Shown piece by piece: positions 1 through 64,000 of a stretch of 64,000 bases of DNA. Numbering within the stretch: the stretch's first letter is position 1; every line of letters starts with the position of its first letter. The translations under genes and the position numbers were made by a program. The stretch spans positions 1 to 64,000 of the forward strand of contig JADBWK010000032.1 in the NCBI GenBank assembly GCA_020404895.1. Reading direction: 5' to 3'. Origin of the DNA: Pseudanabaena sp. M085S1SP2A07QC (GTDB taxonomy: Bacteria; Cyanobacteriota; Cyanobacteriia; Pseudanabaenales; Pseudanabaenaceae). The notes under the pieces were generated by a model, which saw nothing but the letters and a program-made list of their open reading frames with translations, searched no databases and was not told where the DNA came from.

Positions 1-318
1 CCAAATGGTTTAAGGAGATTAACCAGTTTAACTAAGGCTTGCTCTTGATGGGGTGCTAATACATAAGCTAAAACTACTCCACTTGCATGATCAATGGCGT
101 GCCATAACCATCTTTGCTGTTTTTTACGGGCAACAAAACTCCACATCTCATCCATCTCTGCGGATTCAACTTGATACAGATCGACATCTACTATCTCTAC
201 ATCCAGTTGCTCTAGTAATGGATAGTTGACAGTTTCTATATCTTCCTGCTTTTTTTTAATTCGTTGATCACTGTGGTGGGACTGATACCTAATAAACCCA
301 CATTCCGCACTTCTTAAT
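1..318 (-). mobile_element. IS1-family transposase, truncated (InsA end / InsB start)
   Basis: The minus strand encodes an InsA-like helix-turn-helix stretch (NVGLLGISPTTVINELKK) whose frame stops at 236-238. A run of eight A residues (plus-strand T at 250-257) would allow a -1 shift into a frame that stays open to the window edge. That frame reads EMDEMWSFVARKKQQRWLWH, the signature DDE region of IS1 InsB. IS1 transposases are known to be made by a programmed -1 frameshift on an A-rich site, which fits. The InsA zinc-finger N-terminus is missing: similarity ends near 318. The other end lies outside the window, so whether it is active cannot be judged. Confidence 0.8.
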
Positions 319-550
319 ATTTATTCAAGATTTTTTGCTGATAAATTAGCTGTGATCCTTTATCTACAAGCGTTATGGCAATATGTAGGAAAACTAAGCT
401 ATGTAAAGGATTGTATTCAATTTTCTCAATAGAGGTTAACAATTGAAAATATTTTTCGGATTAGAGTCCTAGCATGACAGATTTTCGTAAAAAGATTTTT
501 GCCTATGTTAAGAAGTTTGCAAGTATGTTAAGAAGTGCGGAATGTCAGTT

Positions 551-605
551 AAAACCCAAAACAAAAGTGGCGGCGCTTCGCGCCGCCACTTTTGTTTTGG
601 GTTTT
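551..605. repeat. Perfect palindrome, 26-bp arms, GC core
   Basis: The arms begin AAAACCCAAAACAAAAGT and end in the core GGCGGCGC, with a TTC loop and an exact complementary right arm. It belongs to the family of core-sharing palindromes that recurs through this window. It lies between the IS1 fragment and raf1. Confidence 0.9.
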
Positions 606-611
606 GATTTG

Positions 612-724
612 TCCTATAGCAACGTAAGAGATAGATAGGACAATTCAAAACCCAAAATATGGCAGAGCGAAGCTCTACCATATTTTGGGTTTTATGTCCT
701 AAGCAAAGCTTACATTGCTATATA
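612..724. mobile_element. MITE-like repeat with TATAGCAAYGTAAG ends
   Basis: Terminal inverted repeats TATAGCAACGTAAG (615-628) and CTTACATTGCTATA (711-724 region) differ at one base. They enclose a 47-bp hairpin (647-693, one mismatch, core AGAGC-GAA-GCTCT). No transposase is encoded, which fits a short non-autonomous element. No clear target duplication was found. Confidence 0.6.
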
Positions 725-743
725 TACCAAGAAATGCAAAAAA

Positions 744-773
744 TGTAGGGGCAATTCATGAATTGCCCCTACA
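744..773. terminator. Loop-less 30-bp palindrome 3' of raf1
   Basis: Perfect palindrome around the core GGCAATTCATGAATTGCC, followed by T on the plus strand and preceded by A (T on the minus strand). It could therefore stop transcription from both sides. The same core recurs at 48499-48534 and inside the MITE at 55221-55313. Confidence 0.6.
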
Positions 774-806
774 CTTTTTTTGTCACACTCAAACTAAAGA
801 TTGATA

Positions 807-1901
807 TTATTCTTCAAACTGCCAACGATCTTGAGAAGCAGCTTCGTCGAAGAATCGTTTAGGGCGCAAAGTTAGAGTGATTTTACCAAATAGCTTCACA
901 TCTGGTGAAGACTCAAACCATGCAAACTTGAGGTTCCCATCTTCATCAGCGATCGCAAAATAGCCGTTTTCATCCCAATCACGTTGGGCGCGATCGACTA
1001 GTACTAAAACATCTTCAACGCGATTGCGAATCGTACTAACAACCTCTTCTTGAGTAATTGCTGCTTGCAACGTATCTGTATTACATGAAACGATCACTCC
1101 ATCTTCCGCTTCATGAACCACAAACCATCCTGGCAGAGTTGCCCATGTGGACTCACTAGAGGAATGTACAATCCCAAAAGGAGTCATTTCATCAGTAAAT
1201 GGAACTGCTTTAAACTGCTCAATTGACATTGGCAAAGTCCCGACGACAGGCAAAATGCGAGGGATACTATCTTCGGAATCGTAACGGAAATTGGGCAATT
1301 TGGGAGCTTTCTTTTTGGAGGGGTTAGCCATGTCAGTGAGCAGACGTTCGATCGCCGATCTTGCCTTTTCACTATGAGCAAAACGCAAGCCCCGCGCAAT
1401 CAACCTTGTGCGTTCTTGCGGATCGATTTTTCCTTGAGCAGCTTTCAGGACTTGTAATACAACTGCATCCCCAGGGTGTCGGGTAAATCCTTCAGGCAAA
1501 TTTGCCACTGACGAAGCTTCTTTAATCGCCTTGACCACATCTTTGGCTTCTAAAACATCAAGATTCTTCTCAAGAGCAAAGGTCGCCATCGCTACTCTTT
1601 CAGACTGATTGAGTACGCGCAACTCATTGAGAATGTCACTTCCTTTTTGTTCAAAATGCGCAAGGACAATATCAGTAGCGTTTCCTGCCTGTAGGCTGGC
1701 ATAGACTTGTGAAGCAACGACAATCTGATTTTGTTGAACTGGCTCAAAACCCGTATTTTCAAAAATTGCGAGGGAATTCTCTCCCATTTTTTGTAGCATT
1801 TGGCAAGCAATTCCCCACTGCACCCAAGTTCCTTCTTTGTGGCGTAAGAGTTTCAAAAGTCCTTCAGAGTCGGTGGGAAGTGTGGGTACTGGGGTTGGCA
1901 T
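807..1901 (-). CDS. raf1: Rubisco accumulation factor 1 (Raf1)
   Basis: Raf1 is a dimeric chaperone that binds folded RbcL dimers and helps assemble the L8 core of Rubisco in the cytoplasm. The 364-residue product has the usual cyanobacterial length. The N-terminal helical domain (about residues 10-195) carries the family motifs KEGTWVQWGIACQ and GFEPVQQNQIVVASQVY. A flexible linker (KKKAPKLPNF, near residue 200) leads to the beta domain (about 215-360), which begins with the typical SIPRILPVVG. It is monocistronic. The start chosen is the ATG at 1901, and the ends match the family. rbcL is not in the window. Recognition rests on sequence motifs only. Confidence 0.9.
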   Translation of the reverse strand: MPTPVPTLPTDSEGLLKLLRHKEGTWVQWGIACQMLQKMGENSLAIFENTGFEPVQQNQIVVASQVYASLQAGNATDIVLAHFEQKGSDILNELRVLNQSERVAMATFALEKNLDVLEAKDVVKAIKEASSVANLPEGFTRHPGDAVVLQVLKAAQGKIDPQERTRLIARGLRFAHSEKARSAIERLLTDMANPSKKKAPKLPNFRYDSEDSIPRILPVVGTLPMSIEQFKAVPFTDEMTPFGIVHSSSESTWATLPGWFVVHEAEDGVIVSCNTDTLQAAITQEEVVSTIRNRVEDVLVLVDRAQRDWDENGYFAIADEDGNLKFAWFESSPDVKLFGKITLTLRPKRFFDEAASQDRWQFEE

Positions 1902-2334
1902 AGTTGTAATACAAATTTAAGTGAGTGCGATCTCTCTATCGTCATAATCATCGCACTTTAGATGTTAATTTGAGCAATGCGTAATTCCTAACTATTTGAT
2001 TTGCTGAATCGCTTTGGTAATACTCTAACCTGCATTATTCATCAGAATCGGCAAAAATCCTCGAAAGCCTTACTAAAAGATATATCTAGCGATTTGCAAA
2101 AAAAAGTCTGTTTTTTGAGGTGACGACACCATTAGGATTTCATGGATTGGTGAATAATTCAGGCTCAATAATTTATAATGTATCGTCAAAACAGTGAAGT
2201 TTTCACTCTCAGTGTCTCTCTTTCTCGTTTGTTCAATTTCTTTTATTATCTTCTAGTTCTAGGACACTTTTGTAGAAATGGTACAAGCTTTAAATCTTTG
2301 ATATGCTTACGCATAAAGACTTAATTTAATCAAG
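1902..2334. other. Intergenic, no gene seen
   Basis: AT-rich stretch between the divergent raf1 and the membrane-protein gene. I see no coding frame, tRNA or strong hairpin. It presumably holds both promoters. Confidence 0.5.
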
Positions 2335-2898
2335 ATGAATTTCAAGCAAGCATTTTTTTTTAGCATAGTACTATTCCTGCTCTCTCTCGCAGTGATGGCA
2401 ATTTCCTTCGTCTTGGGGGCTCCCACTGAGATTTTATTCAGGGCTTTTCTTTCCACCATATCGCTCGTTGTGTATGCTATGACAGCACTTTGTTGCTCTT
2501 TAGTCTTAGATCGTCCAAATTTAAACGTATTTGGGAAAATTGGGGTGGGGATATCGATTATTGGTGGAGTATTTGCAATACTGAGCAACTTTTTCATAAA
2601 TAGTCTTGATGGATTTGCTTCAGTAGTTATGTGGCGATATATATTTCTGATTATTGCTATTTCTCTTGCCCACATTTCCCTCTTAATGAAGATCGTCACA
2701 AATAATTTGTTCGTGCGTTTTGCTCGGGGGCTTACTATAAGTTCGATCGCTTTGGTCGCGTTGGGTTTTCTGAGTATTGTATTACCGTCTGGGTTTGGAT
2801 TCGCTATGCCTGAGTCAGTCTTCACGATCTCGATAATCCTTGACGTACTGGGCACTCTTGCCACTCCAATCCTCAATAAAGCCGTCAAATCAACCTAA
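2335..2898 (+). CDS. Hypothetical multi-pass membrane protein
   Basis: This 187-residue protein has about five to six hydrophobic helices (roughly residues 8-28, 36-58, 69-92, 101-120, 130-150, 160-182), separated by short charged loops. It is therefore likely to be an integral inner-membrane protein. No catalytic motif or recognised family signature is visible. An almost equally long antisense frame exists, but it lacks plausible protein character. The gene stands alone between long AT-rich spacers. Its function is unknown. Confidence 0.65.
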   Translation: MNFKQAFFFSIVLFLLSLAVMAISFVLGAPTEILFRAFLSTISLVVYAMTALCCSLVLDRPNLNVFGKIGVGISIIGGVFAILSNFFINSLDGFASVVMWRYIFLIIAISLAHISLLMKIVTNNLFVRFARGLTISSIALVALGFLSIVLPSGFGFAMPESVFTISIILDVLGTLATPILNKAVKST

Positions 2899-3493
2899 TT
2901 GACAGATATTAAATATAAATAGAATAATACAAATATTGTTCACAATTATGTAAGATACATCTAATCGATCTATTTGCCTAGCGAGTAGGAGAAGAATAGT
3001 ACAAAACTTATAGCCCAGATTTACCAAAGAAATCTGAGCTATAAATGTTCAAGAATGAATTAGAATTGCTATGAACTTGAGGAAGTTATCAATGACTGAT
3101 ACTTTTATAAATATAAAAACTTTCCTGCGAATCAACAATCTCAATGTTAGGTGTTAAGACAACCTCTATGGCTTATTACAACTGTTAAAACAATAAAAGC
3201 GGCAATCTGAGCTAGAAAAGACCACCTTTTTTCCCAACATAAATAATCTTGTCTTGTTCGAGCTGACTTTCCAGTGAAACCAAACTCATCTAAGGAAAAT
3301 ACAGTACCAAAGACTCCTTTATATCCTGTGGTTTACTGCATATTCTATTTTCTCCTACCTCTTCTTAATTTAGGCTGATATACTTACTGATGCAAAGGTC
3401 AAAGCATATAGGTAAATGAAAGATTCAGATTCCTATAACTATTCAAATTCTCAATAGTTTACCTTAGATCAATCTGCTAATCACAAGCTATTT
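2899..3493. other. Long AT-rich intergenic region
   Basis: Apart from the short open minus-strand fragment at 3147-3332 (separate entry), no gene, tRNA or strong hairpin is visible. Confidence 0.5.
3147..3332 (-). pseudogene. Possible gene-end remnant, membrane-anchored
   Basis: Open minus-strand frame with a stop on both sides and no usable start codon near its beginning. It reads like the end of a real protein: SLDEFGFTGKSARTRQDYLC, then a hydrophobic helix (FLAQIAAFIVLTVVIS), then a stop. It may be the tail of a decayed gene or chance. The family was not recognised. Confidence 0.25.
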
Positions 3494-4081
3494 TTAGCTA
3501 GGATCTATGGAAAACTCAACCTTCCCAGATTCATCCGTAACTGTAACTTTGACATTATGAGTCTTGCCAGCTTTTTCGGTGGCTTTACAGGTAAATGTCT
3601 CTCCTACCTTTTGAATTACGAACACTGTGCCACCACAGTCAGCAGTAGCTTCGGCATTAATCTTTTCCTGAATCGCCTTCTCCGCCTTAGATAAAGGTAT
3701 AAGGCGCTTAGGTTCTGCGCGGATGTTTCCTTTTTCATCTTTGAAGGTGACTTTTACTGGGAAATTGCCCTCTTTGAGGGTGGCTTCGCAATCAATCACC
3801 TTATCCGTTTTTATCGGGTCTACTTCGGGGCAGGAGATAGATTGAATGGGAGAATTAATACCCTCACCAATAAGTATGGGCTTTAGAGATTCAGATACTG
3901 TTTTCTCAACCTCTTTGGTGTTGTCAGACTTTTTGCTATCAGCAGTAGTTGCTGGAGTTTCTGTGGTTGTCTTTACCTCAGTTCCACCAGATAGGCTTAC
4001 TTTAGCTTCACAAGCATAAAGAAAGCTACCCATTAGAGTAACTAGCAGCAACCCACGCAATTTTAATAATGAAGCCATCAT
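3494..4081 (-). CDS. Lipoprotein with two DUF4333-like domains
   Basis: Signal peptide with a lipobox (LYAC, Cys near residue 24) predicts a lipid-anchored periplasmic or outer-membrane protein. A Thr/Lys-rich linker (about 33-62) follows. Two similar beta-rich units come next, each with a Cys pair and the pattern C-x(n)-F/V-x-C-x-A-x(n)-V-x-VT-x-DE-x-G. The first spans about residues 66-125 and the second about 132-192. This is the DUF4333 pattern, so the protein looks like an internal duplication of that domain. The function of DUF4333 is unknown. The gene lies downstream of carA but is separated from it by a hairpin terminator, so it is probably transcribed alone. Confidence 0.7.
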   Translation of the reverse strand: MMASLLKLRGLLLVTLMGSFLYACEAKVSLSGGTEVKTTTETPATTADSKKSDNTKEVEKTVSESLKPILIGEGINSPIQSISCPEVDPIKTDKVIDCEATLKEGNFPVKVTFKDEKGNIRAEPKRLIPLSKAEKAIQEKINAEATADCGGTVFVIQKVGETFTCKATEKAGKTHNVKVTVTDESGKVEFSIDPS

Positions 4082-4137
4082 GGTTTATGATTTCCTACCT
4101 GATATAAAGTTGTGAATTTTGGATATTGAGATGGACT

Positions 4138-4183
4138 TAATAATGATAGTCTACCCAGCAAAGTGGGAAAACCATCATTATTA
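4138..4183. terminator. Hairpin 3' of carA
   Basis: Inverted repeat TAATAATGAT...ATCATTATTA with an inner TACCCA/TGGGA stem, directly after the carA stop on the minus strand. Confidence 0.6.
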
Positions 4184-4197
4184 TTGACTAGAAAGAC

Positions 4198-5400
4198 TCA
4201 AGCAACAACTCGTTTAAAGTTATTTTTATGTTCGCGCATCGAGTTCACAAAACGCTCGAATAAATAATCAGCATCATGCGGTCCTGGGCTAGCTTCAGGG
4301 TGATATTGCACAGAAAAGATTGGCAAGGTTTTATGTTCTAAACCTGCGACGGTGCGATCATTGAGGTTGATGTGGGTCAACATTGCAGGTGATGTATCAA
4401 AGGATTCACCTGTGAGAGCAAAACCATGATTTTGGCTAGTGATTTCGACACGACGATCAGCGTTTTCAGCTTGGTTTTGAGCAGGTTGATTTAAGCCACG
4501 ATGTCCAAACTTAAGCTTGAATGTGTCGCCACCCATTGATAAGCCCAAAATCTGATGTCCTAAGCAAATACCAAACATCGGCTTGTCCGCAGCAAGCAAA
4601 GCCTTAGCAGTTTCGATGCCTTGGGTAACGGCAGCAGGATCGCCAGGCCCGTTTGACAGGAAAATTCCATCAGGGTTATAGGAGAGAATCTTTTCGGTGG
4701 GGGTGTCGGCTGGGACGACGATCACGCGGCAACCATAGCTAGCAAGGCGGCGGAGAATATTACGCTTGACTCCGAAGTCGATCGCTACAACAGTCATCGC
4801 TTCACCTGTTAACTGTGATGGTTCGATAAATTCCCATGCAGGTAAGGTTTTGTCTGCCCATTCATAAATGCGATCGGTTGAGGCGGCTTGAGCAAGGTTT
4901 TGACCTTGCATCGAGGGAGCTGCTTTTACTTGTGCTAATAAGGCTTCAGAATCAAGAATTTCCGTGGAAATACCGCCATTCATCGCACCTAGAGATCGCA
5001 ACTTACGGGTAAGAGCGCGAGTATCAATTCCTGCAATGCCGACGACATTATGAGCCTTGAGGTAATCGGGCAGAGACTGACGCGATCGCCAATTACTCGG
5101 TACAGCCGTAATGTTACGAGCAATTACACCACGCACCTGTGGGCGATCGGACTCATCATCTTCAGGGGTTACGCCTGTGTTGCCAAGTTCGGGGCAGGTA
5201 AAAGTTACAATTTGGCCTCGGTAGCTGGGATCGGTCATTACCTCTTGGTAGCCAGTCATACCCGTATTAAATACTACTTCGCCGATCGCGGTTCCTGATG
5301 CGCCAAACGAATAGCCACGGTAACAAGTACCATCTGCCAAGACCAAAATTGCTGATTGCTTTGTTGCCATATCTTCAAATACTCGTTCGTTGCTGTCCAC
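4198..5400 (-). CDS. carA: Carbamoyl-phosphate synthase small (glutaminase) subunit
   Basis: CarA hydrolyses glutamine and channels ammonia to CarB for carbamoyl phosphate, feeding arginine and pyrimidine synthesis. The N-terminal CPSase domain includes [20 protein letters not shown]. The C-terminal class I glutamine amidotransferase domain carries the nucleophile motif [13 protein letters not shown] and the His/Glu pair in [12 protein letters not shown]. The 400-residue length is normal. A second ATG ten codons downstream ([14 protein letters not shown], start at 5370) aligns better with family N-termini and may be the true start. carB is not adjacent, as is usual in cyanobacteria. Confidence 0.97.
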
Positions 5401-5462
5401 TATTCAGTTACTTATTTTGGACACTAGCGCACATTCTAAACGTTATCTAGGTCACAAGATCA

Positions 5463-5495
5463 AAAAAGAAGGCTTGCATTGCAAGCCTTCTTTTG
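5463..5495. terminator. Hairpin terminator of VOC gene
   Basis: AGAAGGCTTGC-ATT-GCAAGCCTTCT flanked by A and T tracts, so it can act on either strand. It lies directly 3' of the minus-strand VOC gene. Confidence 0.8.
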
Positions 5496-5497
5496 AT

Positions 5498-6019
5498 TTA
5501 GCTAAGAACTTCAGCGATTTCAATTACTTGACCATCGGGGTCTTTGACCAAAAAGTTGAGCGGCTTTTCGCTACGGACTTTGTGTTTAATGCCTTTGACT
5601 TGAATCTGCAATAAGAGTTGCTCTACGCAATCGCGATTAAAGCAAATATGTCGTCCTCGATTTGCGTCGGTAACATTTGCTCCAGGGACAATGTGCAATT
5701 GGACATTTTTCTTTAGCTGATACCATGCGCCATCCATGTCTGCTGAATATTGCTGCGATCGCGATCGTCTGGCTTCGGCAGGAATATAAATGGGATCGGC
5801 AGGTGCGCCCATGCCATATTCGTAGCCATAGTAATAATGTAGCGGCACATCAGCGATCGGCAGTTTCATTTCGCCTTCATAAAAATATCGCGCTTGATCG
5901 AGGTTGGAAACCATGATCGTGTGCACTTTCGGTGCGCTGGTGAGAAACATCCACATGGCAACTGCGTATGCACCGAGGAGCATAACCATGATGCCTTGAG
6001 TAGAAAAAATTGACTCCAT
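5498..6019 (-). CDS. Glyoxalase/VOC-superfamily protein, membrane-anchored
   Basis: The 173-residue product begins with a hydrophobic helix (about residues 8-28, IMVMLLGAYAVAMWMFL) that should anchor it to the membrane. A VOC-type beta-alpha-beta fold follows: VHTIMVSNLDQARYFYEG opens the domain, and FLVKDPDGQVIEIAEV closes it with the usual terminal Glu. Such folds bind a metal with His/Glu side chains, but the substrate cannot be deduced. Similar anchored VOC proteins are common in cyanobacteria. It lies upstream of carA on the same strand, with a terminator between, so it is an independent unit. Confidence 0.75.
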   Translation of the reverse strand: MESIFSTQGIMVMLLGAYAVAMWMFLTSAPKVHTIMVSNLDQARYFYEGEMKLPIADVPLHYYYGYEYGMGAPADPIYIPAEARRSRSQQYSADMDGAWYQLKKNVQLHIVPGANVTDANRGRHICFNRDCVEQLLLQIQVKGIKHKVRSEKPLNFLVKDPDGQVIEIAEVLS

Positions 6020-6162
6020 CGTAAAGCAACTACATATTAAGAGACCTAGCTTTTTAGTTTAACTCAACTGTCATAGCTTTAAGTCACAAACTACACGATC
6101 TGACTAAAAGTCTGAAAGTGTATCTTTGTTTTAGCCTTATAGTACAGATATTGTTCAAACCG

Positions 6163-7413
6163 TTAGAAAGGTAAAATTAGCTGTCTCACTCTGCTTTTTC
6201 TGATAATATCCTTGCGCCTTAAATCAGGACTTTTGCTGGTAACGACTTTACCTTCTCGGACAATTTCAATTAGTTGATCTTCCCGAAGCTGTCTAATATA
6301 TTGTTCATAGTGAGATCTCCTAGCAGGATTTAGCTCCATTGTTTTCTCACTAGCTTCTCGAAAAGTAATACCATCTGGATGACTTTCCAGAACTCTTCCT
6401 AAATCTCGACTTAGTAATTCAATACATTCCTGATCTTTAGATTTCTCAATCTCAAACTTAAGTCTCATCTGGTTTCTTTCATAATAGTCTACTGTTCTAA
6501 ATCCGAAGCCATAGACGTTAAAGAAATATTCATAGCCAAGCGTATTTTCTTCCCAAAAACTATCCTTCATTACTTCTAGTGCAGTTAAATTCTTGGATAG
6601 ATGGAGTAGATAGTATAAAACTCTGGTATCTCCTTTAGGAACAGCTGCAAAGCTAAAAACATGCTTTGCTTTACCTTTTTCTCTGAATAGTCGCATTGAC
6701 TCTTGTCTTAAATACAACTGTACTGATGAGCTAGTTAACTTAGAATTACCGGCTTCTTGATAATATCCATCAGCCTCTAAAACATCTTCAAATCCACGTT
6801 TTAGATTCTCATCCCTTCCTGAAATAAATCTGATGATATAGTCAATCATAAACGTGTACAAGATCTCTGATTTATTCATGCTTGTAATCTTGCGGATACT
6901 CTGCATAGATACATCAGTCCATCCTTGAGGATCAAGTAAGAAGAAAGAGAGTCCTTTTCTTTGATCTGCGGAGAAGACACAATAATTGACGTAGTTTTCA
7001 AATTCTCCGCAGATAAACTCACAGTTCTCAGATTGAGAAAACTCTTCAAGCCCCGCTTTTGGCATTACATAATTTTTTAAGCAGTCAATATGATTTTGCT
7101 TATCATCAATAAAAATAAACTTAAGGTTGATAGCATATTCTCTTTTTGCTTTTTTATATCCCTCTTGAACTGCTTTAATAAGTCTAATTGGTGAACCGAA
7201 CCATTCTTTATTTTCGCTTTCGTCATCCTTATATATTCCCCCACCAGAAAATCCATCTATAAAAGTAAATGTATCAACACCTCGCCTCCCTTTTCCATAA
7301 AGTGTGATAATCAAATCCTCTACATACTTTTCTATAATTAGATGCTTAGCCTTAGTATGTGGATCAATTGTCGGTATAGAACGACCATCAGCAGACCATA
7401 GCAGTTTACTCAT
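6163..7413 (-). CDS. tcmP: Three-Cys-motif partner protein TcmP
   Basis: The 416-residue protein matches the TcmP family, recognised by SIPTIDPHTKAKHLIIEKYV near the start, FTFIDGFSGGGIY (about residues 48-60) and FFLLDPQGWTDVS (about 157-170). The repeated hydrophobic-strand-plus-acid pattern would suit a Rossmann-like catalytic core, but its reaction is not established. The C-terminus (about 340-400) resembles a winged-helix segment. The family was named for its regular pairing with a Cys-motif protein, and here the DUF5131 gene lies 42 bp upstream on the same strand. I see no GCGATCGC site in the gene, unlike its neighbours, which suggests acquisition by transfer. Confidence 0.85.
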   Translation of the reverse strand: MSKLLWSADGRSIPTIDPHTKAKHLIIEKYVEDLIITLYGKGRRGVDTFTFIDGFSGGGIYKDDESENKEWFGSPIRLIKAVQEGYKKAKREYAINLKFIFIDDKQNHIDCLKNYVMPKAGLEEFSQSENCEFICGEFENYVNYCVFSADQRKGLSFFLLDPQGWTDVSMQSIRKITSMNKSEILYTFMIDYIIRFISGRDENLKRGFEDVLEADGYYQEAGNSKLTSSSVQLYLRQESMRLFREKGKAKHVFSFAAVPKGDTRVLYYLLHLSKNLTALEVMKDSFWEENTLGYEYFFNVYGFGFRTVDYYERNQMRLKFEIEKSKDQECIELLSRDLGRVLESHPDGITFREASEKTMELNPARRSHYEQYIRQLREDQLIEIVREGKVVTSKSPDLRRKDIIRKSRVRQLILPF

Positions 7414-7455
7414 ATCCTAGAATCATTGAGGTATAAGGGTTTGGTTTAGAATTGA

Positions 7456-8256
7456 TTATACAAGACTCACAGATTTAATCTTTTGTGAAACTGTCGGTTT
7501 GATAATAGATTGTTTCTTACTGATAGACATAAATGATAGATTTGCAAGATGCTTTTCCCATTCATCAGGCATCTGTTGCCAAGCTTCTCCATTAAGCATT
7601 TTTCCACCTGACTTTGGAGTTAATCCACCCCACTGTTTGAAAAAGAATGCTACGTCTGTTTCTTGGCATTGTTTCAAAATGTCCTCAACCCATACTTTCT
7701 CAATCGGTCTGTAGTTTCTACCCGACTCACCGCCCACAATTACCCAATCAATATTAGTCAAGTCTAGTTTTAAAGAGCCTAGTAACGGTTCACAAGACAA
7801 AAATTTAACAGAAGCAGGAATATTTCGCAAAGCATCTACACGATTAATATGTTTTTGACTTTCGACTGACACACCCATCCAAATGTTAGGTGACCATATT
7901 AAGCTATCTGCTAATTTTGTAAGTCTTTCATGACGTTTAGTCAAAATCTGATAGATATGTTGTGGTGTTTCGTGCATAACCTGAAAGACTTTATGCAAAA
8001 ACTCAAGAGGAACTTCTTCATGAAACAGATCGCTCATTGAGTTAACGAAAATCCGACTAGGCTTGCGCCAATGTCTAGGCTGATCAATCCGATCCTCATG
8101 CAAAGTCAACTTAAACCCATTCGGGAAATTATGAGTAAATCTTTCGGTGATCGCCTCAGCATAGCAATTCTTGCAACCAGCACTGACTTTGTCACAGCCA
8201 GTAGTCGGGTTCCAAGTTTTATCCGTCCACTCAATTCCAGTATTAGCACTTGACAT
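7456..8256 (-). CDS. DUF5131 / phage Gp37-Gp68-like three-Cys protein
   Basis: The start TGIEWTDKTWNPTTGCDKVS followed by AGCKNCYAEA is diagnostic. Three cysteines (about C20, C27, C30) form a C-x6-C-x2-C motif that resembles, but is spaced differently from, a radical-SAM iron-sulfur motif. FVNSMSDLFHEEVP, WMGVSVESQ and VIVGGESGRNYRP are other family hallmarks. Members occur in phages and mobile regions, and the biochemical role is unproven. It is the first gene of a two-gene unit with tcmP. The length of 266 residues is normal for the family. Confidence 0.85.
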   Translation of the reverse strand: MSSANTGIEWTDKTWNPTTGCDKVSAGCKNCYAEAITERFTHNFPNGFKLTLHEDRIDQPRHWRKPSRIFVNSMSDLFHEEVPLEFLHKVFQVMHETPQHIYQILTKRHERLTKLADSLIWSPNIWMGVSVESQKHINRVDALRNIPASVKFLSCEPLLGSLKLDLTNIDWVIVGGESGRNYRPIEKVWVEDILKQCQETDVAFFFKQWGGLTPKSGGKMLNGEAWQQMPDEWEKHLANLSFMSISKKQSIIKPTVSQKIKSVSLV

Positions 8257-8354
8257 AATTCTTAGTTTAACCCGATTTAGTCAAAAAACATAGATTTAAA
8301 AGCAAAATAGATTTATGTACGAATATTTATGATATTAAAAACTTCGTACAAATT

Positions 8355-9149
8355 TTAAAAATCTTGCCGATCGCTTGCTAAGCGTAAAATTTTCCCTGCT
8401 AACATCGCAGCTCCAAAGCCATTATCAATATTTACAACACCTACACCCGTCGCACAGGAATTGAGCATAGTCAGTAAAGGCGCAAGCCCATTAAAACTAG
8501 CACCATAACCAATACTCGTCGGCACAGCCACAATCGGACAATCCGCCAAACCAGCAACCACACTTGCCAACGCCCCCTCCATTCCTGCCACCACAATAAT
8601 CACATCAGCATCAGCGATCGCATCACGATGACTGAGCAAGCGGTGGATACCTGCCACACCCACATCCCAAAGTCGCTTAACTGTAAATCCACATAGCTCA
8701 CCTGTTACGGCAGCCTCCTCCGCGATCGGCAGATCAGCAGTTCCTGCGGTGATGATCGTGATTGTGCCTTGCTTTTTCATGATTGACTCACCGAGGCAGC
8801 AAATTTGGGCGATCGGGTAATATCGCAAACCGCGCAAAGATGGCTGAATTAGTTCATAAACAGAAGATGAGATCTTAGTTGCCATTACCAAGGGGTTTTT
8901 GGACTCCATCACCTGCATAATCTTGATAATTTGCTCAGGAGTCTTACCCAAACCAAAAATTACTTCAGGAAAACCTGTTCGTAAAGTGCGATGGTGATCG
9001 ATTTTGGCGAAATCTCCAACCGATTCATAGTGGAGATATTTCAATTCTTCTAAAGCTCTGTCTGGGCTAAGCTCTCCTTTCGCTACTGTTTCCAGAATTT
9101 GCTTTAAGTTGTCATGCATAGAAATTAAATGTGCTGATTTAGAGGGCAA
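8355..9149 (-). CDS. larB: LarB, nickel-pincer cofactor biosynthesis (carboxylase/hydrolase)
   Basis: LarB carboxylates nicotinic acid adenine dinucleotide and cleaves it to give pyridinium-3,5-biscarboxylate mononucleotide, the first step towards the nickel-pincer nucleotide of lactate racemase. The C-terminal AIR-carboxylase-like domain (about residues 128-250) shows TAGTADLPIAEEA, DADVIIVVAGMEGALASVV and PTSIGYGASFNGLAPLL. The N-terminal helical part contains LHYESVGDFAKIDHHRTLRTG and PEVIFGLGKTPEQI. The start may be ATG at 9149 or at 9119 (MHDNLKQI). larC, larE and larA are not in the window. The FTR1 gene ends 33 bp upstream, so the two may be co-transcribed. Confidence 0.9.
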   Translation of the reverse strand: MPSKSAHLISMHDNLKQILETVAKGELSPDRALEELKYLHYESVGDFAKIDHHRTLRTGFPEVIFGLGKTPEQIIKIMQVMESKNPLVMATKISSSVYELIQPSLRGLRYYPIAQICCLGESIMKKQGTITIITAGTADLPIAEEAAVTGELCGFTVKRLWDVGVAGIHRLLSHRDAIADADVIIVVAGMEGALASVVAGLADCPIVAVPTSIGYGASFNGLAPLLTMLNSCATGVGVVNIDNGFGAAMLAGKILRLASDRQDF

Positions 9150-9182
9150 TGCTTCAGATAGTTTACTGATTTTACGTTACCG

Positions 9183-10109
9183 TCAATTCTTCGCCACACT
9201 TTTCATAGGCTTGTCCGAAAGGCTTTGGAAATATAACAATCCCGCAGAGGTCAGAAACGTAAAGTAAGCGATCGCTTGTCCAAGAAATAGGCGATCGCGA
9301 AAGCCAAACAAAGCTTTAAGTAAGATTCCAGGGAATTCTTTGTCAGGAAGAATCTCATGTACATCCCAAACTAAACCACCTAGAAGACAAGAGGTTGGTC
9401 CAGTTGTTGTATCAGTTGGGAAGCAAAGCGAAGCTTGCGAGAGTTCAGCGTAGGCTGCTACGGCTTTGTCAAGATGCCCGATCGCACTGATGACTAGCCC
9501 TGCAACGATTAGTAATAGAAATATACCCATCGCTTGAAAGAATAATTTGAGATTGATGCGAATCCCGAATTGAAACAGTGCAACCCCGATCGCTACTGCC
9601 CCAACTAAACCTGCGATCGCGCCCAAAACTGGCGCAAGTCCGCCTTGCAGCTTAGCGGAGATAAAAATCACCACCTCAAAACCTTCGCGCAAAACTGCGA
9701 TCAAAATCAGCGTAAAAACCGCCCATCCTGCATTCTTTTCATTCGCGATCGCCTTGCCAATTCGTCCCTCAATTTCACCCTTCAGCGCCTTAGCATTTTC
9801 GGTCATCCATACCAACATCCAACTCAACATGGCGATCGCGGTGATTCCCAAAATGCCTTGCCACAATTGCCCATAAAAAGCGGCTTGGTCTGGGTCAGTA
9901 CTTTCGACCTGCTTTAAAAACCAATTCAGTAATATCCCCACTACAAAGCTAGCTAATACTCCTGTACCAATGCCGCCAAACACCCAAGGGTTAAGCGAAC
10001 TGCGATCGGCTTTTTTGAGATATGCCATCACGATACCCACCACAAGGGCAGCTTCGACTCCTTCGCGCAAGGTAATCGCAAAAATCGGTAAGGCGGCACT
10101 GAAATCCAT
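9183..10109 (-). CDS. FTR1-family iron permease
   Basis: The 308-residue protein has about seven transmembrane helices and two REGxE motifs (LREGVEAALVVG near residue 14 and LREGFEVVIFIS near residue 141). These are the Fe-coordinating signatures of FTR1/EfeU permeases, which import iron across the inner membrane. No EfeO or EfeB partner is adjacent. Spacing of 33 bp to larB suggests a shared transcript, although no functional link between iron uptake and the nickel-pincer enzyme is known to me. Start ATG at 10109 gives the expected N-terminus just before helix 1. Confidence 0.92.
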   Translation of the reverse strand: MDFSAALPIFAITLREGVEAALVVGIVMAYLKKADRSSLNPWVFGGIGTGVLASFVVGILLNWFLKQVESTDPDQAAFYGQLWQGILGITAIAMLSWMLVWMTENAKALKGEIEGRIGKAIANEKNAGWAVFTLILIAVLREGFEVVIFISAKLQGGLAPVLGAIAGLVGAVAIGVALFQFGIRINLKLFFQAMGIFLLLIVAGLVISAIGHLDKAVAAYAELSQASLCFPTDTTTGPTSCLLGGLVWDVHEILPDKEFPGILLKALFGFRDRLFLGQAIAYFTFLTSAGLLYFQSLSDKPMKSVAKN

Positions 10110-10388
10110 ATAAGTTTCCTTTAGTTTGTTAGTAGCTCTCTCTCATCCTTTATCAAAGGTAACCTATATACATTGTGATCGGTCTTAACAAAAACTAGCC
10201 AAATAGCGATCGCCTATCTATCCCCACAACCAGCGCTCGACCAAAAAAATCCATCAAGCCTATCCATTTCCTATAAACTGCGATCGCCCCTATAAAAAAA
10301 CGTAAGAATAGGGATAAGAGAGATGGAAGAAGGATGGTGTTTCATCGACTTGGGGTTGGTCTTAATCCGCATTGCTAGTTCTTCCACT

Positions 10389-11363
10389 TTAGCTTCTAAG
10401 CCTCGCCACCTCCTCCACACTCAAACCCGAAGCCCGACTAATCGCCAGATCATCCAAAACATCCAACAACTGCCGAGCCATTGCCAATTTGCCCTCAAGC
10501 AGACCTTCAGCCTTGCCCTCAGCCTTGCCCTCAGCCTTGCCCTCAGCCTTGCCCTCAGCCTTGCCCTCAGCCTTGCCCTCAAGCAGACCTTCAGCCTTGC
10601 CCTCAGCCTTGCCCTCAGCAAGTCCTTGAGCTTTGCCCTCAGCAAGTCCTTGATTGATGGCTTTTTTAATCACATTGCGTTGATCATGGATAAACATCTC
10701 CTGCATCTCCATATCTTCAATTTGCTCAGGTGTGAGATTGATCTCATTAGCGATCGCAAATGCTTGACTAATCTCAGGCACAAGATTCATACTGTCAGGC
10801 ACAATAGCCAACTGTCGTGCACATTTCAAGAAATACAACCACTTGTCCGCCAAGGTTTCTAAATTCTTAACATCCTTCTCAAACTTCGGCAACTCCACAA
10901 ATACCAACTCAATGTCATAGATTGGATAATCAATCAAAAAATCTTTTTCCTTGAGAATAAACCGCGAAATTAGTTGATTGATTTCTGGAAACATCACAAA
11001 ATCTGTAATTGTCAGCGCAATTACAGGATTTAATAAACTATAGTCTTGACCAACTCTCAATTGATTAGAATATGCCTTCGCCGCATTATACAAAATCCGC
11101 TTCTCAAAACCCTCAATATTCAACACCTGCATCTCGATAATTACAGTTGTCTCATTATCTAGTGTGGCTTTTACATCTAGATAAGTCTGCTTAACACCGC
11201 GTATTTTTGGTGCTAGATAAGGATTAAGGATCTCCAAATCTTGGATTACAGGTTTCCCATCATAGAGAATGGCATTGAGAAAGCTGATTAGAATATCATG
11301 ACTCTGCTCAGAGCCAAAGATTTTCTTAAACGCATAGTCAGTTTTCGGATTAATAAATCGCAT
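10389..11363 (-). CDS. Rpn-family recombination-promoting nuclease / PD-(D/E)XK transposase-like
   Basis: The start MRFINPKTDYAFKKIFGSEQ and the segment TVIIEMQVLNIEGFEKRILYNAAKAYS (acidic residue plus ExQ) match the PD-(D/E)XK Rpn/PDDEXK-2 family, which is very common in cyanobacteria. These proteins have a DNA-endonuclease fold, and some E. coli members stimulate RecA-independent recombination. The C-terminus (about residues 240-300) is a low-complexity GKAE/GLAE/GLLE tract from a 12-bp tandem repeat. It is followed by a short helical end (LDVLDDLAISRASGLSVEEV). The tract is probably length-variable. Confidence 0.85.
   Translation of the reverse strand: MRFINPKTDYAFKKIFGSEQSHDILISFLNAILYDGKPVIQDLEILNPYLAPKIRGVKQTYLDVKATLDNETTVIIEMQVLNIEGFEKRILYNAAKAYSNQLRVGQDYSLLNPVIALTITDFVMFPEINQLISRFILKEKDFLIDYPIYDIELVFVELPKFEKDVKNLETLADKWLYFLKCARQLAIVPDSMNLVPEISQAFAIANEINLTPEQIEDMEMQEMFIHDQRNVIKKAINQGLAEGKAQGLAEGKAEGKAEGLLEGKAEGKAEGKAEGKAEGKAEGKAEGLLEGKLAMARQLLDVLDDLAISRASGLSVEEVARLRS
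10488..10652. repeat. 12-bp tandem repeat inside the Rpn gene
   Basis: Units close to CCTCAGCCTTGC are repeated about a dozen times, with two CCTCAAGCAGAC variants. On the minus strand each encodes four residues (GKAE). The period is a multiple of three, so copy-number change keeps the frame. A false plus-strand ORF runs through it. Confidence 0.9.
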
Positions 11364-11530
11364 AGTTTAATTGGGCAACGCTACATCACATTATTCTAGA
11401 TTTATCTAAGGCTAAATTTTCCGATGTGGTATGTCGCTTAGTTGCTTGCTAAGAAAAAACATACAGTAAGACATCAATACATTCTTCAACTGTAATTTCC
11501 TCTAAGGAATGAAACTTAATTAACTTGTGA

Positions 11531-11591
11531 AATTAAAACCAAAATTTGTTGGGGTGGGCTGCGCCCGCCCCAACAAATTTTGGTTTTAATT
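11531..11591. repeat. Long palindrome between rpn gene and VIT/vWA gene
   Basis: Arms AATTAAAACCAAAATTTGTT with a GC-rich centre. Weaker complementarity continues outwards to AGGAATGAAA/TTTTCATTCCT (about 11504-11604). This 359-bp spacer holds only this palindrome and the next repeat. Confidence 0.85.
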
Positions 11592-11630
11592 AATTTTCAT
11601 TCCTAAGTAGGTTGTTGAAATTAAATGTAG

Positions 11631-11657
11631 GATGGGTTAGCGATAGCGTAACCCATC
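11631..11657. repeat. Short hairpin repeat GATGGGTTAGCG
   Basis: GATGGGTTAGCGATAGCGTAACCCATC forms a simple hairpin. This motif is a common dispersed intergenic repeat of cyanobacteria (recalled, not searched). Confidence 0.6.
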
Positions 11658-11722
11658 ATCTTTGCAGATATGATTTTACATCACCAATGATAAAGCTTCT
11701 CACCAAACTGGGCTTTGTAACT

Positions 11723-14233
11723 TTAAGAAGTGACGTTTAGAGTTAGACGAATATTGCCTTTTGCTGTCGATGACAAGACAACATTTTGTAGCGATCGCTT
11801 GATCAAGTCTACAAGATTTTTATCTGTCACTGTTGAAACCACATCATCCAGTACAAACCTTGTCAATCTGCCATTTTGAATGGGAATCTCTAAGACCACA
11901 GTTCCATTGAATCCAGCAGGAACATTAATTGTCTGCAATTGTTGAGCGATCGCCTGTTGCACAATGCTAATATCAACACCAGCAATGCCTGAGATACTCA
12001 CGATTTGGACTTTTGATACAGTAGATTGTTGGCTTACCTTTGATGGTTCAGCAGGAGAATTAATACTATCAACTTTAGGACTGAGCCTACTGTTAAGCTG
12101 ATCCCCTCCAGTTAACGTAGATCCTCCTTGTAATCTGACTCGCGAATTATATTGCAGAGGAGGCATAGTCGTGGGGCTTGGTGCAGCAGGCTTGAGACTT
12201 CGACTATCGGCGATCTCGCCTGAGGTCACACCAAAATTTACGCCCTGAGGCATTTCTACAGGAACATTTACTGTAACCTTGCCGCCGTCAGGATTGACGC
12301 GCACTTCTTCGCTCACGGCAACAAAAGCAGTGTATTGAGAGAGCAAGCGGTAGTTGAGAGCAGTTTGAGTTACTGCATCAACAATTGATTTGACTTCGCC
12401 GCTAAACATCTGATTCATTAAATCTTTAATGCGAGCGCGTCCCCATAGTTGGGCAATACCGAGATTACTATTCCCCTTTTCAAAATTCACTTCAAGAGTT
12501 TGCTCGTAGCGTTCACCACCTGCGGCGATACCTGTGATTTTGAGCTTGCCATTAATGCGATCGCCTTTTTTGCCAAACAATACTAGAGGCTGCTCCGCAA
12601 ATAGGTCAGGAGCATTGCTTGGATAGATTTCAGGAGCCGCACCATCACCTTCCCATTTCACTTGAATATTTGTGAGGACTGGATTATTGATTTGACGGAA
12701 GAATTTTTCGGCAACTTCTTGGGTTGGTTCATCTTGACGCACTACTCGCGATGTACCTCGTCCCATTTCGGCAACACGCTCTAACAGATAGCGATTAACA
12801 GAACTACCAACACCGAAGCTATAAAGACGGTTACCTGGCTTGAGATTTTTCTGAACGGCGGCAATTACTTCATTGTCGTTGCCAATATAACCATCAGTAA
12901 TTAGTACCACGCTGCGAATCCGTCCATTAGATGAGGTCGGAAAATTGGTTACAGCATTGATTCCATTCATTAATTCTGTCCCGCCATTAGCATCAACTTG
13001 ATCGATATAGTTCATCGCCTTTTGACGATTTGCCGCAGTATTTTGTAAAGGATAACGAGAAAGCTGGCGAGTAGTGCTAGAAAAATCAATAATTGTAAAT
13101 GTGTCGTTTGGATTCAATCCATTAATAAAGCGGCGCATCAGTTCCCGTGATTTGATAATCGGATCGCCTGATTGAGAACCTGAGGTGTCCATCAAAAACA
13201 CAACGTCCTTGGGCACAATTTGATCCGCACGATAGGCGATCGCAGGAATCAGATAAGTTGCAAAGTGTGAGCCTTGGTCGTTTGTGGTTGTGAGAATCGT
13301 GGGCTGAGTGCGATCACTACTGATTTTGTAACGCACAATCAAGTCTTTGTTAGGAATGTTATCGCCAGCCGCTAATTTTAGTTGCATGGTTTCGCCATTA
13401 TTCTGGACATCAATGCGATGGGAAGTGGAGTAAAGATTGCGAATGGGAACACCTGCATCAATTTGCAAGCTCACCTTAATATCATTGCCCGATCGAGTTT
13501 CAGGTTTGAGTACGGGCGGATTAATTCGCGAGGCATCAGGGACTTGAGTAGTATTTCCCTTGGGATCGATCGCTGTTCCTGGAATATAGCGAGGCCCCAC
13601 GACCATTGGGAATACAAATTCATAATCGCCTTGCTCGAATTTTAGGCTTTCGGTGTAGCGAATCGTCACCTTGATTTGTTCACCTGGTTTGATATTTGCT
13701 AGAGATTGTGTGAAGATATTATCCCGTTCTTGTTCTAGCAACCCCGCTGTGCGTCCCTCTTTGCGGGCGCGGTCATAGATTTCTTTGGCTTCTTCACGTT
13801 TTTTGATATCCCCTTTAATCACGCGATCGCCGATCTTAATTTCCATGTCATCGACAGCCGCTTGGTCTGGCAAGGGGAATACATATATGGCTTCTAAGGC
13901 TTTGTCATAAGGATTCTGAAAAGTTTGGGTGACTTCTACCCTTGAAATGTTGCCAGATATTTTCCCTTTGACATCAGTATTGGTTAGGGTAAAAGCTTGT
14001 TGCTTGCGATCTGCGGTTTGGACATACAACCCACCAACAGGACGATCTTTGTTTGTTTCGGCGCGAGGAGTGCGATCGCTAACTGGTTCGAGAATTCCTG
14101 TTCTAAGCATCGTGCTAGGGTTTTGTGGAGTTTTAGCGATCGGGCTAGACTGGGCTAAGGTGCGATGAGCGATCGCACCTGCAAGGATGATCGCAACAGG
14201 TAATGCAATATAGATAGGCTTAATTGATTTCAT
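11723..14233 (-). CDS. Secreted VIT and von Willebrand A domain protein
   Basis: Signal peptide (IALPVAIILAGAIAHRTLAQ, cleavage near residue 28) predicts export. A VIT domain (about residues 65-215) shows VTQTFQNPYDKALEAIYVFPLP and ALYDRA-like KEIYDRARKEGRTAGLLEQE. A vWA domain (about 340-520) has the metal-site motif FLMDTSGSQSG. These modules occur together in inter-alpha-trypsin-inhibitor-like proteins and suggest adhesion or complex formation. A Pro/Ser-rich segment (about 680-745) leads to a C-terminal domain (about 745-836) that resembles TonB-box or AgmX-type C-terminal domains. It is monocistronic. The biological partner is unknown. Confidence 0.88.
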   Translation of the reverse strand: MKSIKPIYIALPVAIILAGAIAHRTLAQSSPIAKTPQNPSTMLRTGILEPVSDRTPRAETNKDRPVGGLYVQTADRKQQAFTLTNTDVKGKISGNISRVEVTQTFQNPYDKALEAIYVFPLPDQAAVDDMEIKIGDRVIKGDIKKREEAKEIYDRARKEGRTAGLLEQERDNIFTQSLANIKPGEQIKVTIRYTESLKFEQGDYEFVFPMVVGPRYIPGTAIDPKGNTTQVPDASRINPPVLKPETRSGNDIKVSLQIDAGVPIRNLYSTSHRIDVQNNGETMQLKLAAGDNIPNKDLIVRYKISSDRTQPTILTTTNDQGSHFATYLIPAIAYRADQIVPKDVVFLMDTSGSQSGDPIIKSRELMRRFINGLNPNDTFTIIDFSSTTRQLSRYPLQNTAANRQKAMNYIDQVDANGGTELMNGINAVTNFPTSSNGRIRSVVLITDGYIGNDNEVIAAVQKNLKPGNRLYSFGVGSSVNRYLLERVAEMGRGTSRVVRQDEPTQEVAEKFFRQINNPVLTNIQVKWEGDGAAPEIYPSNAPDLFAEQPLVLFGKKGDRINGKLKITGIAAGGERYEQTLEVNFEKGNSNLGIAQLWGRARIKDLMNQMFSGEVKSIVDAVTQTALNYRLLSQYTAFVAVSEEVRVNPDGGKVTVNVPVEMPQGVNFGVTSGEIADSRSLKPAAPSPTTMPPLQYNSRVRLQGGSTLTGGDQLNSRLSPKVDSINSPAEPSKVSQQSTVSKVQIVSISGIAGVDISIVQQAIAQQLQTINVPAGFNGTVVLEIPIQNGRLTRFVLDDVVSTVTDKNLVDLIKRSLQNVVLSSTAKGNIRLTLNVTS

Positions 14234-14377
14234 AGTAATTTCGCTCCTCAGCGCTTGCTTTCTTGTGTTAGGCAGTTTTGCAAGCTGTTAGTGTTTCTTG
14301 ATCTTGAGTTTCTCACTCTTAGTAAGGATTAGTTTCTCAGTTGCAGTTTTTGTAACGAGAAATTATGAAACCAACGT

Positions 14378-14411
14378 TTGGGTTTTCAGAACCGCAGACG
14401 CTGAAAACCCA
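14378..14411. repeat. Palindrome TTGGGTTTTCAG
   Basis: 12-bp perfect arms around an 11-nt loop, 5' of the VIT/vWA gene and 3' of tRNA-Ser. Part of the window-wide palindrome family by style, with a different core. Confidence 0.7.
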
Positions 14412-14431
14412 AAACTAATGTTTCTGCATAT

Positions 14432-14468
14432 AAAAAAGCGCTTGATGCTAGGCATCAAGCGCTTTTTT
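14432..14468. terminator. Terminator of tRNA-Ser
   Basis: AAAAAAGCGCTTGATGC / GCATCAAGCGCTTTTTT, perfect 17-bp arms with a 3-nt loop, eight bases beyond the tRNA 3' end on the minus strand. Confidence 0.9.
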
Positions 14469-14475
14469 GTTCTTA

Positions 14476-14562
14476 CGGAGAGGGGGAGATTCGAACTCCC
14501 GTTAGGTGTGACCCCAAATCTGATTTCGAGTCAGACGCATTCAACCACTCTGCCACCTCTCC
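14476..14562 (-). tRNA. tRNA-Ser (anticodon CGA)
   Basis: Read on the minus strand: acceptor GGAGAGG/CCTCTCC, anticodon arm TCTGA-CTCGAAA-TCAGA with anticodon CGA, a long variable arm typical of class II tRNAs, T-arm GGGAG-TTCGAAT-CTCCC, and discriminator G. The CCA end is not encoded. It reads UCG codons. Confidence 0.97.
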
Positions 14563-14668
14563 AAATATTTTTTGCAGTGTCTTTTGGTAAGCAAAGCGAA
14601 TGTAATAATATCACAGTAAATATGCTTTTAAGTAGCTAGGCATAAGAAAATTTAAAAAGCGCAGGCTA

Positions 14669-14731
14669 AGATCCCCGACTTTTTTTAAGTTTGCAAATTA
14701 CCTTTGTTTGCCTAGAAAAAGTCGGGGATCT
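14669..14731. repeat. Hairpin repeat AGATCCCCGACTTTTT (copy 1)
   Basis: 16-bp arms AGATCCCCGACTTTTT/AAAAAGTCGGGGATCT enclose a loop containing TTGCAAATTACCTTTGTTTG. A second copy in opposite orientation lies at 49645-49709 and shares the loop motif, so the loop is conserved as well as the stem. Confidence 0.8.
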
Positions 14732-14856
14732 GGACATTGAAAGGTTTCTTAATGAGATCACCTACTTTTAATGGAGAATTACTTAAAAGTTCAGTATAAT
14801 ATTTTCATTCTTCACATTCCAGCAGATTTTTCGACCACTATAGGGAAAGAATATCC

Positions 14857-16179
14857 ATGCGAAATGTTACTCTCCATGCTTTTAATTGGCGATACACAGA
14901 AATTATTGACAACCTTGATTCTATAAGAGATGCGGGGTATGGAGCGGTGCTAATCCCCCCTCCGCTTTACTCAGATCCTAATGGCGATCAGTGGTGGCAG
15001 AGGTATCAACCCAAAGATTATCGTGTATTGCTGTCCTACTTAGGAGGAAAGAAGGAGCTGGAGAAGTTGATTAAGGCTTGCCATGAAGGCACTCCCAAAT
15101 TACAGGTTTATGCCGATCTTGTGGTTAACCACATGGCAAACGAAGCTCGTAAAGATCATTTCGATTTTCCAGGTGCAGCCGAACTTGAGCGTTACCAAAA
15201 ACAGCCTGCCTTATTTGAGGAGAACCGACTATATGGTGACCTGAGTGAAGGATTATTTTCTGTTTTCGACTTTAACAATGCTGGTGAGATTGATATCGAT
15301 GAGTGGTCAAATCGGGATGCCGTAATCTATCAGAACTTATCGGGTTTGCCTGATCTCAAAAATTCTGACTGGGTGTTGCAGCAGCAGACCGCTATGGTAG
15401 AAGCAATGATAGAGATGGGCTTCGATGGTTTTCGGATAGATGCCATTAAACATATCACCGAGCGAATGATTGATAACTTCGCTGATAATCCTAAATTTCG
15501 AGATCGATTTTGGTTTGGTGAAGTTTTAACAGGTAGTGATCGCGATGAGAGGATATTCCTTGATCCGTTCCTAAGGGAAACTTGGATTTCAGGCTATGAT
15601 TTTCCACTATTTCAAACTATGCGTGAAGCATTTGGAATGCGTGGTTCTTTGAGGTCATTGGCTCGTCCTGAAAAACAAAATAACGCTTTGCCTTGGAATC
15701 GATCCGTAACCTTTGTAATCAACCACGATATTCCTCACAATGATGGATTTCGCTTTTGGTTATTTGATCCACAAGATGAACATTTGGCTCATGCTTACAT
15801 CTTGGGACGCAATGGAGGAGTTCCGCTCATTTATTCTGACCATAATGAATCTCGCCATTCGCAAGACCGCGATCGCTGGTTAGATGTGTACAAGCGAGCC
15901 GATATGGTGGCGATGATCCATTTTCATAACGCTGTTCATGGTCAGCCGATGGTTATCCTTTATGAAAGTGACTTATTGCTAGTATTCCGCCGAGGCGCAA
16001 ATGGAATTGTGGCTATAAACAAAAGTGGCTCAAACCAATGGGCAAATTTCAGCACTTGGGGACTAAAAAACCCTGCTAAATATCGAGATCTCATCCATCA
16101 CTATGAGATGAACCTTTCTGGAAATACGCTGTCCCTATTTGTCCCACCCAGAACAGCCCAAATGTGGTTAGCCGAATAA
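14857..16179 (+). CDS. Alpha-amylase family (GH13) glycoside hydrolase
   Basis: Region I (YADLVVNHM), region II (DGFRIDAIKH, nucleophile Asp near residue 195), region III (FWFGEVL, acid/base Glu near 222) and region IV (FVINHDIPHND, Asp near 291) are all present. The catalytic triad of GH13 enzymes is therefore intact and alpha-glucan hydrolysis is expected. The start MRNVTLHAFNWRYTEIIDNLD lacks a signal peptide, so it should act on cytoplasmic glycogen-type glucans. The 440-residue length suits a TIM barrel plus a short C-terminal beta domain (about 365-440). The gene is transcribed alone. Its exact product specificity cannot be read from sequence. Confidence 0.93.
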   Translation: MRNVTLHAFNWRYTEIIDNLDSIRDAGYGAVLIPPPLYSDPNGDQWWQRYQPKDYRVLLSYLGGKKELEKLIKACHEGTPKLQVYADLVVNHMANEARKDHFDFPGAAELERYQKQPALFEENRLYGDLSEGLFSVFDFNNAGEIDIDEWSNRDAVIYQNLSGLPDLKNSDWVLQQQTAMVEAMIEMGFDGFRIDAIKHITERMIDNFADNPKFRDRFWFGEVLTGSDRDERIFLDPFLRETWISGYDFPLFQTMREAFGMRGSLRSLARPEKQNNALPWNRSVTFVINHDIPHNDGFRFWLFDPQDEHLAHAYILGRNGGVPLIYSDHNESRHSQDRDRWLDVYKRADMVAMIHFHNAVHGQPMVILYESDLLLVFRRGANGIVAINKSGSNQWANFSTWGLKNPAKYRDLIHHYEMNLSGNTLSLFVPPRTAQMWLAE

Positions 16180-16227
16180 GATCATTTCTCGTAAGGAATC
16201 TCCCATCGTTTAGGCATAAGTCGGGCT

Positions 16228-16313
16228 TTACCCCCTTTAATTCCCCCTTGCCAAGGGGGAAAACTAGAAATCTTGTTACCTCCACTTTGCAAGGGGAGGG
16301 TTAGGGTGGGGTA
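16228..16313. repeat. Dispersed CCCCCTT/AAGGGGG repeat
   Basis: Contains TTCCCCCTTGCCAAGGGGGAA (16241-16261), with outer CCCC-rich and GGGG-rich flanks in inverted orientation. It resembles widespread intergenic repeats of cyanobacteria. A short spurious minus ORF crosses it. Confidence 0.6.
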
Positions 16314-16352
16314 AATTTTAAATGAGAAATAACCTGAGATCCTGCAATACGC

Positions 16353-16393
16353 AAAAATTGAGTGGCTACGCGAAGCGCCGCCACTCAATTTTT
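16353..16393. terminator. Palindrome between amylase and WD40 genes
   Basis: AAAAATTGAGTGG/CCACTCAATTTTT with a partly degenerate GCG centre. The right arm runs into the TAA of the minus-strand WD40 gene, and it probably terminates both convergent genes. Confidence 0.75.
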
Positions 16394-17490
16394 TAGCGAA
16401 AGCCTTTGCCCTGTGAAGATTCTGTCCATAACATTAGCTCTCCGTCGGCATTTGCCGCCGCTAATTTTTTGCCCTGTGGTTGCCATTGCATCGCCGTAAT
16501 CTCGCCCATTGGCGTTTCTAGCGCTTGCACCCAATCCTTAGCATCTTTCCAAATCGCGATTCTGCCATTCTCATCAGCGGAGGCAATTACTTCAGATTTA
16601 GGTTTGAAAGCAACAAAGCCGACAATACTGTTATGTCCTTTGATTACTTCACCTTCCCAGCCGACATTCAGATCAGCATGTTTTTCCCATACAACCACAT
16701 CGGAACCACTAGAGGAAGCCAATAGCGGCGAAGTTTTGCTAGCTGACCAATCAAAGCAGCGAATCTTGCCAGGAAAGCCCTGCATCCGCCAAGGTGAAGC
16801 ATCAAAGTCAGTGCCGAGCCATTGCATAACCACCACCAAATTATCGAGGGTACTTGCCACTAAATATTCACCTACCCGATCCCAAACCAGTTTTGAAGTA
16901 GCAGTCGGCATCTCAAACCGAATCGGATCTTCATACCAATCCTTAGCTGTCCAAACTTTAATACCACTATCGCCGCCCACCGACAGTAATTCGCCGCTAG
17001 GATGCCATGCGATCGCTAATACTGTTGATTGCTCAAAATGCAGAGTTGTCACAATATCGAGAGTCTCTGCGCTCCAGATTTGGACATACTTACCGAAGCT
17101 AAACGCAAACTCAGGACGAGTGGGATGCCAAATCAGATGCTCAATCCATTTTGTACCAAGATCGAGGGTTTCCGCGATCACAGTTTGATCGCCATCTAAT
17201 TTCCAGACTCGTACTTTACCATCTTGCCCCCCAGCCGCCAGCCATCGCCCGTCTGCCGAAAATCCCAGACAATCCACTGAAATTTCTGTTGGTGCTTGTA
17301 ATTCAATCAGCTTTTGGGTCAAATCGTTACCTGCCTTTGCATCCTCAAACAGCACTGTCTCACCCGATGCAGTGGCAGCAGCGAGATATTTGCTATTGGG
17401 TGACCATGCGATCGCAGTGACATATTCACTGAGTGTAATTTGTGATTGAGGTTTGGGATTTAAAATAAGCGTGGTCTTAGGCTTGGGCAT
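16393..17490 (-). CDS. WD40-repeat protein
   Basis: The 365-residue protein is made of about seven WD40-type blades. Examples are SEYVTAIAWSPNSKYLAAAT, VDCLGFSADGRWLAAGGQDG, VLAIAWHPSGELLSVGGDSG and FVAFKPKSEVIASADENGRI. No enzymatic domain or signal peptide is visible, so it is likely to be a cytoplasmic beta-propeller scaffold. Its partner is unknown. It is monocistronic and convergent with the amylase gene. Start ATG at 17490 (MPKPKTTLILNP). Confidence 0.85.
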   Translation of the reverse strand: MPKPKTTLILNPKPQSQITLSEYVTAIAWSPNSKYLAAATASGETVLFEDAKAGNDLTQKLIELQAPTEISVDCLGFSADGRWLAAGGQDGKVRVWKLDGDQTVIAETLDLGTKWIEHLIWHPTRPEFAFSFGKYVQIWSAETLDIVTTLHFEQSTVLAIAWHPSGELLSVGGDSGIKVWTAKDWYEDPIRFEMPTATSKLVWDRVGEYLVASTLDNLVVVMQWLGTDFDASPWRMQGFPGKIRCFDWSASKTSPLLASSSGSDVVVWEKHADLNVGWEGEVIKGHNSIVGFVAFKPKSEVIASADENGRIAIWKDAKDWVQALETPMGEITAMQWQPQGKKLAAANADGELMLWTESSQGKGFR

Positions 17491-17562
17491 AGTAATTATT
17501 TGGCTGTCTCCATTTGTTGGCTATCAATTGGATCTTAACGCAGTACAAAGCGCCGTAAAACC

Positions 17563-17603
17563 AAAAAGAGAGTGGCGGCGCAAAGCGCCGCCACTCTCTT
17601 TTT
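17563..17603. repeat. Palindrome with GGCGGCGC core
   Basis: Perfect 19-bp arms AAAAAGAGAGTGGCGGCGC and loop AAA, upstream of the WD40 gene. Same core as 551-605 and 25218-25272 but different outer arms. Confidence 0.9.
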
Positions 17604-17693
17604 AGTCTATAGCTATAATCACTGCGTGTTAGCATATTTTCATAGGTATTTTCTATTTTCGTTCAGGCTAATCCAGCCTTGTTTTCGACCCAC

Positions 17694-17841
17694 AGGACTT
17701 ATGTAAATCAACCAAGAACTCAAGTTCTTGGTTAAAAGCTCAAGTCCACTAAAGTGGACTACAGAATACTGTTAATTAACTCGTTTCAACGGGTTTGAGC
17801 TTTTAGCACGCACTTGAGTGCAGGGATACTGCGTAAGTCCT
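17694..17841. mobile_element. MITE-like element, AGGACTTA ends, modular hairpins
   Basis: Ends AGGACTTATG... and ...GCGTAAGTCCT match the termini of the element at 55221-55313. The interior holds the hairpins ACCAAGAACTCAAGTTCTTGGT, AGTCCACTAAAGTGGACT, and CGTTTCAACGGG, plus GCACTTGAGTGC. These modules, joined by GAGCTTTTAG-like linkers, recur at 21709-21759 and 28333-28396. No target duplication is clear. Confidence 0.7.
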
Positions 17842-17884
17842 ATCCAACTTAATTTCAGACAATCAAGCACAGAAGCTTAGCAAA

Positions 17885-19183
17885 ATGACAAACTTGTTTC
17901 CCATCCTCGCCGCATCCGATCCTCTTGTCGCAGGCTTTATCGGTAAAGAAATCGAGAGACAGCGCAATAATATCGAACTGATTGCCAGTGAAAATTTTAC
18001 GTCCCTCGCAGTTATGGCGGCGCAGGGATCAGTACTGACTAACAAATATGCCGAAGGGCTGCCATCCAAACGTTATTACGGCGGTTGTGAGTTTGTAGAC
18101 GAGATCGAGTCGATCGCAATCGATCGCATCAAAGAATTATTTGGCACAGCCCATGCAAATGTCCAGCCTCACTCTGGCGCACAGGCAAACTTTGCCGTAT
18201 TCCTGACCCTGCTCAAACCAGGTGACACTTTCATGGGTATGGACTTGTCCCACGGTGGACATTTGACACATGGTTCACCTGTAAATGTTTCGGGAATGTG
18301 GTTTAACAAAGTCCATTACGGTTTAAATCAAGAAACCGAACAGCTAGATTTTGATTTGATTCGTGATTTGGCTTTGAAACATAAACCAAAATTAATCATT
18401 TGCGGCTATTCCGCATATCCCAGAATTATCGATTTCGTTAAATTCCGTGCGATCGCAGATGAAGTTGGCGCATACCTAATGGCAGACATCGCTCACATCG
18501 CAGGTTTAGTCGCGTCAGGACATCATCCCAATCCAATTCCCTATTGTGACGTGGTTACGACTACTACCCACAAAACTCTACGTGGACCCCGTGGCGGTCT
18601 GATCATGACTCGCGACGCAGCACTCGGCAAGAAATTCGATAAATCAGTCTTCCCTGGTTCACAGGGTGGCCCCCTTGAGCATGTAATTGCAGCAAAGGCT
18701 GTTGCCTTCGGTGAAGCATTACGTCCTGAGTTCAAGACTTATTGCGGACAGGTGATTGCGAACGCTCAAGCTCTTGCTGCTCAATTGCAAGAACGTGGAT
18801 TCAAACTGGTTTCCAATGGAACTGATAACCATTTGTTGTTGGTCGATCTGCGTTGTATTAGTATGACTGGTAAGGTCGCAGACTTGTTAGTAAGTGGCAT
18901 CAATATCACTGCTAACAAAAACACCGTTCCATTCGATCCTGAATCACCTTTTGTGACTAGTGGTTTACGACTCGGTTCTCCTGCGATGACTTCTCGTGGC
19001 TTGAAAGAATCTGACTTCCGTGAAATCGGCAATATTATCGCCGATCGCCTTTTAAGTCCTGAGAGTGATGCTGCCCAAGCTGATTGTCTCGCAAGAGTTC
19101 AAGCTCTATGCGATCGCTTCCCTCTCTATCCTGAACTTGAGTATCCAGAGATCAGCATGAAGGAACCTGCGCTAGCAGTCTAA
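17885..19183 (+). CDS. glyA: Serine hydroxymethyltransferase
   Basis: GlyA interconverts serine and glycine with tetrahydrofolate, using PLP, in the cytoplasm. The family motifs [43 protein letters not shown] and the PLP-lysine segment [13 protein letters not shown] (Lys near residue 230) are all intact. The 432-residue length is standard. It is monocistronic with a strong terminator at 19198-19237. The 394-bp upstream spacer is filled by two repeats. gcvP of the same glycine pathway lies 15 kb away. Confidence 0.98.
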
Positions 19184-19197
19184 ATAAAATCCAATTC

Positions 19198-19237
19198 AAA
19201 AAAGGAACGAGTCATGACATGACTCGTTCCTTTTTTT
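19198..19237 (+). terminator. glyA terminator
   Basis: AAGGAACGAGTCAT-GAC-ATGACTCGTTCCTT followed by a T run, 15 bp after the stop. Confidence 0.92.
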
Positions 19238-19362
19238 GATTACATAAAATGCAGCTATCTGTGATGACGATCACCCATAAATAGGCGATCGCATACAACC
19301 AAAGTTTTATAAGAGTGATACGATATTTTTATGATTTATGCTATAAAGCAACCAAAATCAAT

Positions 19363-20523
19363 ATGAAATCATCTTTGCACGTTGATATTGTCTCAGCCAC
19401 AATACTAATTCTATCGTTCCAAGTTGCACAGGTTGATGCGGCTCCAACCAATAATCAAAGCTTTGAAAAATGGTGTTTGCAGAAGGATTCTCTTCTAGTA
19501 GAAACTAAAAAAACGGTTGATGTAATGCTCAAGAAATCTGGCACGCAAGACTGTAAGCTAGCTGAGATGAAGCTTAACAGCCTATCTACACTTTCGCTCA
19601 ACGGGACTCAAATCATTGATATTAAGCCTCTTGCAGGTTTGACTAAGTTAACGAAACTCTATCTCGGCGACAATAAGATCAGTGATATTAAGCCACTTGC
19701 GGGTTTGACTAAATTGACTTTTCTCGATCTAGGCAACAATCAAATTAGGGACATTAAACCACTTGCAGGTTTGACTAAGTTAACAGAACTCTATCTCTTA
19801 AGAAATAAAATCGCTGACATTAAGCCACTTGCGAGTTTGACTAAGTTGACTTTACTTTCGCTCAACAGCAATAAAATCATTGATATCAAGCCTTTTGTGG
19901 GCTTGACTAATTTGACTCACCTCAATCTTAGTAGCAATCAAATTAGCGACATTAAGCCCCTTGAGAGTTTGACTAATCTAACGGCACTCTTTCTTGGCGA
20001 GAATAAGATTGGTGATATTAAGCCGCTTGAAGGTTTGGCGAACCTAACTTTTCTCTCTCTCAGCAGGAACCAAATCAGTGATATTAAGCCACTTGCGGGT
20101 TTAACTAATTTAATGCTCCTTTATCTCGGTAAAAATCAAATTAGTAATGTTAAGCCACTTGAGGGGTTGACTAAGTTGAGTAACCTAATTCTTGAGGAGA
20201 ATCAAGTCAGCAATGTTAATCCACTTGCAGGTTTGAAGGATCTAACGGAACTCTCACTCAGTGATAATCAAATCACTGATGTTAAGCCACTTGTAGGGTT
20301 GACTATGTTGGATCGACTCTCACTCGGTGGTAATCAAATTAGTGATGTTAAGCCACTTGCGGATTTGACTCATCTAACGGTACTTGTTCTCGACGGTAAT
20401 CAAATCATTGATTTTAAGCCACTTGCGGGTTTGACTAAGTTGACCTACCTCGGTCTCAGTAACAACAAAATTAATGACAACTCCTGCCCAGTCAAACCTG
20501 AATCTGTTTGCACATTCTGGTAG
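19363..20523 (+). CDS. Secreted internalin-like leucine-rich-repeat protein
   Basis: About fourteen consecutive 22-residue repeats of the type LTxLxLxxNxISDIKPLAGLTK occupy about residues 55-375, forming a solenoid for protein binding. The ATG at 19363 (MKSSLHVDIVSATILIL) gives a proper signal peptide ending near VDAAP, so it is preferred to the upstream ATG at 19315. A Cys pair precedes the repeats (WCLQK, DCKLAE) and another closes them (CPVKPESVCTFW), probably as disulfide caps. The repeats are similar at DNA level (66-bp period), so recombination between units is likely. The ligand is unknown. Confidence 0.88.
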   Translation: MKSSLHVDIVSATILILSFQVAQVDAAPTNNQSFEKWCLQKDSLLVETKKTVDVMLKKSGTQDCKLAEMKLNSLSTLSLNGTQIIDIKPLAGLTKLTKLYLGDNKISDIKPLAGLTKLTFLDLGNNQIRDIKPLAGLTKLTELYLLRNKIADIKPLASLTKLTLLSLNSNKIIDIKPFVGLTNLTHLNLSSNQISDIKPLESLTNLTALFLGENKIGDIKPLEGLANLTFLSLSRNQISDIKPLAGLTNLMLLYLGKNQISNVKPLEGLTKLSNLILEENQVSNVNPLAGLKDLTELSLSDNQITDVKPLVGLTMLDRLSLGGNQISDVKPLADLTHLTVLVLDGNQIIDFKPLAGLTKLTYLGLSNNKINDNSCPVKPESVCTFW

Positions 20524-20539
20524 TCCTAAAAGTTATATG

Positions 20540-20576
20540 GTAAAGATGGGCGGCGCTAAGCGCCTCCCATCTTTAC
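20540..20576. terminator. Palindrome 3' of LRR gene
   Basis: GTAAAGATGGGCGGCGC-TAA-GCGCCTCCCATCTTTAC, arms near-perfect with one mismatch. Member of the GC-core palindrome family. Confidence 0.8.
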
Positions 20577-20691
20577 GTGTTTAGCACTACCCACATACTA
20601 AACATTCCGTAGCGCGATCGCAAATTTATTGATGATGATGATCATGTTTAAAACATGCGATCGCGCATATCTAAAGTTTTAAAGTAGCAAT

Positions 20692-20746
20692 AAAGTAACA
20701 AAGTTATTACAGCTAACTAATCCCGCCGTAATAATTTTGTTACTTT
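20692..20746. terminator. Hairpin between LRR and methyltransferase genes
   Basis: AAAGTAACAAAGTTATTAC pairs with GTAATAATTTTGTTACTTT across an 18-nt loop. It lies 3' of the minus-strand lipid operon. Confidence 0.65.
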
Positions 20747-20769
20747 AATTTTGGAATTAGAAGAGAAAC

Positions 20770-21642
20770 TCAGATGTGCTTTTCAGCCGTGACAACTCCA
20801 AAAATGCCATTGGATTCCATTTGCACCTGAAAGTTCTCAAATCCAGCAACTTCTGCCCATTGGCGAATTAGCTCCCAAGAGCGCACCCGCATTACCCAAG
20901 GAAGCCCCGTATGAGCTGGCAAAGTACGAGCAATCATTTCTAGCTGAGGATGCTGCGGCTGAATCGTGAAGATCAGCGTCCCTGACGTATCGAGAATCCG
21001 ATAGAGTTGCTGAAAATGATTTTTAATCAGCGCATCATTTGTCAAAATCTCATGTAGTCCTGAAACAATTACCAAGTTTGGTCTTGGCATTACCCGATCT
21101 AGATCTTCGTCATTGAACGCATCTGCCTGTTCGATCTGAGCAGTAACTCCGAATTGAGTCGCTAACTGGCGAGCCTTAGTGACATTCTCTAATTTGTAAT
21201 CACGCAGGGTTGCCGCGATCGCATTATTTCCCAATTCTTGTTCAAATTCTTGCAAAACTTCTAGATCGTAGCGACCACCACCGCAAGCAACATCCAACAA
21301 ATGACAGGGAATATTTTGCCGTTGATAGGACTGCAATACTCTGCGGAGTGTGGTTTTCATCAACTGCGATCGCGATCTAATGCCGCGCCATCCCTGAGAG
21401 TTAAGATAGAACCAATCAATGAGAGTTCCGAGAGGCGTAATCCCACTGGGCTGATTTTTATAAACATACTCTAGCATCACACCTGAATCAAAACCATACT
21501 GAAATCCGATCTGAATGCCTCGTGATAGTTTGCCAATGGTTTTGAGAGAGAGATTCATCAATCCGTAGTACCAAGCCTTAGGATTCCAGATTGGTAGAGG
21601 AAGCAAAAGTTGTTCGTAGGTGGGAAATGTTTTTTGTAGCAT
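20770..21642 (-). CDS. Class I SAM-dependent methyltransferase (YnbC C-terminal-like)
   Basis: The SAM-binding motif LLDVACGGGRYDLEVL lies near residues 115-130, followed by LRDYKLENVTKARQLA and a motif II region PNLVIVSGLHEILTN. The protein resembles the methyltransferase half (PF12147-type) that in E. coli YnbC is fused behind an alpha/beta hydrolase. Here the hydrolase part is absent. It is last in a minus-strand cluster with PlsC, CdsA-like and CDP-alcohol phosphotransferase genes, so a lipid or lipid-headgroup substrate is the natural guess (inference). It is separated from plsC by 116 bp containing a repeat. Confidence 0.75.
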   Translation of the reverse strand: MLQKTFPTYEQLLLPLPIWNPKAWYYGLMNLSLKTIGKLSRGIQIGFQYGFDSGVMLEYVYKNQPSGITPLGTLIDWFYLNSQGWRGIRSRSQLMKTTLRRVLQSYQRQNIPCHLLDVACGGGRYDLEVLQEFEQELGNNAIAATLRDYKLENVTKARQLATQFGVTAQIEQADAFNDEDLDRVMPRPNLVIVSGLHEILTNDALIKNHFQQLYRILDTSGTLIFTIQPQHPQLEMIARTLPAHTGLPWVMRVRSWELIRQWAEVAGFENFQVQMESNGIFGVVTAEKHI

Positions 21643-21708
21643 GATAACCTCGGTGGGTAAGGAAAAAGGATAAAGGATAAAGGATAAAGTAGATAAAATC
21701 TATTTTTT

Positions 21709-21759
21709 AGTCCACTGAAGTGGACTTGAGCTTTTAGCCAAGAACTTGAGTTCTTGGTT
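21709..21759. repeat. Modular double hairpin at end of plsC
   Basis: AGTCCACTGAAGTGGACT, a GAGCTTTTAG linker, and AAGAACTTGAGTTCTT, in inverted orientation to the same modules at 17712-17760. Its end abuts the plsC stop codon. A triple AGGATAA repeat lies just beyond (about 21668-21690). Confidence 0.8.
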
Positions 21760-22400
21760 TATCTTTCTGCTGACAGAGCCTGTACGCGGTCTGTTAGTTG
21801 CTGAAGAAAGATTTGTTTTTGTCCATTCCAATACATGGCTTCACCAATGAAGATTGAGCATAGCAATGGGACGATGAGGAAGTCGCCTTTCGGGAGCGCT
21901 TTGCCTAGACCATGCAGGAAAATGGGAACGATTGGTACATGAGGATGTTGCTTGGCTAGATGGGCGATGCCACTTCTAAACTCACCGATGCTTTCAGGAG
22001 TGCCTCTAGTGCCTTCAGGATAGAGAATGAGAATCTGATTTTCGGCGATCGCATCGGCACAGTTTTTAAAGAAATTGCGATGGTTGCTGCAATTATCTCG
22101 ACAGTTACCCGATTCCGTTGAAACGGGAATAATATGTAGAATGTGACGTGCAAACCATGCTAAGCAAGGATTTTGTTGGAGAAAATACTCCTCATTGGCG
22201 ACGGGGCGAATATGCTGCACCTTTGATAAGGGGAATAGCGACAAGAGAACAAGGGTATCTAGATGGCTATTGTGATTAGCGACTAGAATTGCGGGGCCAG
22301 TTGTGGGCAATCTCTCGCGATGTTGGATGCGCAATCCTAGCAGAACTAAGACGATGATTTTTGTGGTTAGAAAGAAGATAACGCTAATAATTTGTTTCAT
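21759..22400 (-). CDS. PlsC-type 1-acylglycerol-3-phosphate acyltransferase
   Basis: Acyltransferase motif I NHNSHLD (H43, D48) and motif III YPEGTRG (E129) define the PlsC family, which acylates lysophosphatidate or related lipids at the membrane. An N-terminal hydrophobic helix (about residues 4-23) should anchor it. The start overlaps the end of the CdsA-like gene by 4 bp (ATGA), indicating translational coupling. It is likely dedicated to the same lipid route as its neighbours and not the housekeeping PlsC (inference from context). Confidence 0.88.
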   Translation of the reverse strand: MKQIISVIFFLTTKIIVLVLLGLRIQHRERLPTTGPAILVANHNSHLDTLVLLSLFPLSKVQHIRPVANEEYFLQQNPCLAWFARHILHIIPVSTESGNCRDNCSNHRNFFKNCADAIAENQILILYPEGTRGTPESIGEFRSGIAHLAKQHPHVPIVPIFLHGLGKALPKGDFLIVPLLCSIFIGEAMYWNGQKQIFLQQLTDRVQALSAER

Positions 22401-23350
22401 AGCAATTGTCCTTGGAAGTAGAAATAAACTGTGAAGTGAAAAAATAGAGGTGCGGTGTAAGTGAGGCTATCAATGCGATCCAAGATGCCACCATGTCCTG
22501 GGAGCAGATTGCCGCTATCTTTAATGCCCAAATCTCTTTTCAGGGCAGAGATATTCACATCTCCGATAAATCCTGTCAGGCTGAGCAATAGCCCTAGAAA
22601 ACCAGCATGGACTAAATCAAAGGGAGTCAACCAAGGCGCTAAGGCGATCGCTAATCCTGTGGTTGTCAAAACTCCTCCTAGCAATCCTTCAACGGTTTTA
22701 TTGGGACTGACTTTGGGAATGATTTTATGGCGACCAAATAGCTTGCCGAAGATATATTGAGAAATATCGTTGATTTCAGTCAGCAGCAATAGATAGACTA
22801 ATAAGCCTGTGCCTCCTGCGATCGGATTGCCACTTAGGGGAAGCATGATTAAATATGAGAGATGGCTAATCGTATATACATTCAACATCAGCCCCCAATG
22901 GATTGTGCCGATCGCATTTAAAAAGCCTTCAGTTTCACCAGTGAGCAACATCCGCATCGGCAGGAGCAAGAACATATAGATGGGAATAAAAATTAAAAAC
23001 ATTCCATACCAGCCAATGTAAATCCAAAAATATTGGAGGACTATGGCAAGATATGCCCAGAGTAAAACGCGGCGATCGCTAAAGCGAGTGGGAATTACAG
23101 AGAGATATTCTCGCAGAGCGATAAAACTGAGAAACATAAAGAAGATGATAGATGCAGGATGTTTCAGCAATATGGCGAGACTGAAAATAGTCACCATCAC
23201 CCACCAAGATTTGATGCGGGCATTTAGTTCGCTATAGTCTGTATCCCAATGGCTTAAGGCTAAACCGAGGACGGTAAGGGTAGCGATCGTAAGTAGTCCA
23301 AAAATTCCCGCGAGGGTATATAACACTGGTGTAGCTAAATTTATTTCCAT
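22397..23350 (-). CDS. Phosphatidate cytidylyltransferase (CdsA/YnbB-like)
   Basis: The C-terminus carries the CdsA signature: S-A-L-KRDLGIKDSG then LPGHGGILDRIDS (about residues 270-300). This enzyme makes CDP-diacylglycerol from phosphatidate and CTP in the inner membrane, and about eight hydrophobic helices are visible. It overlaps the upstream CDP-alcohol phosphatidyltransferase gene by 10 bp and the downstream plsC by 4 bp. In E. coli the same pairing is ynbA-ynbB, and YnbB is a CdsA paralogue. This is therefore probably a second, specialised CdsA. Confidence 0.9.
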   Translation of the reverse strand: MEINLATPVLYTLAGIFGLLTIATLTVLGLALSHWDTDYSELNARIKSWWVMVTIFSLAILLKHPASIIFFMFLSFIALREYLSVIPTRFSDRRVLLWAYLAIVLQYFWIYIGWYGMFLIFIPIYMFLLLPMRMLLTGETEGFLNAIGTIHWGLMLNVYTISHLSYLIMLPLSGNPIAGGTGLLVYLLLLTEINDISQYIFGKLFGRHKIIPKVSPNKTVEGLLGGVLTTTGLAIALAPWLTPFDLVHAGFLGLLLSLTGFIGDVNISALKRDLGIKDSGNLLPGHGGILDRIDSLTYTAPLFFHFTVYFYFQGQLL

Positions 23351-23979
23351 GATTCAACCTTCTGTAACATTCCTTGCGTACGATTAATAATTGTCCACAT
23401 TTGTAGAAAAATTACTCCAATTAAAAGGAGTGTGAGCCATTGAGAAGGAGCAACTCCTAAGCCGAGGATCAAGCTAATTAAGCCAAATACAAAGGCGCGA
23501 TCGCTTTTGCCCATGGGGCCCTCGTAATGTCGTATATGGTCAATCTCATAGCCTAAGACCCCGACCATTTCCGAAGCGATCGCTAATATTACAATTCCAA
23601 CAATCAAGGCAGCAGAAACACCTGAAACCAGAGCAAATGGTAGATATAGACAAACATCGGAAATGACATCTCCCATCTCATTGAGAATGCAGCCTAATGC
23701 TGATTTTTGATTATGTTCGCGAGCCAGCATTCCATCGATCGCATTCAGACCCATGCGGACTAATAAGGCGATCGGCAGAGAGCAAAGAACCTGTTGCGTC
23801 GTGGGCAAAAAAGGATGCGCGAGTTGCGTACTTTGAACAAGTGCTAGTCCCGTCACCCCTGACAACAAAATCGCTGCTCCCGTAACTTGGTTAGGAGAAA
23901 TTTGCCATGCTGCCAATTGGGCTACGAATGGGCGGAGCAGATTTTGAAAGGCTGATTTGCATTGGTAGATTGAAATCAT
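23341..23979 (-). CDS. CDP-alcohol phosphatidyltransferase family (YnbA-like)
   Basis: The family motif D-x2-DG-x2-AR-x8-G-x3-D-x3-D appears here as N79-x2-D82-G83-x2-A86-R87-x8-G96-x3-N100-x3-D104, so the first and third Asp are Asn. The 212-residue protein has about six transmembrane helices. The canonical reaction swaps CMP of a CDP-alcohol for another alcohol. With two ligands changed, either metal use differs or the reaction is unusual. YnbA-type proteins may share the change (uncertain recollection). It is the first gene of the lipid operon. Its promoter should lie in the 213-bp spacer to the divergent gene at 24193. Confidence 0.85.
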   Translation of the reverse strand: MISIYQCKSAFQNLLRPFVAQLAAWQISPNQVTGAAILLSGVTGLALVQSTQLAHPFLPTTQQVLCSLPIALLVRMGLNAIDGMLAREHNQKSALGCILNEMGDVISDVCLYLPFALVSGVSAALIVGIVILAIASEMVGVLGYEIDHIRHYEGPMGKSDRAFVFGLISLILGLGVAPSQWLTLLLIGVIFLQMWTIINRTQGMLQKVESWK

Positions 23980-24192
23980 TAGCTTCTCCGAAAACTCGTG
24001 AGCTAATCATGCAACCTTTACCCCTGTAGTGAGAATGACTTGATCGAGTAGACTGCGATCGCCTAGAAGCGTGAAGAAGTAGATCGAAGTAGGGCGAAGT
24101 TTTTTAAAAAAGGTTGTTATATTTGATTAATAAATCCCAATAGTTTTTTGCTTTCGGCAAAAAAACTTGGATCTCCAGCTAATTGGTAACTT

Positions 24193-25215
24193 ATGTTAGA
24201 TTCGCCAGCAATTCGTCCTGAAGCTCTTGAACAGTGGCTTTCAGAAACAATCCAACAACATTATGTGGCGATGCTGCTTCGGCGAATCGGGATGACGCGG
24301 CGCAGAGCCGATTGTTTTGTTCGACTAGCCCTGTATTTATTTTTAAAAGATTGCCAATCGCGAAAAGTTCTCCCGAAATCACCACTGACGGAGTTATCTT
24401 TTCCACAAGGATGGGTTGAATGTAGCTGTCTCGAAGCCGCAGAAGTATTTTATAGCGACAAAGATCGGGGTGGCGATCGCTCTGCGGGGTTGATGCTTAA
24501 TAAGCTAGTTGATTTGGGGCTAATCCAAAAACAGTTTGACGGCAACTGCACCCAAATCAAAATTCAACCACCACCAGATCTACTTGAAAGTGACGCTCAA
24601 GACTCAAATATATGCTTTGCGATCGATGCTTTTGACCCGCGCAGTGATGCGATTCCGATCGCAAATTTGTTAGCTAGCAACTACAACTGGCTCAATCGCA
24701 ATAACGATGCAGTCACCTATCGCATTGCCAATATTCTTCGCGATTGGGCTAGTCAATATGCAGCAGGCTTACGAGTTCTGCGCCGTAGCGACAATCAAAA
24801 CCCTGTTGGTTTTTATGCTTTCTATCCGACTAAACGGGAATCAGAAATAAAGTTTTTTGAACCTCCTAGTCGCGGACTGCATTTGAGTCAAGTTTCTGAT
24901 ATTGATCCTTTTCAGATGGCTTTGGCAGGAGATGAAGCCTGTCAGTCCATTTTTGTGAGAAGTTGGGTGATTGATAGTGAATATCGACAAGCATCTCAGC
25001 CTAGTCTTTTGCTAGATTCTCAACAAACTCTCCAGAGAATGCAGCAAGATTTCCCGAATCTATGGGATATGTACACTTTAATCATTCACCCCAATTATGC
25101 AGCTTTAGCAGGAGCCTTAGGATTTCAAAAAACGAGTTCCGATCCAAAAATGCCTCTCTATTGGATGTATCAAGCAGTAGATCGCTTTCTCAAGCTTGAT
25201 ATGCAAAAATTATAA
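24193..25215 (+). CDS. Conserved hypothetical protein, possible GNAT-like C-terminus
   Basis: A 340-residue soluble protein. The N-terminal part (about 1-130) is helical and contains RRIGMTRRRADCFVRLALYLFLK and a winged-helix-like segment (LMLNKLVDLGLIQKQF). The C-terminal part (about 190-330) has strands and helices such as VGFYAFYPTKRESEIKFFE and LWDMYTLIIHPNYAALAGALGF, faintly like an acyltransferase fold. The resemblance is weak and I do not assign a function. Two Cys-rich spots are visible (ECSCLEA). It stands alone and is divergent from the lipid operon. Confidence 0.7.
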   Translation: MLDSPAIRPEALEQWLSETIQQHYVAMLLRRIGMTRRRADCFVRLALYLFLKDCQSRKVLPKSPLTELSFPQGWVECSCLEAAEVFYSDKDRGGDRSAGLMLNKLVDLGLIQKQFDGNCTQIKIQPPPDLLESDAQDSNICFAIDAFDPRSDAIPIANLLASNYNWLNRNNDAVTYRIANILRDWASQYAAGLRVLRRSDNQNPVGFYAFYPTKRESEIKFFEPPSRGLHLSQVSDIDPFQMALAGDEACQSIFVRSWVIDSEYRQASQPSLLLDSQQTLQRMQQDFPNLWDMYTLIIHPNYAALAGALGFQKTSSDPKMPLYWMYQAVDRFLKLDMQKL

Positions 25216-25217
25216 CC

Positions 25218-25272
25218 GTAAATGCAAAATAGGGTGGCGGCGCAAAGCGCCGCCACCCTATTTTGCATTTAC
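25218..25272. terminator. Perfect palindrome spanning two convergent gene ends
   Basis: 26-bp arms GTAAATGCAAAATAGGGT + GGCGGCGC, loop AAA. It starts 3 bp after the stop of the plus-strand gene, and the right arm contains the TAA (25269-25271) of the minus-strand J-domain gene. Confidence 0.92.
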
Positions 25273-26288
25273 CGATGAAATTGTACTAAAAACTCTAACA
25301 TTAACTCCTCTTCCGTCATTTGCTGTTGCTTCAAATCTGAAGGGCCCCTCAAAAACTCTTGAATCGTGATGCGGCGATCTCGAAAATCAAGCACAAATTG
25401 ATGAAGTTGTTCAACGACTTCGACATGAGCCTCAATCTCAAATAGAGCCTCACCAATAGGATCACCGCCATATTTAGTGATCTGTTGAAAAACAGTAGTC
25501 ATTTCACCCTGTTGAGTTTTTTTTGTGAGTTTAAGTTGTTGCTTGAGGGTAGCGAGTTGCTCCTTCAGAAAAGAATTTTCTGACTCCACCTTCGCACAAT
25601 GTCGAGTCAGATCATCGGAACTATCGCGATCAATTAATGCTTCCAGCTCTTGCTGCTTCTCGATATCCAAAAGCCTTGCCAAGTCGCCATTTTGATAAGC
25701 TAGATTGATTTCCTTCATCACCTCAGTACGAAAAGCTTTTTCCACTTCATCGGTAACTTTGTCAGGGTGAAAGCGATCGGCTAGACGCAAAAAAAGCTGG
25801 CGAATCTTTTTTAGATCATCTCGATCGGGTCTTGCAATATCTTCCATAACTTCCTGATGCGATCGCCTCTCATAGCCTCTCCATTCCGACTCATCCTCAG
25901 AATCATCAACTTCCACATCAGCAGCAGTAGGCAACTTTTGAGGACTGATCAGCCCATCTGCTTGGAGATGATAGTAAACTGACTCGATATCTTTTCGAGA
26001 TTTCTTCCCCAACTTTCGACCAGCGAAAATTTCCTTAAATACTTCATGGATTTGGCGATCGAGTTCCAATATTTTTTGACGAAAAGGAGCGACGCGCTGA
26101 GCGATCGCAATCCCAACATCCTTAATGCTATCGTTGAGCTTATTTAATTTAGAACGATTTGACTCAATTTGTTTGAGCAATTTCTCATTTTCTTTCTCCA
26201 AAAAATTAAGCCGATTCCGCAAGTCAGATAGCCCAAGAGTCCCTTGGGAAGATGTAGCAGAACGAGTAGATTTAGATTGTCGCGCCAT
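25269..26288 (-). CDS. Coiled-coil protein with central J domain
   Basis: Around residues 155-205 lies a J domain with the HPD tripeptide in LFLRLADRFHPDKVTDEVEK, followed by MKEINLAYQNGDLARLLDIE. J domains recruit and stimulate Hsp70 ATPase. The N-terminus (about 18-65, LNFLEKENEKLLKQIESNRS) and the region about 225-260 are coiled coils. There is no Gly/Phe or zinc-finger region, so this is a type III J-protein, with an unusual central J domain. Client and DnaK partner are unknown. The gene is transcribed alone, and the stop is within a palindrome arm. Confidence 0.82.
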   Translation of the reverse strand: MARQSKSTRSATSSQGTLGLSDLRNRLNFLEKENEKLLKQIESNRSKLNKLNDSIKDVGIAIAQRVAPFRQKILELDRQIHEVFKEIFAGRKLGKKSRKDIESVYYHLQADGLISPQKLPTAADVEVDDSEDESEWRGYERRSHQEVMEDIARPDRDDLKKIRQLFLRLADRFHPDKVTDEVEKAFRTEVMKEINLAYQNGDLARLLDIEKQQELEALIDRDSSDDLTRHCAKVESENSFLKEQLATLKQQLKLTKKTQQGEMTTVFQQITKYGGDPIGEALFEIEAHVEVVEQLHQFVLDFRDRRITIQEFLRGPSDLKQQQMTEEELMLEFLVQFHR

Positions 26289-26451
26289 AGTGGGTAAAGG
26301 AGGAGGAGCTAAGTGTAAAAACTATCATCTAGTAAAATCCTACCATCAGTTATAATACCAAAACCTAACTTTTCTGGGATGGGATAACGCTTTCGCTCAT
26401 GTAGGTAAATAGGTGGAAGGAGGAAAAAGAAGGCGACGCAGGAAGTCAAAA

Positions 26452-27042
26452 TCAATCCAACGTAGATTGTTCGCTTTCTCCATCGCCACTGCAGTCCTGA
26501 GGCAAACTTAATGCAATCATCTCCCCAAATCGTCCATTCTGACAGAGTGTAATCGCACAACTAGAACCCCGCAGATAGGCTTCCATCGTTTGCAGCAAAT
26601 CAATCAATACATCTTTCAGTGGTTCCACCTTGACAATGCGTTCATGAATCTTTTGTTGGATGGCAAAGAGCGAAGCAGTGGCATCGTGAATGATGGAATC
26701 TCTCATACGTATGAGGGATTCATGCTGGAGTACACCAATCAGTTGTTCTTGCGTGTCCACGATCGCTAAATGCGTAATCTGTGACGGCTCAAAGTGGGTG
26801 ATCGCAGCGTTAATATTACGCAAGCCCCTCAAGTCGGATTGTGAAATTATGAGGCTGGCTGATGGAGATCGTTGCTGCCAGAATTGTCTCAGCGTTAATT
26901 GAGCGATCAGATGCTGTTGCGTTACTAGGCTCATCACATCTTTCTGAGTCAAGACATCTAAAACTTTTAGTTCATCGGATACAATCACTACATAGGTTGA
27001 TGATGCATTGTCTCCATCAATAATAATCAGGATTAATTTGAT
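26452..27042 (-). pseudogene. Remnant of a CBS-GAF sensor protein
   Basis: Frame open from about 27042 to 26452. It begins inside a CBS repeat (TYVVIVSDELKVLDVLTQKD), includes most of a second CBS repeat (ITHLAIVDTQEQLIGVLQHE), and then enters a GAF-like domain (LIDLLQTMEAYLRGSSCAITL). It breaks off at SLPQDCSGDGE, where a GAF domain would normally continue. The first CBS motif lacks its beginning and only a GTG (26988) could start translation. Such CBS-GAF proteins usually end in histidine kinase or GGDEF modules, which are absent here. An overlapping minus ORF in another frame (26309-26560) may hold part of the lost sequence or be chance. Confidence 0.6.
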
Positions 27043-27051
27043 TCAGCTCAT

Positions 27052-28263
27052 ATGACTTGTACTAAAAAATGGCTTACAGTAGTTGGTATTGGGGAAGATG
27101 GACTGTCAGGACTAAGCCCAGCAGCCCGATCGCTAATTGATACTGCCGAAATTTTAGTAGGTGGAGATCGCCATTTAGCGATGCTTCCTGAAGATCTGCG
27201 ATCGCGATTAGTATGGGCTTCTCCAATTGAAGAAACTGTTCAGAAAATCATCAATTATCGCGACAAATCAGTATGTGTCTTAGCTAGTGGTGATCCACTT
27301 TGGTTTGGAATTGGTACTACTTTATTAAGAAGAATTCCCATAGAAGAAGTTTCGATCATTCCCTCGTCTTCCACTTTTAGCTTGATTTGTGCGAGATTAG
27401 GATGGTCATTGAATGAAGTGGAAACTCTCAGCTTATGTGGTCGTCCTGCTTCACTATTGCTCACTTACATCTATCCAAACGCCAAACTTCTAATTCTTAG
27501 TTCTGGAAAAGAAACTCCTAAGATTGTTGCCGAGATGCTATGCGATCGCAATTTCAGCAATAGCAAAATCATCGTATTAGAACATCTCAACGGCATAAAA
27601 GAACGTGTTATTTATAGTGTGGCGAATCAATGGCAAACCCTTCCTGAATTTGCCGATCTTAATGCGATCGCAGTGGAATGTATTCCCGATTTTGATGCGA
27701 AGATTCTATCACGCATAGTTGGGCTTCCCGATGATGCTTATCATCATGATGGACAATTAACTAAACGAGAAGTTAGAGCCATCACATTATCCGCACTTGC
27801 TCCAAATGCGGGTGAACTACTTTGGGATGTTGGCGCTGGTTGTGGTTCCATTGCAATCGAGTGGATGCGAAGTCATCCGCGCTGTCAGGCGATCGGGATC
27901 GAAAAATCTCGTACACATTTCATTGCGGAAAATGCAATTTCACTCGGCACACCAAATCTCAAAATCATCGAAGGCAAAGCACCTGAAGTTTTGCAAGGTT
28001 TACCCACTCCTGACGCAATTTTTATTGGCGGCGGCGCGAACATACCAGATTTATTTGAGACTTGCTGGACAAGCTTGCGATCTCAAGGGCGCTTAGTTGC
28101 CAACGTAGTTACCCTTGAGGGCGAACAAAAATTATTTCAGTGGCAGCAAAAATATGGTGGTACGCTCACCCAAATTTCGATTAGTCGTGCTGAAGCGATC
28201 GGCTCTTTTCTTGGCTGGAAGCCAATGCGACATGTAACCCAATGGAAAATTATTAAGCCTTGA
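27052..28263 (+). CDS. cbiET: Precorrin-6Y/cobalt-precorrin C5,C15-methyltransferase (decarboxylating)
   Basis: Fusion of CbiE (about residues 1-205, tetrapyrrole methylase with VVGIGEDGLSGLSPAARSLI and SGDPLWFGIGTTLL) and CbiT (about 215-400, SAM motif ELLWDVGAGCGSIAIEWMRS). Together they methylate C5 and C15 of the corrin ring and remove the C12 acetate carboxyl in cobalamin synthesis. The 403-residue length equals CobL-type fusions. Other corrin genes lie at 47.6-51.2 and 58.7-60.1 kb. No riboswitch is visible upstream. The final codons and stop are copied in inverted orientation by the palindrome at 28253-28319. Confidence 0.95.
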   Translation: MTCTKKWLTVVGIGEDGLSGLSPAARSLIDTAEILVGGDRHLAMLPEDLRSRLVWASPIEETVQKIINYRDKSVCVLASGDPLWFGIGTTLLRRIPIEEVSIIPSSSTFSLICARLGWSLNEVETLSLCGRPASLLLTYIYPNAKLLILSSGKETPKIVAEMLCDRNFSNSKIIVLEHLNGIKERVIYSVANQWQTLPEFADLNAIAVECIPDFDAKILSRIVGLPDDAYHHDGQLTKREVRAITLSALAPNAGELLWDVGAGCGSIAIEWMRSHPRCQAIGIEKSRTHFIAENAISLGTPNLKIIEGKAPEVLQGLPTPDAIFIGGGANIPDLFETCWTSLRSQGRLVANVVTLEGEQKLFQWQQKYGGTLTQISISRAEAIGSFLGWKPMRHVTQWKIIKP

Positions 28264-28319
28264 AGCGAACTTTGTGATAGTGCCGACGGCACTATCACAA
28301 AGTTCGCTTCAAGGCTTAA
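28253..28319. terminator. Palindrome whose left arm contains the cbiET stop
   Basis: 33-bp perfect arms around a single central base. The left arm covers the last coding bases and TGA of cbiET, and the right arm is its exact inverse copy. There is no T tract after it. Confidence 0.92.
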
Positions 28320-28332
28320 ATATGTTGCAACA

Positions 28333-28396
28333 TATTTCAATTAACCCGTTTTAACGGGTTTTAGCTTTTAGCTCGCACTTGAGTGCAGGGCTACTG
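28333..28396. repeat. Modular hairpin repeat (AACCCGTTTTAACGGGTT, GCACTTGAGTGC)
   Basis: Matches the right-hand modules of the element at 17694-17841, including the TTTTAGC linker, the GTGCAGGG run and the CTACTGC end. The AGGACTTA termini are lacking here. Confidence 0.75.
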
Positions 28397-28470
28397 CACC
28401 GCAACTATTTTTTGGTTTTGATTCTGTCCTAAAATAGGCAATAGCTACATTAAAAATACTAAGGACTATC

Positions 28471-28956
28471 TTGAGTAATTCAGCTAAAGGACGAATGCTG
28501 CTCTCGCACAACTTTGATATTTCAACCAACATAGCCCCAGCCCTTAGCCGTGAAGAGTTTGCTGAAGTATTTCGGCTTGGTTTAGGCGATCGCCCATATT
28601 GCCAAATGCGATTGGTTAGCCATCCCCATTGGACTGTCGAAATTTTGTTCGATCGCAACCAGTTTTCACCCAAGCAAATTGGCGAGTTTTGTGTTCAGGC
28701 TCTTGCCGATCAACGCATCAAGCAAGGGCTAGATCGTCAATTTTTGCCAGAAATTTTAGTCTTAGGCGGTGTCAAAACCACACCAACTACAAGCGACTCA
28801 CCAGATGCTTTACAAACTGGAGATTGGGGTGTAGATGTTGTTGAGACATCAGTGGGGGCTACCTTTTTGCAGGGTATTTCTTGGGAATCGACAATCTCAT
28901 CGAAACCTGTTGATGAGATTTTTAAGGTAGAACTAAAGGATTTAACTCATGGATAG
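28471..28956 (+). CDS. Conserved hypothetical protein upstream of HEAT gene
   Basis: The product of about 161 residues starts at TTG (28471), or at ATG 28495, which would give MLLSHNFDIST. It is soluble, with a likely alpha/beta fold (PYCQMRLVSHPHWTVEILFD and QIGEFCVQALADQRIKQGLD), and no recognised domain. Its end overlaps the start of the HEAT-repeat gene by 8 bp, so the two are translationally coupled and probably work together. The function is not known to me. Confidence 0.65.
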   Translation: MSNSAKGRMLLSHNFDISTNIAPALSREEFAEVFRLGLGDRPYCQMRLVSHPHWTVEILFDRNQFSPKQIGEFCVQALADQRIKQGLDRQFLPEILVLGGVKTTPTTSDSPDALQTGDWGVDVVETSVGATFLQGISWESTISSKPVDEIFKVELKDLTHG

Positions 28957-29620
28957 CGATCGCTTTGCTCAACTAGAGTTGTTATTTCGCAGTGGTTCGA
29001 TTTATGATCGCAAGTTATCCCTTGACGAGTTATCACAAGCCCCATCTGACGAAGTTGTGCCATTTTTGCAAGGACTAACTATTAGTACTGATTTTTTGTG
29101 TCGGCGCTTTGCGGTAATGGGTTTAGGCAATCATCTCACCGAACAGTCATTTCAAGTTTTGATAAGCCTATTAGAGCAAGAGAAGGATGACAACGTACTT
29201 GCTGAGATTGCAAATACGCTGTTTGAATTTGGCGATCGCTCTATACCATTTCTCCAAAATTTATTTGAACGTAATCAAAACTGGCTCACCCGTCAAACGA
29301 TTTTGGCAATTTTGATGGAGAGCGATCGCCAAGATATTTTGCTAAATATCATTAATCTAGCGCTGCTAGATCCAACTCAGACGGTCAAAGAAACCGCAAT
29401 TTTAGCTTTAGGTAGTTTGCTAAAAAGCCCCTATGAATCCGAAGCCTTAGATTTACTGACTGACTTAGCCAGTGCTGAATTTTGGCGCGATCGCTGGCGA
29501 GCTGCCACCACCCTCAGTATTTCGACTAATCCTAGAGCTAAGCCACTACTCGCTAAGCTCCAAAAAGACGAAAACCACTATGTAGTCGCAGCCGCTCTAG
29601 AGTCCGGCTTGCCTCAATAG
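28949..29620 (+). CDS. HEAT-repeat protein (possible E/F-type lyase relative)
   Basis: The 223-residue all-helical protein contains about five HEAT-like repeats, e.g. DFLCRRFAVMGLGNHLTEQS, NVLAEIANTLFEFGDRSIPF and VKETAILALGSLLKSPYESE. HEAT/Armadillo proteins in cyanobacteria include phycobilin lyases of the CpcE/CpcF/CpeY/CpeZ group, and the cpe operon starts 350 bp downstream. That is only positional support; a strong terminator separates them. It could equally be a general scaffold. Coupled to the preceding gene by an 8-bp overlap. Confidence 0.7.
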   Translation: MDSDRFAQLELLFRSGSIYDRKLSLDELSQAPSDEVVPFLQGLTISTDFLCRRFAVMGLGNHLTEQSFQVLISLLEQEKDDNVLAEIANTLFEFGDRSIPFLQNLFERNQNWLTRQTILAILMESDRQDILLNIINLALLDPTQTVKETAILALGSLLKSPYESEALDLLTDLASAEFWRDRWRAATTLSISTNPRAKPLLAKLQKDENHYVVAAALESGLPQ

Positions 29621-29628
29621 TTGATTAC

Positions 29629-29665
29629 AAAAGATAGGGCAGCGCACAGCGCCGCCCTATCTTTT
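29629..29665 (+). terminator. Palindromic terminator of the HEAT gene
   Basis: AAAAGATAGGGC-a-GCGC-ACA-GCGC-c-GCCCTATCTTTT followed by further T, 9 bp after the stop. One internal mismatch. Confidence 0.85.
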
Positions 29666-29745
29666 TTGATTTACCAAAAAAATTCTGAAAGTATCTATCT
29701 GCGACACTTTCAAACACTCACCATTGCTTATTTGAACAAATTTGA

Positions 29746-29763
29746 TTGTGTAAATCTTGTGCA
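29746..29763 (+). promoter_or_regulatory. Putative direct-repeat operator upstream of cpeC
   Basis: TTGTGTA-AATC-TTGTGCA: two 7-mers with 11-bp spacing, about 210 bp before cpeC. The architecture equals the L box (TTGCACA-N4-TTGCACA) bound by the response regulator RcaC in Fremyella. Base identity is only partial. Regulation by light colour is an inference. The rest of the 349-bp spacer shows no gene. Confidence 0.4.
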
Positions 29764-29969
29764 AAACCAATCAAAATTCACAAATCTTGATAATTAAGGT
29801 TACGTACTTATACGAAAATCGATTATAACAAAGCGTATAAATTACTACGCCAGTAACCTTTGTCATTTAGAGGCAAAGGCAAGCATTATTTGCTTAGTCT
29901 AGCTTCTGAAATATGCAATTCATAAACACTTTTATTAAATCCTTTCTTTAAATCAGGAGATATTGTGTA

Positions 29970-30830
29970 ATGCCTTTTGGACCAGCTTCACGCTTGGGTG
30001 TCAGCCTGTTTGATGAAACTCCTCCCATTGAATCGGTACTCGGTCAATCTTCAGGAGAAGCCGAAACGCTTATTCTTGCGGTATATCGTCAAGTACTAGG
30101 CAATGCCTATGTAATGGAGAGCGAAAGACTCACCGTTCCTGAATCCCAATTCAAGCGCGGTGAATTGAGCGTCCGTGAATTTGTTAGAGCAGTCGCCAAA
30201 TCTGATCTATACATGACACGCTTCTTCTCAAACTGCCCTCGCTATCGTGCGATCGAGCTTAACTTTCGCCATCTCCTAGGTCGCCCACCACTCGACCTCG
30301 AAGAAATGCGTGGACATAGCACCACACTTGACATCAAAGGATTTGCTGCCGATATCGACACCTACATCGATAGCGATGAGTATCAAAATACCTTTGGCGA
30401 AAACTTCGTTCCTTATATCCGTGGCTATAAGACCGAAGCTTGTCAAAGCATGGTGCAGTTTACGCATACTTTTGAATTGGTGCGCGGCGCGGCTAGCAGC
30501 AGCCTCAAGGGCGATCTGTCAGGAATTACACCCAAGCTTAATTCATTGGTGATCAACCCTACCGCTACTGCTGTCATTTCACCTTCTGGCAATGGCGCAA
30601 CCTTCCGTAATCCTGCTGATGCACCTTTGACCCGTCGTGGTTCATTTGGTACTCCTAACAGCAAGGTTTACCGTATTGAAGTCACAGGCTACCGTGCGAA
30701 GAGCGTCAATAGCATTTCCAAGTTCCGTCGTAGCAACAAAGTTTATTTGGTGCCTTTCGATCAACTTTCTCAAGAATACCAACGCATCCACCAACAAGGC
30801 GGCGTAATTGCAAGTATCACACCTGTGTAA
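29970..30830 (+). CDS. cpeC: Phycoerythrin-associated rod linker CpeC
   Basis: The PBS-linker domain (about residues 20-175) contains ILAVYRQVLGNAYVMESERL, VREFVRAVAKSDLYMTRFF and the end FVPYIRGY. A C-terminal CpcD domain follows (about 230-285, KVYRIEVTGYRAKS). Linkers with this layout join phycobiliprotein hexamers in phycobilisome rods. Length (286) and gene order match CpeC of the cpeCDESTR operon. A good ribosome site (AGGAGAT) precedes the ATG. The phycoerythrin subunits cpeBA are not in the window. Confidence 0.9.
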   Translation: MPFGPASRLGVSLFDETPPIESVLGQSSGEAETLILAVYRQVLGNAYVMESERLTVPESQFKRGELSVREFVRAVAKSDLYMTRFFSNCPRYRAIELNFRHLLGRPPLDLEEMRGHSTTLDIKGFAADIDTYIDSDEYQNTFGENFVPYIRGYKTEACQSMVQFTHTFELVRGAASSSLKGDLSGITPKLNSLVINPTATAVISPSGNGATFRNPADAPLTRRGSFGTPNSKVYRIEVTGYRAKSVNSISKFRRSNKVYLVPFDQLSQEYQRIHQQGGVIASITPV

Positions 30831-30842
30831 TTTTGGTATTAA

Positions 30843-30875
30843 TTGAATAGTTAATGTAATGCGTTAACTATTCAA
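30843..30875 (+). other. Intercistronic hairpin cpeC-cpeD
   Basis: TTGAATAGTTAA / TTAACTATTCAA, 12-bp perfect arms, 9-nt loop, 12 bp after cpeC and with no T tract. It is more likely an mRNA-stability element or attenuator than a full terminator. Confidence 0.6.
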
Positions 30876-30965
30876 CATTTGATTAAAAACTTTTTTTAGA
30901 AGGATTAGCGATGCTTTGCCTCACTAATTCTGAATCCTAATATCAACTTATTTAAAAGGAGATTT

Positions 30966-31715
30966 ATGGCAACTTTAACAGCTATCGAATTGTGGCCAAA
31001 TAGCAGCGCTGAAGATGTCCAAACTGTTATTCGTTCAGTTTATAAACAAGTTTTGGGCAATCCCCATGTTATGGAAAGCGAGCGCTTGACAGCGGCAGAG
31101 TCTAAGCTTGCCGATAGCTCGATCACCGTGCGTGAATTTGTCCGTGCTGTTGCGAAATCTGATTTTTATCGTGATCGCTACTTCACATCCTGTGCTCCAT
31201 ATCGCTTTGTGGAACTCAACTTTATGCACATTTTGGGTCGCGCTCCTCAAGATCAGACTGAAGTTTCGGCGCATATCGTTCGTACTGTAGCTGAGGGCTA
31301 TGACGCAGAAATCGACTCCTACGTCGATAGCGATGAGTATCAAACAGCTTTTGGTGAAAACGTTGTACCTTACAATCGCGGTACAAGCAGCGCCAGTAAT
31401 GCCAAGCAAATTGGCTACAATCGCATGTTTGCACTCGATCGCGGTGCTGCCCAAATTGACAGCTCTGTCAAAGCCTCACAGCTTGTATATGCAGTCGCTA
31501 CCAATAGCACCAGTGTCATTAAGCCTTCGACTTCGACCGTCATCGGTTCTGGCACAGAGAAGCGCTTCAAGATTTTGGTATCTGGTTCAAAATTCGATAC
31601 TCGTCGGCGCGTCAGCTCCACCGAGTACACCGTTTCGGCAAGCAAGATGACTCCCCAGATCCAACGGATTAACCGCACTTCTGGGAAGATCGTTAGCATT
31701 ACTGAAATTGTTTAA
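30966..31715 (+). CDS. cpeD: Phycoerythrin-associated rod linker CpeD
   Basis: PBS-linker domain at about residues 14-150 (VIRSVYKQVLGNPHVMESER, VREFVRAVAKSDFYRDRYFT, ENVVPYNRG) and CpcD domain at about 190-248 (KRFKILVSGSKFDTRRRVSS). The 249-residue length agrees with CpeD. It lies 135 bp after cpeC with its own strong ribosome site (AAAGGAGA). The assignment as CpeD and not CpeE rests on order and length. Confidence 0.88.
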   Translation: MATLTAIELWPNSSAEDVQTVIRSVYKQVLGNPHVMESERLTAAESKLADSSITVREFVRAVAKSDFYRDRYFTSCAPYRFVELNFMHILGRAPQDQTEVSAHIVRTVAEGYDAEIDSYVDSDEYQTAFGENVVPYNRGTSSASNAKQIGYNRMFALDRGAAQIDSSVKASQLVYAVATNSTSVIKPSTSTVIGSGTEKRFKILVSGSKFDTRRRVSSTEYTVSASKMTPQIQRINRTSGKIVSITEIV

Positions 31716-31793
31716 TTGCAGGCTGATTGTAAAGAGGTGCACCTTCTAGCCCTCTAAGCAATTCTTGCTATGTTGATTGGTACGCAGCTGGCA

Positions 31794-31838
31794 CAGTATT
31801 AAAAGAAAGATTACTTAACAATCTTTCTTTTAATACTG
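31794..31838 (+). terminator. Strong hairpin between cpeD and the CpcD-domain gene
   Basis: CAGTATTAAAAGAAAGATT and its exact complement, 19-bp arms, 7-nt loop. It should block or attenuate transcription into the downstream genes. The remaining 240 bp of the spacer holds no gene and could carry a second promoter. Confidence 0.75.
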
Positions 31839-32082
31839 CTGATTTAAAGAGCTTATCCTCAGAGACATCTTTACGGAGTAATTAATATAACGAGATGTGT
31901 AACTATTTGTGAGCTATTGATTTTAGGGTGTTAGAACTATTCAGAATCCCAAAAATCGATCAACTCAATACGGAAAATGAAGGTTCCTGAGTTTTAGTTG
32001 CAGATCGCGTTAATATGGATTGTTTAGATAAAATATTTTTGATGGGCGATCGCATTTTTATGATCGCTAGGATGAGTTTGAT

Positions 32083-32964
32083 ATGAAAAGTTTAGACATT
32101 AATACTGCTAGCACAAACTTTGGTGCTTACAACAGTCGCCGCTTCTTGATTGAATTTACAGGTGGCAATTTCACAGAAAGACTTCAAGGCGCTACAACTC
32201 ATACAGTTATTGTTCCCTACAGTTCCCTTTCTAGAAAGCTACAAACAATCCAGCGACTTGGTGGCAAGATTATTAATGTATCTATTCATCCTCAGCTTAA
32301 AGTATTAAAGGTCAATCCTGAAAATGCTGCTTCTGAGCAAATCAATGAACCCATTATTGCAGTTCATCATGAGATCTCACCTAAAAAATCACCTAAAGAA
32401 TCTGTTGAACAGCCTATTGCCGAGACTCTAGAAAATGGAGCTGTTGAGGTTGATGAAATAACGTCAGGAGCCTTTCCTGAACCTACTTCTCAGACCATCT
32501 CAGAGATTAATTCTAAAGAGGTTTCTGAAGCTAATTCAGAAAATATCTCAGCACCATCACAGGTAGTTACTCCCAAGAAGAAAAAAAATACCTCTGAATC
32601 AACAACTAGCTCCAAAAAGACGAAAGCGACTACTAAAGCCAGTCATGGAGCTAGTAAACAAGATAGTAACGCTCAAGCTCAAGCCCCAATCTCAATAGCT
32701 GAAACAATTACAGTATCTGAGCAAGTTTTAAAATCTAAGCCAGAAATTGTTGTTGAGCCAATCAGTGCAATTATTCCAGAGACAAGCCTCAAGACTATAT
32801 CTGAAGAAATTTCACCAACACCTCCTAAAACTGAATCTCAAGAACCAAGCGCACCCTTGGCAAAGGTAAAAGCGCCCAGAAACTCGAGTAAATCAGGACA
32901 TGGTTTTAATAAACCCAAAAGTGACACCAAATCACCCAGAGCGCCAAAGCAGCCAAAAAGTTAA
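32083..32964 (+). CDS. CpcD-domain protein with long disordered tail, in the cpeE position
   Basis: Residues about 12-72 form a CpcD-like rod-cap domain (SRRFLIEFTGGNFTERLQGA, VIVPYSSLSRKLQTIQRLGG). The remaining 220 residues are low complexity: an acidic, Ser/Glu/Ile-rich stretch (about 85-165), then Lys/Ser/Thr-rich runs (PKKKKNTSESTTSSKKTKAT), and finally a basic Pro/Lys/Ser end. No PBS-linker domain is present, although cpeE of the model operon encodes one. It may cap the phycoerythrin rod end and carry a flexible, bipolar tether (inference). Its stop overlaps the cpeS start (TAATG). Confidence 0.8.
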   Translation: MKSLDINTASTNFGAYNSRRFLIEFTGGNFTERLQGATTHTVIVPYSSLSRKLQTIQRLGGKIINVSIHPQLKVLKVNPENAASEQINEPIIAVHHEISPKKSPKESVEQPIAETLENGAVEVDEITSGAFPEPTSQTISEINSKEVSEANSENISAPSQVVTPKKKKNTSESTTSSKKTKATTKASHGASKQDSNAQAQAPISIAETITVSEQVLKSKPEIVVEPISAIIPETSLKTISEEISPTPPKTESQEPSAPLAKVKAPRNSSKSGHGFNKPKSDTKSPRAPKQPKS

Positions 32965-33497
32965 TGGACATTCAAGAATTTGTATGCAATTCGATCGGCA
33001 ATTGGCGATCGCAACGCAGCGCTCATCATTTAGCCTTCGGACATTTTGAAGCCGTCCAATCTGAGATTGATATTACTTCTCTCTCAATTGATGCGCCAGA
33101 AGTGATTGAACTTTGCAAAGCTAATGATGTCGATCCGCAAACCGCTGTATCACCTTTTCGGATGGCTTGGGAAGGGCAATCTGATTGGGAAGATAGCGAA
33201 GCGGTCAAAGGTAATTGCGTTTTGATCCCAATTCCTGATAGCGATCGCCCAAATTGCGGCAAACTCCTCCGCGAACGTGGATATGCTGAAGAAATGCCTG
33301 CCATTGGTGAATATAGTTTCACCGATGATGGAACATTTGTGTTAATCACATCCTACGATCGCGCCGCAGCTGAGGAGAAAATCTGGTTTGTAAATCCAAA
33401 TCTGCGTTGTCGAGTCTCATTGATTAAAACTAATACAGGAACTGGTGTGATCACTGCTTCCTTCTCTTCAGAAATTCGTCAAACGCCTAAGAGTTAG
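32964..33497 (+). CDS. cpeS: Phycobiliprotein lyase CpeS (CpcS/CpeS family)
   Basis: The 177-residue product begins MDIQEFVCNSIGNWRSQRSA-HHLAF, the hallmark of S-type lyases, a lipocalin-like beta barrel. CpeS attaches phycoerythrobilin to a Cys of phycoerythrin. The segments PFRMAWEGQSDWE, VLIPIPDSDRPNCGKLLRER and EKIWFVNPNLRCRVS also fit. The start overlaps the previous stop by one base, so translation is coupled. The position in the operon equals cpeS of Fremyella. Confidence 0.92.
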   Translation: MDIQEFVCNSIGNWRSQRSAHHLAFGHFEAVQSEIDITSLSIDAPEVIELCKANDVDPQTAVSPFRMAWEGQSDWEDSEAVKGNCVLIPIPDSDRPNCGKLLRERGYAEEMPAIGEYSFTDDGTFVLITSYDRAAAEEKIWFVNPNLRCRVSLIKTNTGTGVITASFSSEIRQTPKS

Positions 33498-33510
33498 AAT
33501 AGACTTTGTC

Positions 33511-34134
33511 ATGAATCTGATGGATAAATCTGAAGCGATCTCAAGTGACTTGCTTACTCTCGCGCAATGGATGGCAGGCGACTTTAGCAATTATCAGCAA
33601 GCATCGGCTAGCCCAAAAGATTACGCTCATATTCATGTCTTTTTTCGTCCCTTACCATTTGAGTTCTTCTCAGGAATAGGGCTTTATTCTGAACAGGTAT
33701 ATGACTATGACCTCTGGACTCCCTATCGGCAAGGTGTGCATCGCCTAGTCGAGCGCGAAGATCATATCTATATCGAAAACTTCAGCCTTAAAAATGCCAT
33801 GTTTTATGCAGGCTCAGGGCGCAATTTAGATATTCTCAAAACTATCTCAACTGATGCAATTGAGCGACGCTATAACTGCTCAATGGTATTTAAACGAGAA
33901 GGCGATCGCTTTCTCGGCGGAGTTGAGGGGAATAGTTGCTTCATTGAGAAGAATGGCTGTCAAACCTATCTCGATAGTTATGTCGAAGTTACGGAAACAA
34001 CTTGGTTAAGTCTTGATAAAGGCTTAGATGTTAATACCCACAAGCAAGTTTGGGGTTCCACTACTGGTCCGTTAAGATTTGAAAAAAGGGAGAGCTTTGC
34101 CAATGAAGTCCCAACTATCTTCCAAACTTCCTGA
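33511..34134 (+). CDS. cpeT: Phycobiliprotein lyase CpeT (CpcT/CpeT family)
   Basis: The motifs LLTLAQWMAGDFSNYQQA, HIHVFFRPLPFEFF, LYSEQVYDYDLWTPYRQGVH and DSYVEVTETTWLSLDKGLDV are characteristic. T-type lyases handle bilin attachment on phycobiliprotein beta subunits, though CpeT-like members may act as chaperones or bilin carriers. The 207-residue length is standard. It begins 13 bp after cpeS, and its last 32 bp overlap cpeR. Confidence 0.92.
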   Translation: MNLMDKSEAISSDLLTLAQWMAGDFSNYQQASASPKDYAHIHVFFRPLPFEFFSGIGLYSEQVYDYDLWTPYRQGVHRLVEREDHIYIENFSLKNAMFYAGSGRNLDILKTISTDAIERRYNCSMVFKREGDRFLGGVEGNSCFIEKNGCQTYLDSYVEVTETTWLSLDKGLDVNTHKQVWGSTTGPLRFEKRESFANEVPTIFQTS

Positions 34135-34468
34135 AATCCAATTAGAGTCAAATGAAGCCAAAATGCTGCCACCAGAAGCTCAAAAGAAAATGCAATGCTG
34201 GATTCGCAGCAGACATTTAATTTGTTCGGGTAATTTTTTTGTGTTTGAAAGTGTTGACTATAGCACTATTGAGAGATTCGGAGAGTCTGTTTCCGCTTTG
34301 GGAGGAACTGTAATATCTGTCGAGCCTGTCGATAAGATTTGGATGGGCGATCACCGCCAAGTCATTCTCTACCGTTCCAAAGCTAGTTTGCATACTCCTC
34401 ATCACCAATTGAAGCAATATTGGATTAAGTATGGAAATTTTCGGACTAGATTTGATGATCAAGCCTAA
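34103..34468 (+). CDS. cpeR: CpeR, activator of phycoerythrin expression
   Basis: The product is about 121 residues from ATG 34103 (MKSQLSSKLPEIQL), preceded by GGGAGAG. A TTG at 34079 would add eight residues and is less likely. The motifs QCWIRSRHLICSGNFFVFES and VDKIWMGDHRQVILYRSKAS fit CpeR, the last gene of the cpeCDESTR operon in Fremyella, which is required for green-light expression of cpeBA. The overlap with cpeT indicates coupled translation. If it acts as in Fremyella, the distant cpeBA should be its target (inference). Confidence 0.88.
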   Translation: MKSQLSSKLPEIQLESNEAKMLPPEAQKKMQCWIRSRHLICSGNFFVFESVDYSTIERFGESVSALGGTVISVEPVDKIWMGDHRQVILYRSKASLHTPHHQLKQYWIKYGNFRTRFDDQA

Positions 34469-34522
34469 AGCAAAAAAAGAATTGCAGCACTTAGCGCCAC
34501 AATTCTTTTTTCGCTTTAGGCT
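34462..34522. terminator. Palindrome joining the ends of cpeR and gcvP
   Basis: AGCCTAAAGC-AAAAAAAGAATTG and its inverse, one mismatch, loop with a degenerate GCGCC core. The left arm includes the cpeR stop and the right arm touches the gcvP stop. Confidence 0.88.
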
Positions 34523-37500
34523 ATTCGTAAGCTTCTATCGGTAAACAGGAACAGATGAAATTGCGATCGCCGAAAGCATTGTCAATGCGTCCAACACTTG
34601 TCCAGAACTTATGCTCCTTGAGCCAAGGTGCAGGATAAGCAGCTTGATTGCGGGTATAAGGATGGTTCCACAAATCAGCCAGTAGAGTTTCAGCAGTGTG
34701 AGGAGCATTTTTTAGCGGATTATTGAGTTTATCCATATCTCCAGAAGCGATCGCATTGACTTCTTCCTTGATAGAAATCATCGCATCACAGAAGCGATCG
34801 AGTTCTGCTTTCGATTCGCTTTCCGTTGGCTCGATCATCATTGTTCCTGCTACTGGCCATGACATTGTGGGCGCATGGAATCCATAATCCATTAAGCGCT
34901 TGGCGACATCATCCACCTCAATACCTGCGATCGCTTTGCAGTGATGTAAATCAATAATACATTCATGGGCAACTAAGCCATTTTTGCCTGTATAAAGAAT
35001 TGGATAATGCGGTGCAAGCCGTTGAGCCATATAGTTGGCATTCAAGATCGCTACTTCAGTAGCAAATTTTAAACCCTTCGCTCCCATCAGCGCAATATAA
35101 ACCCATGAAATCGTGAGAATGCTGGCACTTCCCCAAGGAGCAGCCGAAATTGTAGTTTGTTCAGGCTCTCCTTTAAAAGGATGTTTAGGTAAAAAGGGAA
35201 CTAACTGCGGTGCAACACAAATTGGTCCCATCCCCGGACCTCCTCCACCATGGGGAATACAGAATGTCTTGTGCAGATTCAGATGACATACATCTGCGCC
35301 GATATCTCCTGGACGGCAGAGTCCAACTTGGGCATTCATATTTGCACCATCCATATATACTTGTCCACCGTAATAATGAATGATGTCACAAATATCCTTA
35401 ATTGATTCCTCAAATACTCCATGCGTCGAAGGATAGGTGACCATCAGGGCAGCAAGTTCATGCTGATGTTTTTCAGCTTTCGACTTAAGATCGTTTACAT
35501 CAATATTTCCTTCATTGTCGCAATTTACGGTAACGACCTTCATCCCAGCCATGACTGCACTCGCGGGATTTGTACCATGTGCCGAAGTGGGAATCAGACA
35601 AATGTGACGATTAGTTTGACCGCGATGTAGATGATATTCGCGAATGGTTAATAAACCTGCATATTCTCCTTGAGAACCTGCATTTGGTTGTAGCGATACA
35701 CCAGCAAAACCTGTAATTTCGGCAAGCCAAGCTTCCAGTTGTTCAAATAGAACTTGATAGCCTTGGGTTTGTTCTAATGGCACAAAGGGATGAATATTGC
35801 CAAATTCAGCCCAAGTGACAGGAATCATTTCCGAAGTTGCGTTGAGCTTCATGGTGCAGGAACCAAGGGGAATCATCGATGTAGTCAGCGATAGATCTTT
35901 AGATTGGAGACGGTAAATATAGCGCAGTAGTTCTGATTCGGAATGGTAGGAATTGAATACGGGATGGGTGAGGTAAGGGGAATTACGAATTAGGGAATTA
36001 GGAATTACGAATTGAGAATCAGAAGCTCGTAATTCGTAATTGGTAATTCGTAATTGATCTCCAGAAAATATAGCAATTAGATCAAGTAAATCTTGCTTAG
36101 AGACGGTTTCATCGAGACTAATCGCGATCGTATTATCTGCTAAGTACCTTAAATTAATTTGTTTGGTGGCGGCTCTAGCTTTGATTTCATCGCTAGAGAT
36201 TCCCTTTAACTCAATGCGAATTGTGTCAAAGAAAGCTTGATGTGTAACTGTATGCCCTAAATTCTCTAGGGATTTGGCAAGCGTTGCGGTTAGGAGATTT
36301 ACTCGCTGAGCAATACGCTTTAGTCCCTCCGCCCCATGATATACAGCATACATACTCGCCATGATTGCTAGCAAAACTTGAGCCGTACAAATGTTACTAG
36401 TTGCTTTGTCTCGTCGGATATGTTGCTCACGGGTTTGGAGGGCTAAACGCAGGGCGGGACGACCATGCACATCCTTAGAGACACCGATCATGCGTCCTGG
36501 CATTTGGCGTTTATAAGCTTCTTTAGTTGCCATGTAAGCGGCATGAGGTCCGCCATAACCAAAGGGAACTCCAAATCTTTGGGCGCTACCGATCGCAATA
36601 TCCGCACCAAATTCAGCAGGTGATGTAACCAATGTGAGTGCTAATAAATCTGCGGCGACGATCGCTAAACCCCCTTGGGCATGAATTTGAGCAATTACAT
36701 CGGTGTAGTCATAAATTGCACCATCGCTAGCAGGATATTGCAACAGAGCGCCAAAGTAATTTTTGTCAAATTCAAATTCACCATGTTTAGCAATTACCAC
36801 TTCAATTCCTAAAGGAATGGCACGGGTTTTGACAACGGCGATCGTTTGGGGATGGCAATCACTGGATACAAAGAACTTGTTCCCCTTGTTCTTGGCAAGT
36901 CCTACCGCCATCGTCATCGCTTCGGCGGACGCAGTTCCTTCATCTAAAAGGGAAGCATTAGCAATCTCTAAGCCTGTCAAATCAATAATCATAGTTTGGA
37001 AATTGAGCAAGGCTTCCAATCGACCTTGAGCAATCTCGGCTTGGTAAGGAGTATATTGCGTATACCACCCCGGATTTTCTAAAATATTACGCTGAATAAT
37101 TGGGGGCGTAATGCAGTTGTAATAGCCAGTCCCGATGTACGATCTCCAAACTTGGTTTTTCGAGGCGATCGCCTTCAATTCCTGCAACAGTTCATGTTCC
37201 CCTCGTGCTTCCCCCAATTGTAATGGCTGCTTAATTCTGATCGCCGCAGGCACGGTCTTGTCAATCATTTCATCAAGAGAATCGCACCCGATCATCGTAA
37301 GCATTTGCTGAATTTCTGAAGAGCTTGCCCCAATGTGACGACGAACGAAGCTATCAGTTGGTGCAAGTGCATCATCACTGAGGCAAGCTGCTAGATAGTC
37401 ATTATGTTCAGCATTAGTTGAAAAGGCTGGAACCCTCAATTCTTTAGTTTCTGTGGATGTTTCTGTGATCGAAGAATCTTGGGTTGTCACGGTGAGCGAA

Positions 37501-37541
37501 GGTTCCAACATAGATTTTATAACTTGTGTAGACATACCCAT
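34521..37541 (-). CDS. gcvP: Glycine dehydrogenase (decarboxylating), P protein
   Basis: GcvP decarboxylates glycine with PLP in the glycine cleavage system, which is central to photorespiratory glycine use. The 1006-residue protein includes [17 protein letters not shown] near the start, the N-terminal half with [20 protein letters not shown], and the C-terminal half with the PLP-lysine motif [15 protein letters not shown] (Lys near residue 753). About 25 unusual residues near 495-525 ([19 protein letters not shown]) are encoded by a repeat inserted in frame at the junction of the two halves. Length otherwise fits. A long N-terminal extension precedes FVRRHIG, and the start could be further downstream. 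gcvT and gcvH are not nearby. Confidence 0.97.
35981..36056. repeat. AATTACGAATT repeat inserted in gcvP
   Basis: Alternating AATTACGAATT and its inverse AATTCGTAATT, a dispersed AT-rich repeat type that usually sits in intergenic DNA. Here it is translated without frame disruption. Confidence 0.8.
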
Positions 37542-37627
37542 GCTATTACAAATTTATTACAAAGTGTTAAGCATTGCTTTGCCGATATGGCTTGCTATGG
37601 TTATTGTGCAGCTAAGGAAATGCATTG

Positions 37628-37730
37628 TACCAATTCACAAAAGTGTGACGACACTTCTGTGAATTAAAAATCAAACACAGTAAGGGTTTTAAAAGCACAA
37701 AAATGGTATAGCCATTTTGGGTTTAGTTAT
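37628..37730 (+). mobile_element. Double-hairpin element, copy 1
   Basis: Hairpin AATTCACAAAAGTGT.../ACACTTCTGTGAATT, spacer ending AGTAAGGGTTTTAAAAGCAC, and hairpin AAAATGGTATAGCCATTTTG. It starts TACCAA. Other copies are 54946-55047 and 63765-63865. This copy is the most diverged and has lost the right TTGGTA end. It lies between gcvP and ruvC. Confidence 0.8.
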
Positions 37731-37781
37731 AACGCAGCAATTGCGATATATCAGGATTTGAATTCTGGTAAGATTACCTAT

Positions 37782-38249
37782 ATGAAAATTTTAGGAATTG
37801 ACCCAGGCTTAGCAATAGTTGGATTTGGTTTAATTGAGGTTGAAAAACCTGCTTCACCAAAACTATTAGAATTTGGCACAATCGTCACACCCAAGCACAC
37901 ACCAATTGGCGATCGCCTTAAGACTATTTATGAGGATATGCATACGCTGATTGAACAGTTTCAACCACAAGTGGTGGGAATGGAGAAGCTATTTTTCTAT
38001 CGGATGGGAAACTTAGTTAATGTGGCTCAGGCTAGGGGCGTAATTGTATTAGTTCTCAACCAACACAATATCGAACCGATTGAATTTTCACCCCCGCAAA
38101 TCAAGCAAGCGCTTACGGGGCATGGTAATGCAGATAAAAGCGATGTGCAGGAAGCCGTAAAAAGAGAACTTAGTCTCGATGCGATTCCGCGTCCTGATGA
38201 TGCTGCGGATGCGATCGCGGCGGCGCTTACTTGTTGGCTAATCGCTTGA
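37782..38249 (+). CDS. ruvC: Holliday-junction resolvase RuvC
   Basis: RuvC cuts Holliday junctions with RuvAB. The ATG at 37782 gives [16 protein letters not shown], with the first catalytic Asp in its normal place, so the in-frame ATG at 37758 is rejected. The other acidic residues are in [10 protein letters not shown] (Glu) and [13 protein letters not shown] (two Asp). The 155-residue length is normal. It is monocistronic, with a palindrome 70 bp downstream. Confidence 0.96.
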
Positions 38250-38316
38250 TCAAGGAAAAGGGAAAAGGGAAAAAAGGCTATGACTGTTAAGCAGCTAGAC
38301 AAAAAAATCACTAAGC

Positions 38317-38362
38317 AAAACCCATAAAGTTGCGTCCGTTGGGACGCAACTTTATGGGTTTT
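38317..38362. terminator. Palindrome between ruvC and mtfA
   Basis: 21-bp perfect arms AAAACCCATAAAGTTGCGTCC, loop GTTG, between convergent genes. It stops 4 bp before the mtfA stop. Confidence 0.88.
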
Positions 38363-38366
38363 ATCT

Positions 38367-39287
38367 TTAATTCTGCCATTGGCGAGGATCAAGACGATAG
38401 TATCTTTGCAAGAGTTCATAGAGAACTTCATGCTTTTGGTTTAACTGTTTTGGCTTCTCAAAGAATGTCTCCGTTGCCACTGCAAAAAACTCCGCAGGAC
38501 TAGTTGCGCCATAGTTATCGAGAACTGTCTTTTGACCATTTTCGACGCGATCGCATAATTGCAAATATTCCGCCGACATTACTTGTTTCCATACTTCATA
38601 ATCTAAGACTCTCGGTAAAATTGGCACGCCTTCCGCTTGCCCATCCTCTTGATCAAGCTGATGCGCGAACTCATGTAAAATCACATTATGTCCATCTTTC
38701 CAATTGAGAACATCTTGCTGAATTTGTTCCCAAGAAAGAACTAATTGATCTCTTGTCCATGACTCTCCTAATCTAGCGACACGGCGTTCTTCCACTACAT
38801 AGCTATTCATTATCAACTCATTTACAATATAAGCATGGGGATATACGAGAACGGAGCGCAGATTTGGGAAATAGGTTTTGCGATCGCCAAATAACAACAA
38901 ACAAGCGATCGCCGCGATTGTGACTTTAATCTCTTCCGTAATTTGCAATCCGAGACAGCCAATAAATTGCTTTTCTTTCAGAAACACTTGTATATAGCCG
39001 AGCAATTCTTTTTGCTGTTCAGAAGTCAAACTCTTATAAATAGAAAGATTACTTTCGATGATGCTTAACCATGACTTAGGAAATTGCTTCGCCATAAGGC
39101 GATCGCGTTGCCACTTCACAAGTAATGGATAGCACAAAATTCCTATGGCGATCACGCTGACCACAACAGAGAAAATAGTTGCTAAAGTAAGAGTTGACAG
39201 CAAAGGCTCAAGGCTCGTAAAAAGTGGTTGAAAGTGCTTTGGTAATCTAACTATTAGGGTTGCATATATTTGTGATCTAAATGACAT
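38367..39287 (-). CDS. mtfA: MtfA-like zinc-dependent peptidase (M90)
   Basis: The zinc motif HEFAHQLDQEDG (HExxH) and the downstream SPAEFFAVATETFFEKP with the third ligand Glu define the MtfA/M90 family. In E. coli MtfA is an aminopeptidase that binds the Mlc repressor. An N-terminal hydrophobic helix (about residues 35-58, TIFSVVVSVIAIGILCYPLL) suggests membrane anchoring, which E. coli MtfA lacks. The 306-residue length is slightly long because of that anchor. It is monocistronic. Confidence 0.9.
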   Translation of the reverse strand: MSFRSQIYATLIVRLPKHFQPLFTSLEPLLSTLTLATIFSVVVSVIAIGILCYPLLVKWQRDRLMAKQFPKSWLSIIESNLSIYKSLTSEQQKELLGYIQVFLKEKQFIGCLGLQITEEIKVTIAAIACLLLFGDRKTYFPNLRSVLVYPHAYIVNELIMNSYVVEERRVARLGESWTRDQLVLSWEQIQQDVLNWKDGHNVILHEFAHQLDQEDGQAEGVPILPRVLDYEVWKQVMSAEYLQLCDRVENGQKTVLDNYGATSPAEFFAVATETFFEKPKQLNQKHEVLYELLQRYYRLDPRQWQN

Positions 39288-39414
39288 TGGTTTGGCAATC
39301 AGCTATGTCAAACTCTATAAAAATCTACGATAGCAAGCCGAATACAAACTAAAGATCACGAAAGATTTGGATCGTGTAGAATACCCTTAAAAAATTTAAC
39401 ATACACATACACTT

Positions 39415-40797
39415 ATGAAATCTATTTGGACTTTAGTGGCACTTGCTAGTCTATCGACTGGGACTGTAAGCTGTGGTTCTCAAGGTGATAAAGGTTCATC
39501 TCAAGCACAAACCGTGAACCAAACTCAAGGTCAAAAAATACCTGTAGATGTAGCGATCGCTAGTTTAGAAGCTCTGGAAGAGGACAATAAGTATACAGGT
39601 ACAACCGCACCAATCCGCGAGGTGGCGGTAAAGTCGCGTGTAGAAGGTCGGCTGATTGATTTAGCTGTGGATATTGGCGATCGCGTTGAAGCTGGACAGG
39701 CGATCGGTCAACTAGATGATGCCGTGCTGACAGCCACCGTGCTGCAAGCCGAAGCGGAAGTGGCGGCGCGATCATCGGAAGTAGCCCAGGCTAATGCAGC
39801 AGTTGGTAATGCCCGCGCTCAAGTGGAAAAAACGAAAGTGGAATATCAACAAGCACAGGCTGACGCTGAGCGCTTCAATAAATTGGCTAAAGATGGAGCC
39901 GTGTCTGCACAAACTGCGGAATCTGCAAATACGAGAGCGCGGTCGGCGGAACAATCTTGGCGATCGGCAGAACAACAGGTAAATCTGCAACAGCAGACCG
40001 TTGGTGCAACTTCCCAACGAGTTTTAGCCCAAGAAGCGATTAAATTAAGAGAACAGGAGCGTCAATCCTACACCACTATTTCTGCGCCGATTAGTGGTGT
40101 GGTTTTAGAAAAGGTTAGTGAAACGGGAAATCTCCTCTTTGCAGGAAATGATGTTTTAAAACTAGGTGATTTTAGTCAAGTTAAGGTAATTGTATTGGTT
40201 TCGGAACTAGAAATTAGTAAGGTTCGCCCTAATCAATCGGTCAATGTCCGTTTTGACACCTTCCCAAATCAACAATTCAAGGGAACCGTTAGACGTATTT
40301 CCCGCGCCGCCGATCCAGTGGCAAGGCTCATTCCTGTGGAAGTGGTTGTACCGAATAATGACGGCAAATTGGGAAGTGGGCAATTAGCGCGAGTCCAATT
40401 TGCGGGTAGGCAGGAAAAACAAATCATCATTGCTGATTCAGCCCTTGAGGCGGCGGGTAGACCTGCTAAAGATGCAGCTAAGGGTTCTGATGCTAAAGTC
40501 GATGAAAAGGCAAATACTAAACCTAGTGAAAATAAGTCCAGTGAAAATTCTGGCAAACCAAGTGATAAAGCCAATGAAAAAGGTAAACCCAGAACTGGCA
40601 CTGTGTTTGTGGTCATTGGCGATGCTAAGGATGCCAAAGTCTCAGCCCGTCAAGTCACATTAGGGAATCGCCGTGACGGGAAAGTGGTGATTCTTTCTGG
40701 TTTGAATGATGGCGATCGCGTAGTGGTCAGAAGTGGCGGCAAGCTCAAAGACGGTGATGCAGTAAGGATCAGTGTTTTGTCAGAAAAGGCTAATTAA
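39415..40797 (+). CDS. RND efflux periplasmic adaptor (membrane fusion lipoprotein)
   Basis: A lipobox (STGTVSC, Cys near residue 20) marks a lipid-anchored periplasmic protein. The lipoyl/hairpin region (about residues 60-225) includes VKSRVEGRLIDLAVDIGDRV and a long Ala/Gln-rich coiled-coil hairpin. Beta-barrel and membrane-proximal domains follow (SGVVLEKVSETGNLLFAG and later strands). A Lys/Ser/Asp/Asn-rich insert (about 350-400) interrupts the C-terminal domain and looks disordered. It lies 43 bp before the RND pump gene, so the two form an operon. No TolC-type gene is adjacent. Confidence 0.92.
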   Translation: MKSIWTLVALASLSTGTVSCGSQGDKGSSQAQTVNQTQGQKIPVDVAIASLEALEEDNKYTGTTAPIREVAVKSRVEGRLIDLAVDIGDRVEAGQAIGQLDDAVLTATVLQAEAEVAARSSEVAQANAAVGNARAQVEKTKVEYQQAQADAERFNKLAKDGAVSAQTAESANTRARSAEQSWRSAEQQVNLQQQTVGATSQRVLAQEAIKLREQERQSYTTISAPISGVVLEKVSETGNLLFAGNDVLKLGDFSQVKVIVLVSELEISKVRPNQSVNVRFDTFPNQQFKGTVRRISRAADPVARLIPVEVVVPNNDGKLGSGQLARVQFAGRQEKQIIIADSALEAAGRPAKDAAKGSDAKVDEKANTKPSENKSSENSGKPSDKANEKGKPRTGTVFVVIGDAKDAKVSARQVTLGNRRDGKVVILSGLNDGDRVVVRSGGKLKDGDAVRISVLSEKAN

Positions 40798-40840
40798 CAG
40801 ATATTCAGAGCTTCGCAATTAATTCATTTAGTAATACCCC

Positions 40841-43800
40841 ATGAGCGACCAAAAAACTACAAGCCAAAAAACTACAAGCCAAAAAACTACAGGGTTTAGC
40901 GCCCTTGCGATTCGGCAGCACATTGGCACATTAATGCTAACGATCGCCATTTTTGTGATGGGTGCATTTTTTATCACCCGCTTACAGGTGGATTTATTAC
41001 CAGCGATCGTCTATCCCCGCATTGGGGTGCAGCTAAATGTGCCTGGGATTACTCCCGAAGTCGGGATTACCCAAGTCACGAAGCCCTTAGAAGAAATTCT
41101 GGCGACAACTCAAGGCGTTAACCAAATTTTTTCCCGTACTCGTGAAGGACAGGTGCGGGTGGATTTGTTTTTTGATGCAGGAAGCAAGATCGATCAGGCG
41201 TTAAACGATGTGGTGGCAACCTTCAACCGCGCTCGTAGCCGCTTACCTAATAATATTGAAGATGCGCGAATCTTCAAGTTTGATCCATCCCAATCCCCCA
41301 TTTACGAATTAGCAATCACTTCTCCTTCTTTGCCGATCGCGAAGTTACGCCTGTTTGCCGATGAGGAATTAGGGCGTGAACTGTCGGTCGTCCCAGGAGT
41401 TGCTGGAGTCGATGTCGTTGGCGGCGTTAAGGAAGAAGTACAGGTCAATCTCGATCTGAAGCGCTTGCAAGCCTTGGGTATGAATATCAATAATGTTTTG
41501 GCGACTCTGAGAGAACGCAATATTGATATTTCGGGCGGAAGGTTGCGCGATGGCTCTGTCGAACCACTCACCCGTGCGATCGGTAAGTTCCGTAATGCCA
41601 AAGAGATCGAGAACTTATCTTTTAATGTGCGATCAGGTAATGAAACTAAACAGGTTTATCTACGTGATTTTGCCACGGTTGTCGATGGTACAGAAGAACA
41701 GCGTATTTTTAGTTCTCTAAATAGTCAACCCGCCGTTAGAATTCTGATTACCAAACAGCCTGAAGCAAATACCATTGAAGTTGTCGATCGGATTAAGGCA
41801 AAAGTAGAATTTCTTAGAGAAAAAGGATTAGTTCCCGAAGATGCACTTTTGACTCCAACATCAGATGATTCGCGACTGATTAGGGCTTCAGTTGCGGACG
41901 TTACATCTTCAGGGTTGATGGGGGCAGCACTAGCTGCCATTGTCGTATTACTATTTCTCGGTTCCTTAAGACAGGCTCTAATTATTATCCTTGCCATCCC
42001 CCTAGCCACCCTTGCTTCGATTATTGCAATGGGTATTTTTGGCTTCTCACTTAATATATTTAGTTTAGGAGGATTAGCGCTGGGAGCGGGAGGCGTAGTA
42101 GATTGCTCAGTTGTAATGCTAGATAATATTCTCAATGGCATGAAAAAAATGGAGAAGGGACAAGGCGCAAAAGATGCAATTTCCCAGACCCAAGCTAGTA
42201 GCGCCGAAATTGAATCAGCATTAATTGCTTCTACTAGCACTAATTTAGTTGTTATTCTTCCTTTTTTACTACTGGGTGGATTTCTTGCCCTACTTTTTAA
42301 TCAGCTTATTCTCACTGTTAGCTTTGGCAATATAGCCGCAGTCGTTATCGGAATAACGATAGTGCCAATGTTAGCTTCTCGACTATTAAGTATTCCTTGG
42401 TCGAGTCGGTTTAGCGAACTTTGGCTCATTCGAGAATTCAATCAAAGATTTGAGGCTGCGACACATGGCTATGCAGGGTTTCTCGCCCAAATTATTCATT
42501 TTCGTTTATGGGTGATAATCGCTCTATTCGCAGTACTTGGCGGTAGTGGCTTCTTAATGGGAAGACATCTGCCTCAAGAAATTATTCCGCAGGTAAGAAC
42601 AGGTGATGTCACCATCAATGCTCAATTTCCCGCAGGCACAACCCTCGCTACTAACCGCAAAGTCATGGGTATTGTCGATGAAATTTTGATCAAACAACCT
42701 GAAACAGGCTATGCCTTCACCAGTGCAGGTGGTACGGGCTTTGGTAGCAACGTGACCACAAACCCCTTACGGGCTAGCACCACCGTCACCCTCAAACCCA
42801 AGTCCGATGTTACCGATTATATTAAGCGGGTTAATGGTGAAATTAATAAATTAAACCTTGCAGGCGTGCGGATTCGGGTTAACCCTGGGCAAGTACGCGG
42901 GATTATTGTCAATAATTCACCTGTGCCTCGTACTGACATTGACGTGATTTTGCAGGGCAGTAATCCAGAATTATTAGCCCAAACGGGGACAGAACTGCTG
43001 ACTGCTCTCGAAAAAGTCAAAGGCGCAAATTTCCGTCCCGATATTGATGCCCGCCAACCTGAAGTGCAGATTTCTCCCGATTGGGAAAGATTGCAAGCGC
43101 TGGGACTCTCTACGCAGTCAGTGGGGGCAACCTTGCAAACTGCGATTACAGGCTCTGTGCCAACCCAATTACAAAGGGGCGATCGCCTTGTGGATGTGCG
43201 GGTACAACTTGATCCTGAGCTACGGCAAAATGCCTCTCAATTGCTGCAAGTTCCCCTCTTCAGCACTAGCAATAATCGCCCCGTTCACCTCGGTGATGTC
43301 GCCGCTATCCGCGAAGGTCGCGCCCCTGGGGAAATCCAACGAATCAACCAACGTCAAGTCTTCCTGATTCTTGGTAGCCTAGAGCGTGGAGCGAGTCTCA
43401 GCGATGCGCTCACCCAAGTCGAACAGGTGATCAAGGATTTTGATTTACCCCAAGGCATCACTGTTTTACCAAGTACTGCCAAAATTGCTAATGATAACCT
43501 TTCTAAATCCTTTGGTGTCTTAGGTGTACTTGCTTCATTCCTAGTCTTTGTGGTGATGGCCGTCCAGTACAACTCATTGCTTGATCCTTTGGTGATCATG
43601 CTGACGATTCCCCTCGCCCTCGCTGGCGGCATCATCGGGCTTTATGTCACCAATAGCTCCATTAACGTGATGGTCGTGATTGGGGTGATCCTATTGATTG
43701 GGATTGTGGTTAACAATGCGATCGTGCTGGTGGAACTGGCGAACCAAATCCGTGAAGAGGAAAAATGCAGTCGTATTCAAGCCATGCTAAAAGCTGCCCC

Positions 43801-44044
43801 CACACGCCTACGTCCAATCTTAATGACTACGATTACAACTGTTGTTGGTGCATTTCCGCTAGCTCTTGGCGGCGGCGAGGGCGGCGAATTTTTACAACCT
43901 CTGGGAATTGTAATTTTCTCAGGCTTAGCCCTTGCAACAATCCTGACCTTATTCCTAATTCCCTGCTCCTATGTACTTTTACATGAGTTTAGCTGGGCTA
44001 AAGTTAGTAAGTTAGTGCCATTAAAAGCATCATCAAGAAATTAA
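40841..44044 (+). CDS. RND-type efflux pump permease
   Basis: The 1067-residue product has the AcrB layout: TM1 (IGTLMLTIAIFVMGAFFI), two large periplasmic loops, TM2-6 (about 355-500), and TM7-12 (about 560-1050). It begins VDLLPAIVYPRIGVQLNVPG, as expected. In TM4 the AcrB Asp-Asp pair is D421-C422 (GGVVDCSVV), and in TM10 the AcrB Lys940 position is N958 (GIVVNNAIV), so the usual proton relay is altered. SwrC/CzcA-like relatives show similar VVNN patterns (from memory). The N-terminus has three QKTTS repeats from a 15-bp tandem repeat. The substrate is unknown. Confidence 0.93.
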   Translation: MSDQKTTSQKTTSQKTTGFSALAIRQHIGTLMLTIAIFVMGAFFITRLQVDLLPAIVYPRIGVQLNVPGITPEVGITQVTKPLEEILATTQGVNQIFSRTREGQVRVDLFFDAGSKIDQALNDVVATFNRARSRLPNNIEDARIFKFDPSQSPIYELAITSPSLPIAKLRLFADEELGRELSVVPGVAGVDVVGGVKEEVQVNLDLKRLQALGMNINNVLATLRERNIDISGGRLRDGSVEPLTRAIGKFRNAKEIENLSFNVRSGNETKQVYLRDFATVVDGTEEQRIFSSLNSQPAVRILITKQPEANTIEVVDRIKAKVEFLREKGLVPEDALLTPTSDDSRLIRASVADVTSSGLMGAALAAIVVLLFLGSLRQALIIILAIPLATLASIIAMGIFGFSLNIFSLGGLALGAGGVVDCSVVMLDNILNGMKKMEKGQGAKDAISQTQASSAEIESALIASTSTNLVVILPFLLLGGFLALLFNQLILTVSFGNIAAVVIGITIVPMLASRLLSIPWSSRFSELWLIREFNQRFEAATHGYAGFLAQIIHFRLWVIIALFAVLGGSGFLMGRHLPQEIIPQVRTGDVTINAQFPAGTTLATNRKVMGIVDEILIKQPETGYAFTSAGGTGFGSNVTTNPLRASTTVTLKPKSDVTDYIKRVNGEINKLNLAGVRIRVNPGQVRGIIVNNSPVPRTDIDVILQGSNPELLAQTGTELLTALEKVKGANFRPDIDARQPEVQISPDWERLQALGLSTQSVGATLQTAITGSVPTQLQRGDRLVDVRVQLDPELRQNASQLLQVPLFSTSNNRPVHLGDVAAIREGRAPGEIQRINQRQVFLILGSLERGASLSDALTQVEQVIKDFDLPQGITVLPSTAKIANDNLSKSFGVLGVLASFLVFVVMAVQYNSLLDPLVIMLTIPLALAGGIIGLYVTNSSINVMVVIGVILLIGIVVNNAIVLVELANQIREEEKCSRIQAMLKAAPTRLRPILMTTITTVVGAFPLALGGGEGGEFLQPLGIVIFSGLALATILTLFLIPCSYVLLHEFSWAKVSKLVPLKASSRN

Positions 44045-44101
44045 AGCACTTCGTACTCTAAAGTCAAGAAAAAGTACTAACTATTATTTGGCACTGGTCA
44101 G

Positions 44102-44329
44102 TTAAATCGTGAGGGAGAGAAAACCCCGTAGTGAAAGCAACTCCAGCATGGAAAGCGGTCGATAATATAGCCCGATCGCCATAACTGGAGTCTTATTCTT
44201 CCCTAAGCCCACACGAGGTATCACCCAGTTGTGAACTAATCTTTGCACAGTGACGGCTCGTTGCAATCCCTTCGTATTCTTCGCATACAGGTTTTGTTTA
44301 CGGCGATAAGCGCTACACCTCCCGCTCAA
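44102..44329 (-). pseudogene. C-terminal transposase fragment
   Basis: The 75-residue frame reads RCSAYRRKQNLYAKNTKGLQ, then RAVTVQRLVHNWVIPRVGLG and KTPVMAIGLYYRPLSMLELL. This is the C-terminal end of a DDE-type transposase family common in cyanobacteria. I cannot name the IS family. The catalytic domain is missing. It separates the RND operon from a Uma2 remnant and probably marks an old insertion. Confidence 0.65.
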
Positions 44330-44393
44330 TCTCAGGAAATGCTTATAATAACATCTTGTTGTTTAGGTAGTTAATTGCTCTTAGTTTTCATGT

Positions 44394-44624
44394 TTGTCTC
44401 TCTTACTCTTTTTTAGAGATGCCCTTAAGCTTTATCGCTCTATTCCTAGTTTTCAAGAATATATTCTAGTCGAGCAAACTAGCTATGGAGTGGAACAATA
44501 TGCAAAACAGGCTAACGGTAAATGGCTCTTAGCTGACTATGTAGGTAAAGACGCAGTTCTGAAACTAGAGTCAGTGGATTTTGAAATTAGTCTGATGGAT
44601 TTGTACAAGCGGGTTGCCTTTTAG
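44394..44624 (+). pseudogene. Uma2-family endonuclease, C-terminal fragment
   Basis: The 76-residue frame (TTG start, probably not a true start) contains YRSIPSFQEYILVEQTSYGV and KWLLADYVGKDAVLKLESVD followed by ISLMDLYKRV. These match the end of Uma2 (DUF820) PD-(D/E)XK proteins. The N-terminal half with the nuclease core is absent. The transposase fragment just upstream is the likely cause of the truncation. Confidence 0.65.
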
Positions 44625-44672
44625 GTTGTAATCTAGACATAATGATGAACAGCGTAAAGCACCGCCCATCAA

Positions 44673-46619
44673 TTATTTTCTACTTGCCGCGAGGCGATGC
44701 TGAATCTCTAGATAAACCAGCAACGCATTCACATCCGCAGGATTCACCCCACCAATGCGGCTAGCCTGCCCAATCGTCATCGGACGAATCTTACTCAGCT
44801 TCTCTCTTGACTCTTTAGAAAGAGTCTCGATCGCATTGTAATCAATGTCAGTTGGTAACTTGCGATCGCTATGTTTCGCGACCTCCTCAATTTGATGTGT
44901 TTGGCGCTGGATATAGCCCACATACTTGACTTCGATTTCCGCAGCCAGACGCTCAAATCGATTTAAGTCAGGATCAGCTAAGCCATAATGAATTAATTCG
45001 GCATAGTTAAACTTAGGACGACGCAACAAATCAGAAAGAGTAATTGCTCCACGAATTGCTTCACCTGTTTCGGCAGTAATCCTTTTCCCAAGCTCATCTT
45101 TTTCCTTCACGCGAGTTTCATTGAGGCGTTTTACTTCTACATAAACACGCTCCTGCTTATCACAGAAAAGTTGCCAACGACGATCATCGACTAATCCAAT
45201 CTCGCGTCCAATCGGCGTGAGTCTGTGATCGGCATTATCTGATCGCAAAATCAAGCGATATTCAGAACGGCTAGTCAACATCCGATAAGGTTCGCGCAAT
45301 TCTTTCGTACAGAGATCATCAATCAAAGTCCCGATATAGCTACTAGCCCTTGGTAACACGACCATCTCTTTACCCTTTGCATAGAGCGCCGCATTCATAC
45401 CCGCAATTAATCCTTGCGCAGCAGCCTCTTCATAGCCCGTAGTTCCATTAATTTGACCAGCACAAAATAGACCTTCGATTAATTTGGTCATCAAGGTCGG
45501 ATAGCACTGAGTCGCAGGGATATAGTCATATTCCACAGCATAGGCAGCGCGGAGCATATGGCAATTTTCTAGACCAGGGAGAGTTCGCAACATCTGTAAT
45601 TGAATATTCTCAGGCATTCCCGTAGAGAAGCCCTGAATATAAAGCTCAGGAATATCACGACCCTCTGGTTCAATAAAAATTTGATGGCTCTCTTTGTCAG
45701 CAAAGCGAACAATTTTATCTTCAATGCTAGGACAATAGCGCGGTCCCTTGGCATCGATAAAGCCCCCATAGACAGGCGTGAGATGCAGATTTTCACGAAT
45801 GATGCGATGGGTTTCCGCAGTGGTGCGCGTTAAATAACAATTCATTTGTTCGCGCTCTACCCAAGCACTCGGATCGAAGCTGAACCAGTTATGCTCCGTA
45901 TCCGATGGTTGGACTTCCATTTGGCTATAGTCCACACTGCGGCGATCGACTCGCGCAGGTGTGCCAGTTTTGAGGCGATCTGTAACAAATCCCAAAGCAT
46001 TTAGTGTCTCAGTGAGTCCTGCCACTGCAAACTCCCCAGCCCGACCTGCGGACATGGAGCGATTACCCACCCAGATCTTGCCATTGAGAAATGTGCCAGT
46101 TGTCAAAATCACAGCTTTACAACCATAACCCACGCCAAACTGAGTTTCGACTCCAATAATTCCTTGATTTGCATCTAGCAATGTATTAATCACCGTTCCC
46201 TCGCGCACGGAGAGATTCGGCTCATTCTCGACTACCGTTTTCATTTCGGCGGCATATTCGCGCTTGTCAGTTTGCGCTCGCAAGGCCCAAACTGCGGGAC
46301 CACGCGAACTATTAAGAATCCGCTTTTGCAAATAGGTGCGATCGGTGATCTTGCCAATTTCGCCGCCGAGGGCATCGACTTCATGGACGAGTTGCGATTT
46401 GGCGGGGCCACCAACGGCGGGGTTACAGGGTTGCCATGCAATGCGATCGAGGTTGAGAGTGAGGAGTAAAGTTTTGCAGCCCATTCTTGCCGAGGCGAGG
46501 GCGGCTTCACAGCCTGCATGTCCTGCACCCACGACGACGACTTCAAATTCATCAAGAAACTGTATTTGATTGGGGACTTGATTGGCTGAATTTATTGAAT
46601 TACTCTTTATCTCGCTCAT
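44673..46619 (-). CDS. mnmG: tRNA uridine-5-carboxymethylaminomethyl synthase MnmG (GidA)
   Basis: With MnmE, MnmG installs cmnm5 on U34 of certain tRNAs. The FAD-binding start [20 protein letters not shown] and the motifs [40 protein letters not shown] and [20 protein letters not shown] are intact. The 648-residue length is normal, with a short N-terminal extension ([14 protein letters not shown]). MnmA, which thiolates the same base, is encoded at 57.4 kb. Monocistronic. Confidence 0.98.
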
Positions 46620-46726
46620 TGCCTGACAGACCTGACCAACAAAACTGTATTCTAGCCCAAAATCATTAGTGTCATATGTTATTCATTGAGACATGATTTG
46701 GGACAAATCAAACATTGCCTACAGTC

Positions 46727-47008
46727 ATGCAGACTATTGCAGAACCAGCAAAATCTCTACCTAAACAACCGATCGCTACAAAAGCCATTATCTGGGTTCT
46801 ATTTTTGCTGTGGACGTTTTCTCAAGTTGTCCAAGATGCGATCGCTTATTCTCCTTTCTATCACTATGGACAACTGGTGTTGTGGTCAGAAGGAATGCCC
46901 AACTATGGCTATTTCTGGCTACATGTGATTTGGCTGCTGTGGACTAGTTGTGCTTTTGCCTTTCTTGCCCATTGGGCATACCAACGCGGTCGGGCTATTG
47001 AGTCTTAG
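46727..47008 (+). CDS. Small two-helix membrane protein
   Basis: The 93-residue product from ATG 46727 (MQTIAEPAKSLPKQ) is preferred to a TTG four codons upstream. There are two hydrophobic segments (about residues 20-40, AIIWVLFLLWTFSQVV, and 65-84, FWLHVIWLLWTSCAFAFLA), with aromatic-rich sequence between. No family was recognised. It is convergent with the following gene, and the two stops are joined by a palindrome. Confidence 0.6.
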   Translation: MQTIAEPAKSLPKQPIATKAIIWVLFLLWTFSQVVQDAIAYSPFYHYGQLVLWSEGMPNYGYFWLHVIWLLWTSCAFAFLAHWAYQRGRAIES

Positions 47009-47044
47009 GATAAAGAAGAGTCGCTAACGCGCCTCTTCTTTATC
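47009..47044. terminator. Palindrome filling the gap between two stops
   Basis: GATAAAGAAGAG / CTCTTCTTTATC with a GCG-rich loop occupies exactly the space between the stop at 47006-47008 and that at 47044-47046. Confidence 0.88.
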
Positions 47045-47472
47045 TAGTTTGAGCGTAATTGCTCAAGTTGCGATCGCAAACTTGCTAGCTGTTGTGTGAG
47101 TTCCTGAATCTCATCACGCATACTTGCTTTAACTGATTTATCAGATTTCTCTGTGCCATCAGGTACATTGTCATCAACGGTCTTAGCAGTTGTGGTTACA
47201 GTGGTTAAACCTGCCGATTCAGAATTAGTGGTATTGCTAGTACCATTTACCTGCTGTGCAATAAATTTATCAACATAGCTACGAGCCTCAGCTTCCGTAG
47301 TTACACCCTTTTCAGCAAGCTCTTGAGTAATTTCGTCAAAACTGCGCCCCAACCTTCTGAAATTTTCTTCGCGCTTGGCGGGATCTTGGATTACCTCAAG
47401 CAGTGATGAAGTTGCGCCTAGTGTGACGTAGTAGCCTTTTTGAAAAAGCTTTTCTAAGTCGATGGTATCCAT
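47044..47472 (-). CDS. Phasin-like small coiled-coil protein
   Basis: The 142-residue protein has an amphipathic N-terminal helix pair (about residues 8-70, LEKLFQKGYYVTLGATSSLL, EEARSYVDKF-like AEARSYVDKF). A Thr/Ser-rich linker (about 75-110) and a heptad C-terminal helix follow (RDEIQELTQQLASLRSQLEQL, last 22 residues). The layout resembles phasin or polyhydroxyalkanoate-granule-associated small proteins, but the resemblance is structural only. Soluble, monocistronic. Confidence 0.6.
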   Translation of the reverse strand: MDTIDLEKLFQKGYYVTLGATSSLLEVIQDPAKREENFRRLGRSFDEITQELAEKGVTTEAEARSYVDKFIAQQVNGTSNTTNSESAGLTTVTTTAKTVDDNVPDGTEKSDKSVKASMRDEIQELTQQLASLRSQLEQLRSN

Positions 47473-47619
47473 AAAACTCCTGCGAATGTGTAGTTTTGTA
47501 ATATATTCTAGCCGATCTCCTCTTGATCAAACTCATATAGAGGTTTTCCAATGACTGGTGTACCAAGATTACTTAGCAAAGCACTACGAATTATTGTAGA
47601 GTCAAAAAGTTGTTCTAGT

Positions 47620-47790
47620 TTTAACGGGGATCAGCCGTTGAAAAAGCGAAATTAAGTAGATTATTTGTATCTGCTTAGTTTAAAGAAAGGGGAAAGTTTG
47701 GTGAAAGTCCAACGCTGTACCGCAACTGTAAAAGCAATAAAATCATCAGATGCTTAAAGTCAGGATGCCCACTAGAACTAATTTCATCGT
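47620..47790 (+). ncRNA. Cobalamin riboswitch
   Basis: Core elements in order: GGGGAAAG (about 47689), GGTGAAAGTCC (47700-47710), CTGTACCGCAACTGTAA (about 47715-47731) and the B12-box-like AGTCAGGATGCCCAC (about 47758-47772). These are the conserved blocks of AdoCbl/B12 riboswitches. The 5' boundary is approximate. It ends just before the hupE start at 47813, so cobalamin should repress this transporter gene. Confidence 0.9.
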
Positions 47791-47812
47791 CTATATCTGC
47801 GAGTTACAGAAT

Positions 47813-48481
47813 ATGAATTTATCTAAGCTTGTTGCATCAGTCCAGTCTAAGGCGATCGCGATCGGTTTTAGTCTCTTGGTTGTGGCTAGTCCCGCATCAG
47901 CACACCACCCCATGGGTGGAAAAATGCCCAGCACTTTTTTTGAAGGTTTTTTGTCAGGTCTAGCCCACCCTTTGATTGGAGTCGATCATCTTGCATTTAT
48001 TGTTGCTGTTGGTTTATTTGCGGCAATTAAACCCCAAGGCATTTTGATTCCTATTTTCTTTGTTTTATCAGCGATGCTCGGTACAGGAATTCATTTGTTA
48101 GGCATTACCTTACCTGTAGTTGAATTAGTAGTATCAGCATCCATCTTGTTGTTTGGAATTTTGATGGCACTCAAGAGTAGCCCTAACGTTTTAATGATGC
48201 TTGGGCTATCCGTTGTTGCAGGATTATTTCACGGCTACGCTTATGGCGAAGCGATTTTTGGTGCACAAACCACAGCTTTAGTTGCTTATTTATGTGGATT
48301 TACCGTAATTCAGTTAGTGATTTCAGGCGCGGCATTTTTTGTTGGTCAAAAAGTGATAAAGGGTGATTTTGCTCAAGTCGCTCCTAACTTGCGATCAGCT
48401 GGATTGGTGATTTGTGGAATTGGGGCAGCATTCCTAGCAACCAATATTTCATCTCTAATTCTGTCAGTACCTAAGGGTTAG
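47813..48481 (+). CDS. hupE: HupE/UreJ-type transporter, probably cobalt uptake
   Basis: Start ATG 47813 (MNLSKLVASVQSKAI) follows the riboswitch directly. The longer frame from 47750 runs through the riboswitch and is rejected. A signal-like N-terminal helix ends at PASAHHPMGG. The metal motif AHPLIGVDHLAF and about six helices identify HupE/UreJ, which moves nickel or cobalt. Control by a cobalamin riboswitch points to cobalt as the substrate (inference). cobW follows 100 bp later, with a palindrome between. Confidence 0.92.
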   Translation: MNLSKLVASVQSKAIAIGFSLLVVASPASAHHPMGGKMPSTFFEGFLSGLAHPLIGVDHLAFIVAVGLFAAIKPQGILIPIFFVLSAMLGTGIHLLGITLPVVELVVSASILLFGILMALKSSPNVLMMLGLSVVAGLFHGYAYGEAIFGAQTTALVAYLCGFTVIQLVISGAAFFVGQKVIKGDFAQVAPNLRSAGLVICGIGAAFLATNISSLILSVPKG

Positions 48482-48498
48482 AGAAGTTTTTCCTTGAC

Positions 48499-48534
48499 AA
48501 AAGTAGTGGCAATTCATGAATTGCCACTACTTTT
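48499..48534. terminator. Loop-less 36-bp palindrome after hupE
   Basis: AAAAGTAGT + GGCAATTCATGAATTGCC + ACTACTTTT, 18 bp after the stop. Same core as 744-773 with different arms. Confidence 0.85.
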
Positions 48535-48583
48535 GATTCCCTACTTGTAAAAGTGGGAGCTTTTAAATTTTTTAGAGAAGATT

Positions 48584-49624
48584 ATGGCAGCGAAAATACC
48601 TGTAACTGTGATTACTGGATTCTTAGGCAGTGGCAAGACCACGCTGATTCGGGAACAGTTGCAAAATAATCAAGGTCGGCGGATTGCTGTACTTGTAAAT
48701 GAATTTGGCGAAATTGGTATTGATGGCGATTTGCTACGTTCTTGTCGTGTGTGCGATGAAGATGGCAAAGAAATCACTCCAAACATTGTGGAATTGACAA
48801 ACGGATGTCTTTGCTGCACCGTACAGGAGGAGTTTCTGCCGACCATGCAAGAACTACTGAAAAGACGCGATCTCATTGACTGCATTCTGATTGAAACATC
48901 TGGATTGGCTCTGCCAAAGCCCTTAATTCAAGCCTTCCGTTGGCAAGAAATTCGCAATGGGGCAACTGTTGATGGCGTGATCGCAGTTGTCGATTGCGAA
49001 GCTGTAGCAAGTGGAAGACTGGTGAGCGATCTTGATGCTGTAAATGCGCAACGGCAAGAAGATCCTAATCTCGATCATGAAACTCCGATTGAGGAGCTAT
49101 TTGAAGATCAGTTGGCTTGTGCAGATTTAGTGGTACTGACTAAGACCGATTTAGTAGATGCAGAAGCTCAAGCTAAGGTGCAGTCTTGGTTAAAGCAAGA
49201 ATTGCGCGATGGAGTTAAGGTTGTTGCTTGTGATGAAGGCAAGATTAGCTCAGAGATTCTCCTAGGCTTTAATGCGGCAGTTGAGGATAATCTCGATACA
49301 CGTCCTAGCCATCATGATACGGAAGAAGAGCATGAGCATGATGATGATATTAATTCGATTAATATCGTGACAGATCGCGCTTTTGAGCCAACTCAGCTAC
49401 TTACCTCGCTCAAACAAGCGATCGCTGATCAGGAAATCTATCGCATTAAGGGCTTTGTGAATGTGCCGAATAAGCCGATGCGCATGGTGTTGCAAGGTGT
49501 AGGCGATCGCCTTGAGACTTCCTATGATCGCTTATGGGCAAGTGACGAGCCTCGTCAAACCCGTTTGGTATTTATTGGTCAAGCCTTAGAGCGATCGCAA
49601 ATTGAATCAGCACTTAGCCTTTAA
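48584..49624 (+). CDS. cobW: CobW, GTP-dependent metallochaperone for cobalamin synthesis
   Basis: Walker A GFLGSGKTTLI, the metal motif CLCC (in VELTNGCLCCTVQEEF), the G-motif TKTDL, and a His/Glu/Asp-rich loop (SHHDTEEEHEHDDD, about residues 245-260) identify a COG0523 GTPase. The RSCRVCDEDGKEITPNIVEL region is typical of CobW proper, which is thought to deliver cobalt to the chelatase. The CobW C-terminal domain spans about 265-345. Its place after riboswitch-hupE and before cobG supports the cobalamin role. Confidence 0.92.
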   Translation: MAAKIPVTVITGFLGSGKTTLIREQLQNNQGRRIAVLVNEFGEIGIDGDLLRSCRVCDEDGKEITPNIVELTNGCLCCTVQEEFLPTMQELLKRRDLIDCILIETSGLALPKPLIQAFRWQEIRNGATVDGVIAVVDCEAVASGRLVSDLDAVNAQRQEDPNLDHETPIEELFEDQLACADLVVLTKTDLVDAEAQAKVQSWLKQELRDGVKVVACDEGKISSEILLGFNAAVEDNLDTRPSHHDTEEEHEHDDDINSINIVTDRAFEPTQLLTSLKQAIADQEIYRIKGFVNVPNKPMRMVLQGVGDRLETSYDRLWASDEPRQTRLVFIGQALERSQIESALSL

Positions 49625-49644
49625 AACATTCCAAAACATTCCTC

Positions 49645-49709
49645 AGATCTCCGACTTTTTCTGTGCAAGCAAAGGTAATCTTCAAGTTTGCAGAAAAAGT
49701 CGGAGATCT
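49645..49709. repeat. Hairpin repeat AGATCTCCGACTTTTT (copy 2)
   Basis: Inverse orientation relative to 14669-14731. Stem AGATCTCCGACTTTTT / AAAAAGTCGGAGATCT, and loop with the complement of TTACCTTTGCTTGC. Stem changes relative to copy 1 are compensated on both sides. It separates cobW and cobG. Confidence 0.8.
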
Positions 49710-49735
49710 CAACCTCTATCTTTTTAAAATAAAAA

Positions 49736-51163
49736 TTGCAATCTACCACAGCTATTTGTCCTAGTCTTTTTAATGCTACCTCTGCCGAAGATGGCATTCT
49801 TTCACGTATGCGCTTACCAGCAGGCTTAATTACCTCTGTGCAATGTGAGGTAGTTGCCAACATCGCTAATCAATTTGGTAATGGCGAAATTCAAATTACT
49901 AACCGCGCTAATTTGCAGATTCGCACTAGTCAAGCTCTAAGTTTTGAGACGCTTCTCGATCTACAAGACTATAGGCTAGCCTCTAGTGAGGCAAACACTG
50001 ACGGATTGCGTAATATCATGGCGAGTCCAACCGCAGGGATTGATCCTCATGCCCTAATCAATACAATTCCTTTTGTTAAACAATGGAATTTCTATCTAGC
50101 AAATCATCCTGAATTAGAGATTCTATCTCATAAATTTAGTGTTTGCTTTGATGGTGGCGAAACGATTAGCATAAGCGATCGCCCTAATGACATTTGTTTT
50201 GTAGCTGTTGAGTTTGATCACGAGATTTATTTTGAGCTGCGTCTGGGTAGAGATCACGGTGATGCTCCATCGGCAGTAGGTCGATTAGTTTATCCGCAAC
50301 AAACTTTAGAAGTTCTTGCTGCTTTAGCAGAAGTCTATCGTGAATATATGGAACAGAAATTAAATACTACAAATCATTGTGCCAGACCTCCCCGATTAAG
50401 AGAACTGATCGGCGCTTGGGGTGTAGATCGTTATTTGCAACTTGTTGAAGCGAAGCTTGGTTATTCATTAAGACGCTCATCCTTAGAGCTTCTCTCACAG
50501 AAGAGTAGAACAAGAATTGCTTATCATCATTTGGGTATTCACAGTCAACGTCAATTGGGACTAGCTTATATTGGGGTGGTCATTCCATTAGGAAGATTGA
50601 CTGTACTCCAGTTCCAAGGATTAGGGGATTTGGCGAGACAATATGGTGGTGGTGCGTTAAGGTTGACTCCTTGGCAAAATGTTCTGATTACGGATATTGC
50701 GGAGGCGCAAGTTGAACAGGTTACGCGAGAAATTAATGACTTGGGCTTAAATATTTCTGCGAACCATCCCTATGCTGCGATCGCAGCTTGTTCTGGCTAT
50801 CATGGATGTAAGTCGGCACATACTGATACACAATCAGACGCTAAGCAAGTTGCAGCCTATTTAGAAAACTGCATCAAACTCGAACAGCCAATCAATATTC
50901 ATTTTTCAGGATGTGATAAGTCTTGTGCCCAGCATCATCCCAGTGATATAGCTTTGGTGGGAATTCAATCAAGAGACTCTAATCATCCCGAAGTTTATAG
51001 GGTTTATGTTGGTGATGGAGATACTGATTTTGGCAAGGAATTATATTCAGAATTCGCTGCTAAAGATGTTACAAATCTAATTGACCAGCTATTAAAGACA
51101 TATCAAAATCAGCGCCAAGATTCTACACAAACTTTTCGAGAGTTTGTCAATCAGCAACCCTAA
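49736..51163 (+). CDS. cobG: Precorrin-3B synthase CobG
   Basis: This sulfite/nitrite-reductase-like protein has two ferredoxin-like halves. The family iron-sulfur/siroheme cysteines are visible as ACSGYHGCKSAH and FSGCDKSCAQHHPSD (about residues 350-405). GEIQITNRANLQIR and GALRLTPWQNVLITDI are the paired half-motifs. CobG is the O2-dependent ring-contraction enzyme of the aerobic route. The likely start is TTG at 49736 (MQSTTAICPSLFNATSAEDG); no ATG fits before the conserved CP. It may share the transcript of hupE-cobW, although a hairpin intervenes. Confidence 0.9.
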   Translation: MQSTTAICPSLFNATSAEDGILSRMRLPAGLITSVQCEVVANIANQFGNGEIQITNRANLQIRTSQALSFETLLDLQDYRLASSEANTDGLRNIMASPTAGIDPHALINTIPFVKQWNFYLANHPELEILSHKFSVCFDGGETISISDRPNDICFVAVEFDHEIYFELRLGRDHGDAPSAVGRLVYPQQTLEVLAALAEVYREYMEQKLNTTNHCARPPRLRELIGAWGVDRYLQLVEAKLGYSLRRSSLELLSQKSRTRIAYHHLGIHSQRQLGLAYIGVVIPLGRLTVLQFQGLGDLARQYGGGALRLTPWQNVLITDIAEAQVEQVTREINDLGLNISANHPYAAIAACSGYHGCKSAHTDTQSDAKQVAAYLENCIKLEQPINIHFSGCDKSCAQHHPSDIALVGIQSRDSNHPEVYRVYVGDGDTDFGKELYSEFAAKDVTNLIDQLLKTYQNQRQDSTQTFREFVNQQP

Positions 51164-51225
51164 AAAAAAGCGGCGCATTGCGCCGCTTTTTTAATAATGG
51201 TCGGCGCATTGCGCCAAACATTATT
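51164..51225. terminator. Two adjacent palindromes after cobG
   Basis: AAAAAAGCGGCGC-ATT-GCGCCGCTTTTTT (51164-51192), then AATAATG...GGCGC-ATT-GCGCC...CATTATT (51193-51225). They lie between the convergent cobG and gyrB. Confidence 0.88.
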
Positions 51226-51235
51226 ACATTTTTGT

Positions 51236-53191
<1,956 letters not shown>

Positions 53192-53390
53192 TTATGTCAT
53201 TTGCAAGAGGTTTTCAAGAAAATTCTTTGATATTAAGAAAAACTTTGTAGACACTCTTGATAGTGTTTTTAGGATGTGTTTTGAGCAAAGACTCAAAAAC
53301 ACTCTGCCATTATAGCTTAAAAGCCTTACAGATATATCAAAACCATCTCAGATTAAGTTTTTACATGCCTTATGCAAATACAAAAAAGCA

Positions 53391-53429
53391 AAAAAATAAA
53401 GGAGGTGCAAAGCACCTCCTCTATTTTTT
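53391..53429. terminator. Palindrome 3' of DUF4189 gene 1
   Basis: AGGAGGTGC-AAA-GCACCTCCT with A and T tracts. It terminates the minus-strand DUF4189 gene before gyrB. Confidence 0.82.
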
Positions 53430-53449
53430 TGGAATTTAAAGACTTTACT

Positions 53450-53806
53450 TTAGCGATCAGTACAAGCCCAAACAGCAATCTCGCAACTACCATTACCACA
53501 ACTGTTTAGAGCGTTGCGTTGAGCTGAGTCTTTGTCAACATTCCAAGCCCAACCTAAGTAGCCGCCGCCTTTAGCGACAGCACCACAAGCATTTGCAAAC
53601 CAAACTTGGACATCACAGCTACTACCGCAATTGGCAAGCGCCGCATATTCTGCTTCTGCTCGACTATCATAGTTGTAAGCATAGCCATAAGCACCATCAG
53701 AACCAGTTGCTACTGCGCCATATTTGTCTCCAGCAAACGCAGCTCCAGCTCCAACGCCTTCAACCAAAAGAAAAGCTGCCGCAATAAATACTAGATACTT
53801 TTTCAT
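53450..53806 (-). CDS. Secreted DUF4189 protein, paralogue 1
   Basis: The 118-residue product has a signal peptide (MKKYLVFIAAAFLLVEGVGA...AFAG, cleavage near residue 26). A DUF4189 domain follows, with alternating AGxAWN-like motifs: YGAVATGSDGAYGYAYNYDS, EAEYAALANCGSSCDVQVWF, GYLGWAWNVDKDSAQRNALN. Six cysteines (in NCGSSC, NACG, SCGNGSC and WACTD) should form periplasmic disulfides. DUF4189 function is unknown. Tandem with a close paralogue at 53979-54338. Confidence 0.85.
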   Translation of the reverse strand: MKKYLVFIAAAFLLVEGVGAGAAFAGDKYGAVATGSDGAYGYAYNYDSRAEAEYAALANCGSSCDVQVWFANACGAVAKGGGYLGWAWNVDKDSAQRNALNSCGNGSCEIAVWACTDR

Positions 53807-53870
53807 AAGTTCTCCTATTTGAGATTAGGTAATTAGCACATAAATATAATTAAAATCCAATAGCTCTTAA

Positions 53871-53944
53871 CGCTTCAAAAACAAGGTGATTTAATTCTTT
53901 TGACCTCGTTTTGCGGATATACATCCTAAGTTTGTTTATGAGCC
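53871..53944 (-). pseudogene. Decayed copy of the gyrB 5' region
   Basis: The stretch TTCAAAAACAAGGTGAT...TTGCGGATATACATCCT aligns, by hand with one inserted base, to gyrB 53035-53104 (codons for [20 protein letters not shown]). By my count about four of five bases agree. It has the same orientation as gyrB and lies just 3' of the second DUF4189 gene, as gyrB lies 3' of the first. This indicates tandem duplication of a DUF4189-gyrB5' unit. Confidence 0.75.
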
Positions 53945-53978
53945 CCCGTTATTTTTGGAGGCATGTCCTAGTCAAAAG

Positions 53979-54338
53979 CTAATGATCAGTACAAGCCCAC
54001 ACTTGGATAGCGCAGCTACTATCGTTACAGTAACCAAGAGCTGTGCTTTTAGCAGTCTCTTCGTCAGTAGCAGCAGCCCAACCCAAATAGCCACCACCAC
54101 CTTTCGCGACAGCAGCACAACCATTGCTAAATGTAACTACTTCTGTACAACTGCCCTCACATGCAGAAAGTGCATATGCTTTTGCATCTTCTCCATTATC
54201 AAAGTTATAAGCCCAACCATAAGCCCCACCAGGTCCAGTGGCGACAGCACCATATTTCCCCCCTGCGATCGCATCTCCAGCACCAACGCCTTCAATTAAA
54301 AGAAAAGCTGCTGCAATAAATCCTAGATATTTTTTCAT
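53979..54338 (-). CDS. Secreted DUF4189 protein, paralogue 2
   Basis: The 119-residue product is closely similar to paralogue 1: signal peptide MKKYLGFIAAAFLLIEGVGA, domain motifs YGAVATGPGGAYGWAYNFDN, GYLGWAAATDEETAKSTALG and the end CAIQVWACTD. The cysteine pattern is shared with small shifts (ACEGSCTE, GCAAV, YCNDSSC). It probably arose with the gyrB fragment by tandem duplication. Function unknown. Confidence 0.85.
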   Translation of the reverse strand: MKKYLGFIAAAFLLIEGVGAGDAIAGGKYGAVATGPGGAYGWAYNFDNGEDAKAYALSACEGSCTEVVTFSNGCAAVAKGGGGYLGWAAATDEETAKSTALGYCNDSSCAIQVWACTDH

Positions 54339-54703
54339 TTGTTCTCCAATTTGCGAGTAAGTATTCTCCGATCTGACACTTTTGTTTCAATAAGTTTAGT
54401 TATTCCCATGCCCTTGTAGATTGTACCAACAAAAAAAGATTTCTTTACACTTTAAAAAATTTTTTCAAATGGTTACATTCGCGAAGCCCTGCAATGGATT
54501 TTGTGTTTTTATTTGTGGTGGGTTTGACAGTAAATTACGGCAAAGTTTGTTTTCATCGGAAATTATTTTTATTCCAAAACTCTTGCCAAAATTCCTGAAA
54601 AAACGAACCAATAAGTTTTTTGAAAGTTTTGATTCGCAGTACTTCCAAAAAAAACTCGCTCATCTGGGGAAGTAGGTGAAATGGCAAAAGTGATAATACC
54701 CAA
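54339..54703. other. Intergenic, no gene seen
   Basis: AT-rich. A plus-strand frame at 54421-54675 has no protein-like character. Promoter of the DUF4189 gene is expected near the left edge. Confidence 0.4.
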
Positions 54704-54945
54704 CAAATTACGATTCAACCGCAGGTAGAGGTAACGACTTTACCGACTACGACAGTCTATACCGATGAATCTGATGCTTACAATCGTATACCTGCTTCTG
54801 GTCGTGAGCGTCAAACTGTTTGTCACTCTCAGCGCGAGTATGCTCGCGATGAAGATCAAGATGCTTTTTGTGAGGTTCATTGCAATACTCTGGAGGACAT
54901 TCGCAGATCAAAGATAGAGAATTGTCAGTCTTTTCGCAGGTGTTT
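54704..54945 (+). pseudogene. IS1595-family (ISXO2-like) transposase remnant
   Basis: The frame reads TTTVYTDESDAYNRIPASGR, then TVCHSQREYARDEDQDAFCE and VHCNTLEDIRRSKIENCQSF. It corresponds to the region TDEWxGYN...HxxREWARDDDGDGxREVHxNTxEG of ISXO2-like transposases. The catalytic first half is missing, and it is cut off by the double-hairpin element at 54946. Confidence 0.75.
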
Positions 54946-55047
54946 TACCAATTCAGAGAAGTGTGGTCACACTTCTCTGAATTGGTAAAACAAACCCTGT
55001 AAGGGTTTTAAAAGCACAAAATGGCATAGCCATTTTGTGCTTTGGTA
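54946..55047 (+). mobile_element. Double-hairpin element, copy 2
   Basis: TACCAATTCAGAGAAGTGTG start, hairpin AGAGAAGTGT/ACACTTCTCT, spacer AAACCCTGTAAGGGTTTTAA, hairpin CACAAAATGGC/GCCATTTTGTG, end TTTGGTA. It has complete TACCAA...TTGGTA-type ends. Confidence 0.85.
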
Positions 55048-55074
55048 TTAGGCTTGGAATTGAGCCGACAATAA

Positions 55075-55245
55075 GACGGAGAAATGCGCTTCCACGATCG
55101 CGCAACAGCCCAAAAACTACACAGCACAGTAGACCCAGCAGCAGCTAAATTTACGGCTGAACAAAGGAATTTAAAACTAGCTGACAAGTTACGTGAGTTA
55201 GGTATTGATCTTGATAATCTTAGGACTTACGCAAAAACGCCCTGA
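55075..55245 (+). pseudogene. Uma2-like C-terminal fragment disrupted by a MITE
   Basis: The frame GEMRFHDRATAQKLHSTVDP...KLADKLRELGIDLDNL resembles the tail of Uma2 proteins (ADKLRELGIDPDNL). The reading frame then enters the element at 55221 and stops at 55243-55245. Removing the element and one 5-bp target copy restores GAT AAT CTT TAG, i.e. ...DNL-stop. The N-terminal part of the gene is absent. Confidence 0.65.
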
Positions 55246-55313
55246 AAGCCTCATTTTGCCGTAGGGGCAATTCATGAATTGCCCCTACGGCTCGTTCTTT
55301 TGCGTAAGTCCTA
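55221..55313. mobile_element. MITE with TAGGACTTACGC ends and 5-bp target duplication
   Basis: The 93-bp element is TAGGACTTACGCAAAA...TTTTGCGTAAGTCCTA, flanked by the direct repeat AATCT (55216-55220 and 55314-55318). The centre is the perfect palindrome CCGTAGGGGCAATTCATGAA and its complement, with the core seen at 744-773 and 48499-48534. No coding capacity. Confidence 0.9.
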
Positions 55314-55355
55314 AATCTTTAGGATGTGTAGCACTTTGGGCTGATTATCTTAACC

Positions 55356-56480
55356 CTAATAGATTTCATATTTCATTAACTGACATGGTAATGTGCCATT
55401 TAAGACGGCTGTTCGTTCAGCACATTTCAGCCCAATCGTTTGAGATAGTTGCTTGTTTCCACTAAGAACAAAAGCTGTCCATCCCTTAAACCTTTGTTTA
55501 AGTACATTCCCTAATTGTTTATAAAAAACTCCTAAATCACTATCTCTTCCTAATCTTTCTCCATAGGGAGGATTGCAGAAGAGAACTCCACTATCAGCAG
55601 GTGCGACCACTTCTGAAAGGTCTAATGCCGAGAAGTAGACATGATTGGATAGACCACAATTTTTCGCGTTGACGATCGCTTGATCTACCACTTCAGGATT
55701 GCGATCGCTACCCCAGATTGGTGCAGGTAGAGCATCTAAACGATTATCATCCGCTTCTTGAATTAGTCGAGCTAAAAGCTCTTGATCAAAATCTAACCAA
55801 GCCTCAAATCCAAAGCGATCGCGAAACATTCCTGGAGCAATATTTAGCGCTTTTAAACTAGCTTCTAAGGGCAAAGTTCCCGAACCGCAAAGAGGATCGT
55901 AAAACATTTGGTCTGGTTGCCAACCTGACATCTGAATTAGGGCAGCAGCAAGAGATTCTTTTAGCGGTGCTGCGCCTACGGCAGGTCGATAGCCACGACG
56001 GTGCAGACTATTGCCTGAGCTATCGAGGCTGACGGTACAGCCATTGTCATCAATATGGACACCGATTCGTACATCCGCTTCCTGCACATCCACATCGGAT
56101 CGCTCACCAAATTTATCTTTCTGCTGATCGACGATCGCATTTTTAACTTGCAAGGCGGAGAAATGCGTGTGGTTAAGATGCTCGTTTTTGCCAGTGGCAT
56201 TAACGGCTAAGGTCATTTCAGGTGTGAGAAATTCTGACCAGTCGATCGCTTTGATTCCTTTATAAAGATCATCAGCATCAAGGCAATCAAACTGATCAAT
56301 GTGCATTAATATCCGAAATGGCAGACGCGCCCATAGATTGATCCGATAAAGCAAAGTGCGATCGCCTTCAAAGCTAACACCACAAAATCCTGCTTCGACA
56401 GAATGTGCGCCGAGCTGTTCTAATTCTTGTGCAGCCAGTGCTTCTAAGCCTCTCGCCACAGTTGCAAAATATTGATTCAT
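55356..56480 (-). CDS. THUMP-domain class I rRNA/tRNA methyltransferase (RlmL N-terminal type)
   Basis: Start ATG 56480 (MNQYFATVARGLEALAAQEL) matches family N-termini; the upstream frame to 56522 crosses a palindrome. The THUMP domain is at about residues 45-155 (FQVKNAIVDQ-like SALQVKNAIVDQQKDKFGER). The methyltransferase domain is at about 165-370, with FYDPLCGSGTLPLEASL and the catalytic NPPYGERLG. The family methylates guanine N2 in 23S rRNA (RlmL) or tRNA. The RlmK second half of the E. coli fusion is missing, as in most bacteria. Transcribed after tRNA-Arg. Confidence 0.9.
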   Translation of the reverse strand: MNQYFATVARGLEALAAQELEQLGAHSVEAGFCGVSFEGDRTLLYRINLWARLPFRILMHIDQFDCLDADDLYKGIKAIDWSEFLTPEMTLAVNATGKNEHLNHTHFSALQVKNAIVDQQKDKFGERSDVDVQEADVRIGVHIDDNGCTVSLDSSGNSLHRRGYRPAVGAAPLKESLAAALIQMSGWQPDQMFYDPLCGSGTLPLEASLKALNIAPGMFRDRFGFEAWLDFDQELLARLIQEADDNRLDALPAPIWGSDRNPEVVDQAIVNAKNCGLSNHVYFSALDLSEVVAPADSGVLFCNPPYGERLGRDSDLGVFYKQLGNVLKQRFKGWTAFVLSGNKQLSQTIGLKCAERTAVLNGTLPCQLMKYEIY

Positions 56481-56497
56481 CTTTAAAAATCCAAAGT

Positions 56498-56526
56498 AGA
56501 ATTGCGGCGCAAAGCGCCGCAATTCT
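56498..56526. repeat. Palindrome between tRNA-Arg and the THUMP gene
   Basis: AGAATT + GCGGCGC-AAA-GCGCCGC + AATTCT, perfect. It probably terminates tRNA-Arg transcription on the minus strand. Confidence 0.88.
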
Positions 56527-56538
56527 AAATATTAAAAA

Positions 56539-56612
56539 CAGGCTAGGATGGACTCTAACCATCGACCGATCGCTTAGAAGGCGATTGCTCTATACAACTG
56601 AGCTACTAGCCC
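56539..56612 (-). tRNA. tRNA-Arg (anticodon UCU)
   Basis: Acceptor GGGCTAG/CTAGCCT (G1-U72 wobble), D-arm GCTC-AGTTGTATA-GAGC, anticodon arm ATCGC-CTTCTAA-GCGAT, variable CGGTC, T-arm GATGG-TTAGAGT-CCATC, discriminator G. The normally invariant G19 is U and C56 is A, a paired change that would keep a Watson-Crick 19:56 tertiary contact. CCA is not encoded. All stems pair, so it is likely functional. It decodes AGA. Confidence 0.93.
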
Positions 56613-56811
56613 AAACAATTTCACGGCTTATTATAATACAACAAAAGTTATGGTTTTGGCAATTTGTTGTAAAACAGCAATTCTCATTTTAAAAACCTAT
56701 TTTTGTTGGGCTTTTGTTAAAAATTACTTTTTAAACGACCTAAACAAATTGCTGAGGTGTAATGATGTAAAAGCTCTATTAATAAAATTAATTAAAGTTT
56801 AGTAAATACCT

Positions 56812-57330
56812 ATGGATAGTACATTAGCGATCGCATACCTTGGGGCCTTAGTTGTGCTGCTAGCTGGGGTTAGCTGGTTAGTTATCCGCCAGATTTTGAA
56901 AGCACGTAGTTTAGAAAACGTAATTTCTGACCTACAGCCTAAGCTCCAAAAGGAAAAAGGCACACCTGAGGACTATTACCAACTTGGTAGTGTCTATTTG
57001 CGAAAAAAGCTCTACGCTCAAGCAATTACCCTGTTTAATAAGGCGCTGAAAGAAGGCGGAGAAAATATTGCCGAAGTTTATAATGCCTTAGGATTTTCCT
57101 ATTTCTCCCAAGAGCAGTATGATTTGGCGATCAAAAATTATAAGGAGGCGATCGCTTTACAAGATGGCTATGTGACTGCCATTAATAATCTTGGTCATGC
57201 CTATGAGAAGAAAAAGTTGCTACCTCAAGCGATCGAAATGTATGAGCAAGTGCAAAAGCTGGATGAAAAAAATGAAACCGCCAAGCGCCGCTTAGCTTCT
57301 TTACGAAAACAAGTAGTACCAACAGCATAA
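56812..57330 (+). CDS. ycf37: TPR protein, Ycf37-like photosystem I assembly factor
   Basis: The 172-residue protein has one N-terminal transmembrane helix (about residues 5-26, IAYLGALVVLLAGVSWLVI). Three TPR units follow, at about 52-150 (YYQLGSVYLRKKLYAQAITL, VYNALGFSYFSQEQYDLAIK, AINNLGHAYEKKKLLPQAIE). Length and layout agree with cyanobacterial Ycf37, a thylakoid protein that stabilises photosystem I trimers. Generic TPR proteins can look alike, so the symbol is tentative. Monocistronic. Confidence 0.7.
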   Translation: MDSTLAIAYLGALVVLLAGVSWLVIRQILKARSLENVISDLQPKLQKEKGTPEDYYQLGSVYLRKKLYAQAITLFNKALKEGGENIAEVYNALGFSYFSQEQYDLAIKNYKEAIALQDGYVTAINNLGHAYEKKKLLPQAIEMYEQVQKLDEKNETAKRRLASLRKQVVPTA

Positions 57331-57343
57331 AAAATACCATCTA

Positions 57344-57406
57344 AAGATGATATGCGGCGATTCGCGCCGCATATCATCTTCAAAAAGGACGCTTAGCGTC
57401 TCTTTT
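57344..57406 (+). terminator. Two palindromes between ycf37 and mnmA
   Basis: AAGATGATATGCGGCG-ATTCG-CGCCGCATATCATCTT (57344-57380) and AAAAA-GGACGC-TTA-GCGTCT-CTTTTT (57382-57406). The second ends at the mnmA stop codon. Confidence 0.85.
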
Positions 57407-58513
57407 TTATTGCTTGGATTCGATTAGTCCGCCGCCGATTAACAAGTCATCACGATAAAAAACCGCCGCTTGCCCTGGGGCAATACTAAATTGTGGCTCG
57501 TCAAAAACAATCCTTGCCCGATCTCCTTCGAGGGGAATGATGGTTGCAGGAGCTGGCACAGTTCGATAGCGCACTTGCACTTCCGCATGAAATGGTAGAT
57601 GCGTAGGAGCGAGGGATACCCAGTTCACTTGATTAATCGTGCATTCTTGATCGTGGGCTTCTGTGCGATCGCCTAAAACAACCTCATTCTTAATGGGATC
57701 GAGTGCAACTACATACAGAGGAGTTGCAGCCGCTACGCCTAAGCCTTTGCGTTGGCCGATGGTGTAGTGATAAGTGCCTTCATGCTCACCCAAAACATTG
57801 CCATGCGTATCAACGATTTTGCCTTTAACAGGCGTGAGATATTTATCCAGAAAAGCTTTCATCGAGCCATTGGCTTCAACTAAGCATAGATCCATGCTTT
57901 CAGGCTTTTCAGCGGTGGCTAAGCCAAACTCAGCAGCAATTTTGCGAGTTTCAATTTTAGTCGTATTTCCCAACGGAAAAATGCAGCAGCTTAATTCTTC
58001 TTGTCCGACTTCGTAGAGAAAATAGGACTGATCCTTAGTATCGTCAACAGCGCGGCGCAATTCATAGCGTCCCGACTCAGGATTAAAGTTGAGCTTGGCA
58101 TAATGTCCCGTCGCGATTTTATTAATTCCCAGCTTTTCACGGGCATAGGTCATCATTGGGGCAAACTTTACGGCTTTATTGCAGCGCGAACAGGGCAGAG
58201 GAGTATAGCCTGCTGCATATCCAGTGACCAAATAGTTGATAATGCTTTGCTCAAAGACTTCACGACTATCAACAATTTCATGGTGAATGCCTAATTCTTC
58301 GCATAGTCTAGCGGCATCGACCATTCCCTCGGAGCAGCATTGTCCCTTGCCACGCATTAACCACAGCGTCAAACCCGTGACATCATATCCTGCGCGATGC
58401 AATAGCGCCGCCGCCACAGAGCTATCTACTCCGCCCGACAAGCCGACAACGACTTTTTCTGCTATTGCAGGCTGAGTATCTAGTTTTCTTTCGATGATTT
58501 CTACGTTTGACAT
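57407..58513 (-). CDS. mnmA: tRNA-specific 2-thiouridylase MnmA
   Basis: MnmA activates U34 with ATP and inserts sulfur to give s2U in Lys, Glu and Gln tRNAs. The P-loop [20 protein letters not shown], the catalytic Cys segment [14 protein letters not shown] (first Cys), and the second Cys region [12 protein letters not shown] are in place. Start ATG 58513 ([11 protein letters not shown]) is preferred; six more in-frame residues precede it at 58531. The 368-residue length is normal. It complements mnmG, encoded at 44.7 kb. Confidence 0.96.
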
Positions 58514-58641
58514 TTGCTGCGATCGAACCACTTAAACTAAATTGTATCGTAAAGGGTTGTGAGGTTAGTGATACAGTGCCAGATTAAGCGATCGCCATGA
58601 TTACAAACTTTGTTCTATTTGTAGATTTTATTAAGTATTTC

Positions 58642-58680
58642 AAAAGATGAAAGCAGCGCAAAGCGCTGCTTTCATCTTTT
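58642..58680. terminator. Palindrome 3' of cbiA
   Basis: AAAAGATGAAAGCAGCGC-AAA and exact complement, 18-bp arms, 4 bp from the cbiA stop. Confidence 0.88.
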
Positions 58681-58684
58681 CACC

Positions 58685-60088
58685 CTAGCAAGAATGACGA
58701 CATCTGGACAAAAAACTATCTAGCAAATGTGTTTGTTCGCCAAAGTGCAAATGGGTATAAGCAGCGTGAACTTGATATTTTTGCCAGCCTTCGGAAAGAT
58801 ATTGCAAATGAGAGTCATAGCCTTGTAGAGAATACAAGGGCTGATCGCAGATTTCGGTTAAAGATGAGCGATGAAACTCATGTCCCCAAATCCGATCACC
58901 TTTTTTCATGAGCGGACTATCTTGCAAAGCGATTGCTTGACGATATCCGAGAGTTAGGCGCTTTCCCATTTTTGCTGCGGTCGGGAAAATATTTACCATT
59001 GGGAATGATTGCTCCTGAAAATCAACAATGCGATCGCATAGATACATCAAGCCTCCACATTCAGCATAGGTGGGCATTCCTGATTTGATCGCATTGTGAA
59101 CTGATTCTCTAGCAGTTTTATTCTCGGCTAATTCACTTGCAAATACTTCAGGAAATCCGCCGCCAAAATATAAGCCTTGGATATTTTCAGGTAAAGCGCG
59201 ATCGCTAATTGGACTCCAAGGAATTAATTCTGCACCCATTTCTCTAAATAGATCAAGATTATCGGCATAGTAAAAACTGAAAGCACGATCTTGAGCGATC
59301 GCGATGCGAAGACCCTCACCTCCAGCCCCTCTCCCATGAGGAGAGGGGAGTAATATTTCTTCTCCCCATCTCCCCATGGGAGATGGGGCTGGGGGGTGAG
59401 GGCTTTCCATTAATGGCAATAACTTCTCCCAATCAAAACAAGTTTCACCTAAATGAGCTAATCGCTCAATAATTCCATCAAGATCGGACATTTCCGCAGT
59501 GGGGACTAGTCCTAAATGGCGATCGGGAATGGAAATGTTATCTTGACGGCGCAGAACTCCTACGATTGGTAAATTTAATGGCTCTAGAGATTGGGTTAAT
59601 AACTCTAAATGGCGATCGCTACCAACGCGATTAAGCACAACTCCTGCAATGTGAATACGAGGATCAAAGGTGCGATATCCATGGGCGATCGCGGCAATAG
59701 ATCGAGAAGTACTAGCACAATTGAGAATCAAGATTACGGGAATGTTTAACAATCGTGCAATGTGAGCTGTGCTAGCAGTATCGTCTTTACCTGTAGCTCC
59801 ATCGAATAGCCCCATTACTCCTTCAATTAGCGCATATTCAGTATTCTGACTATGTTTCGTAAAACAGGACTTTACATAGGATTCGGAAGTTAAGACAGGA
59901 TCGAGATTGCGACAAGGTAGACCTGTGATGTAGGAATGGAACATGGGATCGATGTAATCAGGCCCCACTTTAAAAGATTGCACTAGAGATTCAGCGGATC
60001 GCGATCGAGCTTTCATTGCGGCTAATAGTGCCAAAGTTACTGTGGTTTTGCCTACGCCACTCCGTTCACCTGCAATAATAATTGCCAT
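58685..60088 (-). CDS. cbiA: Cobyrinate a,c-diamide synthase
   Basis: The ATP-binding start MAIIIAGERSGVGKTTVTLA is followed by KVGPDYIDPMFHSYITGLPC and EGVMGLFDGATGKDD in the N-terminal synthetase domain. The C-terminal class I amidotransferase-like domain shows GLYFGGGFPEVFASELAENK and the nucleophile PTYAECGGLMYL. The enzyme amidates the a and c side chains of cobyrinate with glutamine. About 30 residues near 230-258 (PHPPAPSPMGRWGEEILLPS) come from a 90-bp repeat inserted in frame between the two domains. Length minus the insert is normal. Monocistronic. Confidence 0.95.
   Translation of the reverse strand: MAIIIAGERSGVGKTTVTLALLAAMKARSRSAESLVQSFKVGPDYIDPMFHSYITGLPCRNLDPVLTSESYVKSCFTKHSQNTEYALIEGVMGLFDGATGKDDTASTAHIARLLNIPVILILNCASTSRSIAAIAHGYRTFDPRIHIAGVVLNRVGSDRHLELLTQSLEPLNLPIVGVLRRQDNISIPDRHLGLVPTAEMSDLDGIIERLAHLGETCFDWEKLLPLMESPHPPAPSPMGRWGEEILLPSPHGRGAGGEGLRIAIAQDRAFSFYYADNLDLFREMGAELIPWSPISDRALPENIQGLYFGGGFPEVFASELAENKTARESVHNAIKSGMPTYAECGGLMYLCDRIVDFQEQSFPMVNIFPTAAKMGKRLTLGYRQAIALQDSPLMKKGDRIWGHEFHRSSLTEICDQPLYSLQGYDSHLQYLSEGWQKYQVHAAYTHLHFGEQTHLLDSFLSRCRHSC
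59313..59402. repeat. 90-bp inverted repeat inserted in cbiA
   Basis: CCCTCACCTCCAGCCCC...GGGGCTGGGGGGTGAGGG ends, with inner CTCTCCCATGAGGAGAG and CCATCTCCCCATGGGAGATGG hairpins. Its length is a multiple of three and the frame stays open. Translated PHPPAPSP/GAGGEG motifs are characteristic of this dispersed cyanobacterial repeat. Confidence 0.88.
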
Positions 60089-60200
60089 TTATAGTACTTT
60101 TTGATTCTAGTAATGAAATAAACTGGCGCAAAAATTTATCGTTTCCACCAAATGTAAATCGCGCTATTTTCCATGTGTCTTTGTAATGATTATTTAAGTT

Positions 60201-60764
60201 TTAATTTACATGGAATCGTAGATATTTATCATATCTCTCTGGTGAAGACTTCTGCTGATCATCATTCCAGATAAGAGCTTTTCTAAGTTCTTCACTTACT
60301 CGTTTGCGTTCTTCTCCAATTGGTAGTGAAAGCGAATCTTTGAGCTTGAAATCAAGGTCTTGGATTGTTAATGCTTTATCCCAGACTTCATCAATATTTT
60401 TTGTTATATCATCGCCAAAAAGAAACCTAGACTTGTAACGAGCTTCGCCTAAAATTTGTATTGCTTGCCCATCAACACGACCCAATTGAAAAACGAACAT
60501 GAAATACTCCTGTAGTTTTTCGTAGGCTGCAAGACGTTTCTCGAAGAGGTCAAGACGTAGTTTATCTTTAGCCGTTCGGTATTGATTATATGCAATCCAA
60601 ACACCAATACCTCCCACCATTAGAGTACTTATTGATGAAGTTAAATTATATGAAATCCAAACACCAATACCTCCCACCATTAGAGCAATTATTGTTGGAG
60701 TTAATTTGACTATAATATCAACCCACAAAGGCATTGGCTGACTAATTTCTGATTGTGAAAGCAT
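60201..60764 (-). CDS. Hypothetical membrane-anchored protein with duplicated helix
   Basis: The 187-residue protein starts with two nearly identical hydrophobic helices (TIIALMVGGIGVWISYN and ISTLMVGGIGVWIAYN, about residues 24-40 and 44-60), produced by a 60-bp tandem duplication. The rest (about 62-187) is a soluble helical domain starting QYRTAKDKLRLDLFEKRLAA-YEKLQEYF, a pattern seen in many small uncharacterised membrane proteins. Function not recognised. Monocistronic. Confidence 0.7.
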   Translation of the reverse strand: MLSQSEISQPMPLWVDIIVKLTPTIIALMVGGIGVWISYNLTSSISTLMVGGIGVWIAYNQYRTAKDKLRLDLFEKRLAAYEKLQEYFMFVFQLGRVDGQAIQILGEARYKSRFLFGDDITKNIDEVWDKALTIQDLDFKLKDSLSLPIGEERKRVSEELRKALIWNDDQQKSSPERYDKYLRFHVN

Positions 60765-60899
60765 TATAGATTCGTGAGTTTTTGAGTTTTACTATTTTAG
60801 AGATTGTATCTACATTGAAGCAGCAAATGAAACCTGACTATACAATTTTAAACTACCATTTATCCGAGACTCTACATTCGCGCTATTTTTTATCATTAC

Positions 60900-61295
60900 C
60901 TATGGAATAAATGGAATAAACTGTTTTAGGAATTTACGAAGCTTTAATAGCCCAATAACTTCGCGTACTTTTGGAGAAACAAAATCTTCAGGAGGAATAC
61001 TGTCTAGCGATCGCAGCTTTTCCATGAGTTCCGTATATTCAGCAGCAGTGAGTTGTTTGCCATCGATGGGCGATCGCGCATCAGTATAGATTTCCGCGCG
61101 TAAAATTTCTTCAGGTATATCTTCCTGAGAAGATTGGATTGTCAGAGTTTCCGCAAAACTAATCATCGGCATTGCCAATGTGGAGATCTGCAAACTGAAG
61201 AAAGAAGCGATCGCCAAATTTCGATTTTTCGCTTTTGATAAAGCTTTACATTGTGGAACCTTGCAACTTTTAGCGCCCCAATCTATTTGGTACAT
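60900..61295 (-). CDS. Small secreted conserved cyanobacterial protein
   Basis: From ATG 61295 (MYQIDWGAKSCKVPQCKALS) the product is about 131 residues. It has a long signal-like N-terminus ending near MISFAET, then a conserved-looking acidic domain (EDIPEEILRAEIYTDARSPI, DGKQLTAAEYTELMEKLRSL, SPKVREVIGLLKLRKFLKQF). The longer frame to 61406 lies inside the upstream gene and is rejected. It overlaps the end of the pentapeptide gene by 26 bp, indicating translational coupling. Function unknown. Confidence 0.65.
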   Translation of the reverse strand: MYQIDWGAKSCKVPQCKALSKAKNRNLAIASFFSLQISTLAMPMISFAETLTIQSSQEDIPEEILRAEIYTDARSPIDGKQLTAAEYTELMEKLRSLDSIPPEDFVSPKVREVIGLLKLRKFLKQFIPFIP

Positions 61296-62370
61296 CCTCG
61301 CAGCCTCCAGGAATAGTTTTACGAGATTTTTTACCACACCATGCACAGAGATATTGGCGCGTTTCTTCGGATAGATCGATCGCTTTACTAAAGTCCGCCT
61401 CTTCAACTACCGCGCCCGTATATTCACCTGTCTCGAAATTGGGGAGATTTTGGCGATCGCGAGGAGAAGCAGTCTCTAGCTTGCCATAAAACAGCTTTAT
61501 ACGACTTAGATCTGTGCCGCGTAAATTTGCTTTAGCCAAGATTGCGCCGACAAGGTTTGCGCCTGTGAGATCGCAATTAACAAAGTTTGCCTTAATTAAA
61601 TTCGCGCCACTCAAATCAGCATTTCGCAAATCTGTATTACAAATATCACGATTAGCTAACATCATTCCTAAATTAACTACCCGTACTCCATTAGCAAGAT
61701 CGACTACATAACCACCCGTTCCATCAAGAATGGGGCGACCAAGCAACCCATCACGCTTCAATGGCGTTAAAAGATTAGCACTGGACAAGAATCGAATAAT
61801 TTTGGCTCTTCCATCAGCATCACAGCCACCAAGTAATGCTGCGGTTCTGGCTTGGGCGATCGCTCTTTCTAATGGCCAGTCTTCGAGTTGTCCTTGTGGA
61901 TCAAGGACTAAGTCGGAAATCCCTTGAAAATATGAATCAATAGTTTGCTGTTGGGTGATCACATTTTGCTGACCCGTCAAACTTTCCGAAATCTGATTTT
62001 GTCGCCATGCCACCCACACAGCCAAAATCGCAATTAAAATCTGTCCTACTGCGCCTAAAGCCTCCCACTTCAGGCTATCAAACCATCGCGCAAAGGCAAG
62101 ATCAAGCTCAGTCACATGGGCTGCCATGAACAGCGATACTCCAGCTAAAATGCTGGACAGAGTAATATCCCAATGCTTACCGAGAGGAGAATTGGCGATC
62201 GCACTCAGAAATGGCGGTACGAGTATGGGCAGAATGATGGCAAAGATCACTCCGAGACTGATATAAACCAGTTCATTGTGATTTAGATACATCGCCACAA
62301 GTGCCACAACAGATGAGATCGTGGCTACGACTAAAAAAAATACTTTAATTCGAGAATTCGGTAGAGCCAA
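61270..62370 (-). CDS. Membrane protein with C-terminal pentapeptide repeats
   Basis: About four transmembrane helices occupy residues 8-28, 36-60, 68-88 and 104-122. A soluble linker (about 125-235) is followed by pentapeptide repeats (A(D/N)LxX) at about 238-290: CNTDLRNADLSGANLIKANF and VNCDLTGANLVGAILAKANL. A C-terminal CxxC (YLCAWCGKKS) is visible. Pentapeptide repeats form a right-handed beta helix, usually for protein interaction. Its partner may be the secreted protein encoded by the overlapping downstream gene (inference). Confidence 0.85.
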   Translation of the reverse strand: MALPNSRIKVFFLVVATISSVVALVAMYLNHNELVYISLGVIFAIILPILVPPFLSAIANSPLGKHWDITLSSILAGVSLFMAAHVTELDLAFARWFDSLKWEALGAVGQILIAILAVWVAWRQNQISESLTGQQNVITQQQTIDSYFQGISDLVLDPQGQLEDWPLERAIAQARTAALLGGCDADGRAKIIRFLSSANLLTPLKRDGLLGRPILDGTGGYVVDLANGVRVVNLGMMLANRDICNTDLRNADLSGANLIKANFVNCDLTGANLVGAILAKANLRGTDLSRIKLFYGKLETASPRDRQNLPNFETGEYTGAVVEEADFSKAIDLSEETRQYLCAWCGKKSRKTIPGGCEDVPNRLGR

Positions 62371-62525
62371 ACTAGTTAGTTCAATTGGATTTGCAGAGGA
62401 TTTGGATGAAATCTATTATTAATCCTGATAATCTTACAATAATAGAACCTAAAACAGCGATCGCTAGTCTAAAGAAAAGTCATCAAGTTTGTCCACGCAC
62501 AGCTTGACTTTATGGAAATAATCCT

Positions 62526-63764
62526 ATGGATAGCATTGTACAGAAAGCACATTTCTTTAGACGCGCAGGATTTGGGGCGACCCTTGACGAACTGAATAGC
62601 GCTAACTCCCCTGAAATGTTGTTGTCAAAATGGCTCAATGAAACACCAGTATTAAATGTCCCCGCGCCCCAGCCAATAGTCAAAAAAGGTAAACAAGAGC
62701 AATCGCGGGAAATGTGGCATTGGTTATTAAAGCAAATGATTAGTACCAATAACCCCTTACATGAGCGTATCGTCAACTTTTGGCGTGATCGCTTTGTAGT
62801 ATCTCTACGCAAAATTGGTAAAGCGCAATTGTTGCTCGATTATGAAAGCAGATTACGCACCTATGCCTTGGGTGATTTTCAAGAATTGCTGATGCAGGTT
62901 ACCACTAGTCCCGCTATGCTCACCTATTTGGACAACGCGCAAAACCGTGCAGGGAAGATTAACGAGAACTATAGTCGCGAAGTGATGGAATTATTTACCC
63001 TTGGACAGGGACAATATACCGAAAAGGATATTCAAGAAGGGGCGAGGGCTCTGACGGGATGGCTAGTTAAATTACGTCCTGAGCTAGGCACTGCGGATGT
63101 TAACTTTGTATCGCGCCGCCATGATGATGGCATCAAAAATTATTTGGGGCGTTCAGGTAAACTTAGTACCCAAGATGTGGTGGAAATCTTAGCCAATCAT
63201 CCTAGTACTGCGAGAAAGCTTGCCATAGATCTATGGAGCGCTCTAGCTTATCGGGAGCCTGAACCCGCAATCATCGATCGCCTTGCGCTGGTATATAAAC
63301 AGAACAATCGCAGCATCAAAGCTGTGGTTGCCGCAGTTTTCAATAGTCCCGAATTTTATAGCGACAAAGCCTATCGCAGCCATTTGAAAACACCACTCTA
63401 CTTTGTTTTGAGCAGTTTGCGCCAACTACAAATCGAAGCCAATAGCGATCGCGTGATTGGTGGTTTACGCGCGATGGGACAAGTTCCATACAATGCGCCA
63501 TCAGTCAAAGGCTGGCAAGGAGATCAAGGATGGCTGACCGCGCCTTCTTTATTAACAAGGCTGAATGTAGCACAACAGTTTACGAGGGAATATGGTGACG
63601 ATGGGGGCTTTGATTTCAATCCTGATCGCTACAGTGCCAAAGATCTGGTCACAGTTCTATTAGATGGAAATAGCGATCGCCAATTAGAAGAACAATTTAC
63701 AGGATTATCCAAACGCGAAGTTGCTGCTTTGATTCTATCTTCACCAATCTATCAACTAGCTTAA
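62526..63764 (+). CDS. DUF1800 family protein
   Basis: The 412-residue protein contains the DUF1800 motifs KAHFFRRAGFGATLDELNSA, MWHWLLKQMISTNNPLHERI, FWRDRFVVSLRK, and NENYSREVMELFTLGQGQYT plus EKDIQEGARALTGW. Its biochemical function is not settled. It is nearly always encoded just before a DUF1501 protein, as here. A double-hairpin element is inserted directly after its stop, between it and its partner gene. Confidence 0.93.
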   Translation: MDSIVQKAHFFRRAGFGATLDELNSANSPEMLLSKWLNETPVLNVPAPQPIVKKGKQEQSREMWHWLLKQMISTNNPLHERIVNFWRDRFVVSLRKIGKAQLLLDYESRLRTYALGDFQELLMQVTTSPAMLTYLDNAQNRAGKINENYSREVMELFTLGQGQYTEKDIQEGARALTGWLVKLRPELGTADVNFVSRRHDDGIKNYLGRSGKLSTQDVVEILANHPSTARKLAIDLWSALAYREPEPAIIDRLALVYKQNNRSIKAVVAAVFNSPEFYSDKAYRSHLKTPLYFVLSSLRQLQIEANSDRVIGGLRAMGQVPYNAPSVKGWQGDQGWLTAPSLLTRLNVAQQFTREYGDDGGFDFNPDRYSAKDLVTVLLDGNSDRQLEEQFTGLSKREVAALILSSPIYQLA

Positions 63765-63865
63765 TACCAAAGCACAAAATGGCTACGCCATTTTGTGCTT
63801 TTAAAACCCTTACTGGGTTTGGTTTTTAATTCACAAAAGTGTGGCTACACTTTTGTGAATTGGTA
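63765..63865 (-). mobile_element. Double-hairpin element, copy 3
   Basis: Opposite orientation: TACCAAAGCACAAAATGGC, hairpin, spacer AAAACCCTTACTGGGTTTGG, hairpin CACAAAAGTGT/ACACTTTTGTG, end TTGGTA. It starts at the base following the DUF1800 stop. Confidence 0.88.
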
Positions 63866-63928
63866 TAAGAACTGCAACAAAGGGATTCGCTTTCTGCCGA
63901 GTCAATTATTATCACCAACTACAAATTT

Positions 63929-64000
63929 ATGAATAGAAGAGATTTTCTCACTTTGATGTCTAGTACTGCGGCTATGGCAATCCTTGCTCCTAGCTGTAGT
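63929..64000 (+). CDS. DUF1501 family protein, 5' end only
   Basis: The window ends 24 codons into the gene: MNRRDFLTLMSSTAAMAILA then PSCS. The twin-arginine motif RRDFL followed by a hydrophobic stretch predicts Tat export. Position after a DUF1800 gene supports DUF1501. Confidence 0.75.
   Translation, partial: MNRRDFLTLMSSTAAMAILAPSCS

Follow-up and report, generated by a model that had tools for sequence, protein, structure and literature searches.

The window analysed here is a stretch of 64,000 nucleotides from a Pseudanabaena genome, in which the first-pass annotation had described at least a dozen intergenic sites with a shared palindromic centre. Near-perfect hairpins lie at 12 of the 12 places (Table 1). 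The palindromes are confirmed as genuine and far above chance: the window holds 30 long hairpins, against 0–1 in each of five Markov shuffles. At gathering thresholds, the only Rfam matches in the window were a cobalamin riboswitch and two tRNAs, with no family for the hairpins. The perfect core, GGCGGCGC-NNN-GCGCCGCC, is present at 551, 17563, and 25218, and cores with one mismatch at 20540 (GCGCCTCC) and 29629 (GGCAGCGC). Related cores are found at 51164, 56498, and 58642 (AGCGGCGC, TGCGGCGC, and AGCAGCGC, respectively). The core at 57344 is TGCGGCG with a 5-nt loop, the one at 53391, GGAGGTGC, resembles the shared core only loosely, and those at 16353 and 34462 are degenerate.

Table 1. Hairpins and repeat copy of the window and their states at the same places in related genomes (G numbers denote genomes).
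Feature	Position	Strand	Description	Related genomes
Core hairpin	551..605		26-bp perfect arms; loop TTC; arm AAAACCCAAAACAAAAGTGGCGGCGC near the arm consensus of the repeat	
Young 108-bp MITE-like repeat copy	615..722	+	TATAGCAACGTAAG...CTTACATTGCTATA; internal hairpin 647-693, loop GAA, inverse of the prevailing TTC	
Non-core hairpin, 14-bp arms	5464..5494		Behaves like core hairpins; loop ATT	Loop ATT in G017, AAT in G019 and G005; paired arm change in G005
Degenerate core hairpin	16357..16391		Between convergent ORFs	GGCGGCGC versions in G017 and G008, GGCGACGC version in G019
Core hairpin	17563..17603		Upstream of two divergent ORFs, unlike most; loop AAA	Loop GAA in G017, TTC in G008, TTT in G010; one paired double arm change in G010
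Core hairpin	20540..20576		16 bp past stop codon; loop TAA	Loop TTA and paired arm change in G017
Core hairpin	25218..25272		Between convergent ORFs; 4-base overlap with one ORF end	Similar core type, different arms, same place in G008 and G017
Other-core hairpin, 32-bp arms	28253..28319		Left arm holds last 11 bases of ORF 27052-28263, right arm terminates in their inverted copy; loop GAC	Loop GTC in G008
Core hairpin, one A-C mismatch	29629..29665		8 bp past stop codon	Different hairpins at this place in G008, G017, and G019
Non-core hairpin	31794..31838		7-nt loop ACTTAAC; 19-bp arms	Loop GTTAAGT in G017, exact inverse, both 19-bp arms identical
Degenerate core hairpin	34462..34522		3' end of ORF 34521-37541 (-)	Better pairing in G017 (GCGGTGC-TTC-GCGCCGC)
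Core hairpin (AGCGGCGC)	51164..51192		Between convergent ORFs; loop ATT	Loop ATT in G017, AAT in G008 and G019
GGAGGTGC hairpin	53389..53431		18 bp past stop codon; loop AAA	Loop AAA in G019, TTT in G008 and G017
TGCGGCGC hairpin	56497..56527		Adjoins tRNA-Arg gene 3' end; loop AAA	Loop AAA in G010, G017, and G019, TTT in G008; paired arm change in G010, G017, and G019
Core hairpin	57344..57380		Between convergent ORFs	Hairpin in G017; none in G008, G010, and G019
AGCAGCGC hairpin	58642..58680		4 bp past stop codon; paired arm changes; loop AAA	Loop AAA in G008, TTT in G017 and G019, GAA in G010

This Pseudanabaena genome contains 68 exact cores and 0 matches to the pattern read backward. A genus-wide search, proposed in the first-pass annotation, found the core in all 25 other genomes of the genus that were searched and in 0 of 9 genomes searched from other genera of Pseudanabaenaceae. 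The core hairpins belong to a larger hairpin set, since 409 kb of this genome contains 289 long hairpins, 203 of them having 3-nt loops; the share of the core in this set is inflated, because 20 of the 21 stretches were selected for holding it. At 30 exact-core sites in the 409 kb, chosen by core only, each of positions 9–15 from the loop pairs in 28–30 of the 30 sites, whereas column make-up alone predicts 32–62%. This selection repeats an earlier test in which hairpins had been selected for pairing, so that the shares at positions 1–4 were fixed by the selection. In other words, the arms do pair within a site, as had been claimed. That they “differ completely” between sites goes too far: between-site identity at positions 9–15 is 0.32–0.62, and positions 9–26 retain traces of one consensus arm.

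Miniature inverted-repeat elements (MITEs) are short, dispersed sequences with inverted ends and near-identical copies, too small to carry a transposase. The core hairpin is the interior of a repeat resembling these, dispersed, 108–116 bp long, with ends TATAGCAAYGTAAG and no room for a transposase, and the hairpin arms have diverged from a single arm sequence, AAAACCCAAAAGATGAGTGGCGGCGC. In the analysed stretches, with up to 3 mismatches allowed per end, sorting by eye of 22 end pairs placed 14 at 108–116 bp with the hairpin inside; the other 8 comprised variants of other lengths, both shorter and longer, one pair listed twice, and pairs due to chance. Many copies are near-identical: the 40 scored over positions 1–108 in this genome (query included), drawn from 290 first-look candidates, comprise 37 identical copies and three at 99%. 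Among the matches listed, repeat copies are many in G005, G012, and G022 and fewer in G017, G008, and G004. The ends start and stop with TATA, and a TA duplication is indistinguishable from the end itself. The gap in the element measures 19 or less, and a pattern allowing gaps of 20–50 accordingly had no matches.

We call the repeat “MITE-like” because at 30 DDE_3 loci (G000, G005, and G022), which cover this one transposase family, no TATAGCAAYGTAAG end pair encloses the transposase gene. Whole copies of the repeat adjoin a few of these loci. Besides having no parent among them, the family differs from MITEs in that most core hairpins (44 of 57) are without recognizable element ends, and their descent therefore rests on the arm consensus, which suggests that they are old copies of the repeat. 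At least some of the core palindromes derive from the hairpin inside a short, repeated, MITE-like element of Pseudanabaena. The earlier premise that these sites are not repeat copies was accordingly wrong for at least part of them, which are copies whose arms have diverged jointly. REP/REPIN sequences, another class of palindromic repeat, are associated with the RAYT transposase. The REP families treated in excerpts of one study bear a GTAG or CGTC tag (PMC3733652).

How the arms diverge can be followed in the repeat copies themselves, with their own flanks as a reference. From 110 candidate loci, taken in order of BLAST score, 108 had the element; two were dropped for poor alignment and three for a hairpin gap or extra bases. 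In the remaining 103 copies (2678 pairs; the 30 young-variant loci of this genome, identical in the hit table, are omitted), 44 private changes were paired on both arms, changes common to 2–4 copies being countable more than once, against 1.4 expected for independent arms, a figure that ignores rate variation along the element. Single private arm changes numbered 39 versus 124 expected, and private flank divergence was 2.3%. Such an excess of paired changes beyond arm independence is one mark of template switching, and arm-to-arm copying is well supported. The arm differences might instead have been inherited from many sources of a diverse MITE-like family with no continuing copying between arms; the existence of subfamilies (for example, one with CCA in place of CCC in the outer arm) and of copies with several simultaneous arm changes accords with this. 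We regard such an inheritance as very unlikely, because the 68 copies with <2% private flank divergence still hold 24 doubles, orthologous sites in related genomes differ in both loops and arms, and hairpins with unrelated arms (5464, 31794, and 53389) show like behavior.

The loop, about which the first-pass annotation said nothing, also varies, often by exact inversion. From 167 unique orthologous pairs, 76 with arms at least 70% alike were kept, and four with palindromic loops were removed. In 28 of the 72 informative pairs, and at 12 of 21 loci, the loop is the exact reverse complement of its counterpart, the related-genome stretches being counterparts of the window and hence a non-random choice. 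Among 38 unequal triloop pairs, 71% are exact inversions, compared with 10% (maximum 32%) under random pairing. Other loop changes appear in 14 of the 72 pairs, showing that mutation affects loops as well; in G005, two copies with the same flanks carry TTT and GAA, which are not exact inverses. Exact inversion of a spacer between preserved arms is a second mark of template switching. Because palindromes are difficult to sequence and the comparison rests on assemblies, one may ask whether the inversions, and perhaps the arm matches, are artefacts of palindrome assembly or amplification. This too seems most improbable: inversions occur even with arms of 13–14 bp (5464, 51164, and 56497), and paired doubles require a genuinely new base. 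The same comparison in E. coli gave 0 inversions in 38, although this control is only partly matched, with a hairpin threshold of 22 rather than 26, stems of 8–15 bp that are shorter than most here, and three of six changed cases without a hairpin.

The paired changes are not spread evenly along the stem. With zone limits chosen after the first table had been seen, the main repeat has 2 double and 22 single changes at positions 1–8 from the loop and 42 and 7 at positions 9–25 (Fisher p=1e-10; position 26, with 10 singles, omitted); by genome, p=0.013 (G022), 0.0013 (G012), and 0.0022 (G005). The count of double changes in orthologs that the first-pass annotation had called for gave, over 18 loci, 6 double and 15 single at positions 1–6 versus 32 and 10 at positions 7–15 (p=4e-4; 3 doubles and 5 singles at position 16 and beyond omitted). 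In the family counts, which keep changes shared by descent, a second repeat family has 4 and 11 at positions 1–8 versus 23 and 6 at positions 9–13 (p=1e-3; positions 14–16, with 7 doubles and 27 singles, mostly at the end position, omitted). In an inner GTTGC family doubles occur from position 4 onward, and in an AAGTGT family outside singles are still common (0 double and 5 single at positions 1–6, 16 and 20 at positions 7–15); therefore, families differ both in the boundary and in how strongly the arms are copied. Changes per site are similar inside and outside the boundary (24/1648 vs 49/3502). Co-copying has an inner boundary, mostly 6–8 bp from the loop, and such a boundary would explain the conserved core.

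An intrinsic terminator is a GC-rich stem followed by a run of T. The hairpins described here likewise have GC-rich stems and A-rich/T-rich outer arms and often follow stop codons or tRNA 3' ends; unlike terminators, they are symmetrical and long-stemmed and share a genus-specific core. By greedy, crude ORF calls of at least 90 aa, 102 of the 184 hairpins having a stop-side neighbor lie within 30 bp of the stop codon, a position after genes that is typical of intrinsic terminators, and 24 sit between divergent ORFs. Flank-less core hairpins are near stops more often than element-flanked ones (20/44 vs 1/13; p=0.02). T-runs after the stem are only weakly above shuffles in two window parts (22 vs 16.9, sd 4.5; 26 vs 17.7, sd 4.4), an excess not taken as proof. 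Some hairpins have T tails. From their position, flank-less hairpins after stop codons may serve as terminators.

The positions near stop codons and the T tails are the basis for supposing that selection acts on hairpins in RNA, as intrinsic terminators or as 3' ends of mRNA, so that each mutation in one arm is later compensated by a selected mutation in its partner. As the source of the pairing, however, this is unlikely, for the following reasons: (i) loop inversion leaves the stem unaltered and demands no such selection; (ii) the doubles were counted in element copies, and, the gene context of the counted copies aside, element-flanked copies in this genome are mostly off stops (12 of 13 beyond 30 bp); (iii) 30 of the 44 doubles are transversional, with no G-U step; and (iv) inner-stem mismatches persist at a per-site rate similar to that of the outside changes. 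To account for the pairing, selection on RNA structure, the alternative named in the first-pass annotation, is unnecessary; such selection may nevertheless be the reason that flank-less hairpins are retained after stop codons.

We therefore favor, with a probability of about 0.78, an account in which the hairpins originated from a MITE-like element and template switching has since rewritten their arms, inverted their loops, and spared their core. Template switching is the likely mechanism, and each settled hairpin would serve as its substrate during replication: the growing strand would quit its template at the hairpin, continue on the other arm or, across the loop, on the opposite strand, and then return. 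Copying past the first 6–8 pairs would rewrite one arm from the other, so that new mutations become paired doubles and sites drift to self-complementary arms of their own, and a switch spanning the loop would leave it inverted. The innermost pairs would escape rewriting, plausibly since prior pairing is needed to prime the switch, and the ancestral core would therefore remain recognizable. We infer these polymerase steps and the priming role from sequence comparison. Tentatively, and at slightly less than even odds, the core may thus be the footprint of the mechanism: six to eight innermost pairs that prime a fold-back switch are hardly ever copied and hence remain similar throughout the genus, whereas all that lies farther out is rewritten.

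Evidence on the direction of copying comes from the 28253 locus, where an arm repeats a gene's 3' end in inverted orientation. Together with the paired doubles and exact loop inversions, it lends strong support to the flank copying proposed in the first-pass annotation, of whose overall interpretation the exclusion of repeat copies fails for part of the sites. Arm copying alone does not explain the wholesale replacement of hairpins at some sites (25218 and 29629). Loss of a hairpin-processing nuclease was rejected as a cause, as SbcD and ExoVII large subunit matches are present here and in 25 of 25 other genomes of the genus; the ExoI C-terminal family was found in 0 of 43 genomes searched, 17 of them outside the genus, and its absence is not special to the genus.

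Template switching itself is already known, and the interest lies in its intensity and zoning here. Excerpts of published studies describe arm homogenization and spacer inversion by template switching at yeast inverted repeats, with TTC to GAA among the tabulated inversions (PMC8604942), template-switch mutations in rRNA stems and loops (PMC8794818), and template-switch mutations at inverted repeats in E. coli reporters (PMC7202029). As far as these excerpts go, the systems share with ours arms made identical, exact spacer inversion, long arms, and short spacers; ours differs in its many dispersed hairpins, in the proportion of orthologous loci with inversions, and in co-change that begins mostly 6–8 bp from the loop. 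Minute inversions at hairpins are also described for chloroplast DNA (Kelchner and Wendel 1996, as cited in an excerpt of PMC12371153). There, too, small inversions are tied to hairpins in non-coding DNA, whereas here the organism is a free-living cyanobacterium, the arms evolve in a coupled manner, and the source is transposon-like. Titles and abstract openings on Pseudanabaena palindromes or terminators showed nothing that looked relevant, searches for Pseudanabaena transposable elements or miniature inverted-repeat elements found nothing, and those for MITEs or hairpins in cyanobacteria gave no match mentioning Pseudanabaena.

The perfect pairing of long hairpins is often attributed to slow compensatory selection; here, one-step copying is indicated, a warning against taking covariation by itself to prove that an RNA is functional. 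With many copies of one hairpin, each having its own flanks as a clock, the strength of copying can be set against point mutation and its inner limit located, so that a mutational process otherwise studied with reporters would become measurable by genome comparison. Pseudanabaena also offers a free-living relative of plastids with loop inversions resembling those of chloroplast DNA. If the core is indeed a priming footprint, template switching would be recorded naturally in the Pseudanabaena hairpins: loop orientation would act as the rapid switch, and mismatches between the arms as the slow clock.

Long hairpins are strongly over-represented in the window: one scoring rule finds 30 of them, against 0 or 1 in each of five Markov shuffles. 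The window is from Pseudanabaena, with a locus of Pseudanabaena sp. UWO311 as its nearest named match (90% protein identity). In seven Pseudanabaena genomes, across stretches selected as counterparts of the window, we counted 269 hairpins per 484 kb, against 162 per 1.43 Mb at 79 loci from other organisms, whose cyanobacterial subset (12 loci) gave 20 hairpins in ~215 kb. The exact 19-base core, the centre common to the intergenic palindromes, occurs 68 times in this genome and 17-430 times per genome across 25 other genomes of the genus. It was found in none of 9 genomes from other genera of the Pseudanabaenaceae and only once in each of 2 of 23 more distant genomes, and the reversed core pattern, searched as a control, was absent from every genome. 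The core palindromes described in the first-pass annotation are well founded, with a hairpin present at all 12 of the sites that it named.

The premise of that annotation that these are not repeat copies fails for at least some of them, however, and the palindromes are at least partly diverged copies of a MITE-like repeat. The core hairpin lies inside a 108-116 bp element that starts with TATAGCAAYGTAAG and ends with the inverse of its start. This genome gave 290 first-look candidates, of which 40 were scored: 37, the query included, match it exactly, and the other 3 match at 99%. A 116-bp form with a GGCGGCGC core is, among the matches listed, abundant in three other Pseudanabaena genomes (G005, G012, and G022) and also present in G017, G008, and G004. 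When one core mismatch is allowed, 13 of 57 core hairpins in this genome have recognisable element flanks and 44 do not; 1 of the 13, versus 20 of the 44, has a stop codon no more than 30 bp away (p=0.02). The flank-less hairpins are probably either old element copies or independently kept hairpins. The features located are collected below; the insertion in L133, a fetched stretch of G022, is a second MITE-like element bearing a long hairpin.

Repeats, hairpins, and other features located (positions in the window unless stated)
Feature	Position	Description
MITE-like repeat copy	615-722	
Second dispersed palindrome	738-779, 48498-48535, 55258-55291	Fixed centre GGCAATTCATGAATTGCC, loop itself palindromic; outer arms vary among copies, mostly paired (22 copies, fetched stretches)
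Repeated hairpins AAAGCACAAAATGGC and AATTCACAAAAGTGT	54941-55052, 63769-63861, 37632-37665	Loops GTA/TAC and GACG/CGTC as inverse pairs
Repeat of ~105 bp	54943-55052	Many matches in four related genomes
Dispersed repeat	11502-11610	29-bp-arm hairpin GGGGTGGGC-TGC-GCCCGCCCC; some matches in related genomes
Dispersed repeat	14628-14750	Many matches in related genomes, ~80-91%
Cobalamin riboswitch aptamer	47651-47790, + strand	Overlaps called start of ORF 47750-48481
Insertion of ~90 bp, missing in G005	L133 ~3839-3928 (approximate, by eye)	Ends like TATAGCRNTCCTAAAT; GTGCGCCCC hairpin inside

The arms read as a single consensus, AAAACCCAAAAGATGAGTGGCGGCGC. At 30 exact-core sites (409 kb of this genome), selected by the core alone, positions 9-15 from the loop are paired in 28-30 cases, compared with 32-62% from column make-up; at positions 16-26 the number of sites that pair drops to 16-26 of 30, and from around position 28 onward pairing is no better than chance. 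Another set, 57 inner-GCGC hairpins chosen for pairing (which fixes positions 1-4) and selected differently from the 57 core hairpins above, shows between-site conservation of 0.59-0.79 at positions 5-8 and only 0.33-0.53 at positions 9-16, followed by an A-rich and then C-rich trend at positions 16-22. Its commonest loops, TTC, GAA, AAA, and TTT, form two reverse-complement pairs.

How do arms that differ between sites stay paired? The first-pass annotation proposed either copying of one flank onto the other or selection on RNA structure. We counted changes in 103 repeat copies (of 110 fetched loci), using the flanks of each copy as a clock (divergence, 2.3% of sites) and only variants present in fewer than five copies. 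Over 2678 pairs, 44 paired double changes were observed versus 1.4 expected for independent arms at the flank rate, and 39 single changes versus 124; the copies were taken by BLAST score, a bias against changed copies that is stronger against doubles than singles. The doubles are distributed over 28 copies, and the loops are TTC in 59, GAA in 28, and TTT and AAA in 8 each. Thirty of the 44 doubles are transversional, a kind of change for which no G-U intermediate is open to RNA. Selection is not needed to explain the pairing, and the copying idea was right in substance, given these doubles and the loop inversions described below.

Copying has an inner limit. Pairs 1-8 carry 2 doubles and 22 singles, and pairs 9-25 carry 42 and 7 (p=1e-10; pair 26, the stem end with 10 singles, was omitted), a difference seen separately in the three best-sampled genomes (p=0.013, 0.0013, and 0.0022). 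Because changes per site are similar in the two zones (24/1648 inner, 49/3502 outer), the fate of a change differs more than its input. These zone limits were fixed after the first table, and the remaining sets act as a check. Between orthologues, where the annotation had suggested counting double changes, 18 loci place the turn at about pair 7 (6 double/15 single at pairs 1-6, 32/10 at 7-15; p=4e-4). The picture is similar in a second family of repeats (inner TGGC), with 4/11 at pairs 1-8 and 23/6 at 9-13 (p=1e-3). Further families are variable. With changes shared by descent included, the CAATTCATG palindrome gives 0/4 at pairs 1-7 and 28/15 at 8-15, the AAGTGT hairpin 0/5 at pairs 1-6 and 16/20 at 7-15, and the inner-GTTGC family shows doubles already from pair 4 outward. 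In two of the families, the counts are less marked than in the main repeat set. The inner limit, which the annotation did not contain, would account for the common core.

Loop inversion is a further addition. Matching orthologous hairpins through their flanking DNA in seven genomes yielded 167 unique pairs. The arms are similar in 76 of these, and removal of palindromic loops left 72: 30 with the loop unchanged, 28 with it exactly inverted, and 14 with some other change. Pairs within one locus are not independent, and the safer figure is the count by locus: inversion at 12 of 21 informative loci, another change at 7, and neither at 4. Where paired three-base loops differ (38 pairs), the change is an exact inversion in 71%, versus 10% by random draw from the pool (maximum 32% in 2000 trials). 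The clearest single case is hairpin 31794, whose seven-base loop ACTTAAC reads GTTAAGT in G017 between unchanged 19-bp arms. In an E. coli control (24 kb of K-12, containing 13 hairpins, against four strains; a partly matched contrast, with shorter stems), 38 comparisons gave 0 inverted, 32 same, and 6 changed, 3 of the latter without a hairpin.

Both single arms and whole hairpins can be gained or lost. At 28253, the left arm includes the final bases of ORF 27052-28263 (TTAAGCCTTGA), and the right arm, in this genome and G008, ends in an inverted copy of them; G017 and G019 lack the hairpin, yet keep those final bases. The direction of copying can be seen here, from the gene outward. Hairpin 57344 is missing from three relatives. 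At another site, an inner 35-base hairpin of G008, sitting between two AAATATTT copies, is missing in G017, as expected from slippage if this is a loss.

Template switching is probably the one process behind doubles, loop inversion, and arm growth. A fold-back switch would need the inner stem to be paired first and would leave it uncopied, which seems to fit the boundary; an inversion across the loop and inner stem would swap a mismatch and mend nothing, and would fit it too. Earlier reports describe arm homogenisation and spacer inversion in yeast inverted repeats, the latter only with arms >9 bp (PMC8604942), compensated changes with loop inversions in rRNA stems (PMC8794818), template-switch reporters for the leading and lagging strands in E. 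coli (PMC7202029), and common small inversions, likely hairpin-assisted, in chloroplast DNA (PMC12371153). SbcD, ExoVII, and ExoI were rejected as a genus-specific cause: every genus genome searched has matches to SbcD and to the large subunit of ExoVII, and a search of 43 genomes found no match to ExoI.

The location of hairpins downstream of stop codons and of the 3' ends of tRNAs, together with their symmetric A-rich, GC, and T-rich arms, would suit putative bidirectional terminators; a terminator pattern scan was only weakly above chance. Selection may determine which hairpins persist. Overall, we read this as an unusually strong and zoned form of an already known mutational process, affecting both a MITE-like repeat family and other hairpins.

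Follow-up and report, generated by a model that had tools for sequence, protein, structure and literature searches.

The closest described relatives of the gene set studied here are ynbABCD of Escherichia coli (b1408-b1411) and arc1A-F of Pseudomonas aeruginosa (PA2541-PA2536, antagonism resistance cluster 1). YnbB has been reported to synthesize CDP-diacylglycerol in vitro; in our literature search, the only paper naming E. coli ynbA, ynbB and ynbC together was a genome announcement that mentions each gene once, and the family PF12147 was not found in any paper. Regarding arc1, five of the six PA2536-41 products are phospholipid-related, with the core machinery located elsewhere (PMC8926400), and arc1A is required for full resistance to T6SS lipases, as published for P. 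aeruginosa only (PMC12663445). Judging from three lines of evidence, arc1 appears to be the same gene set as the ynb-type clusters: primer pUC18_PA2541_F (PMC8926400) encodes MISVYQL, the N-terminus of YnbA; the description in that paper agrees; and relatives display the six-gene order, with arc1-like arrangements on Shinella and Burkholderia plasmids. An earlier note on the present DNA called the set cryptic; this does not apply in full, given that its Pseudomonas version has a published phenotype. A link between E. coli ynbABCD, the lipase defence of arc1 and a minimal cyanobacterial version was not found in the literature searched.

In this work, we analysed a 64,000-nucleotide stretch of Pseudanabaena DNA (the window), in which a YnbA-type CDP-alcohol phosphotransferase, a YnbB-type CDP-diacylglycerol synthase (CdsA-like), a PlsC-like acyltransferase and a PF12147 methyltransferase are encoded exactly where the earlier note had placed them (Table 1). 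The first two genes overlap by 10 bp, and the second and third by 4 bp. All four proteins exceeded the curated Pfam cut-offs, with scores of 29.5 bits for PF01066 (cut-off 22), 223.5 for PF01148, 75.5 for PF01553 and 268 for PF12147, respectively. The proposed kinship with the E. coli proteins was confirmed, with identities of 44% over 204 aa to YnbA, 44.5% over 301 aa (full length) to YnbB, and 40% between the methyltransferase and residues 312-580 of YnbC. The NHNSHLD and YPEGTRG motifs are both intact in the PlsC-like protein, whose best NCBIfam match, an acyl-ACP phospholipid O-acyltransferase, scored under its cut-off, and the methyltransferase was modelled with a class I SAM fold (pLDDT 94.6; best solved match 3ocj, Z 23.4). 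YnbA-type, YnbB-type and PF12147 proteins thus occur together, as in ynb/arc1-type clusters, and PlsC accompanies them; the fused alpha/beta hydrolase and the YnbD PAP2/DSP phosphatase of E. coli-type ynbABCD and six-gene arc1 are absent, therefore the set was classed as a variant and not as arc1 proper.

Table 1. Coordinates of the features described in the window.
Feature	Position	Strand	Remarks
CDP-OH-P (YnbA-type CDP-alcohol phosphotransferase)	23341-23979	-	212 aa; heads the operon
Altered catalytic motif N79-x2-D82-G-x2-A-R...G96-x3-N100-x3-D104-x3-D108	23656-23745	-	within the YnbA-type protein
YnbB-type CDP-diacylglycerol synthase (CdsA-like)	22397-23350	-	317 aa
PlsC-like acyltransferase	21759-22400	-	213 aa; type I of ynb clusters
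Gap between PlsC and methyltransferase	21643-21758	-	116 bp; contains palindrome CCAAGAACTCAAGTTCTTGG
PF12147 methyltransferase	20770-21642	-	290 aa; corresponds to the YnbC C-terminal domain without the hydrolase domain
Divergent neighbour	24193-25215	+	340 aa; without family match

The conservation of this arrangement was assessed in 52 PF12147-methyltransferase loci from several phyla, with at least 4.5 kb of flank on both sides. A YnbA-like transferase was present in 48 of them and a CdsA-like protein in 47, while 41 carried both together with PlsC; a lack of co-occurrence in other genomes, which would have counted against the earlier note by its own criterion, was therefore not observed. 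The gene set recurs in distant bacteria, often with its order kept, and therefore the arrangement is not due to chance; the methyltransferase was the most constant partner across phyla, and CdsA-like and PlsC proteins change type jointly in 63 of 65 loci. Every cyanobacterial locus with enough flank contained the complete quartet, and Vampirovibrionia loci displayed the other three genes with the methyltransferase absent. Partial PF12147 matches in other cyanobacteria (L008, L010-L021 and L134-L136; scores 16-49) were taken as a negative control: no YnbA, YnbB or PlsC was found within 1.5 kb of them, and they were set aside as not belonging to this system. On the other hand, the view of the earlier note that the E. 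coli set had its hydrolase replaced by an acyltransferase was not sustained, as PlsC and hydrolase coexist in 27 of the 52 loci; hence, PlsC normally belongs to the cluster and its absence is a feature of E. coli, and the cyanobacterial branch is devoid of the hydrolase and YnbD.

Both of these proteins are absent from the window and from all cyanobacterial loci, and in the methyltransferase tree the hydrolase-free cyanobacterial proteins share one clade with three Micavibrio-like ones. The assignment to a cyanobacterium was correct, with a patchy distribution: within the genus, the set was detected in 17 of 26 genomes, several Pseudanabaena genomes being without it, and in a phylum-wide sample of 292 cyanobacterial genomes full-length PF12147 matches and YnbA matches (>280 bits) converged on four Cyanophyceae only, namely the genome under study, one congener and two others.

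Regarding the surroundings of the genes, the palindrome CCAAGAACTCAAGTTCTTGG lies at 21738-21757, with a second copy at 17713; it was also observed 3' of plsC in L039, L051 and L055, and was not found in L040, L042, L043, L044 and L056. A promoter and terminator scan gave counts no higher than chance level. The divergent neighbour adjoins ynbA in 13/13 loci where it was found, namely in Pseudanabaena (including plasmid ABRG53d), two Mastigocoleus and Oscillatoria CS-180; its participation in the lipid system is uncertain.

Outside the operon, the genome encodes one more CdsA, one PgsA and one PlsC, so that the quartet does not contain the only CdsA and PlsC copies; had they been the only ones, the earlier note would have taken them for housekeeping genes. 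The similarity between the CdsA-like protein and the housekeeping CdsA of its own genome is limited to the C-terminal 137 aa, the CdsA signature residues are invariant in YnbB-type proteins, and these form a clade apart from housekeeping CdsA in the tree. A housekeeping function was discarded on the basis of the additional copies and the separate YnbB clade. We consider it fairly probable, in a judgement given for the whole explanation including the defence role discussed below, that the quartet constitutes a second route of phospholipid synthesis, distinct from that of the housekeeping enzymes.

The additional enzymes could instead be a back-up for PG synthesis, with extra PlsC, CdsA and PgsA-like proteins raising PG under stress and the methyltransferase being incidental. 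To our knowledge, PG is the only phospholipid known in cyanobacteria. Furthermore, four arc1 products are homologous to PG-synthesis enzymes (PMC8926400). However, YnbA is far from PgsA both by PDB profile (E 0.028, vs 1e-10 to PIP synthase) and by fold (Z 12 vs 19.8), carries an altered N/N motif and travels with the methyltransferase described above as the most constant partner, and E. coli YnbB is unable to complement CdsA loss (PMC6362211), all of which renders this explanation unlikely. Methylation of PE or PC by a PmtA-type route was ruled out, since PS decarboxylase (PF02666) was not found in the genome, although it was found in the E. coli control.

Whereas canonical CDP-alcohol phosphotransferases display four aspartates (D1xxD2G1xxAR...G2xxxD3xxxD4), YnbA-type proteins display N-x-x-D-G...G-x-x-x-N-x-x-x-D, with asparagine at D1 and D3 and N79, D82, N100, D104 and D108 kept in 69/69 sequences; at both altered positions, the PgsA of the genome and that of E. 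coli have aspartate. In other respects, namely the PF01066 score and the fold, the protein agrees with canonical members: its AlphaFold2 model (pLDDT 95) had PIP synthases as closest solved folds (5d91; Z 19.8, 192 aligned, rmsd 3.0). In MjPSS, every mutation of a motif aspartate to Ser or Asn lowered or abolished activity (PMC8633023); by analogy, the two substitutions could mean that YnbA activity has been changed or lost. The latter case, in which YnbA would bind or hydrolyse CDP-DAG instead of transferring to an alcohol and the set would serve mainly for PA or lysophospholipid repair via PlsC, agrees with these mutants, with the Vampirovibrionia loci lacking the methyltransferase, and with the LplT-Aas lysophospholipid-repair genes that adjoin twelve related loci from three lineages (Vampirovibrionia-like, L058-L060 and L062). 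Nonetheless, we regard it as quite improbable, given that D2, D4, G1, G2 and the acceptor-side arginines are invariant, as for a working transferase, and that the phenotype in Pseudomonas comes from arc1A itself. LplT-Aas genes were not found beside the window operon, nor an Aas-type acyltransferase in its genome; an apparent replacement of PlsC by an LplT-acyltransferase fusion in L062 was dropped, as that locus ends within the operon.

With respect to the acceptor, residues R155 and R195 of Mtb PgsA1, which hold its phosphate or sulfate, correspond to R161 and R200 in the window YnbA and are kept in 69/69 sequences. This may point to a phosphorylated alcohol, although arginines that bind an anion are a shared trait of CDP-alcohol phosphotransferases. 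YnbA could then be a PIP synthase, the methyltransferase yielding an O-methyl-inositol lipid: PIP synthases are the closest solved structures by sequence and fold, the NCBIfam family archaetidylinositol-phosphate synthase scored 53.7 bits against a cut-off of 180, and the YnbD phosphatase would fit a phosphatidyl-X-phosphate intermediate in other members. Conversely, the Mtb inositol-phosphate pocket residues K135 and R137 are not conserved in YnbA-type sequences, and an inositol headgroup is itself improbable because inositol-1-phosphate synthase (PF07994) was not found in this genome or in the E. coli control; we therefore see little likelihood in an inositol lipid.

Returning to a second phospholipid line, the PlsC-like enzyme would make phosphatidate or re-acylate a lysophospholipid, the YnbB-type enzyme would convert phosphatidate to CDP-diacylglycerol, the YnbA-type enzyme would transfer the phosphatidyl group to an alcohol probably bearing phosphate, and the PF12147 enzyme would place a methyl group onto the product or its headgroup; we infer the order of steps, the acceptor and the methylation target. 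A different use of the YnbB-type enzyme, supplying the GlcNAc-PP-DAG glycolipid MPIase for membrane-protein insertion, is in line with the increase of MPIase upon YnbB overproduction in E. coli, where the knockout changes little (PMC6362211; PMC7018664); yet it leaves unexplained YnbA, PlsC and the methyltransferase, all of which travel with YnbB, and no adjoining glycosyltransferase was observed in the loci examined, so we hold it very improbable.

Our best reading of the four-step route is that its predicted product is a special anionic phospholipid, probably methylated, for envelope defence. We find it reasonably likely that the quartet is a ynb/arc1 cluster of only four genes, with neither hydrolase nor phosphatase, whose most likely role is an envelope lipid helping the membrane to withstand phospholipases or rivals. 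By analogy, we infer that the cyanobacterial version may share the role of arc1 in Pseudomonas. The involvement of arc1A in resistance to T6SS lipases and the LplT-Aas genes adjoining twelve related loci speak in favour of this explanation. Against a defence role, the threats to cyanobacteria differ, the set is missing in several Pseudanabaena genomes, and the arc1 phenotype may require the hydrolase and the phosphatase. Anti-phage defence received no support, as PADLOC returned no match, and a phage origin was discarded with no PHROGs match. More tentatively, and with some doubt, YnbA proteins might constitute a subfamily of CDP-alcohol phosphotransferases in which invariant Asn at D1 and D3 reflects a rebuilt metal site; bacteria of several phyla would use it to produce a methylated phospholipid not yet described, which in cyanobacteria would be a phosphoglycerolipid besides PG, induced for phospholipase resistance. 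Its unvarying Asn/Asn motif is well suited to recognizing this family in sequence data, and provides a test case for metal-site use by CDP-alcohol phosphotransferases. No full set is simpler than the cyanobacterial one, which therefore offers the cleanest route to the product lipid via expression in a laboratory E. coli.

Compared with known systems, LplT-Aas resembles ynb/arc1 in its reported phospholipase defence (PMC12663445 and references therein), but flips and re-acylates lysophospholipids without CDP-alcohol chemistry. The PIP synthases Mtb PgsA1 and RsPIPS share with YnbA the fold and the arginines R155/R195, in contrast to an identity of 14-20%, the asparagines at D1 and D3 and the missing K135/R137. 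E. coli ynbABCD displays the same A-B-C order and N/N motif; however, its hydrolase is fused to the methyltransferase, it includes YnbD and its operon has no PlsC, whereas in the window PlsC is present and both the hydrolase and YnbD are absent. Finally, arc1 differs in its six genes, which include a hydrolase-methyltransferase, a PAP2/DSP phosphatase and a small membrane protein, in its type II CdsA-like and PlsC proteins (the window PlsC is type I), and in its Gac/Rsm control, which is not expected in cyanobacteria, while both loci share a YnbA-type protein (Arc1A) and phospholipid-metabolism genes set apart from the core machinery.

The YnbA-type transferase, CdsA-like, PlsC-like and PF12147 methyltransferase genes of the window form a compact version of a dedicated phospholipid line with a wide distribution. 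The composition of this set, its separateness from the housekeeping genes and the altered motif of its transferase are demonstrated. The coordinates and overlaps that an earlier note had proposed for this quartet proved exact when the open frames were re-read, with overlaps of 10 bp and then 4 bp among the first three genes, and 116 bp between the PlsC-like gene and the methyltransferase gene. The source genome (4.8 Mb) belongs to a cyanobacterium whose closest relatives at this locus are Pseudanabaena.

Features of the quartet and its surroundings in the window
Feature	Position	Strand	Evidence
CDP-alcohol phosphotransferase (YnbA-type)	23979-23341	minus	Open frame, Pfam match above curated cut-off
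CdsA-like (YnbB-type)	23350-22397	minus	Open frame, Pfam match above curated cut-off
PlsC-like	22400-21759	minus	Open frame, Pfam match above curated cut-off
PF12147 methyltransferase	21642-20770	minus	Open frame, Pfam match above curated cut-off
340-aa protein, divergent from ynbA	24193-25215	plus	No Pfam match, no PDB match
402-aa leucine-rich-repeat protein, adjoining the operon	19315-20523	plus	Numerous LRR_4 matches
Palindrome CCAAGAACTCAAGTTCTTGG, first copy	17713-17731		
Palindrome CCAAGAACTCAAGTTCTTGG, second copy	21738-21757		

The 340-aa neighbor, possibly a regulator or a linked gene, adjoins ynbA in each of the 13 loci in which it was detected; it occurs in Pseudanabaena, Mastigocoleus and Oscillatoria CS-180, one copy being plasmid-borne. 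The palindrome looks like a small dispersed repeat (two window copies versus 0.01 expected); it also follows plsC in three surveyed loci (L039, L051, L055) and is absent from five other Pseudanabaena loci.

A housekeeping role, in which these would be the sole CdsA and PlsC copies, was the alternative raised in the earlier note; the quartet is instead an extra set, since outside it the genome (99.7% complete) carries exactly one PF01148, one PF01066 and one PF01553 gene, all on other contigs. E. coli YnbB and the window CdsA-like protein align from end to end (44.5%), whereas the match of the latter to the CdsA of its own genome is confined to the C-terminal 137 aa; both kinds are split in the tree by a long, supported branch, to be read with the caution that long branches need.

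A single scan over 84,980 species genomes returned 80 loci in Cyanobacteriota, Pseudomonadota, Acidobacteriota, Verrucomicrobiota, Planctomycetota, Campylobacterota and Bdellovibrionota-like MAGs; because the query was the methyltransferase alignment alone, neighbors were not selected for. They were counted in the 52 loci with 4.5 kb of flank on either side, using profiles of which a few source sequences come from the surveyed loci themselves. The grouping recurs in other genomes: YnbA-like genes were present in 48/52, CdsA-like in 47/52, and both plus PlsC in 41/52. Four well-flanked loci have no adjoining YnbA (L085, L090, L108 and L080), the first three carrying it elsewhere in the genome. 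As a control, partial PF12147 matches in other cyanobacteria had no YnbA, YnbB or PlsC partners nearby. The four core genes only were found in 14 loci, every one cyanobacterial or Micavibrio-like, whose hydrolase-free proteins form a single clade in the methyltransferase tree (SH-aLRT 100). The two sequence types of CdsA-like and PlsC proteins switch jointly (31 loci I/I, 32 II/II; the two exceptions are a truncated contig and an LplT-acyltransferase match), which suggests that these enzymes act as a pair.

Additional arrangements were observed. A second, more distant CDP-alcohol phosphotransferase adjoins PlsC and CdsA-like genes in Lysobacter (L079, L095, L102, L103, L106), separate from the ynbA-hydrolase/methyltransferase-ynbD block. 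A conserved ORF pair recurs at ynb loci of some Acidobacteria and Accumulibacter-type genomes (L063, L069, L070, L109, L110, L112, L117); its minus-strand reading, of about 221 aa, resembles a secreted protein bearing a membrane helix at its C-terminus.

The least expected result is the altered motif of YnbA. In the canonical motif, D1xxD2G1xxAR...G2xxxD3xxxD4, aspartates bind two metal ions and D4 is the proposed base (PMC6506517, PMC8633023). Asn replaces D1 and D3 in 69/69 YnbA-type sequences, all of which retain D2, D4, G1 and G2 and bear an additional Asp at +4; the more divergent second transferases also have Asn at both positions, and PgsA of E. coli and of the source genome is canonical. 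To our knowledge, Asn at D1 and D3 has not been reported in YnbA-type transferases. In MjPSS, any change of a motif aspartate to Ser or Asn cut or abolished activity (PMC8633023).

The YnbA model (pLDDT 95) resembles PIP synthases most (5d91 aligns over 192 residues at 20% identity, with Z 19.8 and rmsd 3.0), with PgsA (Z 12) and PSS (Z 11) well below, and sequence profiles concur. Mtb PgsA1 R155 and R195, which hold a sulfate taken as marking the acceptor phosphate, correspond to window R161 and R200, kept in 69/69 sequences, which makes a phosphorylated acceptor plausible; K135 and R137 are not conserved. Inositol phosphate is less plausible, since searches of the source genome and E. coli found no inositol-1-phosphate synthase. 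A PE methylation route is disfavored, as no PS decarboxylase was found in the source genome. The methyltransferase model has a class I SAM fold, which does not reveal the substrate (top full-length match 3ocj, an uncharacterised Bordetella protein, Z 23.4).

Among 292 genomes of the phylum, only the four Cyanophyceae with full-length PF12147 score above 280 bits with the YnbA profile; the remaining Cyanophyceae stay at or below 49 bits. In a second, small-genome class, probably Vampirovibrionia, some genomes hold the gene set in a different order, and others have YnbA, YnbB and PlsC but no methyltransferase, or a pair of such transferases, each Asn/Asn. In three small-genome relatives (L140, L141, L142), two Asn/Asn transferases flank PlsC and CdsA-like genes, with an LplT-Aas fusion to one side. 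Within the genus, 17/26 genomes carry the quartet; that of Pseudanabaena sp. ABRG5-3 (L155) lies on the 125-kb plasmid ABRG53d (NZ_AP017564.1), directly adjoining a nif cluster. As related gene sets are also present on Shinella and Burkholderia plasmids, gain and loss via plasmids is likely.

Regarding known systems, E. coli YnbA, YnbB and the YnbC methyltransferase half have clear window partners (44%, 44.5% and 40%) in shared order, in line with the relationship that the earlier note proposed; YnbC also bears an alpha/beta hydrolase and ynbD lies next downstream, both lacking in the window. The further proposal that an acyltransferase replaced the hydrolase fails, because hydrolase and PlsC coexist in 27/52 well-flanked loci. 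E. coli YnbB makes CDP-DAG in vitro, and its overproduction raises MPIase, with a small knockout effect (PMC6362211, PMC7018664). In P. aeruginosa, PA2541-PA2536 (arc1A-F) encode phospholipid-related products in 5/6 cases, with the core machinery elsewhere, and cells that have lost arc1 survive T6SS attack by B. thailandensis less well (PMC8926400); according to a 2025 study, full resistance to V. cholerae and A. baylyi lipase effectors requires arc1A, plus arc3A and aas (PMC12663445). A link of the quartet to arc1 appears well supported by gene order in relatives, such as the six-gene Shinella plasmid set (CdsA, PlsC, small protein, PAP2/DSP, hydrolase-methyltransferase, YnbA), and by the published PA2541 expression primer, which codes for the YnbA start MISVYQL (MISIYQC in the window). 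Independently of arc1, LplT-Aas-type lysophospholipid repair genes adjoin 12 such loci (eight in the second cyanobacterial class, L058-L060 and L062), the L058 protein exceeding the NCBI curated cut-off for that enzyme. From these relatives, we infer that the cyanobacterial quartet would make a methylated lipid for envelope defence.

Follow-up and report, generated by a model that had tools for sequence, protein, structure and literature searches.

A perfect palindrome at the 3' end of cbiET in Pseudanabaena, probably made by template-switch copying of the gene end

Introduction

How long, perfect hairpins arise in genomes and how they stay perfect is an old question, for which template switching has been proposed, natural events being rare and scattered. 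The question is raised by a palindrome that spans the stop codon of cbiET in Pseudanabaena sp. M085S1SP2A07QC, within the 64,000-nucleotide stretch of DNA that was analyzed here (the window). Such a locus is informative in that coding sequence forms a fixed reference arm, which gives the direction of copying. Here we ask how the second arm came to be the inverse copy of the first, and what keeps the two alike.

The palindrome at the end of cbiET

The locus comprises the following features, given by window position.

27052..28263, + strand: cbiET, fused precorrin-6Y C5,15-methyltransferase CbiE-CbiT; 403-aa open reading frame with stop codon TGA at 28261-28263
28253..28285, + strand: left arm of the palindrome; 28253-28260 coding, 28261-28263 stop codon, 28264-28285 non-coding
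28286..28286, no strand: central base of the palindrome; A in the window's genome (G000), T in strain UWO311 (G008)
28287..28319, + strand: right arm of the palindrome; non-coding, inverse to the left arm at every base and, as the comparison below shows, derived
28343..28363, + strand: separate, ordinary intrinsic-terminator-like hairpin with a T-rich tail, AACCCGTTTTAACGGGTT TTAGCTTTTA, found by a terminator scan and conserved in strain UWO311

The assignment of this vitamin-B12 pathway gene is supported by matches of the product to TIGR02467 (E 1.1e-44) and TIGR02469 (E 6.6e-33), each over its cut-off. A re-reading of 28253-28319 bore out the first-pass annotation, which had described perfect 33-bp arms around a single central base (TTAAGCCTTGAAGCGAACTTTGTGATAGTGCCG A CGGCACTATCACAAAGTTCGCTTCAAGGCTTAA); a scan of the whole window identified this palindrome as its longest, and shuffled copies of the window contained no palindromes with arms of at least 15 bp. 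The left arm does include the last codons of cbiET and its TGA, as had also been claimed, with eight coding bases (part of an I codon followed by the K and P codons) preceding the stop. The further claim that this arm is constrained by coding stands for the coding and stop part, which makes up only 11 of the 33 nt, the remaining 22 bases (two thirds) being non-coding.

The RNA fold of the palindrome is very stable (-56.8 kcal/mol on either strand; z = -15.7), with none of 200 shuffles equally stable. A canonical intrinsic terminator has a GC-rich hairpin followed directly by a T tract, and no T tract was found 3' of 28319; the terminator-like hairpin listed above starts 24 bp downstream of the palindrome. 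The earlier judgment that a plain terminator does not fully account for this structure therefore holds, as the palindrome lacks a T tract and is followed by a distinct terminator. A genome search placed the palindrome at one site only in its own genome, and no similar copy other than the orthologue was found in 1.3 Mb of Pseudanabaena DNA.

Origin of the right arm

cbiET was present in 26 of 26 genus members. Both the window's genome and its closest relative, strain UWO311, carry the palindrome; in three outgroups (G019, G017 and G010) the coding end TTAAGCCTTGA is kept and the palindrome is absent. The gene start downstream is the same in G019 and G017 as at this locus, and G010 is a further close outgroup. 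Since these outgroups have the gene end without the palindrome, the coding arm is ancestral and the right arm a derived copy, which supports the suggestion of the first-pass annotation that the right arm arose by inverse copying of a gene end that was already there. On this distribution the palindrome arose in the ancestor common to the two strains that carry it. An arm that is the inverse copy of older neighboring sequence is what a hairpin made by template switching would have.

Changes mirrored between the arms

Between the window's genome and strain UWO311, 8 of the 67 sites of the palindrome differ, versus 0 of the next 152 bases downstream (Fisher p = 6e-5); 32 sites differ in the 400 bases upstream. 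The changes comprise two inner stem pairs altered on both sides, three one-sided changes, two of which yield G-T wobbles, and the exchange of the central A for T. The one-sided changes seem better explained by single substitutions than by template switching, and the A/T flip, being one base only, would be weak evidence of loop inversion by itself. Over 653 stem pairs aligned between the two genomes, 14 double changes from one Watson-Crick pair to another were counted alongside 38 single changes, where about 0.7 doubles would be expected under independence, and insertions mirrored across both arms were also seen. Multi-base changes mirrored in both arms, as template switching would produce, are thus found both at cbiET and across the samples.

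The first-pass annotation had proposed to check whether the non-coding arm follows changes in the coding arm. For the cbiET palindrome itself, this comparison met a coding arm that is identical in both strains sharing it. Elsewhere the arms do track each other. Among the alignable stop-spanning palindromes of the same two genomes, two differ on the coding side (ACC to CCC; CTA to CCA), and in each the other arm carries the mirror change. A stop-spanning hairpin is found at cbiET in 11 of 26 species, with sequences that differ between species, and in six species that have a convergent neighbor and their own stop-spanning cbiET hairpin the non-coding arm matches the stop codon throughout (TAA/CTTTTAAAAT, TGA/CTTTCAAAAA and TAG/CTTCTAAAAT). 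In the alignment of these six, four pairs have changed in both arms and pairing extends to 87% of cells, versus at most 55% with the arms slid; the shuffle and slide controls rest on four to six sequences and are statistically weak, and one slid version reached a comparable covariation score, but not a comparable paired percentage. The loop of this hairpin is GAA in one of the species and TTC in others, which is an inversion.

Three further genes traced across the genus gave a similar picture, with long helices that take in 10-13 bases of the gene end, inner pairs swapped jointly, loops in alternative orientations between species (AAA/TTT and GAA/TTC) and 98.7-99.2% of alignment cells pairing. 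In the hairpin of a glycosyltransferase-like gene, a single pair position is seen as A-T, T-A and G-C. The pattern that had been named as refuting the proposal, a coding arm that varies while the other arm stays fixed, was not seen within paired arms; tracking is absent only at outer positions past the helix ends, e.g., columns 1 and 4 of the six-species cbiET alignment. As a separate observation, in the assembly of one species (locus L248 of G013) a run of N falls exactly within the stop-spanning hairpin with which the glycosyltransferase-like gene ends; assemblies can break at hairpins of this type.

Inversion of loops

Exact inversion of loops of at least 3 nt was counted in a very close pair of strains (G025 and G023; 278 kb aligned, 0.61% SNPs). 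Of 91 palindromes whose arms reach 11 bp or more, 20 had an inverted loop; among 176 with 7-10 bp arms there were none (Fisher p = 1e-10). This flip rate rests on a single pair, one member of which is a metagenome assembly. The frequency of inversion did not rise further for arms above 20 bp. In one case (16615) the loop was inverted while the left arm was corrected to the right arm, and in another (13816) an internal mismatch was inverted together with the loop. Loop inversions between the window's genome and strain UWO311 (5 of 27 eligible palindromes) and the loops compared across species agree with this count but are less clean. As a control, Escherichia coli K-12 and REL606 showed 0 of 15 eligible loops inverted; with 0.5 palindromes with arms of at least 15 bp per 100 kb, this species offers too few loops to establish a difference in inversion rate.

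Turning a loop around restores no base pair in the RNA; selection on RNA therefore does not predict it, and an event at the level of DNA is needed. Loop inversion, as counted in the 20 of 91 and 0 of 176 palindromes above, is again what template switching would leave behind.

Abundance and placement of palindromes in the genus

In three well-sampled Pseudanabaena, palindromes with arms of at least 15 bp have a density of 29-39 per 100 kb, and five further members of the genus together give 35 per 100 kb; the figure for 15 pooled samples of other cyanobacteria is 5 in 300 kb (about 1.7 per 100 kb). Extrapolated from samples of 244-380 kb per strain, on which all genome-wide figures here are based, a Pseudanabaena genome would hold approximately 1,400-1,900 such palindromes. 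Their density is highest between convergent genes (3.3 per kb), followed by tandem (1.8) and divergent (1.0) arrangements, and is near zero inside genes (0.008). A stop codon is spanned by 40 of 294 palindromes, and about a third of gene-end palindromes have a T tract. The most frequent loop length is 3 nt (146 of 313), with a further peak at 1 nt (48); among 3-nt loops, GAA/TTC, AAA/TTT and GTA/TAC occur most often. GNA triloops closed by C-G are unusually stable DNA mini-hairpins, and such stability would favor a DNA intermediate.

The window holds a second palindrome of the same kind.

25208..25282, no strand: palindrome between the convergent gene ends 25215(+) and 25269(-)

Its 26-bp perfect core (25218-25272) includes the stop codon of the minus-strand gene. 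Part of the set is dispersed: 41 of the 95 palindromes in the sample of the window's genome have a similar copy, with common ends AAAACC..GGTTTT and the core GGCGGCGC. Within the window, dispersed palindromes were noted at 551-605, 11531-11591, 17560-17606, 25208-25282 and 58642-58680, several with a GGCGGCGC-like core and AAAACC..GGTTTT-like ends. Positions 11502-11613 form a MITE-like, palindrome-bearing element of 107-114 bp with 90-94% identity to other places in strain UWO311. Additionally, 19261-20512 can be aligned to that genome at numerous offsets, 66 bp apart, and seems to be a region of 66-bp tandem repeats that is longer in UWO311.

A divergent second SbcD and a second SbcC, adjacent in many Pseudanabaena genomes, co-occur with the abundance of palindromes. 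Example loci of this second SbcCD, which most other Pseudanabaena have likewise, are as follows.

G000 (the window's genome), contig C101, 147059-161713: second SbcCD
G017, contig C6, 122345-126497: second SbcCD
G021, contig C1, 3376904-3382119: second SbcCD

No loss of a known template-switch suppressor was found, which counts against template switching: xseA, the gene that was checked, is present in all Pseudanabaena, and loss of ExoVII was therefore rejected as a cause.

Proposed mechanism and alternative explanations

From these sequence comparisons, the cbiET palindrome is probably the product of templated DNA copying, by template switching, at a gene-end hairpin. As the end of cbiET was replicated, the growing strand would have turned back on itself, or moved over to the sister strand, and duplicated its final ~33 bases inversely, giving the right arm in the ancestor of the window's genome and strain UWO311. 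The hairpin would then have become a local hot spot, where later switches overwrite either arm with a copy of its partner, so that the two change together, and also invert the loop. The same process would act on the 1,400-1,900 palindromes estimated per genome in the genus; those at gene ends would survive because a hairpin does little harm there and can often serve as a 3'-end or terminator structure. The derived right arm, the paired changes, the mirrored indels, the loop inversions with their arm-length threshold and the local excess of change are read directly from the aligned genomes; template switching in replication would be the agent behind them, and retention at gene ends would be due to selection on RNA.

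The paired changes alone could also stem from RNA selection, and an RNA hairpin (a terminator or 3'-end protector) might be kept solely in this way, a point mutation in one arm being followed by a selected compensating mutation in the other. The concentration of palindromes where two genes end and their near absence inside genes agree with this explanation, as do the T tract at about a third of gene-end palindromes, the stable RNA fold at cbiET, the G-U wobbles among the one-sided changes and the absence of Rho from cyanobacteria (PMC13289151). However, such selection predicts neither exact loop inversion nor the 11-bp arm threshold, and it does not predict mirrored indels or double changes that are nearly half as frequent as single ones. 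At cbiET, the palindrome evolves faster than the DNA immediately downstream and lacks a T tract, and the separate terminator at 28343-28363 leaves a simple terminator incomplete as an explanation. Selection on RNA as the sole cause is therefore unlikely; it probably acts as a filter that concentrates palindromes at gene ends and excludes them from genes. Template switching accounts for all the observations jointly, whereas RNA selection alone accounts for position and paired changes but not for loop inversion.

A DNA-level alternative is that a cruciform or hairpin is extruded, cut (e.g., by the extra SbcCD) or recombined, and resealed, so that the centre flips and one arm is converted from the other. 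The inversion of a whole central segment including its mismatch (case 13816) would fit, and so would the gene content, as a second SbcC is found in Pseudanabaena genomes and a second SbcD is over the cut-off in 25 of 26, with neither over the cut-off in 32 other cyanobacteria. The SbcCD duplication is, however, a single event in one clade and its link to the palindromes a correlation only; in case 16615 a mismatch was repaired along with the loop inversion, an outcome expected of copying, and hairpin cutting is not expected to give precise, loss-free resealing. We consider breakage quite unlikely on these grounds. The insertion of a mobile palindromic element (REP or MITE) at the stop codon is very improbable, even with 41 of 95 sampled palindromes resembling another copy: the outer arm at cbiET is the host gene's own sequence and older than the palindrome, every stop-spanning palindrome mirrors its own gene, and the cbiET palindrome, having no similar copy in its own genome or in 1.3 Mb of Pseudanabaena DNA except its orthologue, was rejected as a member of a mobile repeat family. 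Neither a dispersed family with this arm nor target-site duplications were found. Hairpins can disturb assembly, as the N run in G013 illustrates, but a sequencing or assembly artefact is extremely improbable, since the cbiET palindrome is found in two independent genomes. Sequencing reads are much longer than most palindromes with inverted loops, and above 20 bp longer arms bring no increase in inversion, contrary to what k-mer ambiguity would give; both observations argue against an artefact.

Relation to known systems

Template switching is known to create hairpins, homogenize their arms and invert their loops (PMC8794818; PMC8604942). The Pseudanabaena palindromes share with template-switch mutation (quasipalindrome correction) and with yeast inverted repeats the inverse copying of an arm, the homogenized arms, the loop inversion and the multi-base compensatory changes in one step. 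They differ in that a fifth of the eligible palindromes were inverted in a pair diverged by 0.6%, and in that protein-coding gene ends frequently supply the copied sequence; the events described previously are scattered, with 69 loop inversions across large rRNA alignments and, separately, 39 yeast genes (PMC8794818; PMC8604942). The mechanism is thus known, and its genus-wide intensity appears to be new. A search of open-licence PubMed Central papers turned up no account of this intensity, of its extent across the genus or of coding ends serving as templates.

As a tentative reading, Pseudanabaena may run an unusually active DNA-level system, possibly tied to the second SbcCD, that writes inverse copies of gene ends downstream and keeps flipping and re-copying them. 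Hairpins at transcript ends would then come from mutation bias and not from stepwise selection, and loop orientation would be a fast, nearly neutral clock or switch. Covariation of this kind in a hairpin is not automatic proof of RNA selection. By extrapolation, a single genome of this genus offers well over 1,000 examples, in which the arm-length threshold is sharp and the rate of inversion can be measured, and the second SbcCD is a candidate gene difference.

With intrinsic (Rho-independent) terminators and the inverted repeats after stop codons in E. coli (PMC6060812), the palindromes share the position at gene ends, a strong hairpin and, in about a third of those in the genus, a T tract. 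The cbiET palindrome differs from them by its 33-bp perfect arms that enter the coding sequence, the missing T tract and the downstream terminator, and the genus palindromes by loops of 1 or 3 nt. REP elements, REPINs and MITEs (PMC3733652; PMC3116915) are likewise many short intergenic palindromes, and some of those in Pseudanabaena belong to a dispersed family; unlike these elements, the cbiET palindrome is single-copy and built from the end of a host gene.

A survey of loop polymorphism in bacterial inverted repeats (PMC13155455) likewise reports loops that vary more and arms that vary less than expected, most strongly at terminators. The loop-length peak in bacteria at large is given there as 4 nt, unlike the peaks at 3 and 1 nt in Pseudanabaena. 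The survey counts SNVs, and no passage on loop inversion was found in it, whereas exact inversion is shown here. Exact loop inversion could be one cause of the high loop polymorphism that it describes.
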